NCBI RefSeq assembly: GCF_003722335.1
Contig: NZ_CP026100.1
Span: 3,880,001 to 3,944,000, forward strand
Source of the DNA: Caulobacter flavus
Lineage (GTDB): Bacteria > Pseudomonadota > Alphaproteobacteria > Caulobacterales > Caulobacteraceae
Reading direction: 5' to 3'
Length of the DNA: 64,000 nt
Position numbers and translations under genes: made by a program. Position 1 is the stretch's first letter, and the number at the start of each line of letters is the position of its first letter. The notes beneath the pieces were generated by a model. That model ran no database searches. It was not told the origin of the DNA and saw only the letters and a list, made by a program, of their open reading frames with translations. Shown one piece after another: positions 1 to 64,000 of the stretch.

Positions 1-38
1 AAACGCGACTTTGCGGCGCCGGCGCCACAGTGGCCCTG

Positions 39-314
39 TTACCGGTCTTCCAGCGTGTGCCAGAGGCGCAGCACGAACACCGTGGTTTCGGTGAGTTCAT
101 ATCGAAGCTCATAGCCACCGACGATCAGCCGACGAACCTCGCGAGGCGCGAACTCGTCCAGGCGCGCCCTGAGCCTCGGGGTGTCCAGCAACCGTTTGGG
201 CGTCGCCACCAACTCTCGCGCGGTCTGTGCGGCGGCACGTGGGTTCACTTCGGCGAGGAAGGCGTGCAGCCGCGCGAGATCGGACGCGGCCTTGCCGGTC
301 CAGACCAGGCGCAT
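39..314 (-). CDS. ParE/RelE-family toxin
   Basis: A 91-residue basic protein of the ParE/RelE toxin superfamily. The N-terminal VWTGKAASDLARLHAFL helix and the C-terminal beta segments with ELRYELTETTVFVLRLWH and a final LEDR are typical of ParE. Members of this fold act on gyrase or as ribosome-dependent nucleases; the sequence alone does not tell which. Its ATG shares one base with the stop of the upstream antitoxin (TGATG), so the pair is translationally coupled. Length is normal for the family and the frame is intact. It is the last gene of a minus-strand run that starts at bcp. Confidence 0.85.
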   Translation of the reverse strand: MRLVWTGKAASDLARLHAFLAEVNPRAAAQTARELVATPKRLLDTPRLRARLDEFAPREVRRLIVGGYELRYELTETTVFVLRLWHTLEDR

Positions 315-565
315 CAGCGCGACGGGGCGTCGGTGTCGAGGCTGTCGGCCCAGGCTTCCATCGTCGCCTGCTCGACCAAGCGGCCGGCATCGACGTCGGC
401 CAGGCCTTCGAGGGTCAGGGCGCGGAAGCGTTCCTCACGATCGGCCCAGGCGGTCAAGGCCTCGCGAACGACGGAGTCCTGCGAGCGATCCTGGCGAACC
501 GCCAACCGGCCGATCTGCTCGGCCAGCGGGGCGGGAACTTCAACGGTCAGCACCTTGGTGCGCAC
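314..565 (-). CDS. CopG/RHH-type antitoxin
   Basis: An 83-residue protein that should neutralise the toxin encoded immediately downstream. The N-terminus (VRTKVLTVEVPAPLAEQI) fits a ribbon-helix-helix DNA-binding strand and helix, and the acidic C-terminal tail fits a toxin-binding segment. I chose the GTG at 565 because a GGAG Shine-Dalgarno lies seven bases upstream; an in-frame ATG at 595 would add ten residues but has no good ribosome site. Antitoxins of this class usually autoregulate their operon. I see no clear operator in the 50 bases upstream. Confidence 0.75.
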   Translation of the reverse strand: MRTKVLTVEVPAPLAEQIGRLAVRQDRSQDSVVREALTAWADREERFRALTLEGLADVDAGRLVEQATMEAWADSLDTDAPSR

Positions 566-615
566 GGGGCGTCTCCGAGCCAGGGTCGCGATCATAACCC
601 GTCGGAGGACGAAGG

Positions 616-1080
616 CTAGGCCTTCAGGCCCTGCGCCGCCTTCAGCACCGCCTTGACGTGGCCGGGGACCTTCACCTTGCGCCAGATCTCGCGGACCACG
701 CCGTCGCGGTCGATCAGGAAGGTCGAGCGGTCGATGCCCATGTACTTGCGGCCGTACATGCTCTTTTCCACCCACGAGCCGTAGGCCTCGACGGTCTCGC
801 CCAGGGTGTCGGAGCCAAGTTCGACGGTCAGGTCGTGCTTCTTGCGGAACTTGCCGTGACTGGCGGCGCTGTCCTTGGACACGCCGATCACCACCGCGCC
901 GGCCTTGGCGAACTCCTCGACCTCGGCCGAGAACTGCAGGGCCTGCGAGGTGCAGCCGGTCGTGTCGTCCTTCGGATAGAAATAGAGCACGACGTTCTTG
1001 CCCTTGAGGCCGGCCAGGCTGACGCGGCCGGTGTCGGTGGGCAGGTCGAAGTCGGGAGCCTTGTCGCCGGGGTTCAGCAT
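616..1080 (-). CDS. bcp: Thioredoxin-dependent peroxiredoxin (BCP/PrxQ type)
   Basis: A 154-residue thiol peroxidase that reduces hydrogen peroxide and organic hydroperoxides in the cytoplasm. The family signature GDKAPDF opens the protein, and the peroxidatic cysteine is Cys43 in DDTTGCTSQA. Length is normal. The residue five places after the peroxidatic cysteine, a cysteine in Escherichia coli BCP, is not cysteine here (SQALQF), and I find no second cysteine in the protein. It should therefore work as a one-Cys enzyme, resolved by an external thiol. It lies downstream of tyrS, separated by a strong hairpin. Confidence 0.95.
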   Translation of the reverse strand: MLNPGDKAPDFDLPTDTGRVSLAGLKGKNVVLYFYPKDDTTGCTSQALQFSAEVEEFAKAGAVVIGVSKDSAASHGKFRKKHDLTVELGSDTLGETVEAYGSWVEKSMYGRKYMGIDRSTFLIDRDGVVREIWRKVKVPGHVKAVLKAAQGLKA

Positions 1081-1127
1081 CGAACTTTCTCCAACATCAC
1101 GGGCCCAGCGTCACGGGCTTGGAACGC

Positions 1128-1163
1128 GTCCTCCCGGAGCGGCCGCGACCGCTCCGGGAGGAC
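1128..1163. terminator. 15-bp perfect hairpin between tyrS and bcp
   Basis: A perfect inverted repeat: 15-base arms at 1128-1142 and 1149-1163 with a six-base loop. It sits 25 bases past the tyrS stop, so it probably ends tyrS transcription. There is no run of T on either strand, so it is not a textbook intrinsic terminator. It could equally act as an RNA-stability element. Confidence 0.55.
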
Positions 1164-1188
1164 GATACTTAGTAGCTTCGCCGTCCGG

Positions 1189-2448
1189 TTAAACCGGCTT
1201 GACCAGCACGATCTTCTTCTTGCCCTGGCTCAGCTTGACGACGCCGTCGATCAGGTCGGCGTTTGTCACCAGGCGGTCGCCGTCCTTTTCCTGGGCGTCG
1301 TTGAGGCGCAGGCCGCCGCCCTGGGCCAGGCGGCGGGCCTCGCCGCGCGAGGCGGTGAGGCCGATGTCGGTGGCCAGCACGGCCAGGGCCACGCCCTCGG
1401 CCAGCACCGAGGCGGCGACCTCGACCGTCGGCAGGTCGGCCGACAGCTGGCCCTGCTCGAAGGCCGTCTCGGCCGTGGCGCGGGCGGTCCTGGCGGCCTC
1501 GTCGCCGTGCACCAGGCGGGTGGCCTCGTCGGCCAGCACCTTCTTGGCGTCGTTGATCTGGGCGCCTTGAAGGGCCTCCAGTTCGGCGATCCTGTCCAGC
1601 GGCAGGTCGGTGAACAGCTTCAGGAAGCGGCCGACGTCGGCGTCCTCGGTGTTGCGCCAGAACTGCCAGTAGTCGTAGGGCGAAAGAGCGTCGGCGTTGA
1701 GCCAGACGGCGCCGGCGGCGGTCTTGCCCATCTTGGCGCCCGAGGCCGTGGTCAGGAGCGGCGTGGTCAGGCCGAAGGCGGCCTTCTGGTCGACACGGCG
1801 GGTCAGTTCGACGCCGTTGAGGATGTTGCCCCACTGGTCCGAGCCGCCCATCTGCAGCACGCAGCCGTACTTGCGGTTCAGTTCCAGGAAGTCGGTGGCC
1901 TGCATCAGCATGTAGTTGAATTCGAGGAACGTCATCGGCTGCTCACGCTCGAGGCGCAGCTTCACCGAGTCGAAGGTCAGCATGCGGTTGATCGTGAAGT
2001 GCACGCCGTAGTCGCGCAGGAACTGCACGTAGCCGAGCTTCGAAAGCCATTCGTCGTTGTCGACCATTACCGCGTCGGTGGGCCCGTCGCCGAAGGTCAG
2101 GAAGTTGGAGAACACCTTCTTGATGCCGTCGATGTTCGACTGGATCTGCTCGTCGGTCAGCAGCGGGCGCTGGGTGTCCTTGAAGGTGGGGTCGCCCACG
2201 CGGGTGGTGCCGCCGCCCATCAGGACGATCGGCTTGTGGCCGGCCTGCTGCAGGCGGCGCAGCATCATGATCTGGATCAGGTGGCCGACGTGCAGGGACG
2301 GGGCGGTGGCGTCGAAGCCGATATAGGCGGTGATCGCGCCGCCGGCGGCGGCCGCGTCCAGTTCGTCCGGGTGGGTGATCTGGTGGATGTAGCCGCGGCT
2401 CTGCATGGTCTGCAGGAATTCGGACTTGAAGCTCTGCGGCGCGGACAT
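1189..2448 (-). CDS. tyrS: Tyrosyl-tRNA synthetase
   Basis: A 419-residue class I aminoacyl-tRNA synthetase that charges tRNA-Tyr. The HIGH-type signature is HVGHL after [11 protein letters not shown], the KMSKS loop is KMGKT, and the C-terminal third carries the S4-like RNA-binding domain ([18 protein letters not shown]). I use the ATG at 2448, which fits the usual N-terminus of the family. An in-frame ATG at 2517 has a much better ribosome site (AAGGAG, seven bases away) and would add 23 residues, so the true start is uncertain. The gene is divergent from anmK. Confidence 0.97.
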
Positions 2449-2715
2449 GGCTCGACTCTCTGTATCGCTGGTCCGCGCGTCTAGCACGGGCGGGGCGTTC
2501 TGTGGCGAGGGTTTCATCGATAGTCTCCTTGAAGGCTGTGCGCCGGAGACGTCGTCTTGAAGGGAGAAGGACGCATCGCCGGCCAGGTGGCGGTGCGTCG
2601 ACATGACCGGTCGTGCGCCCGCTAGATCAGCGGGCGATAATAGGCTCGGGTCTGGAGGGCCTTGGCGGTCATGGGGCCTAGCTACCCGAGGCGGGGCGTG
2701 GCAGTCAACGCAACC

Positions 2716-3822
2716 ATGCGCATTCTCGGATTCATGACCGGCACCTCGCTGGACGCGGTCGACATGGCGGTGCTCGACACCGACGGCGAGACGATCCACG
2801 GCTTTGGCCCCTCGGGCGAACGCAAGCTGCGCGAGGACACGCGCGCGCTGCTGCTGGAGACCACCCGCCAGGCCCTGGCCTGGAAGCGCGGGCAGGCCGA
2901 GCCGGCGATCTTCGAGGACGCGCGCCGCGCCGTGGCCGACGAGCACTTCCACGCCGCCGAGAGCTTCCTGGCCGAGCACGGCCTGTCTTGGAGCGAGTTC
3001 GACCTGCTGGGCGTGCACGGCCAGACGGTGCTGCACGAGCGGCCCAGCGCCGAGCGGATCGGTCGGACTGTGCAGTTGCTCGACGCCGAGCGGCTGGCGC
3101 GACTGGCGGGCCGGCCGGTGGCGTTCGACTTCCGCACCGCCGACGTGGCGGCCGGCGGGGAGGGCGCGCCCCTGGCCCCGATCTATCACGAGGCCCGCGC
3201 CCGCGCCTCGGGCCTGGCCGCGCCGGTCGCGGCGCTGAACATCGGCGGGGTGGCCAACATCACCCTGATCGGCGCGGACGGAACCCTGCTGGCCTTCGAC
3301 ACTGGCCCTGGCAACGGCATGATCGACCTGATGCTGCAGGAGAGGGGCCTGGGCCGTTTCGACGAGGGCGGCCGGCTGGCGGCGGCGGGCACGGTGGACG
3401 AGGCGGTGCTGAACGGCCTGCTGGCCAGCGCCTATTTCGCCGCGCCCGCGCCCAAGTCTCTGGACCGCTACGACTTCTCGCTGGACGCGGTGGCGCACCT
3501 GTCGGCGCAGGACGCGGCCGCGACCCTGGTGGCGTTCACCGCCGCAGCCGTGGTCAAGGCCTTCGACAAGAACGACGCCCCGCCCAGCGCCCTGATCGTC
3601 TGCGGCGGCGGGCGGCGCAATCCGCGGATCATGGCGGCGCTGGCCGAACGGGTTCCGGTGCCGGTGAAGGCGGCCGAGGACTACGGCTGGCGCGGCGACG
3701 CCATCGAGGCCGAGGCCTTCGCCTATCTCGCGGCGCGGACGGCGCGTGGGCTGCCGATCAGCTTCCCCGGGACGACGGGGGTGAAGGCGGCGATGACGGG
3801 GGGGAGGATCGTGGAGCCTTGA
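2716..3822 (+). CDS. anmK: Anhydro-N-acetylmuramic acid kinase
   Basis: A 368-residue cytoplasmic kinase that opens and phosphorylates 1,6-anhydro-MurNAc to MurNAc-6-phosphate in peptidoglycan recycling. The N-terminal phosphate-binding motif is [10 protein letters not shown], the second nucleotide motif [12 protein letters not shown] and the sugar/ATP segment [12 protein letters not shown] are all present, and length matches the family. I chose the ATG at 2716 because the motif begins right after it; upstream in-frame starts at 2662 and 2671 would add an unrelated arginine-rich leader. It is divergent from tyrS and convergent with ndh. Confidence 0.96.
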
Positions 3823-3848
3823 TCTTCTGAAAGAGGCTCTTCACCAAC

Positions 3849-3946
3849 CCGTAGAATCCCCGCGAAAGCGGGGGCCCAGGCGTTTTATCGTCGAGCGCCA
3901 TGGGTTTCAGAAAAAGCCTAGGTCCCCGCTTTCGCGGGGATTTTAC
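3849..3946. repeat. Palindromic REP-like element
   Basis: Two near-identical 33-base arms in opposite orientation (3849-3881 and 3914-3946, three mismatches) around a 32-base spacer. Each arm is also a small hairpin: CCCCGC, a four-base loop (GAAA or TTTC), then GCGGGG. The element fills the gap between the convergent anmK and ndh genes, where it could act as a bidirectional terminator. Its design is that of dispersed intergenic palindromes; I cannot count genomic copies from here. Confidence 0.75.
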
Positions 3947-3987
3947 GGAGTAGTGGCGGAAGGCCCTTAAGGGCCGCTAATTCCCGA

Positions 3988-5268
3988 TCAATGCAGCTTC
4001 AGCCGCCCGGCCACGCGCTGCTGCAGCAGCCGCGCCAGCGCCAGGGTCGCGGTCTTGCCGACGCCCAGTATGGCCTTGTGGTGGGCCAGGTGCAGCGAGA
4101 CGTAGAACCACTTGGCCACCAGGCCCTCGATGAAGAAGTTGGGGCCGCCAAGACCGCCCATCAGGGCGCCGACGCCCTTGTTCTCGCCCAGCGACACCAG
4201 TGAGCCGAAGTCCTTGTAGACGTATGGCTCCTCCACCCGCGCCTGGCGCAGCCGGGCGAGCAGGGCCTTGGCCAGGTAGCTGGCCTGCTGGTGGGCGGCC
4301 TGGGCGCGGGCGGGCACCAGCTTGCCGTCCTTCCACGGGCAGCCGGCGCAGTCGCCCAGGGCCCAGATCCCGGGCGCGGAGGTCTCCAGCCGGTCGTTGA
4401 CCACGAACTGGTTGAGGCGGTTGGTCTCCAGGCCGAGGCCTGTGTTGCTATCGGCGGCCTTCACGCCGGCGGCCCAGACGATCAGGTCGGCGGGGATGTC
4501 GCCAAGGCTGGTCTCCAGCCGGTCGGCGTGGACGGCGATGACCTTGGCGCCGGTGCGCACGTGCACGCCCTTGCGCTCCAGCGCCACGGTGGCCTGTGCC
4601 GAGGTTTTGTCGGGCAGGCCGCCCAGGATCCGCGGGGCGGCCTCGACGATGGTGATGTCGAGGCGGAAGCGCTGTTCGGCGCCCAGGCTTTCCAGCAGGG
4701 CGCGGTGGGCTTCCAGGAGTTCGGCCGACAGCTCCACGCCCGTGGCGCCGCCGCCGACGATGGCTACGCCCATGGTCCGCTCGGGCGCGAACGAGGCCTT
4801 CATGAAGGTGGCCAGCAGGCGCGTGTGGAAGGCCTCGGCGTCTTCGGTGCGCTCCAGCAGGTGGGCGGTCTCGGCCCCCGGCGTGCCGAACAGGTTGGAG
4901 CCGCTGCCGATGGCCAGCACGCCCCAGGTGAAGGTGATCGAGCGCTCGGGGACCAGCACCGCGCCGTCCTTGGCGGTGATGGCTTTCAGCGTCAGGCGCT
5001 TGGCGACGGGATCCAGGGCCGACAGCTCGCCCAGGTGGAAACTGAAGTGGTTGGCGCGGCCGAGGATCGGATAGGACAGGCCTTCCTGGTGCACGTCCAG
5101 CGTGCCGGCGGCCACCTCGTGCAGGGTGGGCTTCCAGATGTGGAAGCCGGAGCGGTCGATCAGCAGGATCCGTTCCTTGCCCTCGCGCCGGCCCAGCTTG
5201 CGACCCAGTTGCGCGGCGAGCTCCAGTCCGCCCGCGCCGCCGCCGACGATCACGATGTCATAGTGCAT
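3988..5268 (-). CDS. ndh: Type II NADH dehydrogenase (non-proton-pumping)
   Basis: A 426-residue FAD enzyme that passes electrons from NADH to quinone at the inner membrane without pumping protons. The FAD-binding GGGAGGLELAAQLG motif is at the N-terminus, the NAD-binding VAIVGGGATGVELSAEL motif is near residue 160, and WALGDCAG is the second FAD contact. The C-terminal helices (FYVSLHLAHHKAILG) match the membrane anchor of the family. I start at the ATG at 5268, directly before the FAD motif; the 65-codon upstream extension is unsupported. Confidence 0.93.
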   Translation of the reverse strand: MHYDIVIVGGGAGGLELAAQLGRKLGRREGKERILLIDRSGFHIWKPTLHEVAAGTLDVHQEGLSYPILGRANHFSFHLGELSALDPVAKRLTLKAITAKDGAVLVPERSITFTWGVLAIGSGSNLFGTPGAETAHLLERTEDAEAFHTRLLATFMKASFAPERTMGVAIVGGGATGVELSAELLEAHRALLESLGAEQRFRLDITIVEAAPRILGGLPDKTSAQATVALERKGVHVRTGAKVIAVHADRLETSLGDIPADLIVWAAGVKAADSNTGLGLETNRLNQFVVNDRLETSAPGIWALGDCAGCPWKDGKLVPARAQAAHQQASYLAKALLARLRQARVEEPYVYKDFGSLVSLGENKGVGALMGGLGGPNFFIEGLVAKWFYVSLHLAHHKAILGVGKTATLALARLLQQRVAGRLKLH

Positions 5269-5554
5269 GGACCGGCCGTCCTCCGAGTGGGAGCGATACC
5301 CCAAGGTCTTAGGCCTTAGCGCGGCGTCTGTCTCGCGGTTGCGAATAGCGGCGTGTTTCCGGAGCGAACTTACTGTCGCGCTTCGGCCCCGATCCCCCAA
5401 ATCGCTTACCTCGGCCCCGTGTCGAGGACCCATCGTTCCGCCGCTCAGATCGAGCAAGCACATCCGCGATCTGAGCCGCCGCCGGCATGGACCCTAGGCA
5501 CAAGGCCTAGGGAAGCGATTTGAAGGCGAGCGAAGAGGCGCTAGCGCCCAAACA
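5269..5554. other. Intergenic region upstream of ndh
   Basis: No convincing gene. It holds an eight-base inverted repeat with a five-base loop (5492-5499 and 5505-5512, core CCTAGG). The ndh promoter should lie here, but I see no confident -35/-10 pair. Confidence 0.5.
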
Positions 5555-5555
5555 A

Positions 5556-5587
5556 AAAGCCCGCCCTCGTCACCGAGGGCGGGCTTT
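5556..5587 (-). terminator. Intrinsic terminator of the hydrolase gene
   Basis: A perfect 14-base stem (5556-5569 with 5574-5587) and a TCAC loop. Read on the minus strand it is followed by TTTTTGTTT, so it is a textbook rho-independent terminator for the alpha/beta hydrolase gene that ends at 5612. Confidence 0.92.
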
Positions 5588-5611
5588 CTGAATTCCGGAG
5601 GCTTCCGAACC

Positions 5612-6265
5612 CTACGGGATCGGGTTGGCTTCGAGGCGCTTGTCGATGTAGCCGCCGACGGTCTGCTCGACGAACGGCAGGTGCTCGGCCCAGAAGTGGG
5701 TGGCCTTGTCGACGACTTCGTAGTCGATGACGATGCCCTTCTGGGTGCGCAGCTTGGAGACGACGCGCTCGACTTCCACCGGCGGGACGACGGTGTCGGC
5801 GCCGCCGGTCAGGATCAGGCCCGAGGCCGGGCAGGGGGCCAGAAAGCTGAAGTCGTACATGTTGGTCGGCGGCGACACCGAGATGAAGCCGTCGGTTTCC
5901 GGGCGGCGCATCAGCAGCTGCATGCCGATATAGGCGCCGAAGCTGTAGCCGGCGACCCAGGTCTGGGCAGCGGCGGGGTTATTGGCCTGCAGCCAGTCGA
6001 GGGCGGTGGCCGCGTCGGCCAACTCGCCGATGCCGCTGTCGAATTCGCCCTGGCTGCGGCCGACGCCGCGGAAGTTGAAGCGCAGGGTCGCGAAACCGCG
6101 CTTCATGAACAGGTGGTACAGCTGCACCGACACCGGGTGATTCATGTGGCCGCCGGCCTTGGGGTGCGGGTGCAGGATCAGCGCGATCGGCGCATTGTCC
6201 GTCTTGCCCGGCGAATAGCGGCCTTCGATACGGCCCGCGGCGCCGGTCAAAATCACGTCAGGCAT
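5612..6265 (-). CDS. Alpha/beta hydrolase, dienelactone-hydrolase-like
   Basis: A 217-residue cytoplasmic serine hydrolase. The nucleophile elbow is GYSFGA, an oxyanion-type LHPHPKAGGHM follows strand beta-3, and a catalytic Asp (GGADTVVPP) and His (KATHFW) are placed correctly. This compact family is common in alphaproteobacteria and is often annotated as an esterase or dienelactone hydrolase; no substrate is known for this branch. It is divergent from iscR across about 190 bases, which must hold both promoters. It has its own terminator, so it is probably monocistronic. Confidence 0.85.
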   Translation of the reverse strand: MPDVILTGAAGRIEGRYSPGKTDNAPIALILHPHPKAGGHMNHPVSVQLYHLFMKRGFATLRFNFRGVGRSQGEFDSGIGELADAATALDWLQANNPAAAQTWVAGYSFGAYIGMQLLMRRPETDGFISVSPPTNMYDFSFLAPCPASGLILTGGADTVVPPVEVERVVSKLRTQKGIVIDYEVVDKATHFWAEHLPFVEQTVGGYIDKRLEANPIP

Positions 6266-6459
6266 TCAGTTCCCCGTCACGAGTTGGGGCGTCGAGGGCC
6301 GCACCATTCGCCGCGAAGGGCGCATGGAATACTTGACCGCCGCGCTTGGTCTTCCTAAATCCGCATCGCGCGAAGCGCCCTTGCCGGGCGCGGCGCGAAG
6401 TCGCGGCTTGTAGCATACGCAAAGGCCGTTGCGCGGGGAATCTGCAAGGGAGAGCGCGC

Positions 6460-6912
6460 ATGCGCCTGAGCACGAAGGGACGTTACGCCGTGATGGCCAT
6501 GACCGACCTCGCCCGCAAGCAGGACGAGGCGGAAGGTCGCGCTGTGGCCTTGGCCGAGATCGCCGCCCGCCAGCAGATCTCGCTTTCCTATCTCGAACAG
6601 CTCTTCGCCCGCCTGCGCCGCAAGGGCCTAGTGGTCAGCGCCCGCGGGCCCGGCGGCGGCTATCGCCTGGCGGCCGACGCCCGCGCCACCCGAATCTCCG
6701 ACATCGTCATGGCCGTCGACGAGCCCCTGCGCGCCACGCGCTGCGGCGTCGGCAAGTCCGGCCACAAGGGCTGCATGGCCGGCGGCGCCAAGTGCCTGAC
6801 CCACGACCTGTGGGAGGAGATGGGCCGGCAGATCCATTCCTATCTGGCCTCCGTGACCGTCGCCGACGTGCTGGAAGGCCGCCTGCGGCCGGAGGCGAAG
6901 GTCGCGGCGTGA
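6460..6912 (+). CDS. iscR: Rrf2-family Fe-S regulator IscR
   Basis: A 150-residue winged-helix repressor that senses Fe-S status by binding a [2Fe-2S] cluster and controls Fe-S assembly genes. The DNA-binding half starts MRLSTKGRYAVMAM, with the recognition helix in SLSYLEQLFARLRRKGLV. Cluster ligands are Cys95, Cys105 and Cys112, with His115 as the likely fourth ligand. It heads the suf operon; its TGA overlaps the GTG of the next gene. I chose the ATG at 6460 because an AGGGAG ribosome site precedes it and the family N-terminus fits. It likely represses its own operon. Confidence 0.94.
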   Translation: MRLSTKGRYAVMAMTDLARKQDEAEGRAVALAEIAARQQISLSYLEQLFARLRRKGLVVSARGPGGGYRLAADARATRISDIVMAVDEPLRATRCGVGKSGHKGCMAGGAKCLTHDLWEEMGRQIHSYLASVTVADVLEGRLRPEAKVAA

Positions 6913-8044
6913 CCAGCAAGCCCGCCATCTATCTGGACTACAACGCCACCGCCCCGATCCGCCCCGAGGCGCGTGAGGCGGTGCTGCGCGCCTTCGAGCT
7001 GGCGGGAAACCCCAGCTCGGTGCACGCGGCCGGCCGCGCCGCCCGCGACGTGGTCGAGACCGCCCGCAAGCAGGTGGGGCAGCTGGTCGGCGTGGTCGCC
7101 GGCTCGGTCACCTTCGTCAGCGGCGGCACCGAAGCCAACGCCCTGGCCATCGACAGCGCCGTCGCCTCGGGCGTGAAGCGCATCGTGGTCAGCGCGATAG
7201 AGCATGAGGCCGTCGCCGAGACGGCCGCCATGAGCGGCGTCGCCGTCGAGGTGCTGCCGGTCGGCGCGCATGGCGTCACCGACCTTTCCGGGCTTGCCGA
7301 ACTGCTGGCGGGCGAGGGGCGGACCCTGGTCTGCCTTATGCTGGCCAACAACGAGACGGGCGTCATCCAGCCGGTCGCCGAGGCCAGCGCGATCGTGCGC
7401 GCGGCTGACGGCCTGCTGCATGTCGACGCCGTGCAGGCGGCGGGCAAGATCGCCATCGACTTCTCCGCCCTCGGCGCCGACACCCTGGCGCTGTCTGCCC
7501 ACAAGATCGGCGGCCCGCAGGGCGTCGGCGCGCTGGTTGCCGGGACGCGCGCCAATGTGGTGCGCCGGCTGCACGGCGGCGGCCAGGAACGTGGTCGACG
7601 GGCCGGCACCGAGAACGTCGCGGGCATCGCCGGCTTCGGCGCGGCCGCTTCGGCCGCCCTGCGGGACTTGCCCCAGGCGGCCGATCAGGGCATTTGGCGC
7701 GACGCCTTGGCCCAGCGGGTCAAGGACGCTGGCGGCGTGGTGCTCGGGGAGGGCGTTCCGCGCCTGCCTCAGACCCTGTGTCTCGCCGCCGAAGGCTTCG
7801 CCTCGCAGGTCCAGGTGATGAACCTGGATCTCGCCGGCGTCATGGCCAGCGCCGGCAGCGCCTGCTCTTCGGGCAAGGTCAAGGCCAGCCGCGTGGTGGA
7901 AGCCATGGGCCGTCCCGATCTCGCCCCCTTCGCGCTGCGCGTCAGCGGCGGCTGGGCGAGCACGGAACAGGATTGGATTGTGTGCGGCGACGCCTGGCTC
8001 GCCGCCTGGAAGCGTATCGGCGCACGGCGCCGGGAGGTGGCTTG

Positions 8045-8045
<1 letters not shown>
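6909..8045 (+). CDS. Cysteine desulfurase, NifS/IscS type (group I)
   Basis: A 378-residue PLP enzyme that removes sulfur from cysteine for Fe-S and other sulfur pathways. It opens [11 protein letters not shown]; the PLP lysine is in SAHKIGGP, and the persulfide cysteine lies in the extended loop GSACSSGK that marks group I enzymes. The GTG start at 6909 overlaps the iscR stop. The operon also carries a group II SufS, so two desulfurases of different type are co-expressed. The C-terminus ends earlier than in Escherichia coli IscS. Confidence 0.92.
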
Positions 8046-9514
<1,469 letters not shown>

Positions 9515-10264
9515 ATGCTTTCGATCAACAACCTCCACGCCCGTGTCGAAGACAAGCCGATCCTGAAGGGCGTCACGCTCGAGGTGCCGGCCGGCGAGGT
9601 GCACGCCATCATGGGTCCGAACGGGGCCGGCAAGTCGACGCTGTCGTACGTGCTGAGCGGTCGCGGCGGCTATGAAGTGACCGAAGGTTCGGCGAGCCTG
9701 AACGGCGAGGACCTGCTGGAGCTGGAGCCCAACGAGCGGGCCGCGAAGGGCGTGTTCCTGTCGTTCCAGTATCCGCTGGAGATCCCGGGCGTTCCGGCCC
9801 TGACCTTCATCCGGACCGCCGTCAACGCCCAGCGCCGCGCGCGCGGCGAGGACGAGATCGCCGCCCCGGCCTTCCTGAAGCTGGCCAAGGAAAAGGCCGC
9901 CTCGCTGAAGATCGACTTCGAGATGCTCAAGCGCGGCCTGAACGTCGGCTTCTCGGGCGGCGAGAAGAAGCGGATGGAAATCTTCCAGATGGCGATGCTG
10001 TCGCCGAAGTTCCTGATCCTCGACGAGACCGACAGCGGCCTCGACATCGACGCCCTGAAGATCGTCTCGGAAGGCGTCAACGCCCTGCGCAGCCCCGAGC
10101 GCGGCATGCTGGTCATCACCCACTACCAGCGCCTGCTCGACTACATCAAACCCGACCGCGTGCACGTGCTGGCCGCCGGCCGCATCGTCGCCTCGGGCGG
10201 TCCGGAACTGGCCCTGCAGCTGGAAGCCGAGGGCTACGACAAGTACGTCGGGGCCGCCGCGTGA
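9515..10264 (+). CDS. sufC: Fe-S assembly ATPase SufC
   Basis: A 249-residue ABC-type ATPase that drives conformational change in SufBC2D. Walker A is GPNGAGKST, the signature motif is FSGGEKKR, Walker B is FLILDETDSGLD, and the switch histidine is in VITHYQR. It has no membrane domain, as usual for SufC. Start and stop overlap or touch neighbours (TAA-ATG with sufB; GTGA with sufD), which implies coupled translation and fixed stoichiometry. Confidence 0.97.
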   Translation: MLSINNLHARVEDKPILKGVTLEVPAGEVHAIMGPNGAGKSTLSYVLSGRGGYEVTEGSASLNGEDLLELEPNERAAKGVFLSFQYPLEIPGVPALTFIRTAVNAQRRARGEDEIAAPAFLKLAKEKAASLKIDFEMLKRGLNVGFSGGEKKRMEIFQMAMLSPKFLILDETDSGLDIDALKIVSEGVNALRSPERGMLVITHYQRLLDYIKPDRVHVLAAGRIVASGGPELALQLEAEGYDKYVGAAA

Positions 10265-11286
10265 GCCTTTCCACCGCCCTGAAGACCGGCGACGTCACCG
10301 TCCTGCCGTCGCGACGCGACGAGGACTGGCGCTGGACCGACCTGCGCGGCCTGATCCGCGTGCTGCCGGAAGCCGCGCCTAAGTTCGACGGCGAGGTTGC
10401 GGCTGGTCCGTTCGCGGGCCTGACCGACGGCGAGATCCTGTTCGTCAACGGCCGCCACCTGGCCACCAGCGGGCAGGGCGAGGTCATGGGCCTGCGCTTC
10501 GTCGCGGCGACCGACAAGACCTCGCAGGGCGCGTCCTACGCCGTGGTGGTCGAGCCAGGCTCTAGCCTGACCCTGCTGGAAAGCCATGAGGGGCGCGCGG
10601 CCGGCTACGTGTCGGACGTCTCGCTGGACATCTCGGTGGGCGAGGGCGCGAGCCTGACCCGGATCGTGCTGGTCGACGACGAGGCCGAGGCCGTCAACGT
10701 CGTCACCGCCAAGGTCGACCTGGCCGCCGGCGCGACCTTCGCCCAGACCGTCCTGACCGGCGGCGCGCGTCGCCAGCGGATCGAGACCCACGTCGCCCAT
10801 CCCGGCGCCCACGCCAATGTGCGCCTCGACGGAATCTACCTGCTGAACGCCCAGCGCCACGCCGACCAGACCACCGTGGTCACCCACGGCGGCGTCGACG
10901 GCGTCACCAGCCAGCTGACCAAGGGCATGGTCGCCGACCAGGCCCGCGGCGTGTTCCAGGGCCGCATCGTCGTGGCCGAGGGCGCCGACCAGACCGACGC
11001 GCGGATGGGCCACCACGCCCTGATCCTGTCGGACAAGGCCGAGATCGACGCCAAGCCGGAACTGCTGATCTTCGCCGACGACGTCGCCTGCGCGCACGGC
11101 AACACCATCGGCGCTCTGGACGAGGAAGCGGTGTTCTACGCCCGCCAGCGCGGCATTCCCGAGCTGGAAGCCCGGGCGATGCTGACGCAGGCCTTCGTCG
11201 GCGAGGTGGTCGAGCGCATCGAGCACGACGGCGCGCGCGAAATCGCCGCGGCCTGGGTCGCCAAGCAGCTGGGACGCGAAGAATGA
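10261..11286 (+). CDS. sufD: Fe-S scaffold subunit SufD
   Basis: A 341-residue partner of SufB in the SufBC2D scaffold. The C-terminal hallmark is intact: CAHGNTIGALDEEAVFYARQ followed by RGIPELEARAM. It is somewhat shorter than Escherichia coli SufD, mainly in the N-terminal helical domain. The GTG start at 10261 lies inside the sufC stop (GTGA overlap), and its own stop overlaps the sufS ATG in the same way. Confidence 0.95.
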   Translation: MSLSTALKTGDVTVLPSRRDEDWRWTDLRGLIRVLPEAAPKFDGEVAAGPFAGLTDGEILFVNGRHLATSGQGEVMGLRFVAATDKTSQGASYAVVVEPGSSLTLLESHEGRAAGYVSDVSLDISVGEGASLTRIVLVDDEAEAVNVVTAKVDLAAGATFAQTVLTGGARRQRIETHVAHPGAHANVRLDGIYLLNAQRHADQTTVVTHGGVDGVTSQLTKGMVADQARGVFQGRIVVAEGADQTDARMGHHALILSDKAEIDAKPELLIFADDVACAHGNTIGALDEEAVFYARQRGIPELEARAMLTQAFVGEVVERIEHDGAREIAAAWVAKQLGREE

Positions 11287-12503
11287 GCGCCGTCTTCGAC
11301 GTCGAGGCGATCCGCGCCCAGTTCCCGATCCTGTCGCGCACGGTGCACGGCAAGCCGCTCGTCTATCTGGACAGCGCCGCCAGCGCCCAGAAGCCCGACG
11401 TGGTGCTCGACGCCATGACGGGCCTGGCCCGCACGTCCTACGCCAACGTCCATCGCGGCCTGCACACTCTGGCTAACGAAACGACGGAAGCGTATGAAAA
11501 AGCACGCGAAACCATCGCGCGCTTCATCAATGCCGAGCTCGGCGAGATCGTCTACACCAAGAGCGCCACCGAAGCGGTGAACCTGGTGGCCGACACCTTC
11601 GGCCGTTCGCTGAAGGCCGGCGACGAGATCGTCATCTCGGAGATGGAGCACCACGCCAACATCGTGCCCTGGCACTTCCTGCGCGAGCGCTACGGCGTCG
11701 TGCTGAAGTTCATTCCGGTGCTCGACGACGGCCGGCTGGACATGGAGGCCTATGAGGGCCTGCTGTCCGAGAAGACCAAGATGGTCGCCGTCACCCACAT
11801 GTCGAACGTGCTGGGCACGGTCAACGACGTGGAAAAGATCGTGCGCCTGGCCCACGCGGCCGGGGCGCCGGTGCTGCTCGACGGCTGCCAGGGCGTGGTC
11901 CACACAAAGGTGGACGTCAAAGCCCTGGACGTCGATTTCTACGTCTTCAGCGGCCACAAGCTCTACGGCCCCACCGGCATCGGCGTGCTGTACGGCAAGG
12001 CCGAGCGCCTGGCGGCGCTTCCGCCTTACCAGGGCGGCGGAGAGATGATCGGTTCGGTCAGCCTGGAGCGCATCACCTACGCCGACCCGCCGCACCGCTT
12101 CGAGGCCGGCACGCCGGCGATCCTGGAGGCCGTCGGCCTGGGCGCGGCCATCGAGTGGCTGAACACCATCGACCGCGACGCGGCCCTGGCTCACGAGCAC
12201 GCCCTCTATGAGCGCGTCGCTCAGCGGCTGGAAGGCGTCAACGGCGTGCGGATCCTCGGCACGGCGCCCGGCAAGGGCGCGGTGATGAGCTTCGTCGTCG
12301 AGGGCGCCCACGCCCACGACGTGGCCCAGGTGCTGGACCGCTACGGCGTGGCCGTGCGCGCCGGCACGCACTGCGCCGAGCCGTTGATGAAAAGGTTCGG
12401 GGTGACGTCGAGCGCTCGCGCTTCCTTCGCCCTATATAATACGCCTGCCGAGGCCGACGCGTTCGTGGACGCGCTGGACAAGGCCCGTAGCTTCTTCAGT
12501 TGA
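11283..12503 (+). CDS. sufS: Cysteine desulfurase SufS (group II)
   Basis: A 406-residue PLP-dependent desulfurase/selenocysteine lyase that supplies sulfur to SufBCD. It opens with IRAQFPILSR; the PLP lysine is in SGHKLYGPTGIGVLYG and the catalytic cysteine is in RAGTHCAEP, with the short loop of group II enzymes. Such enzymes normally need a sulfur acceptor (SufE or SufU); none is encoded in this operon. Coupled to sufD by ATGA overlap. Confidence 0.96.
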   Translation: MSAVFDVEAIRAQFPILSRTVHGKPLVYLDSAASAQKPDVVLDAMTGLARTSYANVHRGLHTLANETTEAYEKARETIARFINAELGEIVYTKSATEAVNLVADTFGRSLKAGDEIVISEMEHHANIVPWHFLRERYGVVLKFIPVLDDGRLDMEAYEGLLSEKTKMVAVTHMSNVLGTVNDVEKIVRLAHAAGAPVLLDGCQGVVHTKVDVKALDVDFYVFSGHKLYGPTGIGVLYGKAERLAALPPYQGGGEMIGSVSLERITYADPPHRFEAGTPAILEAVGLGAAIEWLNTIDRDAALAHEHALYERVAQRLEGVNGVRILGTAPGKGAVMSFVVEGAHAHDVAQVLDRYGVAVRAGTHCAEPLMKRFGVTSSARASFALYNTPAEADAFVDALDKARSFFS

Positions 12504-12507
12504 GCGC

Positions 12508-12858
12508 ATGACCGACCAAGCCCCCGCCGCGACGGCCCTGTCCCAGGACGAGCTGAACAGCCTGACCGACCAGCTGATCGAGAAGCTGAAGACGGTGTTC
12601 GACCCGGAAATCCCGGTCGACATCTACGAGCTCGGCCTGATCTACAAGGTCGACGTCAGCGACGACAAGGACGTGGCCATCGACATGACTCTGACCGCGC
12701 CGGGCTGCCCGGTGGCCGGCGACATGCCCGGCTGGGTCAAGGACGCGGTCATGGAGATCGACGGCATCCGCTCGTGCAACGTCGACCTGACTTTCGATCC
12801 GCCTTGGGACCCGTCGCGCATGAGCGACGAGGCCAAGCTGCAGTTGAACATGTTCTAG
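12508..12858 (+). CDS. sufT: SufT-like Fe-S assembly factor (MIP18/DUF59 family)
   Basis: A 116-residue DUF59/MIP18 protein. DPEIPVDIYELGLIY and TAPGCPVAGDMPGWV, which carries the conserved cysteine, are family hallmarks; the C-terminus ends FDPPWDPSRMSDEAKLQLNMF-like, as in SufT proteins. SufT helps maturation or delivery of Fe-S clusters under high demand. It starts four bases after sufS and ends twelve bases before sufA. Confidence 0.9.
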   Translation: MTDQAPAATALSQDELNSLTDQLIEKLKTVFDPEIPVDIYELGLIYKVDVSDDKDVAIDMTLTAPGCPVAGDMPGWVKDAVMEIDGIRSCNVDLTFDPPWDPSRMSDEAKLQLNMF

Positions 12859-12870
12859 AGGCATTAGCCG

Positions 12871-13266
12871 ATGGAAACCGCCGTCACGCCCCGTCCGCGC
12901 CGCCCCCGGCCCAAGGTCGTCACCCTGACCGACGCGGCCGCCGCGCGGGTCACCGAGATCATGCAACGGGCCGACCAGCCGTATGCCGGTCTGCGCGTGG
13001 GCGTGAAGAACGGCGGCTGCGCGGGCCAGGAGTACGTCTTCGAGTACGCCAAGGAGAAGGGCCCCATCGACGAGGTCGTCGAGGACAAGGGCGTCACCAT
13101 CCTGATCGAGCCGAAGGCCGTGCTGTTCCTGATCGGCACCGAGATCGACTACGAGGTCACCAAGCTGTCGTCGAAGTTCGTGTTCCACAATCCGAACGAG
13201 ACCGACGCCTGCGGCTGCGGCGAGAGCGTGACGATCCAGCCGGCGCCCGAGGCGTTGGAGGAATAA
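12871..13266 (+). CDS. sufA: A-type Fe-S carrier SufA
   Basis: A 131-residue HesB/IscA-family carrier that moves clusters from the scaffold to apo-proteins. The three ligand cysteines are in NGGCAGQEY and ACGCGES. A short arginine/proline-rich N-terminus precedes the core domain. It is the last gene of the operon that begins at iscR, followed at once by a palindromic repeat region that may serve as terminator. Confidence 0.94.
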   Translation: METAVTPRPRRPRPKVVTLTDAAAARVTEIMQRADQPYAGLRVGVKNGGCAGQEYVFEYAKEKGPIDEVVEDKGVTILIEPKAVLFLIGTEIDYEVTKLSSKFVFHNPNETDACGCGESVTIQPAPEALEE

Positions 13267-13275
13267 CCTCTCCCA

Positions 13276-13395
13276 CTGGGAGGGTGAGGGGTTGCGCCGC
13301 CAACCGGTGTTCCGGCGCGCCGTCTACAGTCCCTAGCCCCTCATCCTCCCACGCCGTTCGGCGCGGGCCCCTCCTTCTCCCTATGGGAGAAGGTA
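13276..13395. repeat. Composite palindromic repeat after sufA
   Basis: Three nested or adjacent inverted repeats: 14-base arms at 13278-13291 and 13337-13350 (one mismatch); a small CGCCG/CGGCG hairpin at 13352-13363; and a perfect nine-base stem with a TAT loop at 13373-13393. It lies between the convergent sufA and phosphatidyltransferase genes and overlaps the last codons of the latter. The layout resembles dispersed intergenic palindromes that are often misread as gene ends. Confidence 0.65.
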
Positions 13396-13898
13396 AAATG
13401 AGGCGCGGCCCGGCGGGCATAGATCACCATCGTCACCACCGACAGCGCCGCGCTCGCCGCCAGAGCCCACAGGCCAGCCGTCTGAGCCCCGATCGGGGCC
13501 AGCAGCAGCGATACGCCCAGGAAGTTCAGCGCGATCTTCGGATGCTCCAGCGGCGGGTAGTCGAAGTCGCGCCCCGGCAGCGACTGCTGTAGCCCAGCGA
13601 CCAGGAAGTTGCGCGCGATCAGCGTCAGCGGCGCTGCGATCCAGGCGCCCGAAAACGCGCCGGCCGCCATTAGGGCGCCGAGGCTGACCAAGGTCAGCAG
13701 CCGGTCGGCCAGCAGGTCGAACATCGCCCCGAAAGCCGAGGTCAGGCCGAAGCGCCGGGCGACCCAGCCGTCGAGCACGTCGGTCAGGCCCGCGCCCAGG
13801 AACAGCGTCAGGGCGGTCCAGCCGGCGTCGGCCAGCACGGCCCACACAAGAAAGGGCAGGGCGAGCAGGCGTAGCGCAGTCAGCAGGTTGGGCAGCAT
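13341..13898 (-). CDS. CDP-alcohol phosphatidyltransferase
   Basis: A 185-residue inner-membrane enzyme that transfers a phosphatidyl group from CDP-diacylglycerol to an alcohol; PgsA-like glycerol-phosphate use is most likely but not shown. The catalytic signature is complete: DVLDGWVAR, then GAMFDLLAD with the two distal aspartates. About five hydrophobic segments follow. I start at the ATG at 13898 (MLPNLLTALR). The last 18 or so residues (from FTFSHREKEG onward) are encoded inside the palindromic repeat, so the ancestral stop was probably lost. It follows a plsC-like gene in the same direction. Confidence 0.85.
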   Translation of the reverse strand: MLPNLLTALRLLALPFLVWAVLADAGWTALTLFLGAGLTDVLDGWVARRFGLTSAFGAMFDLLADRLLTLVSLGALMAAGAFSGAWIAAPLTLIARNFLVAGLQQSLPGRDFDYPPLEHPKIALNFLGVSLLLAPIGAQTAGLWALAASAALSVVTMVIYARRAAPHFTFSHREKEGPAPNGVGG

Positions 13899-14095
13899 GT
13901 CGGCTCTCCTGCGGTGCGGTTGAGCGGCAGGGCGGCGGCGAGCCACATCAACGGCGTGGCTCCGGAGCCGCAGAGCATCAGCGCCGCAAGAAGGGCGATG
14001 GCGAACGCCGGGGCCGTGACGACAGCCCAGATCACCGTGGCGGCGAGCACCCTGTCCCTGGGCGGATCACGGGGCGGAGCTTGCTCGGGAGGCAT
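13880..14095 (-). CDS. Small two-helix membrane protein
   Basis: A 71-residue reading frame between the acyltransferase and the phosphatidyltransferase genes. After a proline/arginine-rich N-terminus come two hydrophobic stretches (LAATVIWAVVTAPAFAIALL and a second around LMWLAAALPL). It starts four bases after the upstream stop and overlaps the next start by 19 bases, which fits an operon. I recognise no family. It may be a real small membrane protein of the lipid cluster or only an open frame. Confidence 0.45.
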   Translation of the reverse strand: MPPEQAPPRDPPRDRVLAATVIWAVVTAPAFAIALLAALMLCGSGATPLMWLAAALPLNRTAGEPTCCPTC

Positions 14096-14098
14096 GGA

Positions 14099-14884
14099 TC
14101 AGGCCGCCGCCTCGGCTTCGCCGGGCGACAGCTTCTTTTTTGGCGGATCGACCAGCACAGACGCCTTCACCGGCTCGCCGCGCGCCTGGGCGATCAGCTC
14201 GTTGGTGCGGTTTTCGACCGTGTTCTCCAGCAGCTTCATGAACTCGGCCTTCTGCAGGCCTTGGGGCAGGGCGGGCAGGAACTCGACCGTGGCCTGGCCG
14301 GGCGTCTTCTTCGCTTCCTGCTGCTTCCAGAAGCAGCCGAGATTGGTGGCCACCGGCACCACCGGCAGGCCGAAGTCCTGGCTCATGTGGTAGACGCCGG
14401 TGCGGTAGCGGAAGCGCTCGCCTGGCGCCGCCAGGTGGCCCTCCGGATAGATCAGGATGCGGCGGCCCTCGGCGGCGACCTGGGCGGCGCTCTTGGACAG
14501 GGCCGCTCGGGCCTCGGGGCCGCCGCAGCTGTCGACGACGATGGCGCCGAACTTCTTCAGGATATTGCCCAGCAGCGGAAATTTCTCGAGGTGGTCGCCC
14601 GTGACGAAGGACAGGTTGTCAACATTGGCGAACATCACGAAGCCGTCGCCCCAGCTGTGGTGCTTGGCGGCGATGATGAAGGCGCCGGCGGGAAGGTTCT
14701 CCTGGCCCTTCAGCTCGACCTTGACGCCGGCGAAGGTGCGCAGCGCCCACAGCATGCGTTTGGAATAGAGGCGCAGGGCGAAGGTCACGGGGCGGCGTCC
14801 CGGCAGCAGGGCCGAGAGCGCGGCCGACAGGCCGTAGAAGATCGACAGAACCCAGTAGTAGGCGTTGAACAGCGCGCTGCGCAT
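14099..14884 (-). CDS. Lysophospholipid acyltransferase, PlsC family
   Basis: A 261-residue membrane-bound acyltransferase that probably adds an acyl chain to a lysophospholipid. The HX4D catalytic motif is in KHHSWGD, and YPEGH replaces the usual EGTR block. An N-terminal hydrophobic segment anchors it. The tail (PKKKLSPGEAEAAA) is charged. It heads a short lipid set with the small membrane protein and the CDP-alcohol phosphatidyltransferase and lies 41 bases after a TetR gene, so it may be under that regulator. Confidence 0.88.
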   Translation of the reverse strand: MRSALFNAYYWVLSIFYGLSAALSALLPGRRPVTFALRLYSKRMLWALRTFAGVKVELKGQENLPAGAFIIAAKHHSWGDGFVMFANVDNLSFVTGDHLEKFPLLGNILKKFGAIVVDSCGGPEARAALSKSAAQVAAEGRRILIYPEGHLAAPGERFRYRTGVYHMSQDFGLPVVPVATNLGCFWKQQEAKKTPGQATVEFLPALPQGLQKAEFMKLLENTVENRTNELIAQARGEPVKASVLVDPPKKKLSPGEAEAAA

Positions 14885-14925
14885 CGCTTGGTCCTTCGTG
14901 GAGGGCTGGTGACGGGTCTTGGAGG

Positions 14926-15486
14926 TCAGCGGGCCTTGAGCACGGCCAGGACGGCCGCGGTCATCAGCGGAGCATGGGCCGAAAGGGCGTCTTCGCCCAG
15001 GCGGCCGTAGGCGCGGTTCTGGGCGGTCTGGGTAATAACCCCGATGGCCATGGCGGCCACCACGCGCGGGTCGCCCGGCGGCAGCTCCATCTTCAGCATG
15101 GCGTGCTTGATGATCGTCTCGACCAGGGTGACCGGATCGCGGCCGTCGTCCTGGTAGTAGGGCAGGAAGTGGTGCAGCTGCAGCAGGTGGAACGAGAACA
15201 GGGTCCAGTCCTCGTCGGCGGCCGTGCAGTAGGCCTTGACCAGGGCCGCGGCCTTGGCGGCCACGCCATGGACGGCGCCGGCCTCTGTCTCGATCAGGTC
15301 GGACAGGCGCTTGTGGGCGGCCATGAACAGGCCGATGGCCAGCTCGTCCTTGCTTTTCCAGTGGCGGTAGATCGCGCCCTCCGAAACCTCGGCGCGGGCG
15401 GCGATCAGCTTGGTGGTGGCGCCGTCGACGCCATGGGCGGCGAAGACCTCGAGGGCGGCGCGTTCGATGCGGGGCTTGGCGCTCAT
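14926..15486 (-). CDS. TetR-family transcriptional regulator
   Basis: A 186-residue regulator. The N-terminal helix-turn-helix is ALEVFAAHGVDGATTKLIAARAEVSEGAIYRHW in type (only partly quoted elsewhere), with the usual YRHWKSKDEL end. The ligand-binding half has no diagnostic motif. The ATG at 15486 is the first start with a sensible N-terminus. It is divergent from the GT9 gene and upstream of the plsC-like gene, so fatty-acid or envelope control is a guess from position only. Confidence 0.88.
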   Translation of the reverse strand: MSAKPRIERAALEVFAAHGVDGATTKLIAARAEVSEGAIYRHWKSKDELAIGLFMAAHKRLSDLIETEAGAVHGVAAKAAALVKAYCTAADEDWTLFSFHLLQLHHFLPYYQDDGRDPVTLVETIIKHAMLKMELPPGDPRVVAAMAIGVITQTAQNRAYGRLGEDALSAHAPLMTAAVLAVLKAR

Positions 15487-15582
15487 GAGACCCAGGTTAG
15501 CGCAATTCGCGATGCTTGCAAGTAAATGCTCACATACTCCTCTGGCGATTGACGGACGGTGCGGGCGCGGCCATTCACGGCC

Positions 15583-16563
15583 ATGGTCCAGACGCTTCTG
15601 ATCTATTCCATGGGCGAGGTGATCGGCGACGGCCTGATCAAGCTGCCCTTCATCGCCGGCCTGCGCGCGGCCTTTCCCGACGCCCGGATCACTTGGTGCG
15701 CCGCCAAGGGTACCACGGTCTATGACGGCCCGCTGAAGCGGGTGGTGGCCGGCTATGTCGACGAGATCATCAAGGACGGCGTCACCGGCGCCGCGGCCCT
15801 GGACGTTCTGCCGTGGGTCAGGCCGTTGGGCGGCCGGACCTTCGACCTGGTGATCGACACCCAGGAGAACCTGCGCCGCAGCCTGGTGGCCAGGCGCGCG
15901 GTCGCCGGGGGCGGGCGGTTCGTCTCGGCCGCCATGCAGGCGCGAAGTCCAGACTGGCCGCCTGCGGTCGTCGACCGCCTGGCGCGTCTGCTGGCCCTGG
16001 CCACGGACGGGCAGGGCGCCTTGCGTCCGCTGGCCCTGACCGAAGCCGACGCCGTCTCGGCGGCCAGGGCGCTGCTGCCCGACGGCCCGGTTTATGTGGG
16101 CCTGGCGCCCGGCGCTGGCGGTCAGGAGAAGCGCTGGCCGCTGGAGAGCTATCTCGACCTGGCCCGCGCCCAGCAGGCGGTGGGCCGCACGCCCGTGTTC
16201 TTCTTCGGGCCGGACGAAGCCGCCGACGCAGCGATCGCGCGCGGCGAGGTCCCGAACGCTCTGTTCCCCGAGGCTGACCGCACTGACGGCTTTGCCGGCG
16301 TGAAGGGCCCGATCCTGGCCATCGCCCTGGCCGGCCGGCTGTCGGCCGCCGTCGCCAACGACGCCGGTCCCGGCCATATGCTGGCGGCCGGCGGCGCGCC
16401 GCTGCTGTCGCTGCAGCTCAATCGCCGCAAGGCCGTGAAGTTCAAGCCCGCCGCGCAGCGCCTTGAGATGCTGTGCGCCGAGGACTACGGAGAGGGCATG
16501 GCCGCCCTGCCGCCGCAGGCGGTGAAGGCCGCCCTCGACACCCTGATCGCCGGAGTTTCCTGA
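15583..16563 (+). CDS. Glycosyltransferase family 9 (heptosyltransferase-like)
   Basis: A 326-residue GT-B transferase of the GT9 (LPS heptosyltransferase) type. The N-terminal MGEVIGDGLIKLPFIAGLRAAFP segment, GLAPGAGGQEKRWPLESY and the nucleotide-sugar site AVANDAGPGHMLAAGGAPLL are characteristic. It probably adds a sugar during LPS or glycan assembly at the inner membrane. I use the ATG at 15583; a GTG at 15559 would add eight residues. Its TGA overlaps the ATG of the DUF6165 gene. Confidence 0.85.
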   Translation: MVQTLLIYSMGEVIGDGLIKLPFIAGLRAAFPDARITWCAAKGTTVYDGPLKRVVAGYVDEIIKDGVTGAAALDVLPWVRPLGGRTFDLVIDTQENLRRSLVARRAVAGGGRFVSAAMQARSPDWPPAVVDRLARLLALATDGQGALRPLALTEADAVSAARALLPDGPVYVGLAPGAGGQEKRWPLESYLDLARAQQAVGRTPVFFFGPDEAADAAIARGEVPNALFPEADRTDGFAGVKGPILAIALAGRLSAAVANDAGPGHMLAAGGAPLLSLQLNRRKAVKFKPAAQRLEMLCAEDYGEGMAALPPQAVKAALDTLIAGVS

Positions 16564-16949
16564 TGTCCATCCTCGCCCCCATCTCCGCCGGCGAGCTCGT
16601 CGACAAGATCACCATTCTGCGCGTGAAGGCCGAGCGTATCGGCGACTCGGTCAAGGAGGCCAACGTCCGCAAGGAACTGGCCCTGCTGGAGGGGATCGCC
16701 GCCAATGCTCTGACGCCCAGCGCCGAGCTGGACGCCCTGACGGTGGAGCTGACCGCGATCAACGCCGCCCTGTGGGACATCGAGGACGGCAAGCGCGCCT
16801 GCGAGCGCAGCCAGACCTTCGGTCCCGAGTTCGTCGAGCTGGCCCGGCGCGTCTACATGGACAACGACAAGCGCGCCGCCGTGAAGCGCCAGATCAACGC
16901 GCTGACCGGTTCGGACATCGTCGAGGAAAAGAGTTACAAGCCGTACTGA
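16563..16949 (+). CDS. DUF6165 family protein
   Basis: A 128-residue protein opening MSILAPISAGELVDKITILR and rich in amphipathic helices (KEANVRKELALLEGIAAN). I recognise it as the DUF6165 family, found beside glycosyltransferases in alphaproteobacteria; no function is known. The translational coupling to the GT9 gene suggests a role in the same glycan pathway. A bidirectional terminator follows. Confidence 0.8.
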   Translation: MSILAPISAGELVDKITILRVKAERIGDSVKEANVRKELALLEGIAANALTPSAELDALTVELTAINAALWDIEDGKRACERSQTFGPEFVELARRVYMDNDKRAAVKRQINALTGSDIVEEKSYKPY

Positions 16950-16995
16950 TTTCCCTGGTAAGACAGAGTCCTGCATCCAGAATATGATGCAAATA

Positions 16996-17030
16996 AAAGG
17001 GGCGGCGCGCCTGACGCGACCGCCCTTCTT
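16996..17030. terminator. Bidirectional intrinsic terminator
   Basis: GC-rich hairpin (arms around 16999-17009 and 17015-17025, one bulge, five-base loop). On the plus strand TTCTT follows; on the minus strand TTTTATTT follows. It separates the convergent DUF6165 and enoyl-CoA hydratase genes. Confidence 0.8.
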
Positions 17031-17179
17031 CATGCCCGCTCCGCCGGCGCCGAGGGCAGGAACGGCGGAACGCGCGCCTGCAGCAGCGCTCCCAGGGCGC
17101 TGTCCATGAAGTCGTCGTCGGCGGCAATACCCAGGCATACCGCCTTGGCGCGCAGGCGCGGGCGGCGCCTCTTCGGCGG
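17030..17179 (-). pseudogene. Coding-like fragment directly after the enoyl-CoA hydratase stop
   Basis: Reading on past the TGA of the hydratase in the same frame gives 49 sense codons and then another TGA. The first codons are arginine/proline-rich, but the later ones (KAVCLGIAADDDFMDSALGA and LLQARVPPFLPSAP) show the codon bias of real genes here. No good start codon or ribosome site exists, except an internal ATG at 17108. It may be the tail of a decayed gene or an old C-terminal extension. Confidence 0.35.
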
Positions 17180-17983
17180 TCAGCGGCCCTTGAAGGCCGC
17201 TGGACGCTTTTGCAGGAAGGCGCTGACGCCCTCGATGAAGTCCTCGGTCTTGCCGCAGGCGCGCTGGGCGTGGCGCTCGGCGTGCAGTTGGCCGACCCAG
17301 TCGGCGTCCAGGCTGTCCCAGACCAGGCGACGGATGGCGCTCAAAGAGGCGGGCCCCTCGGCGAGCGTGCGGGCCAGGTCCAGGGCCGTCGGCATCAGAT
17401 CGGCGTCGGGGACGCAGCGGTTGATCAGGCCCCAGTCCAGGGCCGTGGCGGCCGGGATCTTGTCGCCCAGCAGCATCATCTCCATGGCCCGGGCCTTGCC
17501 CACCAGGCGCGGCAGCAGATAGGTCGAGCCGCCGTCGGGCACGAGGCCGATGCGGCGGAAGGCCTGCAGGAAGTAGGCGCTGTCGGCGGCCACGACGATG
17601 TCGCCGATCAGGGCCAGCGAGCAGCCGATCCCGGCGGCCGGGCCGTTGACGGCGGTGACGATCGGCAGCGGGAAGTCGCGCAGCAGCGTCATCAGCGGAT
17701 TGTAGACGCTTTCCAGCGCCGCGCCGGCGTCGGGCTTGCCGTCGGGATCCATGGGGCGGCCGGCCGTGGCGCCGGCCGAGAGGTTGGCGCCCGAGCAGAA
17801 GCCTCGACCTTCGCCCGTGAGGATCACGGCCCGGGCCTCGACCTGGCCGGCGGCGACCGCGCCGAACGCCTGGGCCAACTCGCGGGCGACCTCGGGGCTG
17901 GCGGCGTTCAGGGTGGCCGGATCGGACAGGGTGACGACGGCCACGCCGTCCTGCGGTTCCAGCCGGATCTTCTCGTAAGCCAT
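17180..17983 (-). CDS. Enoyl-CoA hydratase/isomerase family protein
   Basis: A 267-residue crotonase-fold enzyme. The oxyanion-hole segments are present (GRGFCSGANLSAG and VNGPAAGIGCSLALIGD), and the region after PDGGSTYLLPRLVG matches PaaG/FadB-type hydratases. It probably hydrates or isomerises an acyl-CoA in fatty or aromatic acid breakdown. I chose the ATG at 17983: GGAGG lies five bases upstream and MAYEKIRLE is a typical start. It is monocistronic by position. Confidence 0.9.
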   Translation of the reverse strand: MAYEKIRLEPQDGVAVVTLSDPATLNAASPEVARELAQAFGAVAAGQVEARAVILTGEGRGFCSGANLSAGATAGRPMDPDGKPDAGAALESVYNPLMTLLRDFPLPIVTAVNGPAAGIGCSLALIGDIVVAADSAYFLQAFRRIGLVPDGGSTYLLPRLVGKARAMEMMLLGDKIPAATALDWGLINRCVPDADLMPTALDLARTLAEGPASLSAIRRLVWDSLDADWVGQLHAERHAQRACGKTEDFIEGVSAFLQKRPAAFKGR

Positions 17984-18073
17984 CACGTCCTCCGGGCGTC
18001 TTTTCGGGCCTGGACGCCAGCTAGGCGCGACTGTCCCTGGGGAACGCAAGAGGGCGAGCGGCGCAAAAGAAAT

Positions 18074-18104
18074 GGGCCCGCCGATCCTGGGGATCGACGG
18101 GCCC
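18074..18104 (-). terminator. Intrinsic terminator of the GGDEF gene
   Basis: Fourteen-base stem with one mismatch (18074-18087 with 18091-18104) and a three-base loop. On the minus strand it is followed by ATTTCTTTT. It lies 34 bases past the diguanylate cyclase stop. Confidence 0.85.
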
Positions 18105-18137
18105 TGACGCGGTTCTCTGGAGAAGAACGCGTGTCTC

Positions 18138-19199
18138 TTAGGCCGCGTTGGCCGATTCAGCCTGGGTTTCGGCGGCGGTGACGCGATTGCGGCCGCTGCG
18201 CTTGGAGGCGTAGAGCGCGGTGTCGGCGCGTTCCATGACCGAGTGGCCGGTCTCGCCCTTGCGGCGCTCGGCGAAGCCCGACGACAGGGTGATGGCGCCC
18301 AGGTCCTCGTTGGTCGAGCGGCGCTTGAGCATACGCGAGGAGACCTCGACGCGGATCTCTTCCAGCGTCGCGCCGACGACGGCGGCGGCCTCGCCCGGGA
18401 AGATCATCGCGAACTCCTCGCCGCCGTAGCGGGCGGCGAAGCGGGGCAGGGCGGCCACGCGGCCGATGACGCTGGCGACGTAACGGATCACCTGGTCGCC
18501 GGTCTGGTGGCCCCAGGTGTCGTTGAAGCCCTTGAAGTGGTCGATGTCGAGCACGGCCAGGCAGATGGCCGTGCCGGCCTCGTCGGCCTCGGCGCAGGCG
18601 CGCTCGAGCTCTTCGTCGAAGGCCTTGCGGTTGGCGAGGTTCGTCAGGCCGTCGGTCGTGGCGTCGCGGCGCACCTGTTCCAGGTGTTCGCGCAGGCGGT
18701 CGACCTCGGCGGTGGATTCGGCCAGGCGAGTTTCGAGCGCCTTGTTCTCCTTGGCGACGCGACGGGTGGCGTCGGCAAGGCTGGAGACCACGGCCTTGAT
18801 GCCTTCGACGCCGGTCGGGGCGTCGAGGTCCTTGGAGACCCCGGCCAGGGTCTTGCCGAAGGCGGCGTTGGTCTTCTGGGCGTTCTGGATGGCCTTCGAG
18901 ACCGACTCCAGCTCCTTGGAGAGCAGGTCGCCGGCGTCGCGGATCTGTTCGTTGAGGCGCGCCTTGGGCAGGTAGGCCGCGGCGAGCTCCTCGCTCAGCA
19001 TCTCGGTGATGGGCTCGCCCATCGAGATCAGGCGGGTGATCTCGCGCGCCAAAGCGCCGTCGGGATCGGCCACGTAGTGGGTCCAGAGTTCGAAGTTCAG
19101 CGCGGTCGGCCAGATCTGGTGGCGTTCCATCAGGTCCAGGGCCCGACGGGCGATCTTGTAGGCTTCCGGCCCGCGCAGAGTGGTCTCGACGTCCGACAT
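18138..19199 (-). CDS. dgcB: Diguanylate cyclase (GGDEF), soluble
   Basis: A 353-residue cytoplasmic enzyme that makes cyclic di-GMP from GTP. The N-terminal ~180 residues have no membrane segment and end in a coiled coil (from about 150, ENKALETRLAESTAEVDRL), which should dimerise the C-terminal GGDEF domain. The active site is GGEEF, with DIDHFKGFND upstream. The inhibitory I-site (RxxD, nine residues before GG) reads ALPR and is absent. The symbol dgcB rests on gene order next to rhlE as I recall it for Caulobacter (CC_1850, CC_1847), where DgcB supports holdfast and attachment. It has its own terminator. Confidence 0.9.
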   Translation of the reverse strand: MSDVETTLRGPEAYKIARRALDLMERHQIWPTALNFELWTHYVADPDGALAREITRLISMGEPITEMLSEELAAAYLPKARLNEQIRDAGDLLSKELESVSKAIQNAQKTNAAFGKTLAGVSKDLDAPTGVEGIKAVVSSLADATRRVAKENKALETRLAESTAEVDRLREHLEQVRRDATTDGLTNLANRKAFDEELERACAEADEAGTAICLAVLDIDHFKGFNDTWGHQTGDQVIRYVASVIGRVAALPRFAARYGGEEFAMIFPGEAAAVVGATLEEIRVEVSSRMLKRRSTNEDLGAITLSSGFAERRKGETGHSVMERADTALYASKRSGRNRVTAAETQAESANAA

Positions 19200-19378
19200 C
19201 TTTCATTCCCCCGCCGACCCGGGCTTCTCCCAGACCGATCGCTTACGCGGCGAGCATAGGCACGAGAGTTCAAACGAGCGGTTAAGGCTGCGCGGGGGTG
19301 CTTGCGCCCGGCACAACTCCAAAGCATTCTGAACGTTGATAAGATGAGCCGAGAGGCCGTTTTCGGGAGAGACGCCGC

Positions 19379-20836
19379 ATGAACGCCCCCGCCAATCTCG
19401 GCCAGGAGGCCGCCAAGGCCGGCCTCGAGCTCGTGCTTCAGCGACAGAAGGCCGCGCATCTGCGCGACGGCGTGCCGCCTGTGGAGCGCCGGATCGACTG
19501 GCTGAACCGCTGCATCGCGCTGCTGGTCGACCACGAGGCTCAGATCGCCCAGGCGGTCGGCGACGACTTCGGCGTGCGCTCCAAGGACGCCACGGCCCTG
19601 ACCGACGTGGCCGGGTCGATCGGGCCGCTCAAGCACGCGCGCGACCACGTTCGCAAATGGATGAAGACCGAGAAGCGCCGCACGACGCCGGCCCTGCTGG
19701 GACTGTTCGGCGCCAAGGCCGAGGTGCGCTGGCAGCCCAAGGGCGTGGTCGGTGTGATCAGCCCGTGGAACTTCCCGGTCAACCTGACCTTCGCGCCGCT
19801 GGCCGGCGTGCTGTCGGCCGGCAACCGCGCGATGATCAAGCCGTCGGAATACACGCCGGCTACCTCGGAGCTGCTGAAGGCCATGTTCGCCAAGGCCTTC
19901 GACGAGGACGAGATCGCGGTCGTCACCGGCGGGCCCGAGATCGGCCAGGCCTTCGCTGGCCTGGCCTTCGACCACCTGCTGTTCACCGGCGCGACCTCGG
20001 TGGCCAGGCACGTGATGCGGGCGGCCGCCGAAAACCTGGTGCCGGTGACGCTGGAACTGGGCGGCAAGAGCCCGGTGATCCTGTCGCGCGGCGCGGACCT
20101 CGACACCGCCGCGGCGCGGGTGATGGCCGGCAAGACCCTGAACGCCGGCCAGATCTGCCTGGCCCCCGACTACGTGCTGGCGCCGGCCGAGGACGTGGAC
20201 CGCTTCGTCGAGGCCGCCCGCGCCGCCGTGGCCCGCAGCTTCCCGACCCTGAAGGACAATCACGACTACACCGCCCTGGTGGCCCAGCGGCACTACGACC
20301 GGGTCAAGGACTATGTCGACGACGCCAAGGCCAAGGGCGGCAAGGTGGTCGAGCTCAATCCGGCCGGAGAGGACTTCTCCCAGCAGCAGCACCGCAAGAT
20401 CCCGCCGACCCTGATCCTCAAGCCCACCGACGACATGGCGGTGATGCAGGAGGAGATCTTCGGTCCGTTGCTGCCGGTGAAGGCCTACGACCGCATCGAG
20501 GACGCCATCGACTACGTCAACGGCCGCGACCGGCCGCTGGCCCTCTACTGGTTTGGAACCGACGAGGCCGAGCGCGAGCGGGTGCTGGCGGCCACGACCA
20601 GCGGCGGAGCCACGGTCAACGACGTGATCTTCCATGTGGCGCAGGAAGACCTGCCGTTCGGCGGCGTCGGTCCGGCCGGCATGGGCGCCTATCACGGCCA
20701 CGACGGCTTCCGCGAGTTCAGCCATCGCAAGGCGGTGTTCCACCAGCTGAAAAAGGACATCGGCCCGATGCTGGCCCTGCGCCCGCCGTACGGCGAAGGC
20801 ATCCGCAAGTACCTGGCCGGCCAGATCAAGCGATAG
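19379..20836 (+). CDS. Coniferyl-aldehyde-type NAD(P) aldehyde dehydrogenase
   Basis: A 485-residue aldehyde dehydrogenase close to class 3/coniferyl aldehyde dehydrogenases. ISPWNFPVNLTFAPL and FTGATSVARHVM form the cofactor site, the general base is in LELGGKSP, and the nucleophile is in NAGQICLAPDYVL. It oxidises an aldehyde to a carboxylate; an aromatic or long-chain substrate is likely from the family. It is divergent from dgcB and 50 bases upstream of the GT61 gene, with no obvious pathway partner. Confidence 0.88.
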   Translation: MNAPANLGQEAAKAGLELVLQRQKAAHLRDGVPPVERRIDWLNRCIALLVDHEAQIAQAVGDDFGVRSKDATALTDVAGSIGPLKHARDHVRKWMKTEKRRTTPALLGLFGAKAEVRWQPKGVVGVISPWNFPVNLTFAPLAGVLSAGNRAMIKPSEYTPATSELLKAMFAKAFDEDEIAVVTGGPEIGQAFAGLAFDHLLFTGATSVARHVMRAAAENLVPVTLELGGKSPVILSRGADLDTAAARVMAGKTLNAGQICLAPDYVLAPAEDVDRFVEAARAAVARSFPTLKDNHDYTALVAQRHYDRVKDYVDDAKAKGGKVVELNPAGEDFSQQQHRKIPPTLILKPTDDMAVMQEEIFGPLLPVKAYDRIEDAIDYVNGRDRPLALYWFGTDEAERERVLAATTSGGATVNDVIFHVAQEDLPFGGVGPAGMGAYHGHDGFREFSHRKAVFHQLKKDIGPMLALRPPYGEGIRKYLAGQIKR

Positions 20837-20886
20837 ACAAGTCGGCTCGATAGTCGGCGAACGAGAATCACTGGCCTTAGGGCTGC

Positions 20887-22017
20887 ATGGCTCCGCTCGC
20901 CGCCTTCGATGTCATCGACGAACGCCAGGCCCTACCTGTCAGGGACGTGGCGATGCTTCGCCACGCGTTCCTGCACGGCGGTGTGGAGGGATGGGCGCCC
21001 CTGCCGGAGCCAGAAGCGCGCGCCGCTCCTCCGCATCTGGTCCGGGACCTGACCCAGGCTTGGCCGTTCGCGTCCGACACGCCGCCGGAGATCGGCGAGC
21101 CGGCCATCTGCCACGTGCGCGACGTGGACTGGTTTCCCGCCTACGGCGTGCTGGCGGGGCCTGAAGGACGCGTCCTGCGATCAGCCGGCGGCGAGGCCCT
21201 GCATCGCTGGCCCGACCTGGCGCCCATCGCCGAGCTTATGCGGCGGCGGGCGGGCGTGGCCATCGACCGGGGCGTGGTTTTCATGCCGTGGGGCGGCGGG
21301 TTCAACTACGGACACTTCCTGCTCGACGCCATGCCTTCGATGCTGGCCGCGGTCGAGCAGGGGTTCGCGGGCGCCGCGCCGGTGCTCGCGCCGCGCCTCA
21401 AGGCCTGGCAGCGAAGCCTCCTGGCCATGGCCTTTCCCGAATGCGAGGTGAGGGAGGTGTCCGGCCAAAGGGTGCGTCTCGACCAGGCGGTCTACGCCAC
21501 CAGCATGGATCATTTCCTGCACGCGCCGAACGCCCTGGTGCGCCGTGTGGCCGAACGGGTCGTGGCGGCCGTCCCGGAGCCTTCCGGCGCGCGGCGGCGG
21601 ATCTACCTGTCGCGCAGAAGCCAGTCCATGCGGGTCATGGTCAACGAGGCCGCGCTGGAAGCGGCCTTGGAAAGCAGAGGGTTCACGATCGTGCGTCCCG
21701 AGCGGCTGGACGCGAAGGCTCAGGTGGCGCTGATGCGCGAGGCGGAGGTCGTCGTGGGCGCCTCGGGCGCGGCCCTGGCCAACGCCATGTTCCTGCGGCC
21801 GGGGGGCAGGGTGGTCGAGATACAGCCGGCCAACTTCACGAGCAGCTGGGTGTGGGCGGCCTGTCGCCAGGTCGACGTCGAATGGCGCGGCTATGTCTGT
21901 CCCTCGCCGACCGATCGGCGGGAGGCGCCCTTGCTGGCGCGGGCTCGTCGCGGCTTCCGCTTCGCCTATCGACCGCCGCTCGACGACCTACTGGAGTTCA
22001 TCGACGCGGCTCTCTGA
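20887..22017 (+). CDS. Glycosyltransferase family 61 protein
   Basis: A 376-residue GT61 (DUF563) enzyme. Hallmarks are FNYGHFLLDAMPSM, the RRIYLSRRS strand and EVVVGASGAALANAMFLRPG before the C-terminal nucleotide site. GT61 proteins add xylose, arabinose or GlcNAc-type sugars; in bacteria they often sit in polysaccharide loci, but this one stands alone. It is intact and of normal length. The start at 20887 has only a weak ribosome site; no better candidate lies nearby. Confidence 0.85.
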   Translation: MAPLAAFDVIDERQALPVRDVAMLRHAFLHGGVEGWAPLPEPEARAAPPHLVRDLTQAWPFASDTPPEIGEPAICHVRDVDWFPAYGVLAGPEGRVLRSAGGEALHRWPDLAPIAELMRRRAGVAIDRGVVFMPWGGGFNYGHFLLDAMPSMLAAVEQGFAGAAPVLAPRLKAWQRSLLAMAFPECEVREVSGQRVRLDQAVYATSMDHFLHAPNALVRRVAERVVAAVPEPSGARRRIYLSRRSQSMRVMVNEAALEAALESRGFTIVRPERLDAKAQVALMREAEVVVGASGAALANAMFLRPGGRVVEIQPANFTSSWVWAACRQVDVEWRGYVCPSPTDRREAPLLARARRGFRFAYRPPLDDLLEFIDAAL

Positions 22018-22023
22018 GGCGGG

Positions 22024-22281
22024 TCAGCGGCCCTCGGTCCACAGGTCCAGCGGCTGACGCCGTTCGTGACGGATGACGGCGAAGTAGCCGGCCACGCCCA
22101 GCACGATCCCGGCGATCGCTCCGCCGACAAAGCCCGCCGGCGTGGCGAACCACAGGGTCAGCACCGCCAGGGCGACGGCGACGCCGACGATCGACCAGCG
22201 CACGAAGACGCTGAAGGCGTGATAGGTGCGCTCGTGCACCAGCAGTTCGGGATCCGATTGCGAGGGCGTGAAATCGGCCAT
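22024..22281 (-). CDS. aa3-type cytochrome c oxidase subunit IV
   Basis: An 85-residue protein with the small bacterial subunit IV signature HERTYHAFSVFVRW followed by hydrophobic segments (IVGVAVALAVLTLWF; FVGGAIAGIVLGVAGYFAV). In alphaproteobacteria this accessory subunit binds the aa3 oxidase in the inner membrane. No other cox genes are nearby. It follows rhlE in the same direction but behind rhlE's terminator, so it probably has its own promoter. Confidence 0.85.
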   Translation of the reverse strand: MADFTPSQSDPELLVHERTYHAFSVFVRWSIVGVAVALAVLTLWFATPAGFVGGAIAGIVLGVAGYFAVIRHERRQPLDLWTEGR

Positions 22282-22352
22282 GGCGGTTCCTCCGACGGGT
22301 TCGGGAAAAACGCGCGGAGCCGCCTGAACGACGCGACTGTCGGCAAAGAAAA

Positions 22353-22382
22353 GGCCGGCGGCTCCGTGGGAGCACGCCGGCC
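22353..22382 (-). terminator. Intrinsic terminator of rhlE
   Basis: Eight-base GC stem (22353-22360 with 22375-22382) extended by CTCC/GGAG in the loop region. On the minus strand TTTTCTTT follows. It lies 40 bases past the rhlE stop. Confidence 0.85.
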
Positions 22383-22421
22383 AATCTACGCCTTTTCGCG
22401 GGTGTCGTCAGGTCTGGTCGA

Positions 22422-24017
22422 TCAGTCCTCGACCTTGGCCAGCTTCGGCGGAGCGCGAAGCAGGAAGGCGGGGATGTCGTTGCCGAAGCCGACCACGCGG
22501 CGGTCGTCGTCGTCCTCACGGGCGCGCACCGGCTGGACGCCGCGGACCGGCATCGGCGGACGCTCGCGCGAGGGACGGGCGGCCGGGGCGGCTTCCTCGA
22601 CCGGAGCGGTTTCGACGGTCTGGGCGGCGGCGCGGTCGCGCGAACGCTCGCGGCGCGGCTTGCGTTCACGCTCCGGACGCTCGGCGCGTTCGACGGGAGC
22701 CTCGGGCGCGGCCTCGACGGCGACGGTCTCGACGACTTCAGCTTCCGGAGCGGCTTCGGCGCGCTCGCGACGACCACGGCCGCCGCGCTCGCTGCGTTCA
22801 CCACGCTCGCCGCGTTCACGGCCCGGACGCTCGCCGCGGCCGCGGCGGCGGTCGCCTTCGCGCGGCACGGTGACGGCGTTGGTGTAGTCGACGTCGATCA
22901 CTTCCTCGTCGGGCGTCGAGCCGATCAGCTTGACGACCTTGTCGAAGCCCTTGTCGTCGGCCGGGGTGACCAGCATGTAGGCCACGCCCGAGCGGCCGGC
23001 GCGGCCGGTGCGGCCGATGCGGTGGACGTAGTCGTCGGCGTGGTGCGGGACGTCGTAGTTGAAGACGTGGCTGACGGCCGGGATGTCGAGGCCGCGAGCG
23101 GCGACGTCGGAGGCCACCAGGATCTTCAGCGCGCCCGAGCGGAAGTCCGCCAGGGTCTTCATGCGCTGGCTCTGGTCGAGGTCGCCGTGGATGGCGGCGG
23201 CGTCGAAGCCGTGCACCTTCAGCGACTTGGCGACGATGTCGACTTCGGTCTTGCGGTTGCAGAAGACGATGCCGGTTTCCGGCGCGGCCTTCTCGACGAT
23301 GGTGCGCAGGGCCAGGCGCTTGGCCTTGGGGTCGGAGGAGGGGACCTTGACCAGCAGCTGGGTGATGTTGGCGTTGGTGGTGGCCGGCTTGGCCACTTCG
23401 ATACGGACCGGATCGCGCAGGAACTGCTTGGTCAGGCGCGTGATTTCCGGCGGCATGGTCGCCGAGAAGAACAGCGTCTGCTTCTTGGGCGGGGTCAGCT
23501 TGAAGATGCGCTCGATGTCGGGGATGAAGCCCATGTCGAGCATGCGGTCGGCTTCGTCGACGACCAGGAACTGCACGCCGGTCATCAGCAGCTTGCCGCG
23601 CTCGAAGTGATCGAGCAGGCGGCCCGGGGTGGCGATCAGCACGTCGACGCCGCGGTCGAGCTTCTTTTCCTGGTCGCCGAACGAGACGCCGCCGATCAGC
23701 AGCGCCCACGAGAGCTTGGTGCCCTTGGCGTACTTCTCGAAGCTGGAGGCGACCTGGTCGGCCAGTTCGCGGGTCGGGGCGATGACCAGGGCGCGCGGCA
23801 TGCGGGCCTTGGCTCGGCCCGAGGCGAGCTTGTCGATCAGGGGCAGGGTGAAGGCGGCGGTCTTGCCGGTGCCGGTCTGGGCGATGCCCAGGACGTCCTG
23901 GCCGGCGAGGGCGACGGGGATCGCCTGGGCCTGGATCGGCGTGGCGGTCGTGTAGCCGGTGTCGGCGACCGCTTGAAGGGTCGTGGGCGAAAGCCCGAGG
24001 TCAGAAAATTCGGTCAT
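22422..24017 (-). CDS. rhlE: DEAD-box ATP-dependent RNA helicase RhlE
   Basis: A 531-residue RNA helicase. Core motifs are in order: Q motif near TPIQAQAIP, Walker A AQTGTGKTAAF, PTRELA, VDEADRMLDMG, SAT, ARGLDIP and HRIGRTGRAG. The C-terminal ~150 residues are disordered, rich in Arg, Glu and Gly (GRGERPGRERGERGER), as in RhlE proteins that join the RNA degradosome. In Caulobacter RhlE is known to support cold growth. I start at the ATG at 24017 (MTEFSDLGLSP). A long structured upstream region and its own terminator suggest a single-gene unit with post-transcriptional control. Confidence 0.95.
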   Translation of the reverse strand: MTEFSDLGLSPTTLQAVADTGYTTATPIQAQAIPVALAGQDVLGIAQTGTGKTAAFTLPLIDKLASGRAKARMPRALVIAPTRELADQVASSFEKYAKGTKLSWALLIGGVSFGDQEKKLDRGVDVLIATPGRLLDHFERGKLLMTGVQFLVVDEADRMLDMGFIPDIERIFKLTPPKKQTLFFSATMPPEITRLTKQFLRDPVRIEVAKPATTNANITQLLVKVPSSDPKAKRLALRTIVEKAAPETGIVFCNRKTEVDIVAKSLKVHGFDAAAIHGDLDQSQRMKTLADFRSGALKILVASDVAARGLDIPAVSHVFNYDVPHHADDYVHRIGRTGRAGRSGVAYMLVTPADDKGFDKVVKLIGSTPDEEVIDVDYTNAVTVPREGDRRRGRGERPGRERGERGERSERGGRGRRERAEAAPEAEVVETVAVEAAPEAPVERAERPERERKPRRERSRDRAAAQTVETAPVEEAAPAARPSRERPPMPVRGVQPVRAREDDDDRRVVGFGNDIPAFLLRAPPKLAKVED

Positions 24018-24369
24018 GTCACGCTGGTCTGGACTCGGAGCCGCCCGTGCTTGGGCGAGCGGGCGGCGCGGATTCGCCAGACCTGCTCCGAAGGTGCGGA
24101 TAAATAGGCGCAATCGCCGCAAAGTCAATCTTCGCGGGGCCAGGGGCTTCGCGGGCGGTGTCCTGCCCGGAAAGGTCAAGGGCGAGCGCCGCCCCGGTCC
24201 TTCCCCCGAAGGACCAGACCAGGACACCGGAGCCGTCGGTATCGTCCTGGCGGAGCGGCGCTCGCCTCGGCGCCGCCAAAGGGGAGGAAGACGGCGCTGA
24301 TAAATTACTACTGGAATGGTATGGATTAGATCGACCCAGATTTTCTGAGGTCGTCGTCAGCTGATCCAG
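24018..24369. other. Intergenic/5' leader region of rhlE
   Basis: About 350 bases without a convincing gene. It contains the branched structure at 24180-24267 and an AT-rich run at 24298-24345. A weak hairpin (GACCCAGA / TCTG-GGTC type) at 24334-24351 may end the upstream minus-strand gene. The rhlE promoter should be here but I cannot fix it. Confidence 0.5.
24180..24267. other. Predicted three-way-junction RNA or DNA element
   Basis: Nested complementarity forms a Y shape. Closing stem: 24181-24192 with 24255-24266 (12 pairs, plus a terminal wobble). First arm: 24196-24203 with 24208-24215 around a CCCC loop. Second arm: 24219-24225 with 24244-24250, with a further four-pair stem (24226-24229 with 24237-24240). 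Such a regular fold between genes suggests a structured leader of rhlE, a small RNA, or a mobile palindromic element. The strand is undetermined, and I match it to no known family; it lacks the SRP RNA loop. Confidence 0.5.
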
Positions 24370-24705
24370 CTAGTGATGCGCATGCTGCTCGGCGTTGCGC
24401 TTGCGCGTGGCCGCAGCTTTCCTGGCCGAGGCCGAGCGCTCCGCGGCGCTGCGGCTGGCCGAGGCTTTGCCGCCTTTCTCGCCGCCCTTGTGCGCGGCGG
24501 GGTGGCCGGTGTGCTTGCCGCGTCCCGAGCCGCCGGGCTGCTTGCCGCCGCCGTCGTCCTTGTTGACGGTGGCCCAGGCGCGCCGCTCGGCCTCTTTCTC
24601 CGGAACGCCGCGCGCCTCGTAGCCCTCGGCGATGTGCTCGGCCTTGCGTTCCTGCTTGTCGGTATACTTGCTCTTGTCGCCGCCGCCGCCGGTCGTCCTG
24701 GGCAT
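24370..24705 (-). CDS. Small basic Ala/Lys/Gly-rich protein (plasmid-stabilisation-like)
   Basis: A 111-residue hydrophilic protein. The first half (YTDKQERKAEHIAEGYEARG) resembles proteins often annotated as plasmid stabilisation or stress proteins; the second half (GGKASASRSAAERSAS) is a histone-H1-like basic tail that could bind nucleic acid. Function is unknown. I start at the ATG at 24705, preceded by AAGGAG. A second in-frame ATG at 24789 also has a strong site (GGAGG, five bases away) and would add 28 residues. Confidence 0.7.
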   Translation of the reverse strand: MPRTTGGGGDKSKYTDKQERKAEHIAEGYEARGVPEKEAERRAWATVNKDDGGGKQPGGSGRGKHTGHPAAHKGGEKGGKASASRSAAERSASARKAAATRKRNAEQHAHH

Positions 24706-24822
24706 GGCGTTCTCCTTCCGCTCGACGTGGACAGGAGAAACCCGCGGCGAGGAGGCGGGTTCGAACTTCAGCAGAAGGAAACGGGCCATGCCGACCTCCG
24801 AAAGCGCGAAGGGAAGGGGACC

Positions 24823-25347
24823 TTAGCTACGCTCGACGACGGATTTCAGATTGGACAGGCCCGTCTCGAAATCGCGGCCGATCATCTTGTCCATGTCGAA
24901 GATCACGCCCATCAGCCGCGAGACGTAGGGCGCGGGTCCCGACATCGTCCAGGTGACGCGGGTCGAGCCGCCGGCCGGCTCGGCGGTGAAGGCGGCGGTG
25001 TTGCTGGCCTTGAAGGGTTTTTCGAAGTCCAGCGCAATGGCGATTTCGCGGCCCGTCGCCGAGACGACGCGCATGCGGCCCGTCCCGGCCTTCCTGCCGG
25101 CCCAGGCGTAGGTCGCGCCGACCCCGTGCGGGGCTCCGCCGTAGGTGCGTTGGAGGTCGGAGTCGAGGGTCTCGTAGGGCGACCAGGCGCGCCACGCCTT
25201 GAAGTCCGACACATGGGCCAGCACCGCCTCGGGCGGCGCGTTGACCAGAACCGAGCGCTCGACCCGGAAGACGGGCGGGCGAAGGGCGGCGGCGACCAGC
25301 AGGCCGGCCACGGCCAGGACGACGACGGCGGCGACGATCTTCAGCAT
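24823..25347 (-). CDS. SRPBCC (START-like) family protein with membrane anchor
   Basis: A 174-residue protein. An N-terminal hydrophobic helix (IVAAVVVLAVAGLLVAAAL) anchors or exports it; the rest is a polyketide-cyclase/SRPBCC fold (VERSVLVNAPPEAVLAHVSD and FKAWRAWSPYE). Such domains bind hydrophobic ligands in a deep pocket. The ligand is unknown. It lies 61 bases after an ECF42-type sigma factor, whose neighbours are often of this kind, so it may belong to that regulon. Confidence 0.8.
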   Translation of the reverse strand: MLKIVAAVVVLAVAGLLVAAALRPPVFRVERSVLVNAPPEAVLAHVSDFKAWRAWSPYETLDSDLQRTYGGAPHGVGATYAWAGRKAGTGRMRVVSATGREIAIALDFEKPFKASNTAAFTAEPAGGSTRVTWTMSGPAPYVSRLMGVIFDMDKMIGRDFETGLSNLKSVVERS

Positions 25348-25408
25348 CGGAAAGCTCCCAGGGCGCTGGCCCGTTGTCGGACCGTTCGCTGCAAGGACGT
25401 CCGGAGCG

Positions 25409-26695
25409 TCAGCGTCCCGACAACGCCGCGCGATTTTTCTCGCCGTCGGCCTGCAGCCGGTCGAGATGCTGGCGGATATGGGCGGCCTCCGCGGCGCCGC
25501 CGGCCAGGGCTATGGCCTGCTGGAACGCCTCGCGCGCGGCCTCGTCGCGGCCCAGCTGGAGGTTCAGCGCGCCCTTCAGGCCATGAAAGTGGAAGTAGCC
25601 GGCCAGCCGCTCCTCCAGCGGCGCGATCATGTCGAGCGCGGCCTGCGGGCCCGCGACCTTCGAGACCGCGACGGCGCGGTTGAGAGTGACGACCGGGGAG
25701 GGGGTCATGCGCTCCAGCGCCGCGTAGAGGTGGTCGATCTGGGCCCAGTCGGTGTCTTCGGGGCGCGCGGCCCGGGCGTGCAGGGCGGCGATGGCGGCCT
25801 GCGCCTGGTAGGGACCCGGCTGGCGATGGCGCATGGCCTTGTCGATCAGGGTCAGGCCTTCTGCGATCATCGCCTTGTCCCAGAGGCCGCGATCCTGCTC
25901 GTCGAGCAGCACGATCAGGCCGTCGGCGTCCAGCCGCGCCGGGGTGCGGGCGTGCTGCAGGAGCATCAGCGCCGTCAGGCCCATGACCTCCGGTTCGGCG
26001 GGAAACAGCCGCAGCAGCAGCCGCGAGAGCCTCAGCGCCTCGTGGCACAGCGGACGCCGCGCGTCGGCCTCGACGCCGCCGGCCGAATAGCCCTCGTTGA
26101 ACACCAGATAGACCATGGCCATCACGGTCAGCAGTCGTTCGGCGCGCTCGGTGGGGCTGGGCGCCTCGAACGGCGTGTCGCCCTTGGCCACGCGGGCCTT
26201 GGCGCGGGTGATCCGCTGCTCCATGGCGCTTTCGCCGACCAGGAAGGCGCGGGCGATCTGGCGCACCGAAAGGCCCGAGACGATGCGCAGGGCAAGGGCG
26301 ATCTGCTGGGTGGCCGGCAGGTCCGGATGGCAGCAGACGAACAACAGCCGCAGGATATCGTCGCGATAGTCGGCGCCGTCCAGGCGCTCGGCCAGAGCGG
26401 TCTCGGCGTCGTCCAGACCGGCCGCCATGTCGGTCAGGATCTCGTCGGACGGCAGGGCGGTCTGGCGGCTTTTCCGGCGGCCGGCGTCGACGCCGCTGTT
26501 GCGGCCCACCAGGATCAGCCAGGCGGTCGGATCACGCGGCGGGCCTTTCTCGGGCCATGACTTCAGCGCCCGCAGGCAGGCGTCCTGATAGGCTTCCTCG
26601 GCCGTGTCGAGGTCACGGAAATAGCGCAGCAGCGCCGCCATGGCCCGCGGGCGCGCTGAAACCAGCGCGGCGTCGATCCAGTCGGGGTCGGTCAC
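25409..26695 (-). CDS. ECF42-type RNA polymerase sigma factor with TPR-like extension
   Basis: A 428-residue sigma factor. Residues 1-170 carry regions 2 and 4 (DTAEEAYQDACLRALKSWP; SVRQIARAFLVGESAMEQRI). The ~250-residue C-terminal helical extension with MVYLVFNEGYSAG and LCHEALRLSRLL is typical of the ECF42 group, which lack classic anti-sigma factors and are controlled through this extension. The preceding DGPF/YCII gene is the usual partner and overlaps by ATGA. The stimulus is unknown. Confidence 0.9.
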   Translation of the reverse strand: MTDPDWIDAALVSARPRAMAALLRYFRDLDTAEEAYQDACLRALKSWPEKGPPRDPTAWLILVGRNSGVDAGRRKSRQTALPSDEILTDMAAGLDDAETALAERLDGADYRDDILRLLFVCCHPDLPATQQIALALRIVSGLSVRQIARAFLVGESAMEQRITRAKARVAKGDTPFEAPSPTERAERLLTVMAMVYLVFNEGYSAGGVEADARRPLCHEALRLSRLLLRLFPAEPEVMGLTALMLLQHARTPARLDADGLIVLLDEQDRGLWDKAMIAEGLTLIDKAMRHRQPGPYQAQAAIAALHARAARPEDTDWAQIDHLYAALERMTPSPVVTLNRAVAVSKVAGPQAALDMIAPLEERLAGYFHFHGLKGALNLQLGRDEAAREAFQQAIALAGGAAEAAHIRQHLDRLQADGEKNRAALSGR

Positions 26696-27075
26696 GCGCC
26701 CGCTCCGTGAACGGCGTTCGATTTCCAGGCGTCGGCGACGGGGCGGATTTCGTAGCAGCCGCCGGGGTTTGCGGCCGCGAGCTCACGCGTGGCCGCGACG
26801 ACGTCGCCCAGGTCTGTGCAATCGACCAGATAGAATCCCAGCAGCTGTTCCTTGGTCTCGGCGAAGGGCCCGTCGACCAGCAGCGGCGGCTCGCGATCCT
26901 TGCGCAGCGTCACGGCCGTCGTGGTCGGCAGAAGTCGCGCCGAAAGGCTCAGGCGGCCTTGACCGGCCAGATCGTCGCGCACCGCGCCAAGTCGCGCCAT
27001 CACGGCCTCGTCATGCGCCGGGCTCCATGCCCCGACGACGTCTTCCATGTGATAGCAGAGAATGGCGTACAGCAT
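26692..27075 (-). CDS. DGPF/YCII-domain protein, partner of the ECF42 sigma factor
   Basis: A 127-residue YCII-related protein with the eponymous motif LLVDGPFAETKEQLLGFYLV. DGPF proteins almost always accompany ECF42 sigma factors, and the stop here overlaps the sigma ATG. They have a ferredoxin-like fold and may sense or process a small molecule; none is known. An intact, normal-length example. Confidence 0.9.
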   Translation of the reverse strand: MLYAILCYHMEDVVGAWSPAHDEAVMARLGAVRDDLAGQGRLSLSARLLPTTTAVTLRKDREPPLLVDGPFAETKEQLLGFYLVDCTDLGDVVAATRELAAANPGGCYEIRPVADAWKSNAVHGAGA

Positions 27076-27171
27076 CCGGAAGCTCCAACGGCGCCAGCGC
27101 CGCGAACCAAGGACGCCGCCGCCAGCCGCGCGCCGACATCGCTCGCACGAGAAAATGCGCTCCGTGAGGGA

Positions 27172-27717
27172 CTAGGCCGGCTCGAGCATCTCGGCGAGCG
27201 CCAGCACCGCCGTCCAGGTACGTCCCGTGATCCGCGTGCCGAGGGTCTTCTCGACCAGACTGGTGGTCAGTCTCGAGCCGCCGACGCCGTCGGGATAGAT
27301 CGCATAGATCTGGCGGCTTTCGGCCCGAGCCTGCTCGGTTCCGCGGATCGCCGCGCGCAGGGCGCCCATGGCCTTCTTGTCGGGGGTGTCCTTGCAGAAC
27401 AGCGTCATCAGCCAGCCCGGATCGGCGGCCGCGAAGTCCGGGAACGGGTTGGCCGCGACCAGGGCCCGCCAGGCCTCGGCGGTGCGGACATAGACATCGG
27501 TGCGCAGGCCCAGCCGCGCCAGCAGCTCGGTTTCGATCTGGGTCTGAAGTTCCGCGCCGGTGCGCTCGCGGCTCTCGAACACCAGATCACCGACCTTGGG
27601 GCCCATGCGGACTTGAGTGTGGCCGAGATCGGCCAGCAGGCCGGTCAGTTCGTCGGCGGTGATCAGACGACCACCGGCGGCGTTTACGCCGCGCAGCAGG
27701 GCGATGTGGAGGGACAT
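27172..27717 (-). CDS. DUF1697 family protein
   Basis: A 181-residue protein with the DUF1697 opening LHIALLRGVNAAGGR and the conserved VRMGPKVGDLVFES and TGRTWTAVLALAEM segments. No biochemical role is established for the family. The gene stands alone, about 100 bases from the DGPF gene and 75 from the thioesterase gene. Confidence 0.88.
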   Translation of the reverse strand: MSLHIALLRGVNAAGGRLITADELTGLLADLGHTQVRMGPKVGDLVFESRERTGAELQTQIETELLARLGLRTDVYVRTAEAWRALVAANPFPDFAAADPGWLMTLFCKDTPDKKAMGALRAAIRGTEQARAESRQIYAIYPDGVGGSRLTTSLVEKTLGTRITGRTWTAVLALAEMLEPA

Positions 27718-27792
27718 GGTCGGACCTTTCGAACGAGGCGGCTGTTTAGGCCCTTGGGCGGCCGCCGTCGCGGAGGATTTGAGGCCGGCGCT

Positions 27793-28218
27793 TCACACGC
27801 AAGGTCCGGCTGTCTTGAGGCTGGCTTCGGCGAAGGCCGCGCGTCGGCCGAAGGTGACGACGCGTCCTTCGGCCCTGACCGGACCGGTCTTGTCGGTCAG
27901 GGGACGGTGATAGGACACCTTGAGCTCGAGCGTCGTATAGCCCTGGCCCGACTTTAGTTTGGAGTGGACGGCGCATCCGCAGGCCGAGTCTAGCAGGGCG
28001 GCGGCATAGCCGCCGTGCACCGTGCCGATCGGATTGTAGGCGTGTCGGCCGGGGAGGCCTTCGAAGAGCGCCCAGCCATCGCCTGCGCCGGTCAGCGAGA
28101 AGGCCAGGGTTTCGCCCATCGGCGGGCGTCCGCCGGCGGCGATCATCGCCTTGAGTTGCTCGATGCCGCTCAGGCCGGGGGCGATCTGGTCGGCCAGGGT
28201 GATTTGCGTCTGGTTCAT
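27793..28218 (-). CDS. PaaI-type hotdog thioesterase
   Basis: A 141-residue hotdog-fold protein. YNPIGTVHGGYAAALLDSAC holds the catalytic region of PaaI-type acyl-CoA thioesterases, and YTTLELKVSYHRPL follows. It probably hydrolyses a medium or aromatic acyl-CoA. I chose the ATG at 28218, which has GGAGG just upstream; the ATG at 28239 has no ribosome site. Confidence 0.85.
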   Translation of the reverse strand: MNQTQITLADQIAPGLSGIEQLKAMIAAGGRPPMGETLAFSLTGAGDGWALFEGLPGRHAYNPIGTVHGGYAAALLDSACGCAVHSKLKSGQGYTTLELKVSYHRPLTDKTGPVRAEGRVVTFGRRAAFAEASLKTAGPCV

Positions 28219-28288
28219 CTGGCCTCCGGTGAGGTGCAAAGTTGGCGGGGTAGGGCGACCGGGACCCGATCCTGGCCCCGGTCCGGCT

Positions 28289-30019
28289 TCAGGCGGCGGT
28301 GCTCTTGATCCTGAACCACATGGCGTAGAGGGCCGGCAGGAAGACGAGCGTCAGGATGGTGCCGCCGATCGTGCCGCCGATCAGGGTGTAGGCCATCGAC
28401 GACCAGAACACCGACAGGGTCAGCGGGATGAAGGCGAACACCGCCGCCAGGGCGGTCAGGATCACGGGCCGGGCGCGCTGGACCGTGGCCTCGACCACGG
28501 CGTGCAAGGGGGCGAGGCCTTCGGCCTGGTTGATCTGGATCTGGCCGATCAGGATCAGGCTGTTGCGCATGATGATGCCGGCCAGGGCGATCAGGCCCAG
28601 GATCGCGTTGAACCCGAACGGTTGCTGGAAGATCAGCAGGGTGGGGGCCACCCCCACCAGGGCCAGCGGCGCGGTCAGCAGCACCATGAACATCGCCGAC
28701 AGCGACCGGACCTGGAAAATGATCACCACCATCATCAGGATGAACATCAGCGGGAAGACGACCGCCAGGGCGGCGTTGGCCTTGCCCGCTTCCTCGATGG
28801 AGCCGGCCATCTCGATCCTGTAGCCGGTCGGAAGGGTCTTGATGATCGGCTGCAGGTCTTTGTGCACCCGCATCGAGACGTCGGGCGGCTGCAGGCGCTC
28901 GTCGATGTCCCCGCGCACCGTGATCGTGGTCAGGCGGTCGCGGCGGCGCAGGATCGGATCCTCCATACGGATCTGGGCCCTGCCGATCTGGTCGAGCGGG
29001 ATGCGCTCGCCCGCCGCGCCGACCAGGGTGAAGGCGCCGAGCCTGGCCGGATCCAGGCGGTCCTGGCCGCTGGTCCGGGCGACGACTTCCACCGAACGGA
29101 TGTCCTCGCGCACCTGGGTCACAGGGACGCCGCTGAGCAGGAACTGCAGCTGCTGGGAGGCGTCGGCGGAGCTGAGGCCGAAGGCGCGCAGGCGGTCCTG
29201 GTCGAGCACGAAATGGACGGTCGGCACGCGCTCGCCCCAGTCGGTGTTGACCTGGCGCATGGCCTGGTTGGCCAGCATGACGCCCTTGACCTGTTCGGCG
29301 ATTTCGCGGACGCGGTCGGCGTTCGGCCCCATGACCCGGAAGGCTACTGGGAAGGGCGAGGGCGGGCCAAAGACGATCTGGGTGGCGCGGATCTTGGCGC
29401 CGGGGATCGCGCCTTCGGCCGCGAACTGGCGCAGACGCTTCTTGAGCGCGTCGCGCGCCTTCTCGTCAGGCGTCAGCACCACGATCTTGGCGAAGGACGG
29501 GTCGGGCAGCTCGGGCGAGATCGCCAGGAAGAAGCGCGGCGCGCCTTGCCCGATGTAGCTGGTGTAGATTTCGGCCTCCGGCTGCCTGGCGAGCCAGGCC
29601 TCGACCTTGGCCACGGCCTGGCTGGTCGAGCCGATGCTTTGCCCCTCGGGCATCTGCACCTCGATCAGCGCCTCGGGGCGGTCCGATCCGGGGAAGAATT
29701 GCTGCTTGATAGCGCCCATCATCATGACCGCGACAACCATGGCCGCGCCGACGCCGGCCGCCACCTTGAAGCGGTTCTCCACCGTCCAGGTGACCATCGC
29801 GCGAAGCCTGCGGTAGCGCGGGGTGTCGTAGATCGCCCCGTGGCCGCCCTCGATCGGCTTGATCTTGGGGATCATCAGGACGCCCAGATAAGGCGTGAAG
29901 ATCACCGCCACGAACCACGAGGTTATCAGGGCGAAGGCCACCACCCAGAAGATGTTGCCGGCGTACTCTCCGGCCGTGGACTTGGCGAAGCCCACCGGCA
30001 TCAGGCCGATGATGGTCAC
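28289..30019 (-). pseudogene. RND efflux permease, C-terminal half only
   Basis: This frame encodes about 576 residues of an AcrB/HAE1-type inner-membrane drug or metal exporter. What remains begins in the middle transmembrane bundle (GLMPVGFAKSTAGEYAGNIF), runs through the second periplasmic loop, and ends with the last five helices (NAILGLIALAGIIMRNSLIL; GGTIGGTILTLVFLPALYAMW). A full protein has about 1030 residues, so roughly 450 N-terminal residues are missing. Family similarity fades at about 30040, where a non-coding AT-rich stretch begins. The retained part has no internal stops, so the deletion may be recent. It is unlikely to work as a pump. Confidence 0.8.
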
Positions 30020-30045
30020 CAGGGTGCCGGCCAGCAGCTGGCCGA

Positions 30046-30428
30046 CTTTAATGCCGCGCTCGCGGACTGAGCGCGGACAAGTCCGTGGTCCATGTTCGCT
30101 GACTCCGGTCGACGTCGAGACACTCTACAGGAGCGCTTGCGTCAGTCGCCCGGACAGAAACTTTGATGTCGTTGGGACAACAATTCCGCCGTTTTCTGGG
30201 ACAGCAACCAACGGGGTCATTAATTCTGACCCGTGACAGGCAGTTCGGAAAGCCGATAATTCTTTGACGTTATTTCTGATAATATTACTTAGGCGATGAT
30301 TATTGATCGGGTCGATGGGGGTGCTCGGCTCCGCCGCAGAGGCAGGGCCGCCCTCCCCGCCGGAATATCCGTGACAGCTGGACCGCGTCGCGCGCCACGG
30401 GCCTGCAGTCCGCGCAGCCTGTCGGCCG
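30046..30428. other. AT-rich non-coding junction with short repeats
   Basis: No gene seen. It holds an eight-base inverted repeat (30054-30061 with 30069-30076), two copies of TGGGACA about 27 bases apart (around 30173 and 30200), a GGGTCA/TGACCC inverted repeat near 30217-30235, and a long AT-rich run to about 30310. These are the sort of features left by insertion-sequence ends. It separates the broken RND gene from the fourteen-gene secretion operon. Confidence 0.5.
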
Positions 30429-30869
30429 CTAGAACTGCGTGGTGTGTGGCGCGGGCCTGGCCTTGATGTCGACGACCAGCCGCAGCGGCTGGATCATCTT
30501 CGGCGGCGGCGCGGCGAGCGTGCGGCCGGAGACGATCGCCGACAGGTCTGCGTCGGCGGCCGCGTCGCCGAGTGGCGCGAAGTCGACCCGCGAGACCACC
30601 CCGTCGGGTGCGATCCACACCTTGAGCTCCAGGGCCACGCCCTGCTCGGCCGCGGCCGGCGCGGCGAGCAGATGGCCACGCAGGCGGACGGCGGGCGGCG
30701 TGTCCTCGTCCAGCCAGGCGGCGATGGCTTGGGCGGTCCGTTCGCCGTAGGCGATCCAGGCGGCCGGCGGCGGCGCGGTTCGCGGCTGGGCCTGGGCGTA
30801 GCCGCCCAGGCCCAGGGCCGCCGCCAGTCCCGCCGCGGCGGCGCGCCAGTAGGAGGCGGGCTTGGCCAT
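30429..30869 (-). CDS. Secreted protein with TonB C-terminal-like domain
   Basis: A 146-residue protein with a signal peptide (residues 1-28, cut after AQAQ). The rest has the TonB-CTD layout: an amphipathic helix (YGERTAQAIAAWLDED), a strand block VALELKVWIAPDGVVSRVDF, then a helix and the closing strand LRLVVDIKARP. It has no membrane anchor or proline linker, so it is a free periplasmic TonB-CTD-like domain rather than an energy transducer. It is the last gene of the operon, 12 bases after the Skp-like gene. It might bind the outer-membrane partner; this is inference. Confidence 0.7.
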   Translation of the reverse strand: MAKPASYWRAAAAGLAAALGLGGYAQAQPRTAPPPAAWIAYGERTAQAIAAWLDEDTPPAVRLRGHLLAAPAAAEQGVALELKVWIAPDGVVSRVDFAPLGDAAADADLSAIVSGRTLAAPPPKMIQPLRLVVDIKARPAPHTTQF

Positions 30870-30881
30870 GGCCGGGTCCGC

Positions 30882-31496
30882 CTAGCGAACGGCCGCGGCG
30901 GCGGGCGTCGGCGCGGGGCCCGCCTGCTGCGGCAGTCGCTCGCGGTCGAAGGTGATGGTCGACATCCGCTGGTCCAGCCCCTTGACCACGTCGGCGGTCA
31001 GGTCGTTGGCGAAGTTGCCGCCCAGGGCCGAGGCCCGATCGAGCAGCAGGCCGCACTTCCTGGCCGTGTAGGCCTGGGCGACGACCGGCTGGGCCTCGTT
31101 GGCGATGCGCTCCATGGCCTTGGCCCGGGTGGCGTCGATCTCGCGGCTGATCACGGCGGCCTTCTGCTGCAGCGGCAGCCAGCGGGCGTTGAGGGCCTCG
31201 GCCTTCTGGCGGCGGGCCGGGCCGTCGGGCTGGCCTTCCAGCACCCGCAGTTCGGCTTCGATCGGCGCGCGCTCGGCGTCGACCTCGGCCTGGGCCTTGC
31301 GGGCCAGCTCGGTCAGGCGCGCCGAGGCGGCCTTGCCGGCGGCGGCGTTGGCGAACACCGCCTCGCGCGACAGCAGGCAGACGCCGGGGATGGCCGGTCC
31401 GCCGAGCGGCTGGGAGGCCGGCTGCTGGGCGAAGGCCGGCGAGGTGAGCGAGACGGCGGCGAGAACGCCACCGGTGACGAGCAGACGGCAGATCAT
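30882..31496 (-). CDS. OmpH/Skp-like periplasmic chaperone
   Basis: A 204-residue protein with a signal peptide (cut near AFAQQ) and a long helical hairpin (ASARLTELARKAQAEVDAER, then EALNARWLPLQQKAAVISRE), as in Skp. Skp-like proteins hold unfolded outer-membrane or exported chains in the periplasm. It ends with a proline/alanine-rich tail. It is located five bases after SapC and downstream of the giant exoprotein gene, which suggests a dedicated chaperone for it or its transporter. Confidence 0.8.
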   Translation of the reverse strand: MICRLLVTGGVLAAVSLTSPAFAQQPASQPLGGPAIPGVCLLSREAVFANAAAGKAASARLTELARKAQAEVDAERAPIEAELRVLEGQPDGPARRQKAEALNARWLPLQQKAAVISREIDATRAKAMERIANEAQPVVAQAYTARKCGLLLDRASALGGNFANDLTADVVKGLDQRMSTITFDRERLPQQAGPAPTPAAAAVR

Positions 31497-31501
31497 GGAA
31501 C

Positions 31502-32287
31502 TCAGGCCTTCTTGGATTTGGTCGCGAGCTTCGCCGCGACTTCGCCCTGCAGGGTCAGCAGCGCGCCGAAGCGTTCGAGCGAGGCGAGGTGATAGTGAAC
31601 CAGCGCCAGCCAGCCCTTGCGGTGCCAGTCGAGTACGACGGCGTCGTCAAGGTTCGAAAACCGTTCCGTGTCGATCACCTTAAAGCCGTCGAGGCCCAGC
31701 TTGCGGCCGTCCGGCAGGGTGGCGTCGGCGCGGCGGTCGATCAGCAGGTCGTGCTCGCGCAGGGCTGCGGTGAAGGCCAGTGTGGCGTTGGCCTCGGCCT
31801 GGAAGGCGTTGCAGAAGGCCATCGCGTCGCGGGTCAGCGCCGACGGCTCGCCGTTCTCGAACAGGCTGGCGCCCTCCCCTCCCGACTGGGCCACGCGCTC
31901 GGAGGCCGCATCGATCGCTAGAGCGAAGCCCGACGGATTGACCGTGGCGATGAAGCCGAACGGATAGCGGCGAACATAGGCCGGCACGTAGGCGTCCTCG
32001 CGCCACTGACCGTCGGCGACGAACAGGTTGCGACGCTCCAGGCCCAGGACGGCCAGCGGCTGTGCGACCTCGCCGGCCGAGAACACGACCGGATAGCTGC
32101 GGGCCGCGGCGCTGAGCTCGGCGACGACGATCGGCGCGAACGGCGTGTCGGCGGCGAAGGCCACGTCGCCGTCCTTCAGCCGCCAGTCGGCATGGACGAG
32201 CGCGGAGAGCGGCTGCGGCTGCCGATAGAACAGCGGCGCCTCTAGCGTGGGTTGGGAAGCCGGGGCGACCGGGGAAGCGTCGGTCAT
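31502..32287 (-). CDS. SapC-family protein
   Basis: A 261-residue protein of the SapC family (named after a Campylobacter S-layer locus). Characteristic parts are ARSYPVVFSAGEVAQPLAVL, the YVRRYPFGFI block and CNAFQAEANATLAFTAAL. There is no signal peptide, so it is probably cytoplasmic. In proteobacteria SapC genes often neighbour TonB receptors or surface-protein genes, with no agreed function. Here it follows the exoprotein gene by 63 bases. A role in handling or regulating the exoprotein is a guess. Confidence 0.85.
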   Translation of the reverse strand: MTDASPVAPASQPTLEAPLFYRQPQPLSALVHADWRLKDGDVAFAADTPFAPIVVAELSAAARSYPVVFSAGEVAQPLAVLGLERRNLFVADGQWREDAYVPAYVRRYPFGFIATVNPSGFALAIDAASERVAQSGGEGASLFENGEPSALTRDAMAFCNAFQAEANATLAFTAALREHDLLIDRRADATLPDGRKLGLDGFKVIDTERFSNLDDAVVLDWHRKGWLALVHYHLASLERFGALLTLQGEVAAKLATKSKKA

Positions 32288-32350
32288 GATGGGATACTCC
32301 AGTCAAAAAGTAAGGTCCGAAGGACGCACGGGCGCCCTTCGATCGTTCGA

Positions 32351-35300
32351 TTACTCGCCGAAGCCGAGGAAGCGGCCGGTGATGATGGCTGGGATGTCGC
32401 GCGGTTGCGGGCGGGCCCGCTCGGCGAGGCGCGAGGCCTCGGCGACCACGGCGTTGGCGGCCGAGGAAGCGGCGGTCAGCGCCCCGGTGTTGACGGCGGC
32501 GACCATCGGGATGCCGACGGCGTCGCCCTTCACCTGGATGTTGGCGGCGTTGACCACCTGCAGGGCGGCCAGGTTGACGTTGCCCGACACCCGGATGCCC
32601 GCCTCGCCGGCGTCGATCGTGCCCAGCGGCGCGATCAGGTCGACGTCGCCCGCCGGGATTTCCGGGATCGGCGCCAGGGTGGCGATGCCGGCCCCCGTGT
32701 TCATGGTCGGCGGCGAAAGGGTGACGTTGCCGTAGAGGTCGTAGACCCGGCGCGGCGGCTGGTAGACGGCCGTCGACTTGGAGCCTCGGCCGGCGTTGAT
32801 GTCGCCCTCCGCCGACCACATCAGCAGGTCGCCGCCGAAGGTGGTGAACACCCGGCTCTGGCCCAGCAGCACCGACTTCAGCGAGTAGAAGTCGATGTCG
32901 CCCGAACCCATCGACAGTACGCCCGCCGTGGCCGGCGGCTGGACGCCGCCGACGCCGACCAGCGTCTGGCCACCGGCGACCAACATCTCGACGTTGCCGC
33001 CGAACAGGGTGCGCACGGCCGAGCGGCCGAACATCGTGAAGTCGCCGGCATAGGCGTTTGCCTGGCCGTCGGCGCCCTTGGCCGGGAACAGCGCCTCGAT
33101 GGCGTTGCGGCCGCGCAGGTAGCTGCCGAAACGCGGTCCGACGGCGTCGTTGTACTCGCGCCCGCCAGCCTTCAGTTCGTCGAAATAGACGATGCGGGCG
33201 AAGACCTGGCGCTGCAGCGGATCCAGGGCGTCGTAGTAGCCGAGCGCCTCGGTCGCGTTGGCGGCCTTGTAGCCGAACCGGTCGTCGAGCCAGGCGATCA
33301 GTTCCTTGTCGTAGGTCTTCACCACCTTGCCCGGCTGATCGGCCAGGGGCCGGCCCGCCTCCGCCAGGTTGGCCGGATCGAGATAGAGCTTGGCGAAGGC
33401 GTCGTAGTTCAGCCCGTCGGACACGCCGGTCAGCATCGAGATCGACGCGCCGCCGTTGCGGGTGGCAGGCGAGATGTCGAACAGCGGGCCCACGCTGGTC
33501 AGGCGGCCCTTGTCGGCCTGGTAGATGTTGCGACCGGCCTCGACGACCAGATTGCCCGGGCCCGCGACGGTCATGTTGGCGTAGATGATGTCGCGACCGG
33601 CCGAGATCAGCGAGATGTCGGCCTTATCGTTGTGAACCACCAGGCCGGTCTGGCTGGCGGCCCCGAACAGATAGGCTTCGCCCGCGCATTCCAGGGCGGC
33701 CAGGCCCTGGCAGCCCAGGGCAGGACCCGTGCCGAGGTTCAGGATGTCGCGCGAGGCCCGCACGGCGACCGAACCCGACCCGACATAAAGCTGGTTGCCG
33801 CCGTTCTCGAAGGTGATGAAGCCGTAGCCCAGGTTACTGACGTCGCCGTCGGCGGCGTAGAACAGGGCCGGCTTCCTGTAGCCGTCGATCAGCGTGCCGG
33901 TGGCGTTGTCCTTCTGGAAGGCCAGCAGCGTGCCGAGGTTGGTGCTGTTGCCGTTCACTGGCAGCACGGGGTTCGGATTGGCCGTGGCGGTGCGCGCGTA
34001 GTCGCCCAGCCAGACCGGACGGAACGGGTTGGGCAGCAGGTCCAGCGAATTGGACATGCCCGACATGGCGATCGCCTGGCCGGCGGCGAAGAAGCCCTTG
34101 CTGTCGATGGCGCGATAGCCGCCGGCGAGGATGGACCTTCCGGCCAGGAACTCGACCCGGCCCAGTGGCGACGGGGCAAGTTCCAGAGGCGCGATCCCGA
34201 CCGAGCCGGGGCAGTTGTAGTCGCCGCACGCATCGGCGTTCCAGAAGATGTTCCCCTGCGCCGCGGTGACCCGCAGGATCGGCGGATACCAGTAGCGGCC
34301 ATCGCGAACCCCGGCGTTCTCCGAGGCGCTGTTGCCCTCGGCGGGGCGAACGATCGGCGTGACGTCGCCGCCGGCGCTGAACAGGCTGATGCTGGTGTCG
34401 TCGCTCCACAGCGAGAAGGACGAGCGCATGATCAGGCCGTCGGGCCGCACGTAGTCGCCGTTGGCGTCGACATAGCCGAGCGAGACGCCGGCGGCCGAGG
34501 TCCTGACCGAGCCCGGATCGCCGGCGGCGGCCAGGATCAGGTCGCCGCGGGCGTCGAGGCGCGCGTCGCCGTCGCCGATGATCACCGTGACGCCGCCGAA
34601 CGATTGCTGGAAGGGCGGCCGGGTCGCATCGAACAGGCGCGGGTCAAGGCTGTCGCGCCCGGCGACATAGACCGTGTTGCCCACGCCCGAGGCGAGCAGC
34701 GAGATGTCGCCTCGCAGGTTGGTCAGGCTGCCGCCGAGATCCGGGGTCATGCCCGAGCCGGCGCCGGCGTTGAGCGTGCCGCCCAGGCGGATGTCCATGT
34801 CGCCGCCGCCGGTCTGCACCACCGTGCCGGCGGTGACGATGCCGTCGGTGCGGACGACCGAGGTCACCCGGCCCGTGGCGGCCACCGCGAAGTTCAGGCC
34901 CGAGCTGGCGATGGTCCGGGCGGTGCTGTCGTTGAGCCCCTCCCCCGTAGTCCCCCAGTCCTGGTGGACGCCGGCGTCGCCGCCGGCGCGGACGGTCAGG
35001 TTGCCGCCGCCTAGGGTGCCGATGCCCATGAAGCCTTCGAGCAGCGGGGCGTTGAAGTTGAAGAAGTCGTTCAGGCTGCTCGCGTTGTTCGGGACATAGC
35101 CGCCGAAGTTGATCCACCAGGCCGAGGGGATGTCCTGGCCCATCTGCGCGGCCAGGCCTTCGCTGACGCCGTAGGCGCCCTGGCGCCACAGCCAGTTGCC
35201 GACGCTGCCGCTGCCCACGCGCTGGTAGGCGGCGTCGCGCGCGGTGCTGTAGCCGGTCAGGTCGCCCTGCACGGCCAGCAGCAGGTCACCGCCGTGCTCT

Positions 35301-38300
35301 GGGTACCAGGCCTGGTAGTCCTGGATCGAGGCGGCGTAGTCGTCGAAGTTCTGGCCGATCCAGGGATTGGCCAGGCCCGCCGAGCCGGCCAGGGTGGCGC
35401 GCGGCTGGTTGTAGACGTTATAGCCGTCGGGGGTCTGGCCGCCGATCTGCGCCGACTGCGTGCCGGCCGTGTAGACGCCGTACAGCGACAGCTGGGCGTA
35501 GTCGCCGCCCGCCAGCAGGTCGAGCGAGCCCGTGCCCGTGCGGATGACGCTGAAGTTCTGCATCAGCTTCAGGCCGTTCAGCCAGCCGGTGTTGAAACCG
35601 TCGTCGAGGGTCGCCTGCGGGTTCACGTAGTGGCGGTCCGACAGGGTCAGGTCGCCCGACTGACCGGCCTGGGCCAGATCGGTCGCCGCTCGCAGGGCGC
35701 GGCCGTCGGACGAGGCGATGTCGGCGCCCGCCACTAGGCGCATGGACCAGGACTGCGAGCCCGGCGCCAGCATCGGGGCCACGGCCCAGATGCGGCCCTG
35801 GGTCCCGTCGGCCTGGGTCGGACGGGTGGCGGTCGGGCCGCCCGCGCCGAGCAGTTGTAGGTTCACGCCGGTCGGGATCAGCGTCCCGGCGGCGACGGTG
35901 ACGTTGCTGTTCAACGATACGTCGGCCGTGAAGACGTTCATCGGCGTGCCCGCCGGAACGACCGTGGCCGCGATGCCCCGCGAAGAGCCCAGGGCGGTTG
36001 GCAGGACCGCGCCCGCCCCCCAGTAGGCGTTGGCGCGCACGAACTGGCCGTTGTTCATGACGTCGCCCTTGCGGTGGACAGGCGCGGCGCCGGCCTCGAA
36101 GGCCGCCTTGCTGGCCCAGATGTCCACCGGGATGGTCCAGGGGCCGTTGCGCGACAGCGTCAGCGCGGTCGTGACGAAGCCGAAGGGGATCAGGACGCCC
36201 GTGCGAACCGTGGTGAGGTTGCGCACCTCGATGTCGAAGTCGAGGACCACGGTGGAGTTCGGCCCGCCGGGGATCGTGGTGACCGAACCCGAGGCCCCGC
36301 CGATCAGCGTGTACTGCTGGTCAAGAACCACCGGTTCCGTCTGCAGGCCGGCCAGGCCCTTGATGATCAGGTTGGTGTTGCGGGGGATGACGTCGCCGAC
36401 CTGCAGCTGGGTGGTGCCCGACAGCGTCAGCTTGCCGGGCAGCTTGACGCCCTTGGGCCAGGTCATGGCCTTGAGGGTGACGGGCATCGGCAGCATGGCG
36501 CCCTGCCCCAACTGGGTGTCGGCCGGCAGGATCGTGCCAGCCTTGATGATCGACCCTTGCTCGAAGACCGTGCCGTCCGGCAGTCGGATGGCCGAGGTCG
36601 CCACCCAGTCCTGCGGCAGGGTGGCCGCGATCGACAGGTTCGAACCGGCCCCGATCAGGGTGTTGGAGTTGACGCGGAAGGCGTCGACCGGGGCGTCGAA
36701 GGTAAGGGTGACGCCCTTGTCGAACGAGGTTCCCTGCGCCAGGCGCACCGGCGCCGACAGCTGGTGGTCGGCCGGCCAGGCCATGACGCCGCCGTTCTCG
36801 GCGCTGCCGTACAGCACCCAGCCGTTGTCGTCGGGCGTGCGGGCCGGCTCGGCGAAGCCGTCGGTGATGCTGCCGTGGATGTCCAGGTCGTCGGCGGCGC
36901 GGATCAGCAGGACCCCCGCCTCGCCCGAGCCGTAGACGTCGGTCTGCTGGCTGCCGGCGTTGAGGCTGGCGTAGCGGTGGCCGGCCAGGTTCAGGTCGCC
37001 CGATACCGTCAGGCTACCGCCGGGGGCGCTGGCCAGTTCGACGCCGGGACGCAGGTGGAAGGCGTCCTTGTAGGCGCGCAGGCCGGCCATGCGCTCCAGA
37101 AGCGCCTGGTTGGCGATCGCCGCGTCGATGAAGGCCTTGCTGTCGCCGTGAACGTCGTCGAGCAGGTCCTGGTCGATGACGCCGTCGGCGACCTCGTACT
37201 TGCGGAAGCCGTTGACCGACAGGCTGTCGACTCCGCGGATCGTCAGGTCGCCGGACGCCTGGATGGCGATGTCGGCGCCACCCAGGCGCGGGGCGTTCAG
37301 TTCGACGCGGCCGCGGGCCACGCCGTCGGGCGACGACAGGTCCAGCGTCGCGCCTGAGGCCAGGGTCAGGGTCCCGCCGGCCGAGGTCAGCTCGATGGCG
37401 CCGCGGTTCGACGCATCGACCGGCGCGCCGTAGCTGTCGACGACCATCTTGTCGGCGCTGGCGTCCAGCTTGCCCGTCGAGGCGATCGTCAGGTCGTCGC
37501 GGGCCGACAGGCGGATCGAGCCCGGGCGGTGGCCGCTGGCGTCGATCGTGCCGACCACGGTCAGGTCGCCGCCGTCGGCGACGATCGTCACCTGGCGGGC
37601 CTTGACCTCGTCGCCGATCACCAGGTCGCCGGACTTGACGACGAAGCTGCGGCCGTCGGTGACCTTGGTCTCGTTGAGGCGCTCGTTCAGGCGGACGAAG
37701 TCGCTGATGACGTCGGCGCGGATGTCGATCGAGCCGTTGCGCAGCGAACCGTCTGAGGGCTTGCCGCCGTTGCGGGCCTCGCCGTCGATCTTGCCGTCGA
37801 GGGTCACGGCCCCTTCCAGCGCGGTGACCTTCAGCGAGCCGGCGTGGTTGTAGTCGGCGCTGAGGTCGATGGTCGAGCCGGCCGCCATCCGCACGTCGCC
37901 GTGGGCGCTCGCCAGATCGACGTCGCCACCCCAGCCGTAGCGGGTCTCGTCGAAGAAGTCGGCAGCCTTGCCAGACATGTCGATCCTGGCCTTGTCGCCC
38001 AGGACGATGTCGCCGTCGGTCGCGGTCAGCACGAGGCGGCCGCTGGGCAGGGCGATAGCGGTGTCGGCCGTGATCCGGCCGGCCGTCATCCTGACCTCGG
38101 CGCCCAGCTGCGGGGCGCTGGCGGCGGGCGCGCTCGCGCCGGCCGGGGCGGCCAGCACGATGGCCTCGCCGGCCTTGTAGTGCATCTTCGAGGCGGCCAG
38201 GCCGGTCAGCAGGGGCGTGGTGATGTTCAGCACGCCCCCCTGCCCCGGCTTACCGTACTCGGCCTGCGACTGGTATGCGGCCAGCTCGCCGACGTGGTTG

Positions 38301-41300
38301 GCCTCGATCTTCTGCGACGCCGTCAGGTTGACGCTGCTGAAACCCAAGGCCAGGCGGTTCAGGGGCGGCTCGGCGCTGATGGCCACGCCGTCCTGGTAAC
38401 CCAGCACGATCCGCTCGGCGACGAGGTTCAGCTTGCCAAGGCCCGAGCCGGCGCCGCCGGCGATCGGAGCGCCCGGCTGGCCGGTGATCACCGTGCTGGT
38501 CCACTGGTCCGCGGCGCTGGCGCCCAGGACGCCGTTCCACACCAGCGTGCCGGTGGTGATCTGCGCCACGTCGTCGGCGCCGCCGCGGCCGTACAGCGCC
38601 GGGGTGTTGAGCACCAGTTGCAGGGCCGACTTGCCGGTCGCCGCGTCGCGGGTGTCCAGGCTGATCGAGCCGTAGAAGTTCACCGACTGGTTGGCCGACA
38701 GGATCAGCCGCTCTAGCTTCGGCGCGCCCTTGCTCTGGTCGCCGCGCATTAGGCGGTCGAGCACGGCCTGGTTCAGCGCGATGCCCGAGGGCAGGACGCC
38801 GTCGGCGCCGGCCTGGGCCAAGGCGGCGGTGTCGCCGATGTTCACATAGGCCGACGAGAAGCCGAGATAGCGAGCGCCGTAGTTGACGTTCTCGCCCAGT
38901 TGCACGCCGGCCTGGGTGACGAAGCTCAGCGTGCCGTCCGAGTACAGCGAGGCGCCGTCCTCGACGCGGATGACGCCGATGCTGCCCCCTGTCGCCAGGG
39001 TCGAGGTGAACTCCATGACGCCGTTGCCCAGCGCCAGCAGGTTCACGTTGTTGGCCAGCAGGGTGTAGCCCATCGTCGAGTCGAAGCCGGGCTTGCCCTT
39101 GCCCAGGGTGTTGATCTGGGCGCCCGCCTCGATGGTGATGTCGGCGTTGCGATCGGTGATCAGCAGCACCTGCGGACCCGACAGCACCGCGCCTTCACGG
39201 ACGACGATCGCGTCGAAGCCGTTGGGGCTGTAGTTGTTGTTGTAGTGACCGCCGCCGGCGATGATCTTGATGTTCGAGCCCTGCTGGGTGATCTCGCGAT
39301 AGGCCACGCCGCCGAGGGTCATGATCCGGGCGCCTACCGCGTTTAGATCGGAGGCACGGATCGAGATCATGCCGTCCGTGGCCTTCTGGCCGTCGGCCAG
39401 CACCTCGAGGGTGTAGTCGCCGGTGGCGTAGTAGTTGCCGCCGTTCACCGACAGGGCGCCGCCCACCCCGCCCTCGGCGGCGTCGAACAGGCCCGTCCCC
39501 TTGAACGAGAAGGCCGCCCGGTCGCTGCCTTCCTTCGGCGGGACCAGGGCCAGCATGAAGATCTTGCCGTCCTGCGGCAGCAGCGCCACCGGGTTGTTGA
39601 ACAGCGCCGAGGACGGCGCCTTGACGAGGAATTCACCGAAGCTGGTCTCGTTGTACTGCGAGTAGCTGCGCACGACGTCGGCCGGGGTCAGGATGGCCTC
39701 GACCTTCAGGGGGCTACGGGCGTCGGTGAAGGCGACCGAGCGGGTGACGCCCAGGTGCGTCGAGCCGTCGGGCAGCACGGTGACGGCGTTGGCGCCGGCC
39801 GGGGTGTTCGAGCCCAGCTCGACCCGGAAGGCCCCCTTCATCAGGGCGTACTCGGCCGGCAGCAGGGTGTAGATGCCGGCCGCCAGGCCCTTGACGCCTT
39901 CGGGGATGACGATCTGCTGGCCGATCCCCGGCTGGGCATGGCCGTCGATCGCGCTCGGCGCGGCCGAGCCGGCGTAGCCCGGCACGATCGCGTAGACCTT
40001 GTTGTCGGCGTTGCTGAGGCCGGCGAAGGCGGGGCTGACATTGGCCAGAGCGGTCTGGAGGATGTCGACCGAACCGCCGCGACCGGTGATGAAGCCGGCG
40101 CCCGACGGCGTGCCGCCGCCCGACAGGTCGAGCACCGAACCGGCGTCGGCCCGCAGCGAACCGATCACCGTCACGCCCTGGTGGACCAGGGTCCCCTTCA
40201 GCTCGGTTCCGTTCAGCAGCCAGGTCAGACCGTCCAGCGTGCCCCCGTAGGGCACGACCAGATCCTTGGCGCTGGCCGAGGTCAGGCTGCCCGGCAGCAG
40301 ATTGACCTCGCTGGTGTTGATGCTGACGTTCCAGCTTTGCTGGCCAGGCTTGAGCTGGTCGAAGCCGGGCACGAATTCGTTCGTGCCCAGGCCGAGCATG
40401 ATGTGGCCCAGCGGCGCGCGAAGCACGCCGCCCTGGTTGATGATGTCGGCGCCGACCTTCAGCGAGCCGTACAGCGACAGCGGCGCGGCGGGCGTCACAC
40501 CGTCGAGCTTGTGGAAGCTGATCGTGCTGCCGGGAATGATCGTCCGATTGAGGGTCGTATTGCCCGGCATGCGGTAGGTGTAGACGCCGGCGAACAACCC
40601 GGCGACGGCCCCCGTGACCGGATAGACCTGCGCCGCGGTGAGCGACAGGTCGCCCATCGTATAGGCCTCGCCGCCGGTCATGCGGATGTCCGAACGGCTG
40701 ACGATGTCGAGCAGCGCCGGCGCGGCGTAGTCGTACTCCAGCTGACGGCCGCCCGAGAGGCCGACGGAGCCGCTGACGCCGAACTGCATCCCGCCGACGT
40801 CGATCAGGCCGCCAGTGATCTTCAGCGTAGCCTCGCCGATCAGCGGAACGCGCGAGACCGCGCCGTAGCCGTTCTCCCACTTCACCAGGTTGTTGCCCCG
40901 CAGCGCGCCGCCGCCGGCCAGCTTGACGTAGGCCGCGCTCAGGCTGGCGTCGGCGTCCGGGTTGGCCAGGCCGATCGCCCCGGCATTGATGCTCAGGTTG
41001 CGCGCCAGGGTCAGGTTCACCGCGCCGTTCAGCAGGACGAGGTCGTCGGTGACGAGGGAGAGGCTGCCGAAGCCGCCTGCCTTGATCTGGTCGACGCCGA
41101 TGCGGGCCTGGCCGACCAGGTCGGGCAGGCCTTCGTTGGCGGCGTAGGCTTCGTCGGCGTTCTGGCCCGGGGTCCAGCAGCCGGTGACGCAATCGCCGAA
41201 CCGGATGTCGGCCGCCAGACCGCTGCCGCCGGTCTCGCCCACGGTGATGGTGCGCAGGCGACGGATGAAGTCGGGCAGGTCGCGCCCGTTCTGATTGCCC

Positions 41301-44300
41301 AGTTGCTGGTAGTAGGGCGTGTTCAGCGTGATCGACAGCGTGCCGCCAGACGCGCCGGCGCCCCCGGCGCGGGCGCGCATGTCGCCGTCCAGGAAGACGC
41401 CGTACTGCGAGGCGAAGCTGATCGAGCCGCCGTCGCTGGCCAGGGTCAGGGACGACTTGCTCGCGCCGTCCAGGGCCGAGTTGCGATAGTCGATCTCGGC
41501 CGTCGCGCCCGAGGCGTCCAGCAGCGCGCCGGGACGCATGACCACGTAGGTCGACAGCGCCCCGCCGATCGAGATGTCGCCGCCTTTGGTGACGCGGGCG
41601 TAGCGCAGGCCTTGCGCGTCGACCGCGCCGATCGCGCGGCCGGAGACGTCGATGACGCTGTCCTCGCCCAGCCAGAGCGAGCGCGTGGCGTCGTAGACGA
41701 TGTAGGATGGCGGGTTGTCGAGCCGGACGTTCTCGGCCGGACCGGCCGCCAGGGTCACCTTGCCGCCCCGCGCCTCGATCTTGCCGTCGATGCGGATCGC
41801 GTCGCCCGAGACGATGCTGACCGCCTGGCCATCGTCGACGCGGATCGAGGAGCCCTGCGTCAGCGTGAAGCTGCCGAGCGACAACGGATCGGTGACCGTG
41901 TTGCCGTAGCCGGTCACCCAGTTGCGCTCGCCCCAGCCATAGGCGCGCAGGGAAAGGCTGGCGCCCTGCCGCTGGACGAACCGGCCCTCGGTCGGGTTCT
42001 CCTGGAACTGGTCGGGCAGCCACAGCTCCATGGCCGCCGCCGGATCGACCCCGCTGAGCGCCGAGGCGCTGGCCGCCGTGAAGCGGCGGACCGGTGTCGC
42101 GACGTCGAGCGCGCCGCTGACCACCATGTCGCCGCCGGCGGTGATCTCGTACTTTCCGAAGCCCGTCTGGAACAGCGACTTGTCCAGGTGCAGCGGCTTG
42201 GCCACCTTCACCTCGGTCGGCAGAACCGTACCGGCCGCGATCGTGCGACCCGCGTTCAGCGTGAGGTCGGCCGAGAGAATGTCGCCCTTCTTGTAGGTGA
42301 AGGCCATCGGCGGGATATCGAGGCCGTTGGGCCAGATGACCCCGTCGACGACGCTTCCCTTGGCAAGCATGCCGTAGCCGTAAACCAGCTCTTTCCCGGC
42401 AGGCAGGGTCTCGCCGCCGTAATAGACGTTGTAGTCGATGTCGTAGACTTCGAAGCCGTCCGGCACGACCCAGTCGACCGGCAGCGTGAGCGCTTCGAAA
42501 AAGGCGCTGACGTCCGTGGGCAGAACGTCGCCGGCGGCGATCTTGCTGACGGTGTAGGCGTAGTCGAACGGCAGGTTGTCGCCGGCCTTCAGCACCAGGT
42601 CTTCCAGAAGCTGAAGGTCGATCGGAGCCGCCTCCCCCGCCGCCAGTTCGTCGCCGCCGCCCAGGATCTTGTCGCCGATGGTGATCGCCCGCCCCCCGGC
42701 CGAGATGGTCAGCGTGCCGCCGCCCTTGTCGCCCGAGCCGTAGGCCTTGATCACGCCGTCGAGGATCATCTCGTTGGCGTTGGCGCGCGGGAACGATCCG
42801 ACGGCCAGGCCGACATCGCCGCCCTTGGCGCCGACGGTCGCGCCGTCCTCCAGGATCGCGCCGCCGGCCGAGACGTCGATCAGCGCGCCCTTCTGGAAGT
42901 CCAGGCGGCCCTGGCGGCTTTCCAGCATCACCTGGCCGCCGTCGAGATGGGCCAGGTCGCGGGCGTCGCCGCCTTCCTTGACGTTCACCCAGAGGCCGCG
43001 GGCGTCGAGGGTCACGCCCTCCGACACCACCAGGTCGGTGATCGTGTCGCAGCCGGTGGAGCACGGCGGCGCGGCCGCCAGCGAGATCGAGCCGCTGCGG
43101 GCCGTGATGTCGCCCTCGACCGAGATCTTTGTCGCCTGCATGGCGATCTCGCCGCCATTGGCCACGGTGAGGTCGCCGGCGATCTTGATCTCGCCGCCGT
43201 TGACGCGCAGCGCGCCGAGGCCAGCGTTGCTGAGGCTCTCGGCCGACAGCGCGACGGTGTTCTTGAGCTCCGGCGCCAGCGCCGCGCCCGACTGCACGCC
43301 GGCGGAGCCGCCGCCCTCGCCGATCGTGACGACGTTGGAGAACGGGACTTCCGGCGTCCGGGTGGTCAGGTACTGCTGCCAGATGCGGTTGCCGACGTAG
43401 AAGCCGCCGGCCAGCGGCGCGACGTTCTGGGGCAGGTCATAGCCGTCAAGCCGGTCGGGGAAGGCGCCGTTCAGCATCCCGTCCTTGATCACTGGCGGGG
43501 TGGTCGGACGCGCGTTCACCTGGCGGTCGCCGACCACCACGTCGGCGACGATCTGGCTGTCGAACAGCACCGTCGGGGCCGACAGGGTGAGCACGCCGGC
43601 GTCCCGGCCGACGGTGTATCCCTCCTCCCAGCGTACGCTGCGGGCCGAGTTGAACAGCGGGTGCGAATAGACCTCCTGGAAGGCCTCGCCCCAGCGGTCG
43701 TGCTTGACGACGGTGGCGTCGCCCACGGCGATCAGCTTCACCCCGGCCGGGGCCTGGCCCAGGTCGTAGAGCTTGCCGTCCGAGCCGAGCATGCGGGTCG
43801 ACTGGATCCAGCCGGCGGCGTAGTCGAGCGAGCCGCCCGAGATGTCGAACACGGCGCTCTTGCCGGCGACGATCTCCTCGCTGCGGACGTTGATCGTGCC
43901 GCCGACCGCGGCCCATTCGCCGATGGTGTGGGCGGTGTTGCCCAGGTGGCCGCCGACCTCGATCAGGCCGCCTTGCGTATACCAGCGGTCGCCCTTGTGG
44001 CCGCCCGTGCCGTCGGGCAGCAGGACGAGGTCGCGGATGTCGATCCAGATGTCGTTGTTCTTGAGGTTGTCGCCCTCGCGGTTCAGCGGCGAGTCCCGCA
44101 GCTCGAATGGCTGCAGATTGATCTTCAGGTTGTAGGAGGCCATGTCCATGGCCACGCCGCGGACGCCCGAGACGTTGAGCTCGGCGCCGTCGGCGACGGT
44201 CACGCGCTTGAGGCCGACGACGGCGATCTGGCCGCCCTGGGCGATCGTCTGCGAGCCGCCCAGGAAGTCGACCGTGCCGCCGGTCGTGATCTCGACCCGC

Positions 44301-45688
44301 GACATGTCCTTGCGGTCGGGCAGCATGTAGGTCAGCCGGCCGACGCCCTGGTTGTTGAGCAGGACCGGGATGGTGGCGGTCGCGGACTCGGCCAGCATGG
44401 CGTCGCGCTGGGCGTTCGTCGCGGTGGCCGTGCTGGCCAGCTCCGGCAGGATCAGCGTCAGGCTCTTGCCGGTCAGGGTGACGCTGGCCTTGGTGTCGGC
44501 GACGTCGGTCAGCAGGTGGATCGTGCCGCGTGTGTTGACCGTGCTGGTGGCGATGGCCACGCCGTCCTGAACCACCTTGCGGCCGACCAGGGTGATGTCG
44601 CCCTCTGCCGCCTCGATGACGCCGCTGTTGATCACCTCGCCGGCCTGGCTGCCGGTATCCAGGGTGATGGCGGATTCCATGCCGCGCGTGGTCGAGCCGG
44701 TGTTGGCGTTCGAGCCGTAGCCCGGGCGCAGCACGAAGTTGTCGCCCGCCGCCAGGATCGTCTGGCCGCGACCGGTGACGATCGTGCCGCTGTTCTCGAC
44801 CCGCGTGCCCAGCAGCGCCACGAAGCCGCCGCCCTCGACCACGGTCGACGGCTTGCTGGTGGTGATGCGCGCGCCCGCCTGGACCACCACCTCGCCGCCG
44901 GCGTCGGTGAAGCCCGGCACGGGAACCGACGGATCCCAGGGGTTTGCGCCGGGGATGACGCCGCCGTCGATGCCGCGCTCCAGGAACTGGATGTTGGAGA
45001 TGTTGGCGGTCGAGGCGATCAGGTTGCGGACGTTGACCTGGCTGGTCCCGCCGAAGATCACGCCGTTGCGGTTGATGACGTAGACCGAGCCGTCGGCCTT
45101 GATGGAGCCGAGGATCTTGGTCGGGTCGGCGCTGGCGTCGGTGACGCGGTTGAGCGCCACCCAGTCCGAATGGCCGCCCTGGGAGAAGACAAGGTCGGTC
45201 TCGCGGCCGACGTTGAAGCTGTCCCAGGTCAGGATCGCCTTCTGCTCGGTCTGGCCGATGGTGACGACGGTGCGGCCGTCGGAGCCGGTCGCCTGGGTCG
45301 GCCCTTTGGCGCCGATCCACAGGTTCGGGTCGAGGGAGACGCCGTTGGCGACCTGCAGGCCGCCCTGGCCAAGGCCGTTGGGCACGTTGCTCTGGGCGGC
45401 CGCGGCGGCCGCGCGGGCGGCGGCCTGGGCGGCGGCGGCGGCGTCGCGGGTGGCGGCCGCGCGGGCGAACGAGGCGATGGCCCGCTGACTGGCGCTGGCG
45501 TTCTGGGCGGCGCGGGTCGCTTCGGTCTGGGCGCTCTGGGATGCTACGGCCGAGGGATTGACCCCCGCGCCGCGACCGCCGAACGCACGGCCGTTCTGGG
45601 CCTCGGCGACGCCGGCCAGCATCATGGAGCCGAGCGAAGCCCCGACCAGCAGGCGGCGGCGCAACGTGGGCGAGTCGAGACGGATCAT
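32351..45688 (-). CDS. Giant filamentous-haemagglutinin-type TPS exoprotein
   Basis: A 4445-residue secreted adhesin-like protein, the cargo of the ShlB-type transporter in the same operon. It has a signal peptide (residues 1-30), an alanine-rich helical segment (about 50-100), then a TPS secretion domain (about 112-260, with SLDPNLWIG and VINRNGVIFGG). A huge beta-helix of short repeats follows. The C-terminus (GDVDLIAPLGTIDAGEAGIR to RFLGFGE) matches the DUF3739 end of this family. I find only eight cysteines, in four close pairs (876/880, 1500/1504, 3821/3826, 3993/4001). Two blocks (about 1030-1180 and 3020-3280) repeat an AGTxLP motif. I start at the ATG at 45688 with GGAG upstream. It is intact over 13.3 kb. 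Confidence 0.93.
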   Translation of the reverse strand: MIRLDSPTLRRRLLVGASLGSMMLAGVAEAQNGRAFGGRGAGVNPSAVASQSAQTEATRAAQNASASQRAIASFARAAATRDAAAAAQAAARAAAAAAQSNVPNGLGQGGLQVANGVSLDPNLWIGAKGPTQATGSDGRTVVTIGQTEQKAILTWDSFNVGRETDLVFSQGGHSDWVALNRVTDASADPTKILGSIKADGSVYVINRNGVIFGGTSQVNVRNLIASTANISNIQFLERGIDGGVIPGANPWDPSVPVPGFTDAGGEVVVQAGARITTSKPSTVVEGGGFVALLGTRVENSGTIVTGRGQTILAAGDNFVLRPGYGSNANTGSTTRGMESAITLDTGSQAGEVINSGVIEAAEGDITLVGRKVVQDGVAIATSTVNTRGTIHLLTDVADTKASVTLTGKSLTLILPELASTATATNAQRDAMLAESATATIPVLLNNQGVGRLTYMLPDRKDMSRVEITTGGTVDFLGGSQTIAQGGQIAVVGLKRVTVADGAELNVSGVRGVAMDMASYNLKINLQPFELRDSPLNREGDNLKNNDIWIDIRDLVLLPDGTGGHKGDRWYTQGGLIEVGGHLGNTAHTIGEWAAVGGTINVRSEEIVAGKSAVFDISGGSLDYAAGWIQSTRMLGSDGKLYDLGQAPAGVKLIAVGDATVVKHDRWGEAFQEVYSHPLFNSARSVRWEEGYTVGRDAGVLTLSAPTVLFDSQIVADVVVGDRQVNARPTTPPVIKDGMLNGAFPDRLDGYDLPQNVAPLAGGFYVGNRIWQQYLTTRTPEVPFSNVVTIGEGGGSAGVQSGAALAPELKNTVALSAESLSNAGLGALRVNGGEIKIAGDLTVANGGEIAMQATKISVEGDITARSGSISLAAAPPCSTGCDTITDLVVSEGVTLDARGLWVNVKEGGDARDLAHLDGGQVMLESRQGRLDFQKGALIDVSAGGAILEDGATVGAKGGDVGLAVGSFPRANANEMILDGVIKAYGSGDKGGGTLTISAGGRAITIGDKILGGGDELAAGEAAPIDLQLLEDLVLKAGDNLPFDYAYTVSKIAAGDVLPTDVSAFFEALTLPVDWVVPDGFEVYDIDYNVYYGGETLPAGKELVYGYGMLAKGSVVDGVIWPNGLDIPPMAFTYKKGDILSADLTLNAGRTIAAGTVLPTEVKVAKPLHLDKSLFQTGFGKYEITAGGDMVVSGALDVATPVRRFTAASASALSGVDPAAAMELWLPDQFQENPTEGRFVQRQGASLSLRAYGWGERNWVTGYGNTVTDPLSLGSFTLTQGSSIRVDDGQAVSIVSGDAIRIDGKIEARGGKVTLAAGPAENVRLDNPPSYIVYDATRSLWLGEDSVIDVSGRAIGAVDAQGLRYARVTKGGDISIGGALSTYVVMRPGALLDASGATAEIDYRNSALDGASKSSLTLASDGGSISFASQYGVFLDGDMRARAGGAGASGGTLSITLNTPYYQQLGNQNGRDLPDFIRRLRTITVGETGGSGLAADIRFGDCVTGCWTPGQNADEAYAANEGLPDLVGQARIGVDQIKAGGFGSLSLVTDDLVLLNGAVNLTLARNLSINAGAIGLANPDADASLSAAYVKLAGGGALRGNNLVKWENGYGAVSRVPLIGEATLKITGGLIDVGGMQFGVSGSVGLSGGRQLEYDYAAPALLDIVSRSDIRMTGGEAYTMGDLSLTAAQVYPVTGAVAGLFAGVYTYRMPGNTTLNRTIIPGSTISFHKLDGVTPAAPLSLYGSLKVGADIINQGGVLRAPLGHIMLGLGTNEFVPGFDQLKPGQQSWNVSINTSEVNLLPGSLTSASAKDLVVPYGGTLDGLTWLLNGTELKGTLVHQGVTVIGSLRADAGSVLDLSGGGTPSGAGFITGRGGSVDILQTALANVSPAFAGLSNADNKVYAIVPGYAGSAAPSAIDGHAQPGIGQQIVIPEGVKGLAAGIYTLLPAEYALMKGAFRVELGSNTPAGANAVTVLPDGSTHLGVTRSVAFTDARSPLKVEAILTPADVVRSYSQYNETSFGEFLVKAPSSALFNNPVALLPQDGKIFMLALVPPKEGSDRAAFSFKGTGLFDAAEGGVGGALSVNGGNYYATGDYTLEVLADGQKATDGMISIRASDLNAVGARIMTLGGVAYREITQQGSNIKIIAGGGHYNNNYSPNGFDAIVVREGAVLSGPQVLLITDRNADITIEAGAQINTLGKGKPGFDSTMGYTLLANNVNLLALGNGVMEFTSTLATGGSIGVIRVEDGASLYSDGTLSFVTQAGVQLGENVNYGARYLGFSSAYVNIGDTAALAQAGADGVLPSGIALNQAVLDRLMRGDQSKGAPKLERLILSANQSVNFYGSISLDTRDAATGKSALQLVLNTPALYGRGGADDVAQITTGTLVWNGVLGASAADQWTSTVITGQPGAPIAGGAGSGLGKLNLVAERIVLGYQDGVAISAEPPLNRLALGFSSVNLTASQKIEANHVGELAAYQSQAEYGKPGQGGVLNITTPLLTGLAASKMHYKAGEAIVLAAPAGASAPAASAPQLGAEVRMTAGRITADTAIALPSGRLVLTATDGDIVLGDKARIDMSGKAADFFDETRYGWGGDVDLASAHGDVRMAAGSTIDLSADYNHAGSLKVTALEGAVTLDGKIDGEARNGGKPSDGSLRNGSIDIRADVISDFVRLNERLNETKVTDGRSFVVKSGDLVIGDEVKARQVTIVADGGDLTVVGTIDASGHRPGSIRLSARDDLTIASTGKLDASADKMVVDSYGAPVDASNRGAIELTSAGGTLTLASGATLDLSSPDGVARGRVELNAPRLGGADIAIQASGDLTIRGVDSLSVNGFRKYEVADGVIDQDLLDDVHGDSKAFIDAAIANQALLERMAGLRAYKDAFHLRPGVELASAPGGSLTVSGDLNLAGHRYASLNAGSQQTDVYGSGEAGVLLIRAADDLDIHGSITDGFAEPARTPDDNGWVLYGSAENGGVMAWPADHQLSAPVRLAQGTSFDKGVTLTFDAPVDAFRVNSNTLIGAGSNLSIAATLPQDWVATSAIRLPDGTVFEQGSIIKAGTILPADTQLGQGAMLPMPVTLKAMTWPKGVKLPGKLTLSGTTQLQVGDVIPRNTNLIIKGLAGLQTEPVVLDQQYTLIGGASGSVTTIPGGPNSTVVLDFDIEVRNLTTVRTGVLIPFGFVTTALTLSRNGPWTIPVDIWASKAAFEAGAAPVHRKGDVMNNGQFVRANAYWGAGAVLPTALGSSRGIAATVVPAGTPMNVFTADVSLNSNVTVAAGTLIPTGVNLQLLGAGGPTATRPTQADGTQGRIWAVAPMLAPGSQSWSMRLVAGADIASSDGRALRAATDLAQAGQSGDLTLSDRHYVNPQATLDDGFNTGWLNGLKLMQNFSVIRTGTGSLDLLAGGDYAQLSLYGVYTAGTQSAQIGGQTPDGYNVYNQPRATLAGSAGLANPWIGQNFDDYAASIQDYQAWYPEHGGDLLLAVQGDLTGYSTARDAAYQRVGSGSVGNWLWRQGAYGVSEGLAAQMGQDIPSAWWINFGGYVPNNASSLNDFFNFNAPLLEGFMGIGTLGGGNLTVRAGGDAGVHQDWGTTGEGLNDSTARTIASSGLNFAVAATGRVTSVVRTDGIVTAGTVVQTGGGDMDIRLGGTLNAGAGSGMTPDLGGSLTNLRGDISLLASGVGNTVYVAGRDSLDPRLFDATRPPFQQSFGGVTVIIGDGDARLDARGDLILAAAGDPGSVRTSAAGVSLGYVDANGDYVRPDGLIMRSSFSLWSDDTSISLFSAGGDVTPIVRPAEGNSASENAGVRDGRYWYPPILRVTAAQGNIFWNADACGDYNCPGSVGIAPLELAPSPLGRVEFLAGRSILAGGYRAIDSKGFFAAGQAIAMSGMSNSLDLLPNPFRPVWLGDYARTATANPNPVLPVNGNSTNLGTLLAFQKDNATGTLIDGYRKPALFYAADGDVSNLGYGFITFENGGNQLYVGSGSVAVRASRDILNLGTGPALGCQGLAALECAGEAYLFGAASQTGLVVHNDKADISLISAGRDIIYANMTVAGPGNLVVEAGRNIYQADKGRLTSVGPLFDISPATRNGGASISMLTGVSDGLNYDAFAKLYLDPANLAEAGRPLADQPGKVVKTYDKELIAWLDDRFGYKAANATEALGYYDALDPLQRQVFARIVYFDELKAGGREYNDAVGPRFGSYLRGRNAIEALFPAKGADGQANAYAGDFTMFGRSAVRTLFGGNVEMLVAGGQTLVGVGGVQPPATAGVLSMGSGDIDFYSLKSVLLGQSRVFTTFGGDLLMWSAEGDINAGRGSKSTAVYQPPRRVYDLYGNVTLSPPTMNTGAGIATLAPIPEIPAGDVDLIAPLGTIDAGEAGIRVSGNVNLAALQVVNAANIQVKGDAVGIPMVAAVNTGALTAASSAANAVVAEASRLAERARPQPRDIPAIITGRFLGFGE

Positions 45689-45797
45689 CGGACGGTCTCC
45701 GGAGGAGAGGCGAGGCTCGTCGGGCTCGCCTGGCAATGGAAAGGCCAGGACGGGCGCGGCGCGCCGACGACCTGGAAAGAGCGAAGGGCGGGTCGGG

Positions 45798-46244
45798 TCA
45801 TGGCTGACCCGGACGTGTTGGGAGCGGCGGCCGGCTGGGCCGCTGCGGATGGACCGAGACGCCGAAGCTGGAGCCCAGCCGCTGGCGCGTCGCGGTCTGG
45901 CTGGCGACGCCGGTCCGGATGTCGGGCGACCTCGCGCCGACCACGGAGACGTCCAGCGGACCTCGGGCCTGGCTCTGGGCCAGGCGAGCGGCTTCCTGCA
46001 GCTGGGCGGCGGCGCATTCGACGTCGCCCGCGCGTTCGCCGGCGATGTCGACCTTGACGCAGACCGTCGCCGGCGGCGGGCCGCCGATACGATCCTGGCG
46101 CGCCCAGGCCGTGGCGGGCGTCGCCAGGGTCAGGAGCAGCAGCGAAAGAAGGCGGACGGGCCCGCCGGCCGTGCGGGCGCGCCGCTCCGTCCCCCGCCAG
46201 GGGGAGGAGCCGTGATCCGCGATGTCGGCGAAACCCGTCCCCAT
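45798..46244 (-). CDS. Small secreted protein of the TPS operon
   Basis: A 148-residue protein of unknown family. A long charged N-terminus precedes a hydrophobic export signal (LLSLLLLTLATPATAWA, about 32-48). The mature part has two cysteines (ATVCVKVDIAG and DVECAAAQL), which could form a disulfide, and a proline-rich end. It starts three bases after the porin-like gene and lies just before the exoprotein gene. No other start codon fits, so the unusual leader may be real or the true start may be a rare codon. Confidence 0.6.
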   Translation of the reverse strand: MGTGFADIADHGSSPWRGTERRARTAGGPVRLLSLLLLTLATPATAWARQDRIGGPPPATVCVKVDIAGERAGDVECAAAQLQEAARLAQSQARGPLDVSVVGARSPDIRTGVASQTATRQRLGSSFGVSVHPQRPSRPPLPTRPGQP

Positions 46245-46247
46245 GGA

Positions 46248-47987
46248 TCAGAAGCGGGTCTGCAGGTCGATGAACAGCTTGTCGACCGACAGCGGCGCGT
46301 CGGCGATCTCTTCGCCCGACAGCCAGCGGAAGCCGATCGAGGTGCTCTTGCCGAAGGCGTAGGCGCCGCCGGCGGTCCAGCCCTTCGAGTTGGTCCCGCC
46401 CATGTGGAAGTCGCTGTCGGTAAAGCCGTCGACGACTGCGTCGGATTCCAGGTAGCGGTAGCCGAACTGCAGGTTCCAGTCGCCGCGGGCGATCAGGTCC
46501 AGCTTGCCGACGGTCAGCTTGGTCGCCCAGCCTTCCGAACCGCCTTCCCACGTCCCCGGGACCAGCAGCGTGCCATTGGTGTTGTTCGGGTCGGGGATCG
46601 TGCGCGTCGGGCCCAGGTTGTTGACCGCGAGGGCGCGCATGCGACCCTCCTTCAAGCCCAGGTTCTTGATGTACTCGCCGTCGAGGCGGACGCGCGAGCC
46701 GCCGCCCAGGGCCATCTCGGCGCTGCCGCGAACGTTGAGCACCTCGAAGTCCGAGACCAGGCCGAAGTACTGGTTCTCGGGGCTGCCGATGGGGTCGAGC
46801 GGGTTGGCCACGACATTGCGGATTGGGAACAGGGTGTTGCCGAACTGCTGGAACTGCGGGCGGGTCGGATCGGTGTCGCAGACCACTTCGTAGAACTGGC
46901 AGGGCTTGGAGACCTCGCCGCCGACGCCGTCGAAGTTGAAGTAGCCGGCCGCCAGGCGCACGCGCAGCTTTTCCGTCGCCTGCCACTCCAGGCCCAGCTG
47001 GCCTGCCAGCAGGTACTTGTCCTTGCTCTCGTACGGACCGCCCTGCCCTTCCGGCGCGTTGCGCGAGCCGAAGTCCAGGCTGGTGTTGAAGATCGGGAAG
47101 GCGCCGGCCGTGCCGAACACGGCGAAGCGGTCGCCGAGCTTCTGCTGTCCCGACACCGCGACGCCGTCGAAGTTCAGGTCGTCGTCGAACAGGATCTCGC
47201 TGGTCCAGAACGGATTGGCGAAACGGCCGACGTCGATGTTCAGGCCCTTTACCGGCGTCAGGCGCAGCGAGGCGCGGTCGAGCCAGATCTGGTACTTGCC
47301 GAACCCTTCGCTGCTCCCCAGCGTCTGGTTGGTCGAGATCGGCGAGGTATCGTTGCCGGTGGCCAGGCGCAGGTCTGCGCTGATCCAGTCATCGATCATG
47401 GCGTGCAGGCCCAGACGCGCCCGGATGCGGGCCCGCTGGCGGTTCTCGCGGGTGTTCAGGTAGGGCGGGCCGACATAGCCCGGGGTCTTGTCGTTGATGT
47501 TCTGCGGGTCGCCGGCGTTGATGGCGCCGAAGTCCTCGAAGATGTCGGCGTTGCCATCGTCCATGAAGACGCCTTCGCCGCGCACGCGCAGGTCTCCGTA
47601 CGGCGACAGGCGGCGGGTCCATTCGGGCGTCTCGCCGGGACGCGACCACCCTTCGGCCTGGGCCTGCTGGCCCAGTTCGGCGCGCAGTTCGGCCTTGATC
47701 TGGTCACGCACCACGGCCGGCACGTAGGCGATGGTCTGGACGCCGTCGGCGACGCCGGCGGGCGGGACCGGCGGCAGGGCCGGCTTGGCGGCCGGCTGGG
47801 CCACGGTGGCCTCGGCGATCAGGGCGTCGGCCTCGGCCTGGCTGACCAGGCCCTTGGCGACCATCAGCTGCAGCAGCTTGGTGGAGTCGACGCTCTGGGC
47901 CAGGGCCGGCGAGGCCAGCAGCGAGACGCCGGCCACGCAAGCGAGAAGGATCGGCTTCAAGCCGGTACGAACGGGGCGGTCGAACAT
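46248..47987 (-). CDS. Porin-like outer-membrane beta-barrel protein
   Basis: A 579-residue protein with a signal peptide (cut after ALAQS), a short helical region (LLQLMVAKGLVSQAEADAL and QIKAELRAELGQQ) that may form a periplasmic coiled coil, then alternating amphipathic strands to a terminal phenylalanine (DLQTRF). It resembles the family called putative porin in alphaproteobacteria. It sits between TonB/ExbBD and the exoprotein gene. It may be an accessory pore or surface anchor. I use the ATG at 47987; one at 48038 overlaps the tonB stop and would add 17 residues. Confidence 0.78.
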   Translation of the reverse strand: MFDRPVRTGLKPILLACVAGVSLLASPALAQSVDSTKLLQLMVAKGLVSQAEADALIAEATVAQPAAKPALPPVPPAGVADGVQTIAYVPAVVRDQIKAELRAELGQQAQAEGWSRPGETPEWTRRLSPYGDLRVRGEGVFMDDGNADIFEDFGAINAGDPQNINDKTPGYVGPPYLNTRENRQRARIRARLGLHAMIDDWISADLRLATGNDTSPISTNQTLGSSEGFGKYQIWLDRASLRLTPVKGLNIDVGRFANPFWTSEILFDDDLNFDGVAVSGQQKLGDRFAVFGTAGAFPIFNTSLDFGSRNAPEGQGGPYESKDKYLLAGQLGLEWQATEKLRVRLAAGYFNFDGVGGEVSKPCQFYEVVCDTDPTRPQFQQFGNTLFPIRNVVANPLDPIGSPENQYFGLVSDFEVLNVRGSAEMALGGGSRVRLDGEYIKNLGLKEGRMRALAVNNLGPTRTIPDPNNTNGTLLVPGTWEGGSEGWATKLTVGKLDLIARGDWNLQFGYRYLESDAVVDGFTDSDFHMGGTNSKGWTAGGAYAFGKSTSIGFRWLSGEEIADAPLSVDKLFIDLQTRF

Positions 47988-48040
47988 GGAGGAGTTTCCC
48001 GTAGGAGGATTGGGGGCGGCGTGGCGGGGACCCGACATCG

Positions 48041-48739
48041 TCAGGCGCCCGACCGGCCGCTGATTTCGATGAGCATCACCGGCAGGCCCGCCGGCGGCGG
48101 GGTGCAGGCGTGGCCCGTCAGGACCTGCTCGAGGCGCGCGTTGCGCTTGGGATCGGTGCTCTCCAGGACCTGGACGCTGCTGACCTTGCCGTCGGGCGCC
48201 ATGGCGACCTTGAGCTGGGCCACGAAGCGGCCGCGGGTCAGCTCCCGGTCGGCCTGGGTCCGGCGGACCAGGCAGCTGGAGGTCGCCGCACCGTAGGCCG
48301 CGAAGCTGACCCCGCCGCCCGGCTTGCCGCCGATGCGGCCGCCGGAGCCGTCGCCGCGAGCCAGGCCGTAGTTGGCCGGACCTGCGCCTTCGCGCGCCGT
48401 CAGGGCGTTGTCGCCGACCGTCGGCTCGGAGGACTTGGCCTCCGGCGGCGGCGGGGTGTCCTGCGGCTGCTCCATCGGAACGGGCGTCGGAACGGGCTCG
48501 GGCGGCTTCTCCTGCACCACCGGTTTGGGCGGCGGCGGAGGTGGCGGCGGCGGCAGGATCACCTGGGTGGTGCGAACCTTGTTGGGACGGTCGGTGACGG
48601 TGACGCGGGTGGCCAGCATCCACATCGCCGCCAGGACCAGCACCACCCCGCCCGCCGCAAGCACGCGTCCGACGACCGGCGAGGACCGGCGGCGCGGGCC
48701 GTGAGGATCGTCCGGATCGCTCAGCAGGGCGGAGGCCAT
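48041..48739 (-). CDS. TonB energy transducer (TPS-operon copy 1)
   Basis: A 232-residue TonB-like protein: cytoplasmic N-terminus, one membrane helix (about 24-44), a proline-rich periplasmic linker (62-100 with a run of nine prolines), and a compact C-terminal domain (about 148-228, FVAQLKVAMAPDGKVSSVQV) with two cysteines (156 and 212) that could bond. Its ATG overlaps the exbD stop, so ExbB, ExbD and this TonB are made as one motor set. The C-terminal domain should touch an outer-membrane partner; the neighbours suggest the transporter or the porin-like barrel. Confidence 0.85.
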   Translation of the reverse strand: MASALLSDPDDPHGPRRRSSPVVGRVLAAGGVVLVLAAMWMLATRVTVTDRPNKVRTTQVILPPPPPPPPPKPVVQEKPPEPVPTPVPMEQPQDTPPPPEAKSSEPTVGDNALTAREGAGPANYGLARGDGSGGRIGGKPGGGVSFAAYGAATSSCLVRRTQADRELTRGRFVAQLKVAMAPDGKVSSVQVLESTDPKRNARLEQVLTGHACTPPPAGLPVMLIEISGRSGA

Positions 48740-49152
48740 TACTCGCCTCCGCCGGGCGGCCGGGTCGAGGCCATGCCCAGAGACGGCACGCCCACCTTCG
48801 AGCACAGGTCGAGAACCTGCATGACCCGGTCGTACTGGACGGTGCGGTCGCCGCGCAGGACGATCGCCAGGTCAGGCGTGGTGGCGACGCTGGACCGCAG
48901 TTCCGCCTCCAGTTCGGCCAGCGACACCGGCACCGCGTCGATCGACAGCGTGCCGTCGTTGCTGACCGCGATGACCCGCGACTTGGGCTCGTTGAGCGTC
49001 TGGGCCGAGGAGGCCGACGGAAGGTCGACCTTGATCCCCTGCACGGCCGCGGTCGTCAGCAGGATGAAGATGATCAGCAGCACGAAGGTCAGGTCGACCA
49101 GCGGGGTGATGTTGATCTCGTTGTAGGGTTGTCTCTTGCCCTGGATCTGCAT
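48739..49152 (-). CDS. ExbD-type proton-channel subunit
   Basis: A 137-residue ExbD/TolR protein with one membrane helix (LVDLTFVLLIIFILLTTAAV). The proton-carrying aspartate is Asp20. The periplasmic part (SRVIAVSNDGTLSIDAVPV, ending in GGGE) is standard. It begins 14 bases after the exbB fusion gene and its stop overlaps tonB. It forms the motor with ExbB and uses proton-motive force. Confidence 0.92.
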   Translation of the reverse strand: MQIQGKRQPYNEINITPLVDLTFVLLIIFILLTTAAVQGIKVDLPSASSAQTLNEPKSRVIAVSNDGTLSIDAVPVSLAELEAELRSSVATTPDLAIVLRGDRTVQYDRVMQVLDLCSKVGVPSLGMASTRPPGGGE

Positions 49153-49166
49153 GGCTGGGCGCTCCC

Positions 49167-50903
49167 CTACTCTGCCGCGATGGCGGCGGCGGGAACGTCC
49201 TGCCAGGTCTCGGCGATGCGCTTTTCCAGCTCGTCGACGAAGATCTGGTTGTCCGTGGAGACGTCGTCCACACGGCTCAGCAGGTAATTGTACCCGAACA
49301 GCGAGGGGATCGCGACGGCGAGGCCCGCGACGGTGGCCAGCAGGGCGGCGGCGATGCCTGGGGCGATAGCGTTGATGTTCACCTCGCCGGCGGCGGCCAC
49401 CATGGCGAAGGTGATCATGACGCCCAGGACCGTGCCGAGCAGGCCGATGAACGGACCGCCCGAGATGGCGATGGTCAGCAGCACCATGCTGGCGTTGAGC
49501 TTGCGGCCTTCGCGGATCTGGCCGGCGTCGAGGGCCGAGCGGATGGCGGCGATCGACTGGGCGGTGACGGCGAAACGCGAGCCCGTGGCGTAGTTTTCCT
49601 TCAGGCGTACTTCCAGCTCGCGGCGGCCGATCAGGTAGAGGCGGGCCAGCGAGGAGTCCTGGACGTCGGCGCCGAGCTTGAGGGCCGGCAGGCCGTCATG
49701 GTCGCCGCGAGCGCCACGGGCGTAGGCGTCGAGGAAGGACTCGTTGGCGCGCTTGACCCGGCCCAGCAGCAGGCTCTTGGAGATCATCACGCCAATGGCC
49801 ACGGCGAGCATGACGGCCAGGACGCCGATGACGATCCAGGCGTCGACGGTCAGGGCCTTGAACAGGATGCCGAAGTAGTTGTGGCCGCCGCCCGACTTGG
49901 CTTCCTCGGCCGTGTCGGTGGAGACCAGGCGCGCGCCCTGCCCTTCGCTGGCCGCGGCCAGCTGGAACGCCGACTGCGGCAGCGCCGCGCCGGCGACGCG
50001 GAACTCGTCGATCTCGCCGGCGAAGCCCTGGCCCAGCAGCGCCGGACCCGAGGCCGCGCCCAGGGCGCCGGAGACTTCACCCGCCGGCTGGCCGCCGACA
50101 TAGAGGCGCGAGACCTGGCCGTCGTTGACCAGGGCGACGTGCGCCCAGGTCCCGGTCGGCAGCGCCGCGCCGGCCGAGCGGGCGCCGCCCGCCTCGACGA
50201 ACAGCTTGCCGTCCTGGCTGACCAGCGTCACCGCGCCGGGCAGCGAGAACAGCTGGCCGTCGGCCGACGGCTTGACCCAGAAGCTGACCGACAGCGGACC
50301 GCCGCCGAAGGCCTGGGCCGGCGCCTGCACCGGCGCGGCGCCGTCCAGCACCAGGCTGGAGCCGATCAGGCCGCCGGCGTTGCGGGCCTCGCCGCCCTGT
50401 CCGCTCAGTTCGTTGCCGGTGGCGTCGGTCGGAGCGCCGGCGTTGTCGAAGTGCCAGACCAGCTTGTATTCCGGCGCGTAGGTGCCGGCGCGGTCCTGGC
50501 CGGCGGCGGCCTTGTCGTTGCCGTAGTAGGCGTAGACCGTCGCGGGCTGGCCCGGCTGCAGGTTCTGGACGTCGACCCAGAGCAGCGCCTGCTGCTCCTG
50601 CACGTCCCAGCGCTCGAGGTGGAACTTCAGCGGCGTGCGGTCGTCGCCGGCCACGAAGCGCAGGTCCGAGCCATCGGGCTTGGCGTCGGCGAAGTTGAAA
50701 TTGCCCGAGTGCAGGCGCACCAGAACCGGGGCGCGGGCCACCTCGCCGGTCACGCCGGCGGCGGCCGTGTTGAGATTGATCCGGGTGCGGTACGAGTACT
50801 CCGGCTGCCACCAGGCCAGGGCCGGGGTCGCCGCCGCGGTCGTCGCCAGGACGGCCATCACGCCGCCGACGACGCACTTCCTAAAGCGCGTACGCATAGT
50901 CAT
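49167..50903 (-). CDS. ExbB with N-terminal periplasmic DUF2341 and LamG-like module
   Basis: A 578-residue fusion, more than twice a normal ExbB. Residues 1-30 are a signal peptide; about 55-135 are a DUF2341 domain (VARAPVLVRLHSGNFNFADA; TVYAYYGND); about 145-308 are a concanavalin/LamG-like jelly roll (YKLVWHFDNAGAPTDATGNE; GEIDEFRVAG). The ExbB part follows, with membrane helices at about 354-375, 476-503 and 513-541 and GGPFIGLLGTVLGVMITF. The first module must be periplasmic and may bind a glycan or the adhesin. The ATG at 50903 overlaps the transporter stop. Confidence 0.92.
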   Translation of the reverse strand: MTMRTRFRKCVVGGVMAVLATTAAATPALAWWQPEYSYRTRINLNTAAAGVTGEVARAPVLVRLHSGNFNFADAKPDGSDLRFVAGDDRTPLKFHLERWDVQEQQALLWVDVQNLQPGQPATVYAYYGNDKAAAGQDRAGTYAPEYKLVWHFDNAGAPTDATGNELSGQGGEARNAGGLIGSSLVLDGAAPVQAPAQAFGGGPLSVSFWVKPSADGQLFSLPGAVTLVSQDGKLFVEAGGARSAGAALPTGTWAHVALVNDGQVSRLYVGGQPAGEVSGALGAASGPALLGQGFAGEIDEFRVAGAALPQSAFQLAAASEGQGARLVSTDTAEEAKSGGGHNYFGILFKALTVDAWIVIGVLAVMLAVAIGVMISKSLLLGRVKRANESFLDAYARGARGDHDGLPALKLGADVQDSSLARLYLIGRRELEVRLKENYATGSRFAVTAQSIAAIRSALDAGQIREGRKLNASMVLLTIAISGGPFIGLLGTVLGVMITFAMVAAAGEVNINAIAPGIAAALLATVAGLAVAIPSLFGYNYLLSRVDDVSTDNQIFVDELEKRIAETWQDVPAAAIAAE

Positions 50904-52501
50904 CAGAATTCCCCCCAGATGCGGAAGCTTGTGGTGAACGGGCCGACACGGCGGCCCGGCATGGAGATCAGGGGCGTGCCGACATCGACCGTCCCGTTGA
51001 GGTGCTTGAAGAGGCGGGCGTTGACGCCGACGCCGATGCTGCTGAGGCCCTGGTTGTCGTTCTGGCCAGGCAGGCGGTCGTGGATCCAGGCGTAGCCGGC
51101 GTCGACGAAGCCGTGGATGCGCAGTTCGTCGACGGCCGACCAGTCTGTCAGCAGCTTGGGCGAGCGCAGCTCCAGCTGGAACGCCAGGCCGTAGTCGCCC
51201 ATCGCCTCGCTCTCGCGGTAGACGCGGACCGAGTTGACCCCGCCGAGCGAGAACTGCTCGTTGGCGATCAGCGGACGGTCGGTCCACTGGACGGCAAGCC
51301 GGCCGGAGGCGATGAAGTCCTTGGGCAGCTCCCGCTCGTAGGAGCCGTCGAACTTGACCACGAAGAAGCTGGGCCGGGCGTTGTAGCGCTTGGCGTCGAA
51401 CGCATCGCGGTCGTCGCCCAGGCCGCGCACGCCGAACACGCCGGTCAAGGTCGCGTCGGCCCGGCGGTCGTCGCCCATCCAGTCGCCGCGCCAGGCGGCC
51501 ATCACCGGGAAGTACTCGATCGGGGCGGCGGCGCGATCCGAGCCGAGGATCACGTCTTCCTTGAAGTGCTTCCAGTCGAAGCCCGCGGTCAGCGAGTGGT
51601 AGAAGCCGTCCTTGCCGCCCAGCGCCTGGATCAGCCGCAGGCCGACCACGTCGCCCTTGCCGATCACATTGGTGCCGCCGATGACGGCGATGTCGCTGTC
51701 GGAGTGCATGGCCGAGGCCAGCAGCTGCGTGCCGGTGCGCAGGCGCGCCATGTAGTTCGCCGAGAAGACGGTGCCGTCCTCGGTGCGGTCGGGCGCGGTC
51801 TGGGCCGATAGGGCGAGGCTGTCGCCCCGGCCCCAGAGATTGTCGTGACGCAGAGACAGCGCCGAGCGCAGCTTGCTGGTAGAGGCGCTGTAGTAGTTGT
51901 TGAGCTCCAGTGAGCCGTGCCAGGCCGAGGTCTCCTCGACCGTCAGGGCGACGTCCAGCGTGCCCGGCGCGGCGCCGGCCTTAAGCTCGGGCGTGACCTT
52001 GCGGGTCGGGTTCTGGTTCATCGCCACGACGTCGCGCTGGAACGCCGGCAGGCTTGGCGTCAGCCCCTCGGCCAGCGACGGCGCCTGGGCGCGCACCGTT
52101 TCGGGCTTCTTGGCCCCGGTAACGATCACCTGGCCGATCTTCTGCTCTAGCACCTCCAGCTGGAGGATCCCGGTCTCGACCGACTGCTCGGGGATGTAGA
52201 CCGCCACGGCGATGTAGCCGCGATCCTCGTAGACCTTCTGGAGGGCCGCGCGCGCCGCCTCGATGTCGTCGGCGGTGCGGCCCGGGCCCATGAAGGGATA
52301 GACGGCGCGTTCGACCGTGTCGGCGTCGAGGACGGTGTTGCCCTTGACCTGGAAGGCCCGCACCTCGAAGCGCGCCGGCGCCTGCGCCGCCTCGGGAGGC
52401 GTTTCCTGCGCCGCGGCATGGCCCGCGACGGCCAGAGCGGCGGCCGCGACGTGCGCCGCCGTTACGCCTCCGGCAAGGCGTCTTGCTTTTTGATCCAGCA
52501 T
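50903..52501 (-). CDS. Two-partner-secretion transporter (ShlB/FhaC/HecB family)
   Basis: A 532-residue outer-membrane channel that exports the TPS exoprotein. A signal peptide comes first, then two POTRA domains (about 45-125, FEVRAFQVKGNTVLDADTV, and 125-200) and a 16-strand-type barrel ending in phenylalanine (RIWGEF). The loop-6 signature, usually VRGYRE in the Omp85/TpsB superfamily, reads VRVYRE near residue 425. Unlike typical tpsB genes it is followed directly by exbB, exbD and tonB. A 138-base gap to fecR may hold a promoter. Confidence 0.93.
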   Translation of the reverse strand: MLDQKARRLAGGVTAAHVAAAALAVAGHAAAQETPPEAAQAPARFEVRAFQVKGNTVLDADTVERAVYPFMGPGRTADDIEAARAALQKVYEDRGYIAVAVYIPEQSVETGILQLEVLEQKIGQVIVTGAKKPETVRAQAPSLAEGLTPSLPAFQRDVVAMNQNPTRKVTPELKAGAAPGTLDVALTVEETSAWHGSLELNNYYSASTSKLRSALSLRHDNLWGRGDSLALSAQTAPDRTEDGTVFSANYMARLRTGTQLLASAMHSDSDIAVIGGTNVIGKGDVVGLRLIQALGGKDGFYHSLTAGFDWKHFKEDVILGSDRAAAPIEYFPVMAAWRGDWMGDDRRADATLTGVFGVRGLGDDRDAFDAKRYNARPSFFVVKFDGSYERELPKDFIASGRLAVQWTDRPLIANEQFSLGGVNSVRVYRESEAMGDYGLAFQLELRSPKLLTDWSAVDELRIHGFVDAGYAWIHDRLPGQNDNQGLSSIGVGVNARLFKHLNGTVDVGTPLISMPGRRVGPFTTSFRIWGEF

Positions 52502-52639
52502 CTATCCCCCGATGACGCTTCCGTCAGGAAGCCGTCAGCGCCTCGAACTTGGTGTCGGGGGAGAGACACGCGCGCCGGGTACAGGCGCAAAGAAATCGCG
52601 TGAAGATTTCGCGACACTTCCGGAGGGGCCAAGGCCCCC
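52502..52639 (-). promoter_or_regulatory. Gap between fecR and the TPS transporter with hairpins
   Basis: The only gap above 115 bases in the operon. A hairpin (GCTTCC/GGAAGC, 52517-52532) lies just ahead of the transporter start, and GC-rich inverted repeats follow the fecR stop (52624-52638). A GAAATC/GATTTC inverted repeat with trailing T lies near 52594-52612. It could hold an internal promoter for the adjacent FecI-type sigma factor or an attenuator. No clear -35/-10 is visible. Confidence 0.35.
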
Positions 52640-53623
52640 TCAGGCGACCAGGACGACGCCTCCGGGCAGCGCGGTGGCGCTGACGCCATAGGCCAGCCGC
52701 AGCTGGTCCACGACCTGGTCGATGCGGTTGGTCTGGAAGGTGCCGTTGACCCGCCGCTCGCGCAGGCTGGCGCTGGCGATGACGATCCGGCCCTCGCGGT
52801 AGCGGTTGATCTCCTCGATCACGTCGCCCAGCCGCTCGTCGCGGAACACCAGTATGCCGCGACGCCAGGCGCCTTCCGCGATCGGATCGATCGGCGCCGG
52901 GGCCGCCAGGCTGGCCTGGTCGTAGGTGACGCTGTAGCGCCCGGGCAGGTCGACGATCCGGCCGGCCGAGCGGACGCGGGCCGCACCCTCCAGGCACGAC
53001 ACCCTCACCTCGCCGTCCAGGCAGCGCATCGACAGGCGCGCGCGGCTGGTCGTCGTCTCGCCGTCGCCGGCGAAGATCGACACCGCGGCGTCGTGGTCGA
53101 TCGAGACCAGAGCCTCGCCGGCCAGCAGTTCGAAGGCCCTAGGCCCGACGTCTTCGCGCCGGGCGATCCGCGTCAGGGTGTTAAGTTCGGCTGAGACGCC
53201 CGGGGCCAGCTGGACCATGCGGGTTTCGCCCTTGGCGGTTTCGAAGTCCGCGGCGCGGCCGGCGGGCGCCATGGCCGCGCGGCCGAGCAGGACGGCGCCC
53301 CCGGCGACCGAGGCGGCGAGCGCCCCGCCGACCAGGAAGCGACGGCGGCTTTGCGCGACCGGCTCGGGCCGGGCCAGCGCCGTCGTCTCCCGCGCCCGCA
53401 GTTCACCTGCGGCCTGACGGGCCAGGCCGTGCAGCCGGGCGGCGTCGCGGAAGGCGGCCTCGTGGCGTTCGTCCGCCCCGCGCCAGGCCGACAGCGCGCG
53501 GCCGTCCGCCTGCGTCGCCTGTCCCGACAGCAGCAAACTCACCCATGCCTGGGCCTGACCAGCGACGTCGTCGCTCACATCCCGCTCCCGCCAGCCCTTC
53601 TGGAATCCCTCACTACGGATCAT
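52640..53623 (-). CDS. FecR-type anti-sigma/signal transducer (TPS operon)
   Basis: A 327-residue inner-membrane regulator. The N-terminal cytoplasmic part (AQAWVSLLLSGQATQADGRAL) matches FecR anti-sigma domains, an RRRFLVGGALAASVAGGAVLL segment crosses the membrane, and the periplasmic FecR domain is followed by an STN-like end (AWRRGILVFRDERLGDVIEE). It should bind the FecI-type sigma factor whose gene overlaps it by ATGA. In the classic system an outer-membrane receptor signals to FecR; no such receptor is in this operon. Confidence 0.9.
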   Translation of the reverse strand: MIRSEGFQKGWRERDVSDDVAGQAQAWVSLLLSGQATQADGRALSAWRGADERHEAAFRDAARLHGLARQAAGELRARETTALARPEPVAQSRRRFLVGGALAASVAGGAVLLGRAAMAPAGRAADFETAKGETRMVQLAPGVSAELNTLTRIARREDVGPRAFELLAGEALVSIDHDAAVSIFAGDGETTTSRARLSMRCLDGEVRVSCLEGAARVRSAGRIVDLPGRYSVTYDQASLAAPAPIDPIAEGAWRRGILVFRDERLGDVIEEINRYREGRIVIASASLRERRVNGTFQTNRIDQVVDQLRLAYGVSATALPGGVVLVA

Positions 53624-54165
53624 GACGCTTCAGGACCGGGTTGGCGCAAGAATACGACCTTGGGCTGGTTCAAAATTCGCTGCAGCTCTTCTGTCGCCAG
53701 CTTCAGCTCGTGTTGCACGGTGCGTTGCGCGATCCCCTGGCGCGCGGCGATCTCGGTGGTCGAGCGTCCGTCCAGCCAGGCGGCGGTGCAGATCGCCAGG
53801 CGCCTGGCCGACATGCCGGCCATCGCCTCCCTGACCCGGGCCAGGTCCGAGCGGGCCTCGGCGATCGTCTCGGGATCGGGGGTCTCGTCGGGCACCTCCA
53901 GCAGGGCCGAGACCTCGTCGAAGGTCAGCAGCCGCCGGTCGCGCCGCCGGGCGTTGGCGGCGATGTTCAGCGCCATGCGATAGAGATAGGCCGTCGGGTG
54001 GCGCACTTCCTCGGCCGGCCCGCCGCTGGACAGCTTGACGTAGGCGTCCTGCAGCGCGTCGCGGGCCTGCTCACGCGAGCCCAGCCGCGCGCTGACGCCG
54101 GCCAGCAGCGTCTCGTACTTTTCGACCAGATGCCCTCTCAGGCGCAGCGCCGCGTCGGTGACCAT
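53620..54165 (-). CDS. FecI-type ECF sigma factor (TPS operon)
   Basis: A 181-residue ECF sigma factor. Region 2 is GSREQARDALQDAYVKLSS, with HPTAYLYRMALNIAANARRR following. Region 4 is GRSTTEIAARQGIAQRTVQHEL. It has normal length. Its stop overlaps the fecR start. It is 18 bases after tonB copy 2, so sigma factor, TonB and STN protein are one unit. The likely target is its own operon, including the exoprotein; this is inference. Confidence 0.92.
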   Translation of the reverse strand: MVTDAALRLRGHLVEKYETLLAGVSARLGSREQARDALQDAYVKLSSGGPAEEVRHPTAYLYRMALNIAANARRRDRRLLTFDEVSALLEVPDETPDPETIAEARSDLARVREAMAGMSARRLAICTAAWLDGRSTTEIAARQGIAQRTVQHELKLATEELQRILNQPKVVFLRQPGPEAS

Positions 54166-54183
54166 GCCGTGTCCAGACGCCGA

Positions 54184-54810
54184 TCAGCCGGCTGCGCGGG
54201 CGGCGGCCGCGTAGCGCAGCGGCACCACCAGGTCGATGGAGCCTGGCAGGGTGGCTGGCAGCACCGGCAGCGGCTCGGCCGCGCGCAGCGTCTTCATGGC
54301 GGCGTTGTCGAGCATGACGACGCCGGAGCTGGTTTCGATCCAGGCGTCCAGCACGCGGCCATCGCGCTGAACGATCAGGGCGACCCTGACCATGCCGTTG
54401 GGCCTCGCGCCCGCGCCGGTGGCGGGATAGCGGTGGAAGCGGGCCAGATGGTTCTCGAGTTCGCGGTAGTAGCTGGACAGCGCGCCAGGGTCAGCCGCGG
54501 CGGCCGCCTGCATCGACGATGCGGCGCCGGTCGGCGGGGCGTCGGCGGCGGAGTACGGCCCCACCGCCTCGGGCGTCAGGGTCTTGGCCAGGTCGGTCAC
54601 GCTGGGAGCCGCTAGCGGCTGGGCCGTCGCCGTCGTCTGGGCCGCGCCCTTCTGCGGCGGCGCGTCGACCAGCTCGACCGAGATCGTGCCGACGTCGCCG
54701 TGCTCGACCAGTTGGCCGGGACGCGCGTTCAGGGTGACGAGGAACGCCGCGGCCACGCCGCCATGCAGCAGCGCCGATGCGGCCGTACCGAGAAGCCAGT
54801 TCCGCCCCAT
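54184..54810 (-). CDS. TonB energy transducer (TPS-operon copy 2)
   Basis: A 208-residue TonB-like protein. The N-terminal membrane helix (LLGTAASALLHGGVAAAFLV) is followed by a fairly short linker that is not especially proline-rich, and then a typical TonB-CTD (about 112-200: LSSYYRELENHLARFHRYP; GMVRVALIVQRDGRVLDAWI). It is the second full TonB of the operon and sits beside the sigma/anti-sigma pair, so it may serve signalling, while copy 1 serves the motor. This division is a guess. Confidence 0.88.
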   Translation of the reverse strand: MGRNWLLGTAASALLHGGVAAAFLVTLNARPGQLVEHGDVGTISVELVDAPPQKGAAQTTATAQPLAAPSVTDLAKTLTPEAVGPYSAADAPPTGAASSMQAAAAADPGALSSYYRELENHLARFHRYPATGAGARPNGMVRVALIVQRDGRVLDAWIETSSGVVMLDNAAMKTLRAAEPLPVLPATLPGSIDLVVPLRYAAAARAAG

Positions 54811-54879
54811 GGAAACTCAGACCACCTGTTACTCAACAGGCGCCTCAACTAAGGCGCGCAAGCGACAGAACGGTGACGG

Positions 54880-55536
54880 TCAGCGCTGCTGACGGACCTG
54901 GAATTCCATCCGCATCGGTTGCGGCAGGTTCGGCGGCGGAGCGGGAAACAGCATCGCCCCGGCGGTGGCGAGGAACACCTGGTCCCGCTCGACCTGGCCA
55001 GAACCCGTAATGATTTCGACGCGTTGCGTCTGGCCGCCCTCGGCCACCCAGACACGTGCGGACAGCATGTAGTCGCCGCTGGCGAGGATCTTTTCCCCCC
55101 GTAGTCCCTCGACGATCCGGCGACGCACGACGTCGGCATAGCTGCGCGCGGCCGGGTCGTCGCGCACGCCGCCGATCACCGGCGCGGCCACCGCGGTGAT
55201 CGGATTGAGCGTGACCGTCGAGCCGGAGTTGGCGTAGACCACTACCGCCCCGCCCTGGGTGAAGCGCGCGCTGAGCCCGGAGCCGGCCAGCAGCAGCACA
55301 AGGGCCTCGCGCGGCCGCATCTCGCCCGCCACCGCCGACGACCGCTTTCCCGCCGCCAGACCGCTGTCGTAGAGCATGGGCAGGCCGGTTGCGGCCGAGA
55401 ACGCGCTCAGCGCCTGGTCCAAAGGCTGGGCCGCGATGTCGAAGCGTCGCGACGCTGCTTCGGCCGCCTGGACGGACGTGACGACCACGCAGGCGCTCAA
55501 GGCGCCGATCATTCCGCTCAGTCGACGTCCACGCAC
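54880..55536 (-). CDS. Secreted STN domain plus TonB-C-like domain, no barrel
   Basis: A 218-residue exported protein. The signal peptide (1-28) is followed by an STN domain (about 30-105, FDIAAQPLDQALSAFSAATG and GLSARFTQGGAVVVY), then a linker and a TonB-CTD-like domain (about 130-215, YADVVRRRIVEGLRG; YMLSARVWVAEGGQTQRVEI). STN domains normally sit at the front of TonB-dependent receptors and signal to FecR. Here the signalling domain is a separate periplasmic protein. I use the GTG at 55536 because it supplies the basic start of the signal peptide; an ATG at 55512 is the alternative. It is the first gene of the fourteen. Confidence 0.8.
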   Translation of the reverse strand: MRGRRLSGMIGALSACVVVTSVQAAEAASRRFDIAAQPLDQALSAFSAATGLPMLYDSGLAAGKRSSAVAGEMRPREALVLLLAGSGLSARFTQGGAVVVYANSGSTVTLNPITAVAAPVIGGVRDDPAARSYADVVRRRIVEGLRGEKILASGDYMLSARVWVAEGGQTQRVEIITGSGQVERDQVFLATAGAMLFPAPPPNLPQPMRMEFQVRQQR

Positions 55537-55628
55537 CGCCGAAGTCCCTGCCCTTGCCGCAGCCTCTCCTAGCTCGAACCCGGCCGGCTGTCGCGCCCCG
55601 GCGGCATCTTCCCGGCGTGGGCGGCTTC

Positions 55629-57143
55629 CTAGCCGGCCTGCGCGCCCGGGCGCTGGTCCTCGATCACGAACCTCGCCAGGCCTTGCGCGACGCCCCCTGG
55701 ATCGCTCTGGTCGGCGACCGCGCGCAGGTCGACGTCCAGCCGTGCGGCCGTCGCCTCGATCAGCGTGTAGCCCGAGCGCCGGATATCGGCGAAGCGGACA
55801 TCGGCGTTGCGCTCCCGGACCCCGCCGTAGCGCGCCTCGGGGGCATGGCTGGCGGCGAGGCAGGTCGTCACCAGTTCAGTCGCCACGGGCGACGTCGAGG
55901 GCCCGCCGCTTCGCAGGTCGTTGACCATGAAGGCGTGGATGTCGCCGCTCAGCACGACGGCGTTGCGCACCGAGGGCCGCGTGAGCCCCCGCATCAGGCG
56001 CTCGCGGGCGGCGGCATAGCCGTCCCACTGATCGGACATAACGCCCTGCGGCGTCTCGATCGGCGCGACCACCGTCTGCTGGGCCAGGAGGGTCCAGAGT
56101 CGGCGCTCGGACGCCAGCGTCCCGTCCAGCCAGGCCTCCTGCGCCGCGCCCAGCATCGTGCGGTCGGGAGCGGTCAGCGCCGGGCAGTCGCGACGCGGGC
56201 GATTGCCGCTCTGGCCCGGCGGGTTGCAGGCCTGGGCAGAGCGATACTGGCGACCGTCCAGCACGGGCAGGCTCACCAGATCGCCCCACGCCAGGTGACG
56301 ATAGAGCCGGGGTCCGTCCGGCCGGGCCCACAGGCTGGGCCGCACCGGCAGGTGTTCGAAATAGGCCTGGTAGGCGGCGGCGCGGCGTCGCGCGAAGACG
56401 GTCGGATCCTGCCCCTTCAGATTGGCCAGGTCGGCATAGTCGTTCTCGACCTCGTGGTCGTCCCAGGTGACGATCCACGGCGCCAGGCGATGGGCCTCGC
56501 GCAGGTCGGCGTCGGACTTGTAGATCGCGTGCCGGCGACGATAGCCCTCCAGATCCACGGGCTCCGGCCCATCGAAGCGACGGACCTTTGGAAACTGGGC
56601 GTAGCTGTTCTCGTAGATGTAGTCGCCCAGCTGCACGATCAGGTCCGGCTGGGCGGCGACCATGTCGCGATAGGCGGCGAACCAGCCGAGCTCGAAGTGC
56701 TGGCAGCTGCTGACCGCGATCTTGGCCCGCGCGGCGCGTTCCGGCGCCGTCGCGGTGCGGCCCACGGGGCTGACGGCCCCCAGCGCGTGGAAACGATACC
56801 AGTAGGTGCGTCCAGGACGAAGGCCCCGGACCTCCACATGCACGGCATGGCCCAGGGCGGGGCTCGCCGCGCGCCGGCCGCGCCGCACGATGCGGCGGAA
56901 GGCCTCGTCCTCGGCGACCTCGTACGCCACCGGTACGGCCGGGGCGTCGAGCGGCGCGCCGCCGGCGCTCAGACGGGTCCACAGCACGAAGCCGTCGGTC
57001 CACGGGTCGCCGCTGGCCACGCCCAGGGCGAAGGGCTGGGCGGGCGCGGCGCGACGGATCTCCAACCCCTGCGTCGCCGTCGCACGGGCCAGGAAGAGGC
57101 CGGTCGAGGCGACCATCACGGCGCGGCGCGAAAGCAAGGACAT
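55629..57143 (-). CDS. phoD: PhoD-type alkaline phosphatase/phosphodiesterase
   Basis: A 504-residue exported metallophosphatase. A twin-arginine signal (SRRAVMVAS) fits Tat export of the folded, metal-loaded enzyme. The PhoD N-terminal domain (FALGVASGDPWTDGFVLWTR) precedes the catalytic domain with SSCQHFELGW, QLGDYIYE, TWDDHEVENDY and LSGDIHAFM, whose residues bind Ca and Fe in known PhoD. It releases phosphate from esters in the periplasm. It follows a TonB-dependent receptor by 59 bases, which suggests uptake and hydrolysis of one phospho-compound. Confidence 0.93.
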   Translation of the reverse strand: MSLLSRRAVMVASTGLFLARATATQGLEIRRAAPAQPFALGVASGDPWTDGFVLWTRLSAGGAPLDAPAVPVAYEVAEDEAFRRIVRRGRRAASPALGHAVHVEVRGLRPGRTYWYRFHALGAVSPVGRTATAPERAARAKIAVSSCQHFELGWFAAYRDMVAAQPDLIVQLGDYIYENSYAQFPKVRRFDGPEPVDLEGYRRRHAIYKSDADLREAHRLAPWIVTWDDHEVENDYADLANLKGQDPTVFARRRAAAYQAYFEHLPVRPSLWARPDGPRLYRHLAWGDLVSLPVLDGRQYRSAQACNPPGQSGNRPRRDCPALTAPDRTMLGAAQEAWLDGTLASERRLWTLLAQQTVVAPIETPQGVMSDQWDGYAAARERLMRGLTRPSVRNAVVLSGDIHAFMVNDLRSGGPSTSPVATELVTTCLAASHAPEARYGGVRERNADVRFADIRRSGYTLIEATAARLDVDLRAVADQSDPGGVAQGLARFVIEDQRPGAQAG

Positions 57144-57202
57144 GTCGGATCCCGTCAGCGGTGCGAAGGCGACCCGGCCGAGAGGCCGGATCGCCCCGCG
57201 GG

Positions 57203-59716
57203 TCAGAAGTCGAACCGCGCGCCGATCCCGTAGGTGGCCGGCGCGCCGACGAGACGGGCCGCGCCGTTCAGCTCGGGGAAATAGACCTCGTCGGTGATGT
57301 TGCGGCCGTAGGCGTAGAGCGTCCAGTTCTTCGGCGTTGCCAGGTCCACCCGGGCGTTGACCAGGGTGTAGGCCTTGGCCGTGTTGCCAGGCGTGGCGTT
57401 CAGGCGGTTGGACTCCTCGCCGTGATGGGTGACGCCCAGGCGGCTGCGCAGCGTCCAGCCGTCCTTGAGCGTGACGCTGTGGTTCAGGCTCGCGGTCGCC
57501 GAGACGTCCGGCGCGCCCGGCAGCGGGTCGCCCACCGTCTGCAGCACCTCGGCCACGCGGTTGGAGCTGAACGACAGCACCTCGGTGTCCAGCCAGGCGG
57601 CGTTGACGTCGAAGGCCAGGCTCTGACGTTCGGTGCGCAACAGCTGGGCGCTGAGCGCGACCTCGATCCCCTTGCTGCGGGCCTTGCCGACATTGGCGCG
57701 GCCGTTGGTGTCGTTGGCCAGGCGCGTGGTGGCCTGCAGCTCGCTGAAGCGATAGTCGAAGGCGTCCAGCGACAGGCGCAGGCGCGGCGTGCTCCAGCGC
57801 AGACCGGCCTCGTAGGCCCGCACGGTCTCCGACGCGAACGGCTTGGTCTCGGCGACGGTGAAGATCGAGGTGCCGTCGAAGCCGCCGCCGCGATAGCCGG
57901 TGCCGGCCGACACGAAGACGTTCAGGGCCTTGGTGACGTCGTACTTCACCGTCAGGCGGCCCGAGACGTTGTCGTCCTCGAACTTCTCGTCCCACGCGAA
58001 CGGGTTGGTCGTGGCGAAGGTCGTGGTGAAGGTGCTGATGCCCCAGGGGTTGTGGTCGACATTGCGGCCGACATAGTGGGCTTCGTCACGCGTGTAGCGC
58101 AGGCCGGCCGACACCTGCAGGCGCTCGACCAGGCGATAGTCGACCTGGCCGAACAGGGCGAGGCTCTTGCGATCCTGGTGGTGCAGGTTGTCGTACTGGG
58201 TAAGGGCCGAGTAGCTGGTCCAGGCGGTGTCGAACTTGACGTCGTCGCTGACGTAGAAGGCGCCGGCGATCCAGTCCAGCTTGCCGCCGGTGTCGTCGGC
58301 CAGGCGCAGTTCCAGCGACGACTGGCTGAGCTTCTCGTCGGCGTCGAAGTAGGAAGCCGGATAGGGCGAGCCGTCGCCGTTGCCCTGCACCGAGCGCTTG
58401 CTGCCCTGCCAGCCGCCGACGGCGGTGAAGTTCAGGTTTTCGCGGACCTTGTGACTGAGTGTCGCCGAGCCGCCGTAGATGTCGATGCGCTGCGCGGGGT
58501 AGCCCGCCGAATAGAACTCGTAGGGGTCGTCGTTTTCGCCGGCGTTGGCGACGGTGGCGTCCTGGGCGCGCGAGATGCGGTCGTACTGGCGGGTGTCGCC
58601 GCGGTCGCGGCTGCCGAACAGCTTGACCACCAGGTCGCTCTCGGGCGCCAGCTCGAGGTCGAAGGTCGCGCGGCCGGCGACCAGGTCCTTGTCGCCGAAG
58701 CCCTCGCGGCGGCCCGGATCGACCAGCGCCGGCACCTGGGTCTGGACGACGCCTCTGACCGAGGGGCGGAAGCCGGCCAGCAGGCCCGCGCCGGCGCCGG
58801 TCATGAAGCCGCCGCCGTTCTGGGCCAGCACGGCCAGGCGCACGCCGAGCTTTTCGCTGACCGGGCCGCCGATCGAGGCCTCGGCCTCGGTGTAGCCGTA
58901 GCTGCCGCGCTCGAGACGGGCCGAGCCTTCCAGCACGTCGCCGGGCCCGCGGGTGATGGCGTTGATGACGCCGGCGGTGGTGTTGCGGCCATAGAGCGTG
59001 CCCTGCGGACCTTTCAGCACCTCGACCCGGTCGAGGTCGAACAGCGGCATGCCGAGATAGGCGTTCGAGGTCTGGTAGACGCCGTCGACGTGCAGGGCGA
59101 CCGAGGGGTTGCCGTTGGGCTTGTAGTCGTCGGCGCCGCCGATGCCGCGAATGCTGATCAGGCCGTAGTTGGTGCCGCCGAAGGCGTAGTTGACCGACAC
59201 GCCCGCGATCTGGTCCACGAGGTCGACGACGTTGGTGACGCCGCGCCGCTGGGCGTCGCCGCCTTCGAGCACGGTCACGGCGAGCGGGACGTCCTCGATC
59301 CGGGCCGAACGCTTCTGGGCGGTGACGACGACCTCCTCGAGCTCGGCGACGACCGGATTTTCCTGCACCGAGATCAGGAAGGTGCGCGGCCCGGTGGCCG
59401 TCGCCTTCAGGCCTGAGCCGGCCAGGAGGGCGCCCAGCGCCTCGGCCGGCGGGCGGGTCCCGACCACGGCGTTGGCCCGCTTGCCCTTCACCAGGTTCGA
59501 GGCATAGAGCACCTGCACGTCGGCCTGCTTGGCGAAAGCCGGCAGGGCCAGTTCCAGGGGCTGGGCCTGGAGGGAGAAGGCCGCCGGCGGCGCGCTAGCT
59601 TCCTGGGCGCCCATTCCTTGGGCCAAGGCCGGCGCGGCCGCGCCGAGGGCGGCGATGGCGCAGCAGGCCATCAGGCTGCGCCGAAGGCCGGCGGCGTAAG
59701 AAACTCGGTTCGTCAT
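57203..59716 (-). CDS. TonB-dependent receptor with STN signalling domain
   Basis: An 837-residue outer-membrane receptor. After the signal peptide (cut near ALAQG) come an STN domain (about 45-118, FSLQAQPLELALPAFAKQAD), a TonB box region (ELEEVVVTAQKRSARIEDV), the plug (VDLVDQIAGVSVNY; VEVLKGPQGTLYGRNTTAGV) and a 22-strand-type barrel ending GIGARFDF. The STN domain and the fecR/fecI genes just upstream mark it as a signalling receptor. The ligand is unknown; co-transcription with phoD suggests an organophosphate. Confidence 0.93.
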   Translation of the reverse strand: MTNRVSYAAGLRRSLMACCAIAALGAAAPALAQGMGAQEASAPPAAFSLQAQPLELALPAFAKQADVQVLYASNLVKGKRANAVVGTRPPAEALGALLAGSGLKATATGPRTFLISVQENPVVAELEEVVVTAQKRSARIEDVPLAVTVLEGGDAQRRGVTNVVDLVDQIAGVSVNYAFGGTNYGLISIRGIGGADDYKPNGNPSVALHVDGVYQTSNAYLGMPLFDLDRVEVLKGPQGTLYGRNTTAGVINAITRGPGDVLEGSARLERGSYGYTEAEASIGGPVSEKLGVRLAVLAQNGGGFMTGAGAGLLAGFRPSVRGVVQTQVPALVDPGRREGFGDKDLVAGRATFDLELAPESDLVVKLFGSRDRGDTRQYDRISRAQDATVANAGENDDPYEFYSAGYPAQRIDIYGGSATLSHKVRENLNFTAVGGWQGSKRSVQGNGDGSPYPASYFDADEKLSQSSLELRLADDTGGKLDWIAGAFYVSDDVKFDTAWTSYSALTQYDNLHHQDRKSLALFGQVDYRLVERLQVSAGLRYTRDEAHYVGRNVDHNPWGISTFTTTFATTNPFAWDEKFEDDNVSGRLTVKYDVTKALNVFVSAGTGYRGGGFDGTSIFTVAETKPFASETVRAYEAGLRWSTPRLRLSLDAFDYRFSELQATTRLANDTNGRANVGKARSKGIEVALSAQLLRTERQSLAFDVNAAWLDTEVLSFSSNRVAEVLQTVGDPLPGAPDVSATASLNHSVTLKDGWTLRSRLGVTHHGEESNRLNATPGNTAKAYTLVNARVDLATPKNWTLYAYGRNITDEVYFPELNGAARLVGAPATYGIGARFDF

Positions 59717-59829
59717 CGTGCTGTCCTAGGCAATCGCGGCCCCCGTCGACCGATCACCCTCAGGAACTTCGCCGTGGGCCAAAGCCTCACCCTGTCTTGA
59801 AAATTTCATCGACCACGGGCGTGGGAGCG

Positions 59830-60774
59830 TCAGCCGTCGATCTCCCAGGTCGTCTCGTCCAGCTGGCGCACGCGCACGCCAAAACCCGCCGCCAGGGCCT
59901 GGGCGAATTCGCGCGTTCCGTCGTAGCGGAAGGAGCCCGAGATGCGGATGGCGTCGAGGCGGGCGTCGTGCGCCAGCGCCAGGCGATCGCTGGAATAGCG
60001 GTTGAAGGCCGCCGCGACCTGCGGCAGCGGCGCGTCGTTGAACACCAGCCGGCCCTCGCGCCAGGCCGTCAGTTCGTCGAGATCGACCGCCGTGACCCTT
60101 TTCGCGCCGACTAGGCCGGAGACCATCTGACCGGTCGTGAGCCGCTGGCGCGCGCCGGTGTCGGCGGCGACGTCGAGAACGCCATCCTCGATCAGGATCT
60201 GCGCCGTCTCGCCCTGCTTGGTCACCTGGAAGCGACCGCCGCTGCCCTGCGCGCGCTGGTCGCCGACGATCACCTCGAACGGCCGCCCGGGCGCGGAGCG
60301 CGCATCGAAATAGGCCTGCCCCTCGACCAGCCGCACGCGGCGGCGGGCCTCGTCGTAGCGGACGCGCACCGTCGACAGCGGCGCCAGGGTCACGCTGGAG
60401 CCGTCCGGCAAGGGCGCCGTGAGGCGCTCCCCTGCCCCGGTGCGGATCGTCGCCCCGGCCGCGCCGGCCGCCAGGAACGCCGCCCCGCCGGCGCCCGCCG
60501 CCGCGAGCGCGCCGCCCAGACCCAGGATCGCCCGCCGCCGGCTTAAGCCCGAGGCTTCGCGCAGGGCGGCCGCGCGCATCGCCATCAGGCTGTCGGCGCC
60601 CTTGGCCGCGCCGAGGGTCGACCAGGCATCGGCGGTCTCCTGGTAGGCGTCGGCGTTGCCGGGCGCCTTCAGCCATTCGAGGAAGGCCTTGCGGTCCTCG
60701 CCCGACAACGGCCCCCGGTCGGCCTTGGCGAACCAGCGGGCGGCCTCGTCGTCGCTCGGCTTGCGGTCGGCCAT
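59830..60774 (-). CDS. FecR-type anti-sigma/signal transducer (receptor operon)
   Basis: A 314-residue inner-membrane regulator. The cytoplasmic FecR/DUF4880-like part (DDEAARWFAKADRGPLSGED) is followed by a membrane segment (AILGLGGALAAAGAGGAAFL), the periplasmic FecR domain (RLVEGQAYFDARSAPGRPFE) and the C-terminal domain (GRLVFNDAPLPQVAAAFNRY) that meets the receptor STN. The ATG at 60774 overlaps the sigma stop by one base. It completes a standard FecA-FecR-FecI triad with the receptor downstream. Confidence 0.92.
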   Translation of the reverse strand: MADRKPSDDEAARWFAKADRGPLSGEDRKAFLEWLKAPGNADAYQETADAWSTLGAAKGADSLMAMRAAALREASGLSRRRAILGLGGALAAAGAGGAAFLAAGAAGATIRTGAGERLTAPLPDGSSVTLAPLSTVRVRYDEARRRVRLVEGQAYFDARSAPGRPFEVIVGDQRAQGSGGRFQVTKQGETAQILIEDGVLDVAADTGARQRLTTGQMVSGLVGAKRVTAVDLDELTAWREGRLVFNDAPLPQVAAAFNRYSSDRLALAHDARLDAIRISGSFRYDGTREFAQALAAGFGVRVRQLDETTWEIDG

Positions 60775-61328
60775 CAGCCCTGCTCCCGCAAGGCGTGGCG
60801 CAGCACGGCCATGGCCCGGACCAGATGCTTTTCGACGGCGCTGACCGAGATGTTCAGCCTGGCGGCGATCTGGGCGTGGCTCATGTCCTCGAAGCGGCGA
60901 AGGATGACGATGGTGCGCGCCCGGGGCGACAGGGACTTCAGGGCGACCTGGATGCGTTCGAGGCTCTGCCGACCCCCGACGACGTCCTCCGCGCCGGGAA
61001 GATCGTCGGCAAGGTCGATCCCATCGATGTCCACCGCGCCTAGCATCGGCCGCGTCCTCTCCCGTTTGGCCTTGTCGCGAAGAAGATTGGCCGCCGCCTC
61101 GAACACGTAGCCGTCGATGCTCTCGAGGTTCATCAGGCCGGGGCGACGCAGCAGACGCAGGAACAGGTCCTGGACCAGTTCCTCGCTGTCGGGCTGCGAG
61201 CCTGTCCGGCGCGTGAAGTAGCGCAGCAGCGGCATCCGCAGGCGTCGGGTCAGGGCCTCGAAACGTTCCGCGCCCGCGGCGCCGTCCAGTTCGCGCGGCG
61301 CGCCGGGTTTGAGGGCAGGCAGGGACAT
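60774..61328 (-). CDS. FecI-type ECF sigma factor (receptor operon)
   Basis: A 184-residue ECF sigma factor. Region 2 is PDSEELVQDLFLRLLRRPGL with SIDGYVFEAAANLLRDKAKR following. Region 4 is MSHAQIAARLNISVSAVEKHL. It probably drives the receptor/phoD operon when the receptor binds its ligand. I use the ATG at 61328 (MSLPALKPG); longer starts to 61466 add an arginine-rich leader unlike the family. Confidence 0.9.
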   Translation of the reverse strand: MSLPALKPGAPRELDGAAGAERFEALTRRLRMPLLRYFTRRTGSQPDSEELVQDLFLRLLRRPGLMNLESIDGYVFEAAANLLRDKAKRERTRPMLGAVDIDGIDLADDLPGAEDVVGGRQSLERIQVALKSLSPRARTIVILRRFEDMSHAQIAARLNISVSAVEKHLVRAMAVLRHALREQG

Positions 61329-61556
61329 GAGGCGGCCCCATGCCAGCGGCTGACGACAATCGTGTGAACCCGAACCCTTCGCGCCCTCATGAGGGCTTCG
61401 ATCATCGGGCGCGCGTGCGCTGGCCTCGGAAACCATCGACCGCCAGAGGGGTAGGAAGGGACGCACTGGGATTGGGGGGTGTGCGCCCCTTCCTGATCGC
61501 GGCGTCTCGGGGGCGAGGCGTCGCGATCCCCCGCGCCGTCGCGCGGGATCCTGTCG
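61329..61556. other. Intergenic region between patatin and fecI genes
   Basis: About 230 bases with no supported gene. It should carry the promoter for the fecI-fecR-receptor-phoD set and the end of the patatin gene. No clear terminator or promoter motif is seen. Confidence 0.4.
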
Positions 61557-62843
61557 CTACGGCTCGACGCTGGCGGGGCGTCGGGCGGCGCGGGGTGTCG
61601 CCGGTTCGGCCTGGAGGGCCGTGGAGGGTCGTTCGCGAGGCTTCAGCCGCTCGGGAATTCGCGCCTCGTCGAGCGTGAACGGACGCGCCAGCGAGACCTC
61701 GCTGTCGTCGAGGCGGCGGAACGCCCTGCCCTCGCCGGCGCTCGTCCGCCCCATCTCGAACAGGGCGTTCATCGTCGGCTGGTCGAAGGCCAGCACCGAG
61801 GATTCGACGTTGTCGGGAATGGCGGCCAGGTGCATCCGAAGGCCGTTGCGGCGCGAGAACGCCACGATCGCGTTGAGGTGCGTGCGCAGCGAGGCCTTGC
61901 TCATGCTGTCGTACGAACGGGCCAGTATGGCGCCGATGTGTCCGGGGGTGACGGCGTCGTTGGGCGCGACCCTGCCGTTGACCAGCACGTAGAGCGCGTG
62001 CGTCTGGCTGGCGGCGACCGACGCGGTCTCGTCGGCCATCAGGATCTGCGCCTCCGGAATGGCCAGGAACGGCGTGTTGACGCCGCCGTCGACGTGCATC
62101 TCGCTGACCGGCTGTCCGTCGGCGTCGCGCGCGACGATGAGCACGGGCGGAAACACCCCGGGGATGGCGGCCGAGGCCAGCAGCACGTCCTTGAACAGCC
62201 GGTGGGCCTGGGGCGTGTCCTGCGAGGCCAGCTTGCCCATGTCCCAGATCACCGTCTGCTGGCTGTCAAGATTGGTGGTCGCCACCAGCAGGCGGCGACC
62301 GGCGGCGTGCTCGCGGGCGATCGCCGCCAGCATCTCCGGCGAGACCTGCTCGTCGATCAGCTGGCGCAGGGCCTGGGCGCTGAACAGGCTGGGTCGCACC
62401 AGAGCTCCGAAATTGCCCATGCTGAGCAGCCGCGCCGCGCCGGCGCCGGTGTAGGCGTCGCGGAGCCGGGCGTCCCACCCAGGCCCCAGGAAGGCGAATG
62501 GCGCGGCCAGGGCGCCGGTGCTGACGCCGGTGACCACGTCGAAGCGCGGCCGGTCTCCGCGCTCGCTCCAGCCAATCAGGACGCCGGCGCCGTAGGCCCC
62601 GTTCGCGCCCCCGCCGGACAGGGCCAGCACCGCGACCGGCCCCTCGCCCTCGATGGTCTTGGCCATCTGCTGGTCGAACGCGTGCAGGTCGTCGAGCTTG
62701 CCGGCGTCCATGCGGACGTCGGGCGCGATCACCATCTGGGCGCTCGTCGGTCTTGGCGGCGCATTGGGCCGCGCCAGCGAGCCGCAGCCCGTCAGCAGCA
62801 GGCCCGCCGCCAGCGCCGCGAACACGCGGCTCATGCCAGGCAT
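61557..62843 (-). CDS. Patatin-like phospholipase lipoprotein
   Basis: A 428-residue lipoprotein. The signal ends in a lipobox (GLLLTGCGS, lipidated Cys). The patatin domain has the oxyanion loop SGGGANGAYGAGV, the nucleophile elbow GVSTGAL and the catalytic Asp in HVDGGV. Such enzymes release fatty acids from phospholipids; the location implies the envelope. The ATG at 62843 has AAGGGG seven bases upstream. An ATG at 62864 sits one base after the stop of the channel gene and is an alternative. Both genes look co-expressed. The C-terminus is basic and disordered. Confidence 0.9.
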   Translation of the reverse strand: MPGMSRVFAALAAGLLLTGCGSLARPNAPPRPTSAQMVIAPDVRMDAGKLDDLHAFDQQMAKTIEGEGPVAVLALSGGGANGAYGAGVLIGWSERGDRPRFDVVTGVSTGALAAPFAFLGPGWDARLRDAYTGAGAARLLSMGNFGALVRPSLFSAQALRQLIDEQVSPEMLAAIAREHAAGRRLLVATTNLDSQQTVIWDMGKLASQDTPQAHRLFKDVLLASAAIPGVFPPVLIVARDADGQPVSEMHVDGGVNTPFLAIPEAQILMADETASVAASQTHALYVLVNGRVAPNDAVTPGHIGAILARSYDSMSKASLRTHLNAIVAFSRRNGLRMHLAAIPDNVESSVLAFDQPTMNALFEMGRTSAGEGRAFRRLDDSEVSLARPFTLDEARIPERLKPRERPSTALQAEPATPRAARRPASVEP

Positions 62844-62865
62844 GATGGACCCCTTGCCCGACATG

Positions 62866-64000
62866 TCAGTCCTCGGCGCGGCCGACCGGACCGCCGAGCG
62901 CCCGGTAGAGGTTGATCGAGGCGACGGCCTGTTCCTGGCGCAGCTGGATGAGGGTCTGCCTGGCAGCATAGAGGCTGCGCTGGGCGTCGAGCAGCTCGAT
63001 CCGGTTCTCGACGCCGGCCCGGAAGCGGCGCTGCGAGAGATCGGCCCGACGCTCGGCTGCGGCGACGACGCCGACCTGGGCCCCGATCTGGCCGCCATAG
63101 GTGGCGCGGGCGGCCAGGCCGTCGGCCACTTCCCGGAACGCCGTCTGGATCGCCTTCTCGTAGGCCGCGACCGCTTGGCCGCCGCGCGCGTCGGCCACGG
63201 CGTGCTGGGCGCGCAGCCGTCCGCCCTGGAACAGCGGCAGCGAGACCTGCGGCGTCCAGGTCCAGGTGCGCGACGCGCCGTCGAACAGTCGGTCGAGATC
63301 GCCCGAGGCGAAGCCGTACTGGCCGGTCAGCGACACCGTCGGAAAGAACGCCGCCCTGGCGGCGCGGACGTCGGCCTGGGCGGCCTTCAGGCGCTGTTCG
63401 GCCTGGAGGATATCGGGGCGGCGGGCCAGCAGGTCGGACGGCAGCCCGGCGGCGATCTCCACCAGCACCGGCTGCTCGGCCAGGGGCGTCGGCGCGGGCA
63501 GGTCGGCCGGCAGCGGCGCGCCGACCACCAGGACCAGGGCGTTCAGGGCTTGCCGATGCCCCCGCTCGGCCGCTTCCAGCTCGGCCTGCGCGGTCCTGGC
63601 CTGGCCCTCGGCCTGGGCCAGTTCGACGCTGTCGGCCTGGCCGGCCGCCTTCAGGCGGCGGGTCAGGTCGAGGGACGCCGACCAGTCCCTGACGGTCGCG
63701 CGGGTCAGTTGCAGGCGCTCGTCCGCCGCGCGTTCAGCCAGGTAGGCCTCGGCCACGGCCGAGACCAGGGCGATGCGGGCGGCGCGAGCCCCCTCCTCCG
63801 CGGCCAGGTAGGTCGCGAAGGCGCCTTGCGACTGGGCCCGCAGACGGCCGAACAGATCGAGCTCGAACGCCGTCAGCGAAACGCCGACCTGGGTCGTCTC
63901 GGGCGCCATCCCCTGCATCATCGGCTGGCGCGCGCCCGAGTGCTGGGCAGAGGCCTGGACCTGCGGGAAGAACGAGGCGTCCTGGGCCCGCGACTGGGCC
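62866..64000 (-). CDS. NodT/OprM-type outer-membrane efflux channel (5' end beyond window)
   Basis: A partial TolC-like outer-membrane factor, about 378 residues seen; the start lies past base 64000. Repeated long helices with the second OEP domain are clear (LLARRPDILQAEQRLKAAQA; GQYGFASGDLDRLF; VSLPLFQGGRLRAQHAVADA). It exports drugs or other compounds with an RND or ABC pump, whose genes should lie to the right. The TGA is one base from the possible patatin ATG. Confidence 0.92.
   Translation of the reverse strand, partial: AQSRAQDASFFPQVQASAQHSGARQPMMQGMAPETTQVGVSLTAFELDLFGRLRAQSQGAFATYLAAEEGARAARIALVSAVAEAYLAERAADERLQLTRATVRDWSASLDLTRRLKAAGQADSVELAQAEGQARTAQAELEAAERGHRQALNALVLVVGAPLPADLPAPTPLAEQPVLVEIAAGLPSDLLARRPDILQAEQRLKAAQADVRAARAAFFPTVSLTGQYGFASGDLDRLFDGASRTWTWTPQVSLPLFQGGRLRAQHAVADARGGQAVAAYEKAIQTAFREVADGLAARATYGGQIGAQVGVVAAAERRADLSQRRFRAGVENRIELLDAQRSLYAARQTLIQLRQEQAVASINLYRALGGPVGRAED

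Follow-up and report, generated by a model that had tools for sequence, protein, structure and literature searches.

A giant two-partner secretion (TPS) exoprotein of Caulobacter flavus is encoded beside its transporter, a Ton motor, an outer-membrane barrel and an ECF sigma factor pathway, in a locus that by its gene families and gene order is of the PUMA3/Pdt type, with genome G189 standing in for strain PAO1 of Pseudomonas aeruginosa. Among 398 Pseudomonadota genomes, the motor protein carrying DUF2341 and ExbB domains and the exoprotein carrying DUF3739 occur in an identical set of 14, spanning 8 families, with 0 discordant genomes, supporting that motor and exoprotein belong together. The exoproteins end in a conserved, probably periplasmic tail peptide, which points to the C-terminal tail of TpsA rather than TpsB as the client of the motor.

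The window, i.e. the whole 64,000-nucleotide stretch analysed, carries 14 genes on the minus strand from 55536 to 30429, in the order first listed by an earlier sequence-only reading. The coordinates agree with its count of fourteen same-strand genes with no gap above 138 bases, the gaps being, in order and with the starts used here, 69, 18, -4, 138, -1, 14, -4, 53, 3, 109, 63, 5 and 12 bases. Its gene families were likewise borne out, by profile comparison for TonB 2 and by Pfam for most others (STN, TonB_C, ECF sigma, FecR, POTRA_2/ShlB, DUF2341 with Laminin_G_3 and MotA_ExbB, ExbD, Porin_5, TPS with DUF3739, SapC and OmpH). The signalling genes come first: a VreA-like periplasmic protein (54880..55536) with a signal peptide, an STN domain (residues 55-102), a flexible linker and a TonB-type C-terminal domain (about residues 125-215); TonB-like protein 1 with an ordinary TonB_C domain (54184..54810; TonB_2 and TonB_C above cut-offs); a FecI/VreI-like ECF sigma factor (53620..54165; Sigma70_r2 and Sigma70_ECF above cut-offs); and a FecR/VreR-like anti-sigma factor (52640..53623; FecR, DUF4880 and FecR_C above cut-offs). 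They are followed by the outer-membrane transporter TpsB with POTRA domains and barrel (50903..52501; POTRA_2 60.9 bits, ShlB 78.8 bits) and by the motor, comprising ExbB (49167..50903), in which MotA_ExbB (49568-49254) is preceded by N-terminal, presumably periplasmic DUF2341 and Laminin_G_3 domains (50675-50442 and 50342-49974), ExbD (48739..49152; 104.9 bits) and the motor's own TonB 2 with a special C-terminal domain (48041..48742; by family profile). Then come a Porin_5 outer-membrane barrel (46248..47987; 569.9 bits), a small secreted protein (45798..46244) and the 4445-residue TpsA (32351..45688), whose TPS (74.6 bits; about 45289-44489) and DUF3739 (138.9 bits; 32836-32507) domains are followed by a C-terminal tail (32354..32506) consisting of a flexible linker and the conserved motif (32386-32357). 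A SapC-family protein (31502..32287; 210.5 bits), a Skp/OmpH-like periplasmic chaperone (30882..31496; OmpH 59.3 bits) and a free TonB-type domain protein (30429..30869), with a signal peptide by inspection and no membrane anchor seen, complete the locus; neither the last protein nor the small secreted one has a Pfam match. Relatives of the small secreted protein take the equivalent position in Sphingobium-type loci, and SapC genes also occur in L036, a G002 locus, and close to the motor in two loci of Lysobacter.

The description of the locus as one fourteen-gene operon stands for the shared strand and tight gaps, but not for a single transcription unit: the co-directional run continues upstream, where a PhoD phosphatase gene, itself preceded by a gene for an STN-type TonB receptor, has its end 92 bases ahead of the STN gene; among 22 loci that have both FecR and TpsB, 5 have signalling genes transcribed divergently from the secretion genes; and the equivalent P. 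aeruginosa genes are served by three promoters (PMC4971064). A second, diverged copy of the locus lies near 4.14 Mb in the same genome.

When the same gene order was sought in other genomes, most of it was found again in seven further loci of four genomes, with 28-80% identity by protein, and the core was found in 80 named loci, so the order is not due to chance. Neither the DUF2341-ExbB motor nor the DUF3739 exoprotein was seen in the 123 further TPS-bearing genomes among the 398, where scoring covered, in each genome, the best 3 first-look candidates with the motor profile and as many as 11 with DUF3739. Both are present in the same 4 of 61 close relatives, and the exoprotein was found in 38 of 39 motor-bearing genomes searched (from 40 of the 80 named loci, L105 being left out), bearing out the proposal that exbB, exbD and tonB co-occur with the exoprotein across genomes. 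Mere co-regulation of unrelated envelope genes has a precedent in the P. aeruginosa regulon, which also includes an unrelated type II secretion system (PMC2729926), but a linkage that holds in 14 of 14 genomes from 8 families, with motor-bearing loci reaching Verrucomicrobiota and an Anaeromyxobacter metagenome-assembled genome, makes this explanation very improbable. The ratio of the parts varies: one genome (G485) has 17 exoproteins and 1 motor gene, and in each of two others (G259 and G432) a single motor gene and a single barrel accompany three exoproteins.

Classic two-partner secretion requires only TpsA and TpsB and no inner-membrane energy. Here, the transmembrane Asp of ExbD, which we take to be the residue expected of a Ton motor, was matched by pattern in 56 of 78 chains. 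Both channel threonines of ExbB, T148/T181 in E. coli according to the SYK-6 Ton paper on another system, are invariant in 8 aligned copies, and their patterns are matched in 77 and 75 of 80 chains; of the 75 matched chains, 74 have Ala and 1 has Ser where E176 is taken to lie. It was first suggested that such a motor may drive or gate export of the exoprotein, which could mean its route through TpsB, with TonB engaging the POTRA domains for instance. The tpsB and exbB genes overlap by 1 base in the window and adjoin in many relatives, and Ton-dependent protein secretion has a precedent in PopC (PMC6434023). However, 123 of 137 TPS genomes showed no such motor, the start of POTRA1 varies from residue 39 to 137 (by a pattern found in 26 of 42 TpsB chains), and the tail motif would be left unexplained, so we consider this role improbable. 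An N-terminal peptide of TpsB as TonB client was rejected, no conserved stretch having been seen before POTRA1 in 8 chains.

The tails of the exoproteins were compared using 135 DUF3739 matches, 134 of which run to a stop codon (the one left out, L160, is a truncated duplicate stretch); an E-value filter that removed, among others, pieces of an exoprotein gene that is broken in L075/L186 left 129 tails, 118 of them non-redundant. All 118 carry a peptide of about [IV]I[TI]VEVLG[FY]G on a flexible linker, 34-53 residues past the DUF3739 match, with an information content of 26.2 bits against 6.9-7.3 in shuffled tails. With a matrix built from the scored sites themselves and a search that takes one site per tail, every site scores at least 8.0 (21.6 in the window's TpsA), compared with a background 99th percentile of -1.5. 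The motif is also present in exoproteins encoded on contigs other than the motor's (L150, L156 and most of those in G485), and is absent from 20 hand-chosen ordinary TPS tails, 10 shorter and 10 longer, 18 complete and 2 cut by contig ends, with a best score of 3.2. In a structure model, a confident beta-helix is followed by a tail with pLDDT of about 50, as expected of a flexible segment.

In 4 of the 129 tails an STN domain is fused beyond the motif (33.9 bits against a Pfam cut-off of 28.4 in the one fusion scanned), and no separate STN gene was seen in the three checkable loci of these four. A separate STN gene is present in 16 of 24 loci with a FecI match, and the 8 lacking one include 3 fusion loci; the fusions in G456 and G463 were predicted from the lack of an STN gene in their loci and then found in the tails. 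A single event may lie behind all four fusions. Since these signalling domains lie beyond the motif in loci without a visible STN gene of their own, a periplasmic position of the tail is probable; the C terminus of HxuA is likewise expected to remain in the periplasm, as is that of HMW1 (PMC5422565). The tail peptide could instead be a sorting, processing or plug signal for TpsB or a protease, with the motor linked only via a common surface structure, in the manner of other TPS proteins whose C-terminal anchors lock them in TpsB (PMC5422565). Consistent with this, the peptide differs in score from known TonB boxes, but the STN fusions and the three TonB-type domains of one form in the locus would have no explanation, leaving such a signal a slim chance. 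A copy of the standard TonB box was rejected as the nature of the peptide: of 20 receptors taken from 108 in the same genome, the best scored 1.3 with the tail matrix and 18 scored below -5, for which reason the peptide is called only strand-like.

TonB2, VreA and the free protein are related by profile comparison through one special form of TonB-type domain. TonB 2 has no single-sequence Pfam match; its family profile weakly matches HasB, TonB and TolA in the PDB (E 5e-5 to 0.06), and its counterpart in G189 exceeds the Pfam TonB_2 cut-off. The C-terminal domain of VreA aligns to the motor TonB family with 99.5% probability (E 1.2e-22), and the family of the last gene (30869-30429) aligns to the motor TonB family with 99.0% and to VreA with 98.0% probability; the TonB1 domain is less like the other three (E 9.2e-7 and 3e-9 against the VreA and TonB2 C-terminal domains). 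The STN domain of VreA scores 39.4 bits against a cut-off of 28.4, and its AlphaFold model (mean pLDDT 83, pTM 0.48) has two folded domains, for which Foldseek matched the signalling domains of PupR-PupB, FpvA and FecA and, more weakly, TolA/TonB domains. Neither Pfam nor the model gives VreA the plug and barrel that are joined to STN in TonB-dependent transducers. By inspection, a TonB-box-like stretch also seems to lie between the STN and TonB-type domains in most of 13 aligned VreA chains, being absent in L081, L091 and L099.

A further candidate client is the barrel. Full-length Porin_5 occurs in exactly those 14 of the 398 genomes that carry motor and exoprotein; of 50 loci with complete flanks, 49 have it no more than 6 kb downstream of exbB. 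A stretch with a V-x-Y-V-P core recurs in its N-terminal part, our own pattern matching 43 of 71. The motor might energise Porin_5 to import cargo caught by the exoprotein, as HxuC imports haem released through HxuA, with another role for the tail. In keeping with import, P. aeruginosa turns its locus on under phosphate starvation (PMC4971064) and a PhoD phosphatase gene adjoins here; however, by its Pfam match the protein is a porin throughout and lacks a plug domain that TonB could move, G259 and G432 serve three exoproteins with one motor gene and one barrel, and neither the tail motif nor the STN fusions would be accounted for, so that import by the barrel appears unlikely. Matches to a pho-box-like pattern with up to 3 mismatches number 3 against 1.75 expected, none of them just upstream of the STN gene.

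We return to the tail, and consider the chances even that, in PUMA3/Pdt-type loci of the DUF3739 class, the periplasmic TpsA tail is bound by TonB-type domains, acted on by the motor and reported on by STN. TpsB would export TpsA, and the tail, a flexible linker with a beta-strand-like peptide, would remain in the periplasm, where its peptide may be gripped by the TonB-type domains of TonB2 on the proton motor, of VreA and of the free protein. VreA, with its STN and TonB-type domains, would be the adaptor to FecR; the motor would pull the surface-anchored exoprotein by its tail, keep that tail in place or let it go, and the STN domain would signal what state the tail is in to FecR and to the ECF sigma factor, by which the locus would be driven. 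Signalling through the tail is the better-supported half of this scheme, while the mechanical work of the motor on the tail is what we infer beyond it. More tentatively, TpsA itself may be the surface receptor, its periplasmic tail being gripped by TonB and read by, or carrying, STN, so that surface force or secretion state switches the ECF sigma factor. Against the scheme stand the unlikeness of the peptide to standard TonB boxes, the barrel, which is as constant as the motor and equally possible as TonB client, and four FecI loci (L074, L094, L114 and L118) in which neither a separate STN gene nor STN on the exoprotein tails was seen; the FecR match is short (87-187 aa) in L074, L094 and L114, and for the remaining FecI locus without an STN gene, L083, the upstream DNA is too short to allow a judgement. 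Deletion of vreA in P. aeruginosa, also against the scheme, left sigma-dependent promoters normal in low phosphate and virulence as in the wild type, although the system's inducing signal is not known (PMC4971064, PMC7035377); mutants of the tonB homologue and PA0696 also have wild-type virulence (PMC2729926). That the locus is switched on by its own ECF sigma factor, as the sequence-only reading supposed, has been shown experimentally for the TPS and motor genes of P. aeruginosa (PMC4971064, PMC7035377).

A review of type V secretion holds that translocation is powered by no hydrolysable energy source or gradient (PMC5422565). Giant exoproteins that in the genomes examined were found only with a proton motor, and that have a conserved peptide probably on the motor's side of the membrane, make this statement directly testable. 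The peptide further suggests a partner both for VreA, said to have no known role in P. aeruginosa, and for the exbB2-exbD2-tonB4 system, there termed 'still uncharacterized' (both PMC7035377). If TpsA is indeed a receptor, a motor-coupled, force-sensing branch of type Vb secretion would be at hand. Neither the tail motif nor the fusions with STN were found described in the literature searched, and the term DUF3739 did not occur there (subscription papers lay outside the search); there, no DUF2341 paper was about TPS by title, and 'two-partner secretion' with 'TonB box' gave the PUMA3 paper (Llamas et al. 2009) as the sole relevant one.

That paper does describe PUMA3, with its conserved association of TPS, ExbBD and PA0696, contrary to the initial impression that no such machine had been described. 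The PUMA3/Pdt set of P. aeruginosa comprises vreAIR, pdtA, phdA, pdtB, exbB2-exbD2-tonB4 and PA0696-PA0701 (PMC2729926, PMC7035377, PMC4971064). As far as identified, the gene order in G189 (Phd+DUF772 protein, TpsB, DUF2341-ExbB, ExbD, TonB, Porin_5, a 209-aa protein, PpiC and LysR) equals the published PA0691-PA0701 order, and a different contig holds the end of an exoprotein, with both DUF3739 and the tail motif. The window shares with this type a VreA-type protein with STN and TonB-type domains, an ECF sigma factor and FecR alongside, and TpsA-TpsB with ExbB, ExbD, TonB and a PA0696-like porin. It differs in lying on one strand with small gaps, in its additional TonB1, SapC, Skp and free TonB-type proteins, in having the chaperone Skp instead of PpiC, and in having no hxc type II secretion genes among the locus genes. 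Judged from sequence, what is added here to the known type is the linkage of motor, exoprotein and porin, the tail motif, the STN fusions and the shared TonB-type domain. With a TPS domain in the exoprotein and a POTRA/ShlB transporter, the system is of type Vb. It resembles HxuCBA haemopexin in having a surface-kept TPS exoprotein with an expected periplasmic C terminus and a Ton link (PMC5422565), but the three-gene hxu operon has neither motor nor ECF/FecR genes, and its client is a TonB-dependent transporter. Oar/PopC of Myxococcus xanthus likewise uses a Ton motor in protein secretion (PMC6434023), although with a TonB-dependent transporter instead of TpsB and a protease as substrate. STN, FecR and FecI are shared with FecIRA-type transducers, whereas the cascade in the window has no plugged barrel; the role of the transducer seems to fall to the exoprotein tail, and STN either forms a separate adaptor or is fused to the C terminus of the exoprotein.

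The fourteen genes that the sequence-only reading had placed on the minus strand between 55536 and 30429, with small gaps between them, are present as described, and the families assigned to them were upheld. A second signalling set lies directly upstream on the same strand (55629-61466), including genes for an ECF sigma factor (60774-61466), an STN-type TonB receptor (57203-59716) and a PhoD phosphatase (55629-57167), as well as a frame of 316 aa without a Pfam hit where FecR is expected. Because the PhoD, receptor and sigma factor genes are co-directional with the locus, the transcription unit may extend beyond the fourteen genes. Signalling genes are divergent from the secretion genes in 5 of the 22 loci with both FecR and TpsB. 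The genome, a single contig of 5.66 Mb, also contains this locus a second time, in diverged form, at about 4.14 Mb. The SapC-family gene (31502-32287) comes after tpsA, and SapC genes are also found close to the motor genes of two Lysobacter loci and of one locus of genome G002.

Profile searches against 398 Pseudomonadota genomes detected the DUF2341-ExbB fusion in 14 genomes (12 genera, 8 families) and the exoprotein domain DUF3739 in the identical 14, bearing out the association of motor and exoprotein proposed by the sequence-only reading. For independent genomes the chance of such a coincidence would be about 4e-26, but these genomes are not independent, and single misses are possible with the candidates scored per genome (3 for the fusion profile, up to 11 for DUF3739). 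The general TPS domain is present in 137 of the 398, including all 14 with the motor. Among 61 relatives, the full-length fusion and DUF3739 occur in the same 4. DUF3739 was also found in 38 of 39 motor-bearing genomes searched (genomes of 40 of the 80 named loci were submitted), the exception being the Chthoniobacter flavus MAG of locus L085 (G475). Within the stored flanks of the 80 named loci, ExbD was found in 78, TonB in 74, the porin in 71, TpsB in 42 and TpsA in 53; for the 50 with flanks >9.5 kb, the counts were 50, 50, 49, 31 and 38, respectively. One of these 50, L067, lacks both TpsA and TpsB, and DUF3739 is found elsewhere in its genome. A single motor gene may accompany several exoproteins, with 1 versus 17 in G485, a Bradyrhizobiaceae MAG (genome of L115), and 1 versus 3 in G432, G259, G483 and G470. 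Full-length Porin_5 is present in the same 14 of 398 genomes. The porin, no less constant than the motor, could itself be the motor's client, an alternative to a role for the motor with the exoprotein. Partial Porin_5 matches occur in 5 more genomes without motor or DUF3739 (G295, G343, G366, G399, G411), all of one family, and perhaps represent a distant barrel family. Outside Pseudomonadota, the fusion is found on contigs named Verrucomicrobiota and in an Anaeromyxobacter MAG (L068, L078, L080, L085, L087, L113, L116, L118). TpsB relatives with ~40% identity lie on Klebsiella plasmids NZ_CP065459.1 and NZ_CP084804.1.

In the ExbB fusion (49167-50903 in the window), the position that we assigned to the essential Glu176 of E. 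coli ExbB holds Ala in 74 of the 75 matched fusion chains and Ser in the other one, and both channel threonines are retained. Several betaproteobacterial loci (L054, L055, L057-L059, L061, L070, L073, L076 and others) have two consecutive exbD genes ahead of tonB.

Past DUF3739, the exoproteins have a linker of 34-53 residues followed by a ten-residue motif, which ends one residue ahead of the stop in the window and precedes a variable tail in many others. An unsupervised search of 118 non-redundant tails, with a single site allowed in each, gave 26.2 bits, compared with 6.9-7.3 for shuffled tails. Site scores, from a matrix built on these same sites, have a minimum of 8.0 (L080) and a median of 25.8, the window site scoring 21.6, and all 17 G485 exoproteins carry VIIVEVLGYG. 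The motif is absent from twenty ordinary TPS exoproteins (18 complete), whose best score, 3.2 (L274), exceeds the background 99th percentile (-1.5) and lies under every exoprotein site. AlphaFold modelled the last 300 residues as a confident beta-helix to about residue 245, with pLDDT of about 50 thereafter. The tail peptide was rejected as a standard TonB box, ordinary TonB boxes failing its matrix (18 of 20 below -5). A second short conserved stretch (~V-x-V-L-G-x-G, then LT..E) lies close to the C terminus, ~30-50 residues past the motif, in Bradyrhizobium-, Burkholderia- and Pseudomonas-like exoproteins (L105, L142, L143, L147, L167, most of L197-L216).

One G002 exoprotein carries an STN domain past the motif in the same open frame, and a separate STN gene is missing from its locus, L038. 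Fusions were therefore expected for L049 and L056, which also lack one, and were found as predicted on exoprotein ends from their genomes (L221, L227). A fourth fusion is in G452 (L228), whose contig stops just ahead of tpsB. FecI was hit in 24 loci, 16 of which have a separate STN frame; three of the other eight are fusion loci (2.6, 6.2 and 2.5 kb visible upstream of fecI), one (L083) has 219 bases available upstream, and L074, L094, L114 and L118 show neither a separate nor a fused STN, as far as tails were seen. As the FecR frame is short in L074, L094 and L114 (187, 87 and 87 residues), our guess is that STN signalling was lost there; these FecR proteins are perhaps variants no longer needing STN input. 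The VreA model has PupR-PupB, FpvA and FecA as best Foldseek hits. In transducers, it is in the periplasm that the STN domain acts on FecR, and the fused tails should therefore extend there.

The simplest reading of the three alike TonB-type domains (VreA, TonB2 and the free protein) is one shared ligand. Loci with STN on the tail show no adaptor gene yet keep the motif, presumably for the motor, which suggests that this ligand would be the exoprotein tail. Available text of the Pseudomonas aeruginosa papers counts against this model: after vreA deletion, sigma-VreI dependent promoters were wild-type in low phosphate and virulence was unchanged (PMC7035377; PMC4971064), and tonB homologue or PA0696 mutants equalled wild type in virulence (PMC2729926). 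The portions of the PUMA3/Pdt literature available contained no report of exoprotein display in motor mutants.

The window locus belongs to a known kind, PUMA3/Pdt. The sequence-only reading knew of no description of such a machine; however, the accessible text of Llamas et al. 2009 (PMC2729926) describes PUMA3 of P. aeruginosa, with VreA (STN plus a TolA/TonB-like domain), VreI and VreR, regulated genes encoding TpsA, TpsB, ExbB2, ExbD2 and PA0696, and occurrence in P. fluorescens among others alongside TPS, ExbBD and PA0696 homologues. In the available parts of later papers (PMC7035377; PMC4971064), which name pdtA, pdtB and tonB4, phdA, pdtB, exbB2D2, tonB4 and PA0696-0701 share a single promoter requiring sigma-VreI and PhoB, and exbB2-exbD2-tonB4 is termed 'still uncharacterized' (PMC7035377). 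Compared by gene order rather than PAO1 sequence, genome G189 matches the published P. aeruginosa order as far as identified (Phd+DUF772 protein, TpsB, DUF2341-ExbB, ExbD, TonB, Porin_5, a 209-residue protein, PpiC, LysR), and its exoprotein end, on another contig than the motor genes, has both DUF3739 and the tail motif. No published description of the obligate motor, tail motif or STN fusions was found in the literature searched, and these features open a long-standing puzzle to definite experiments.
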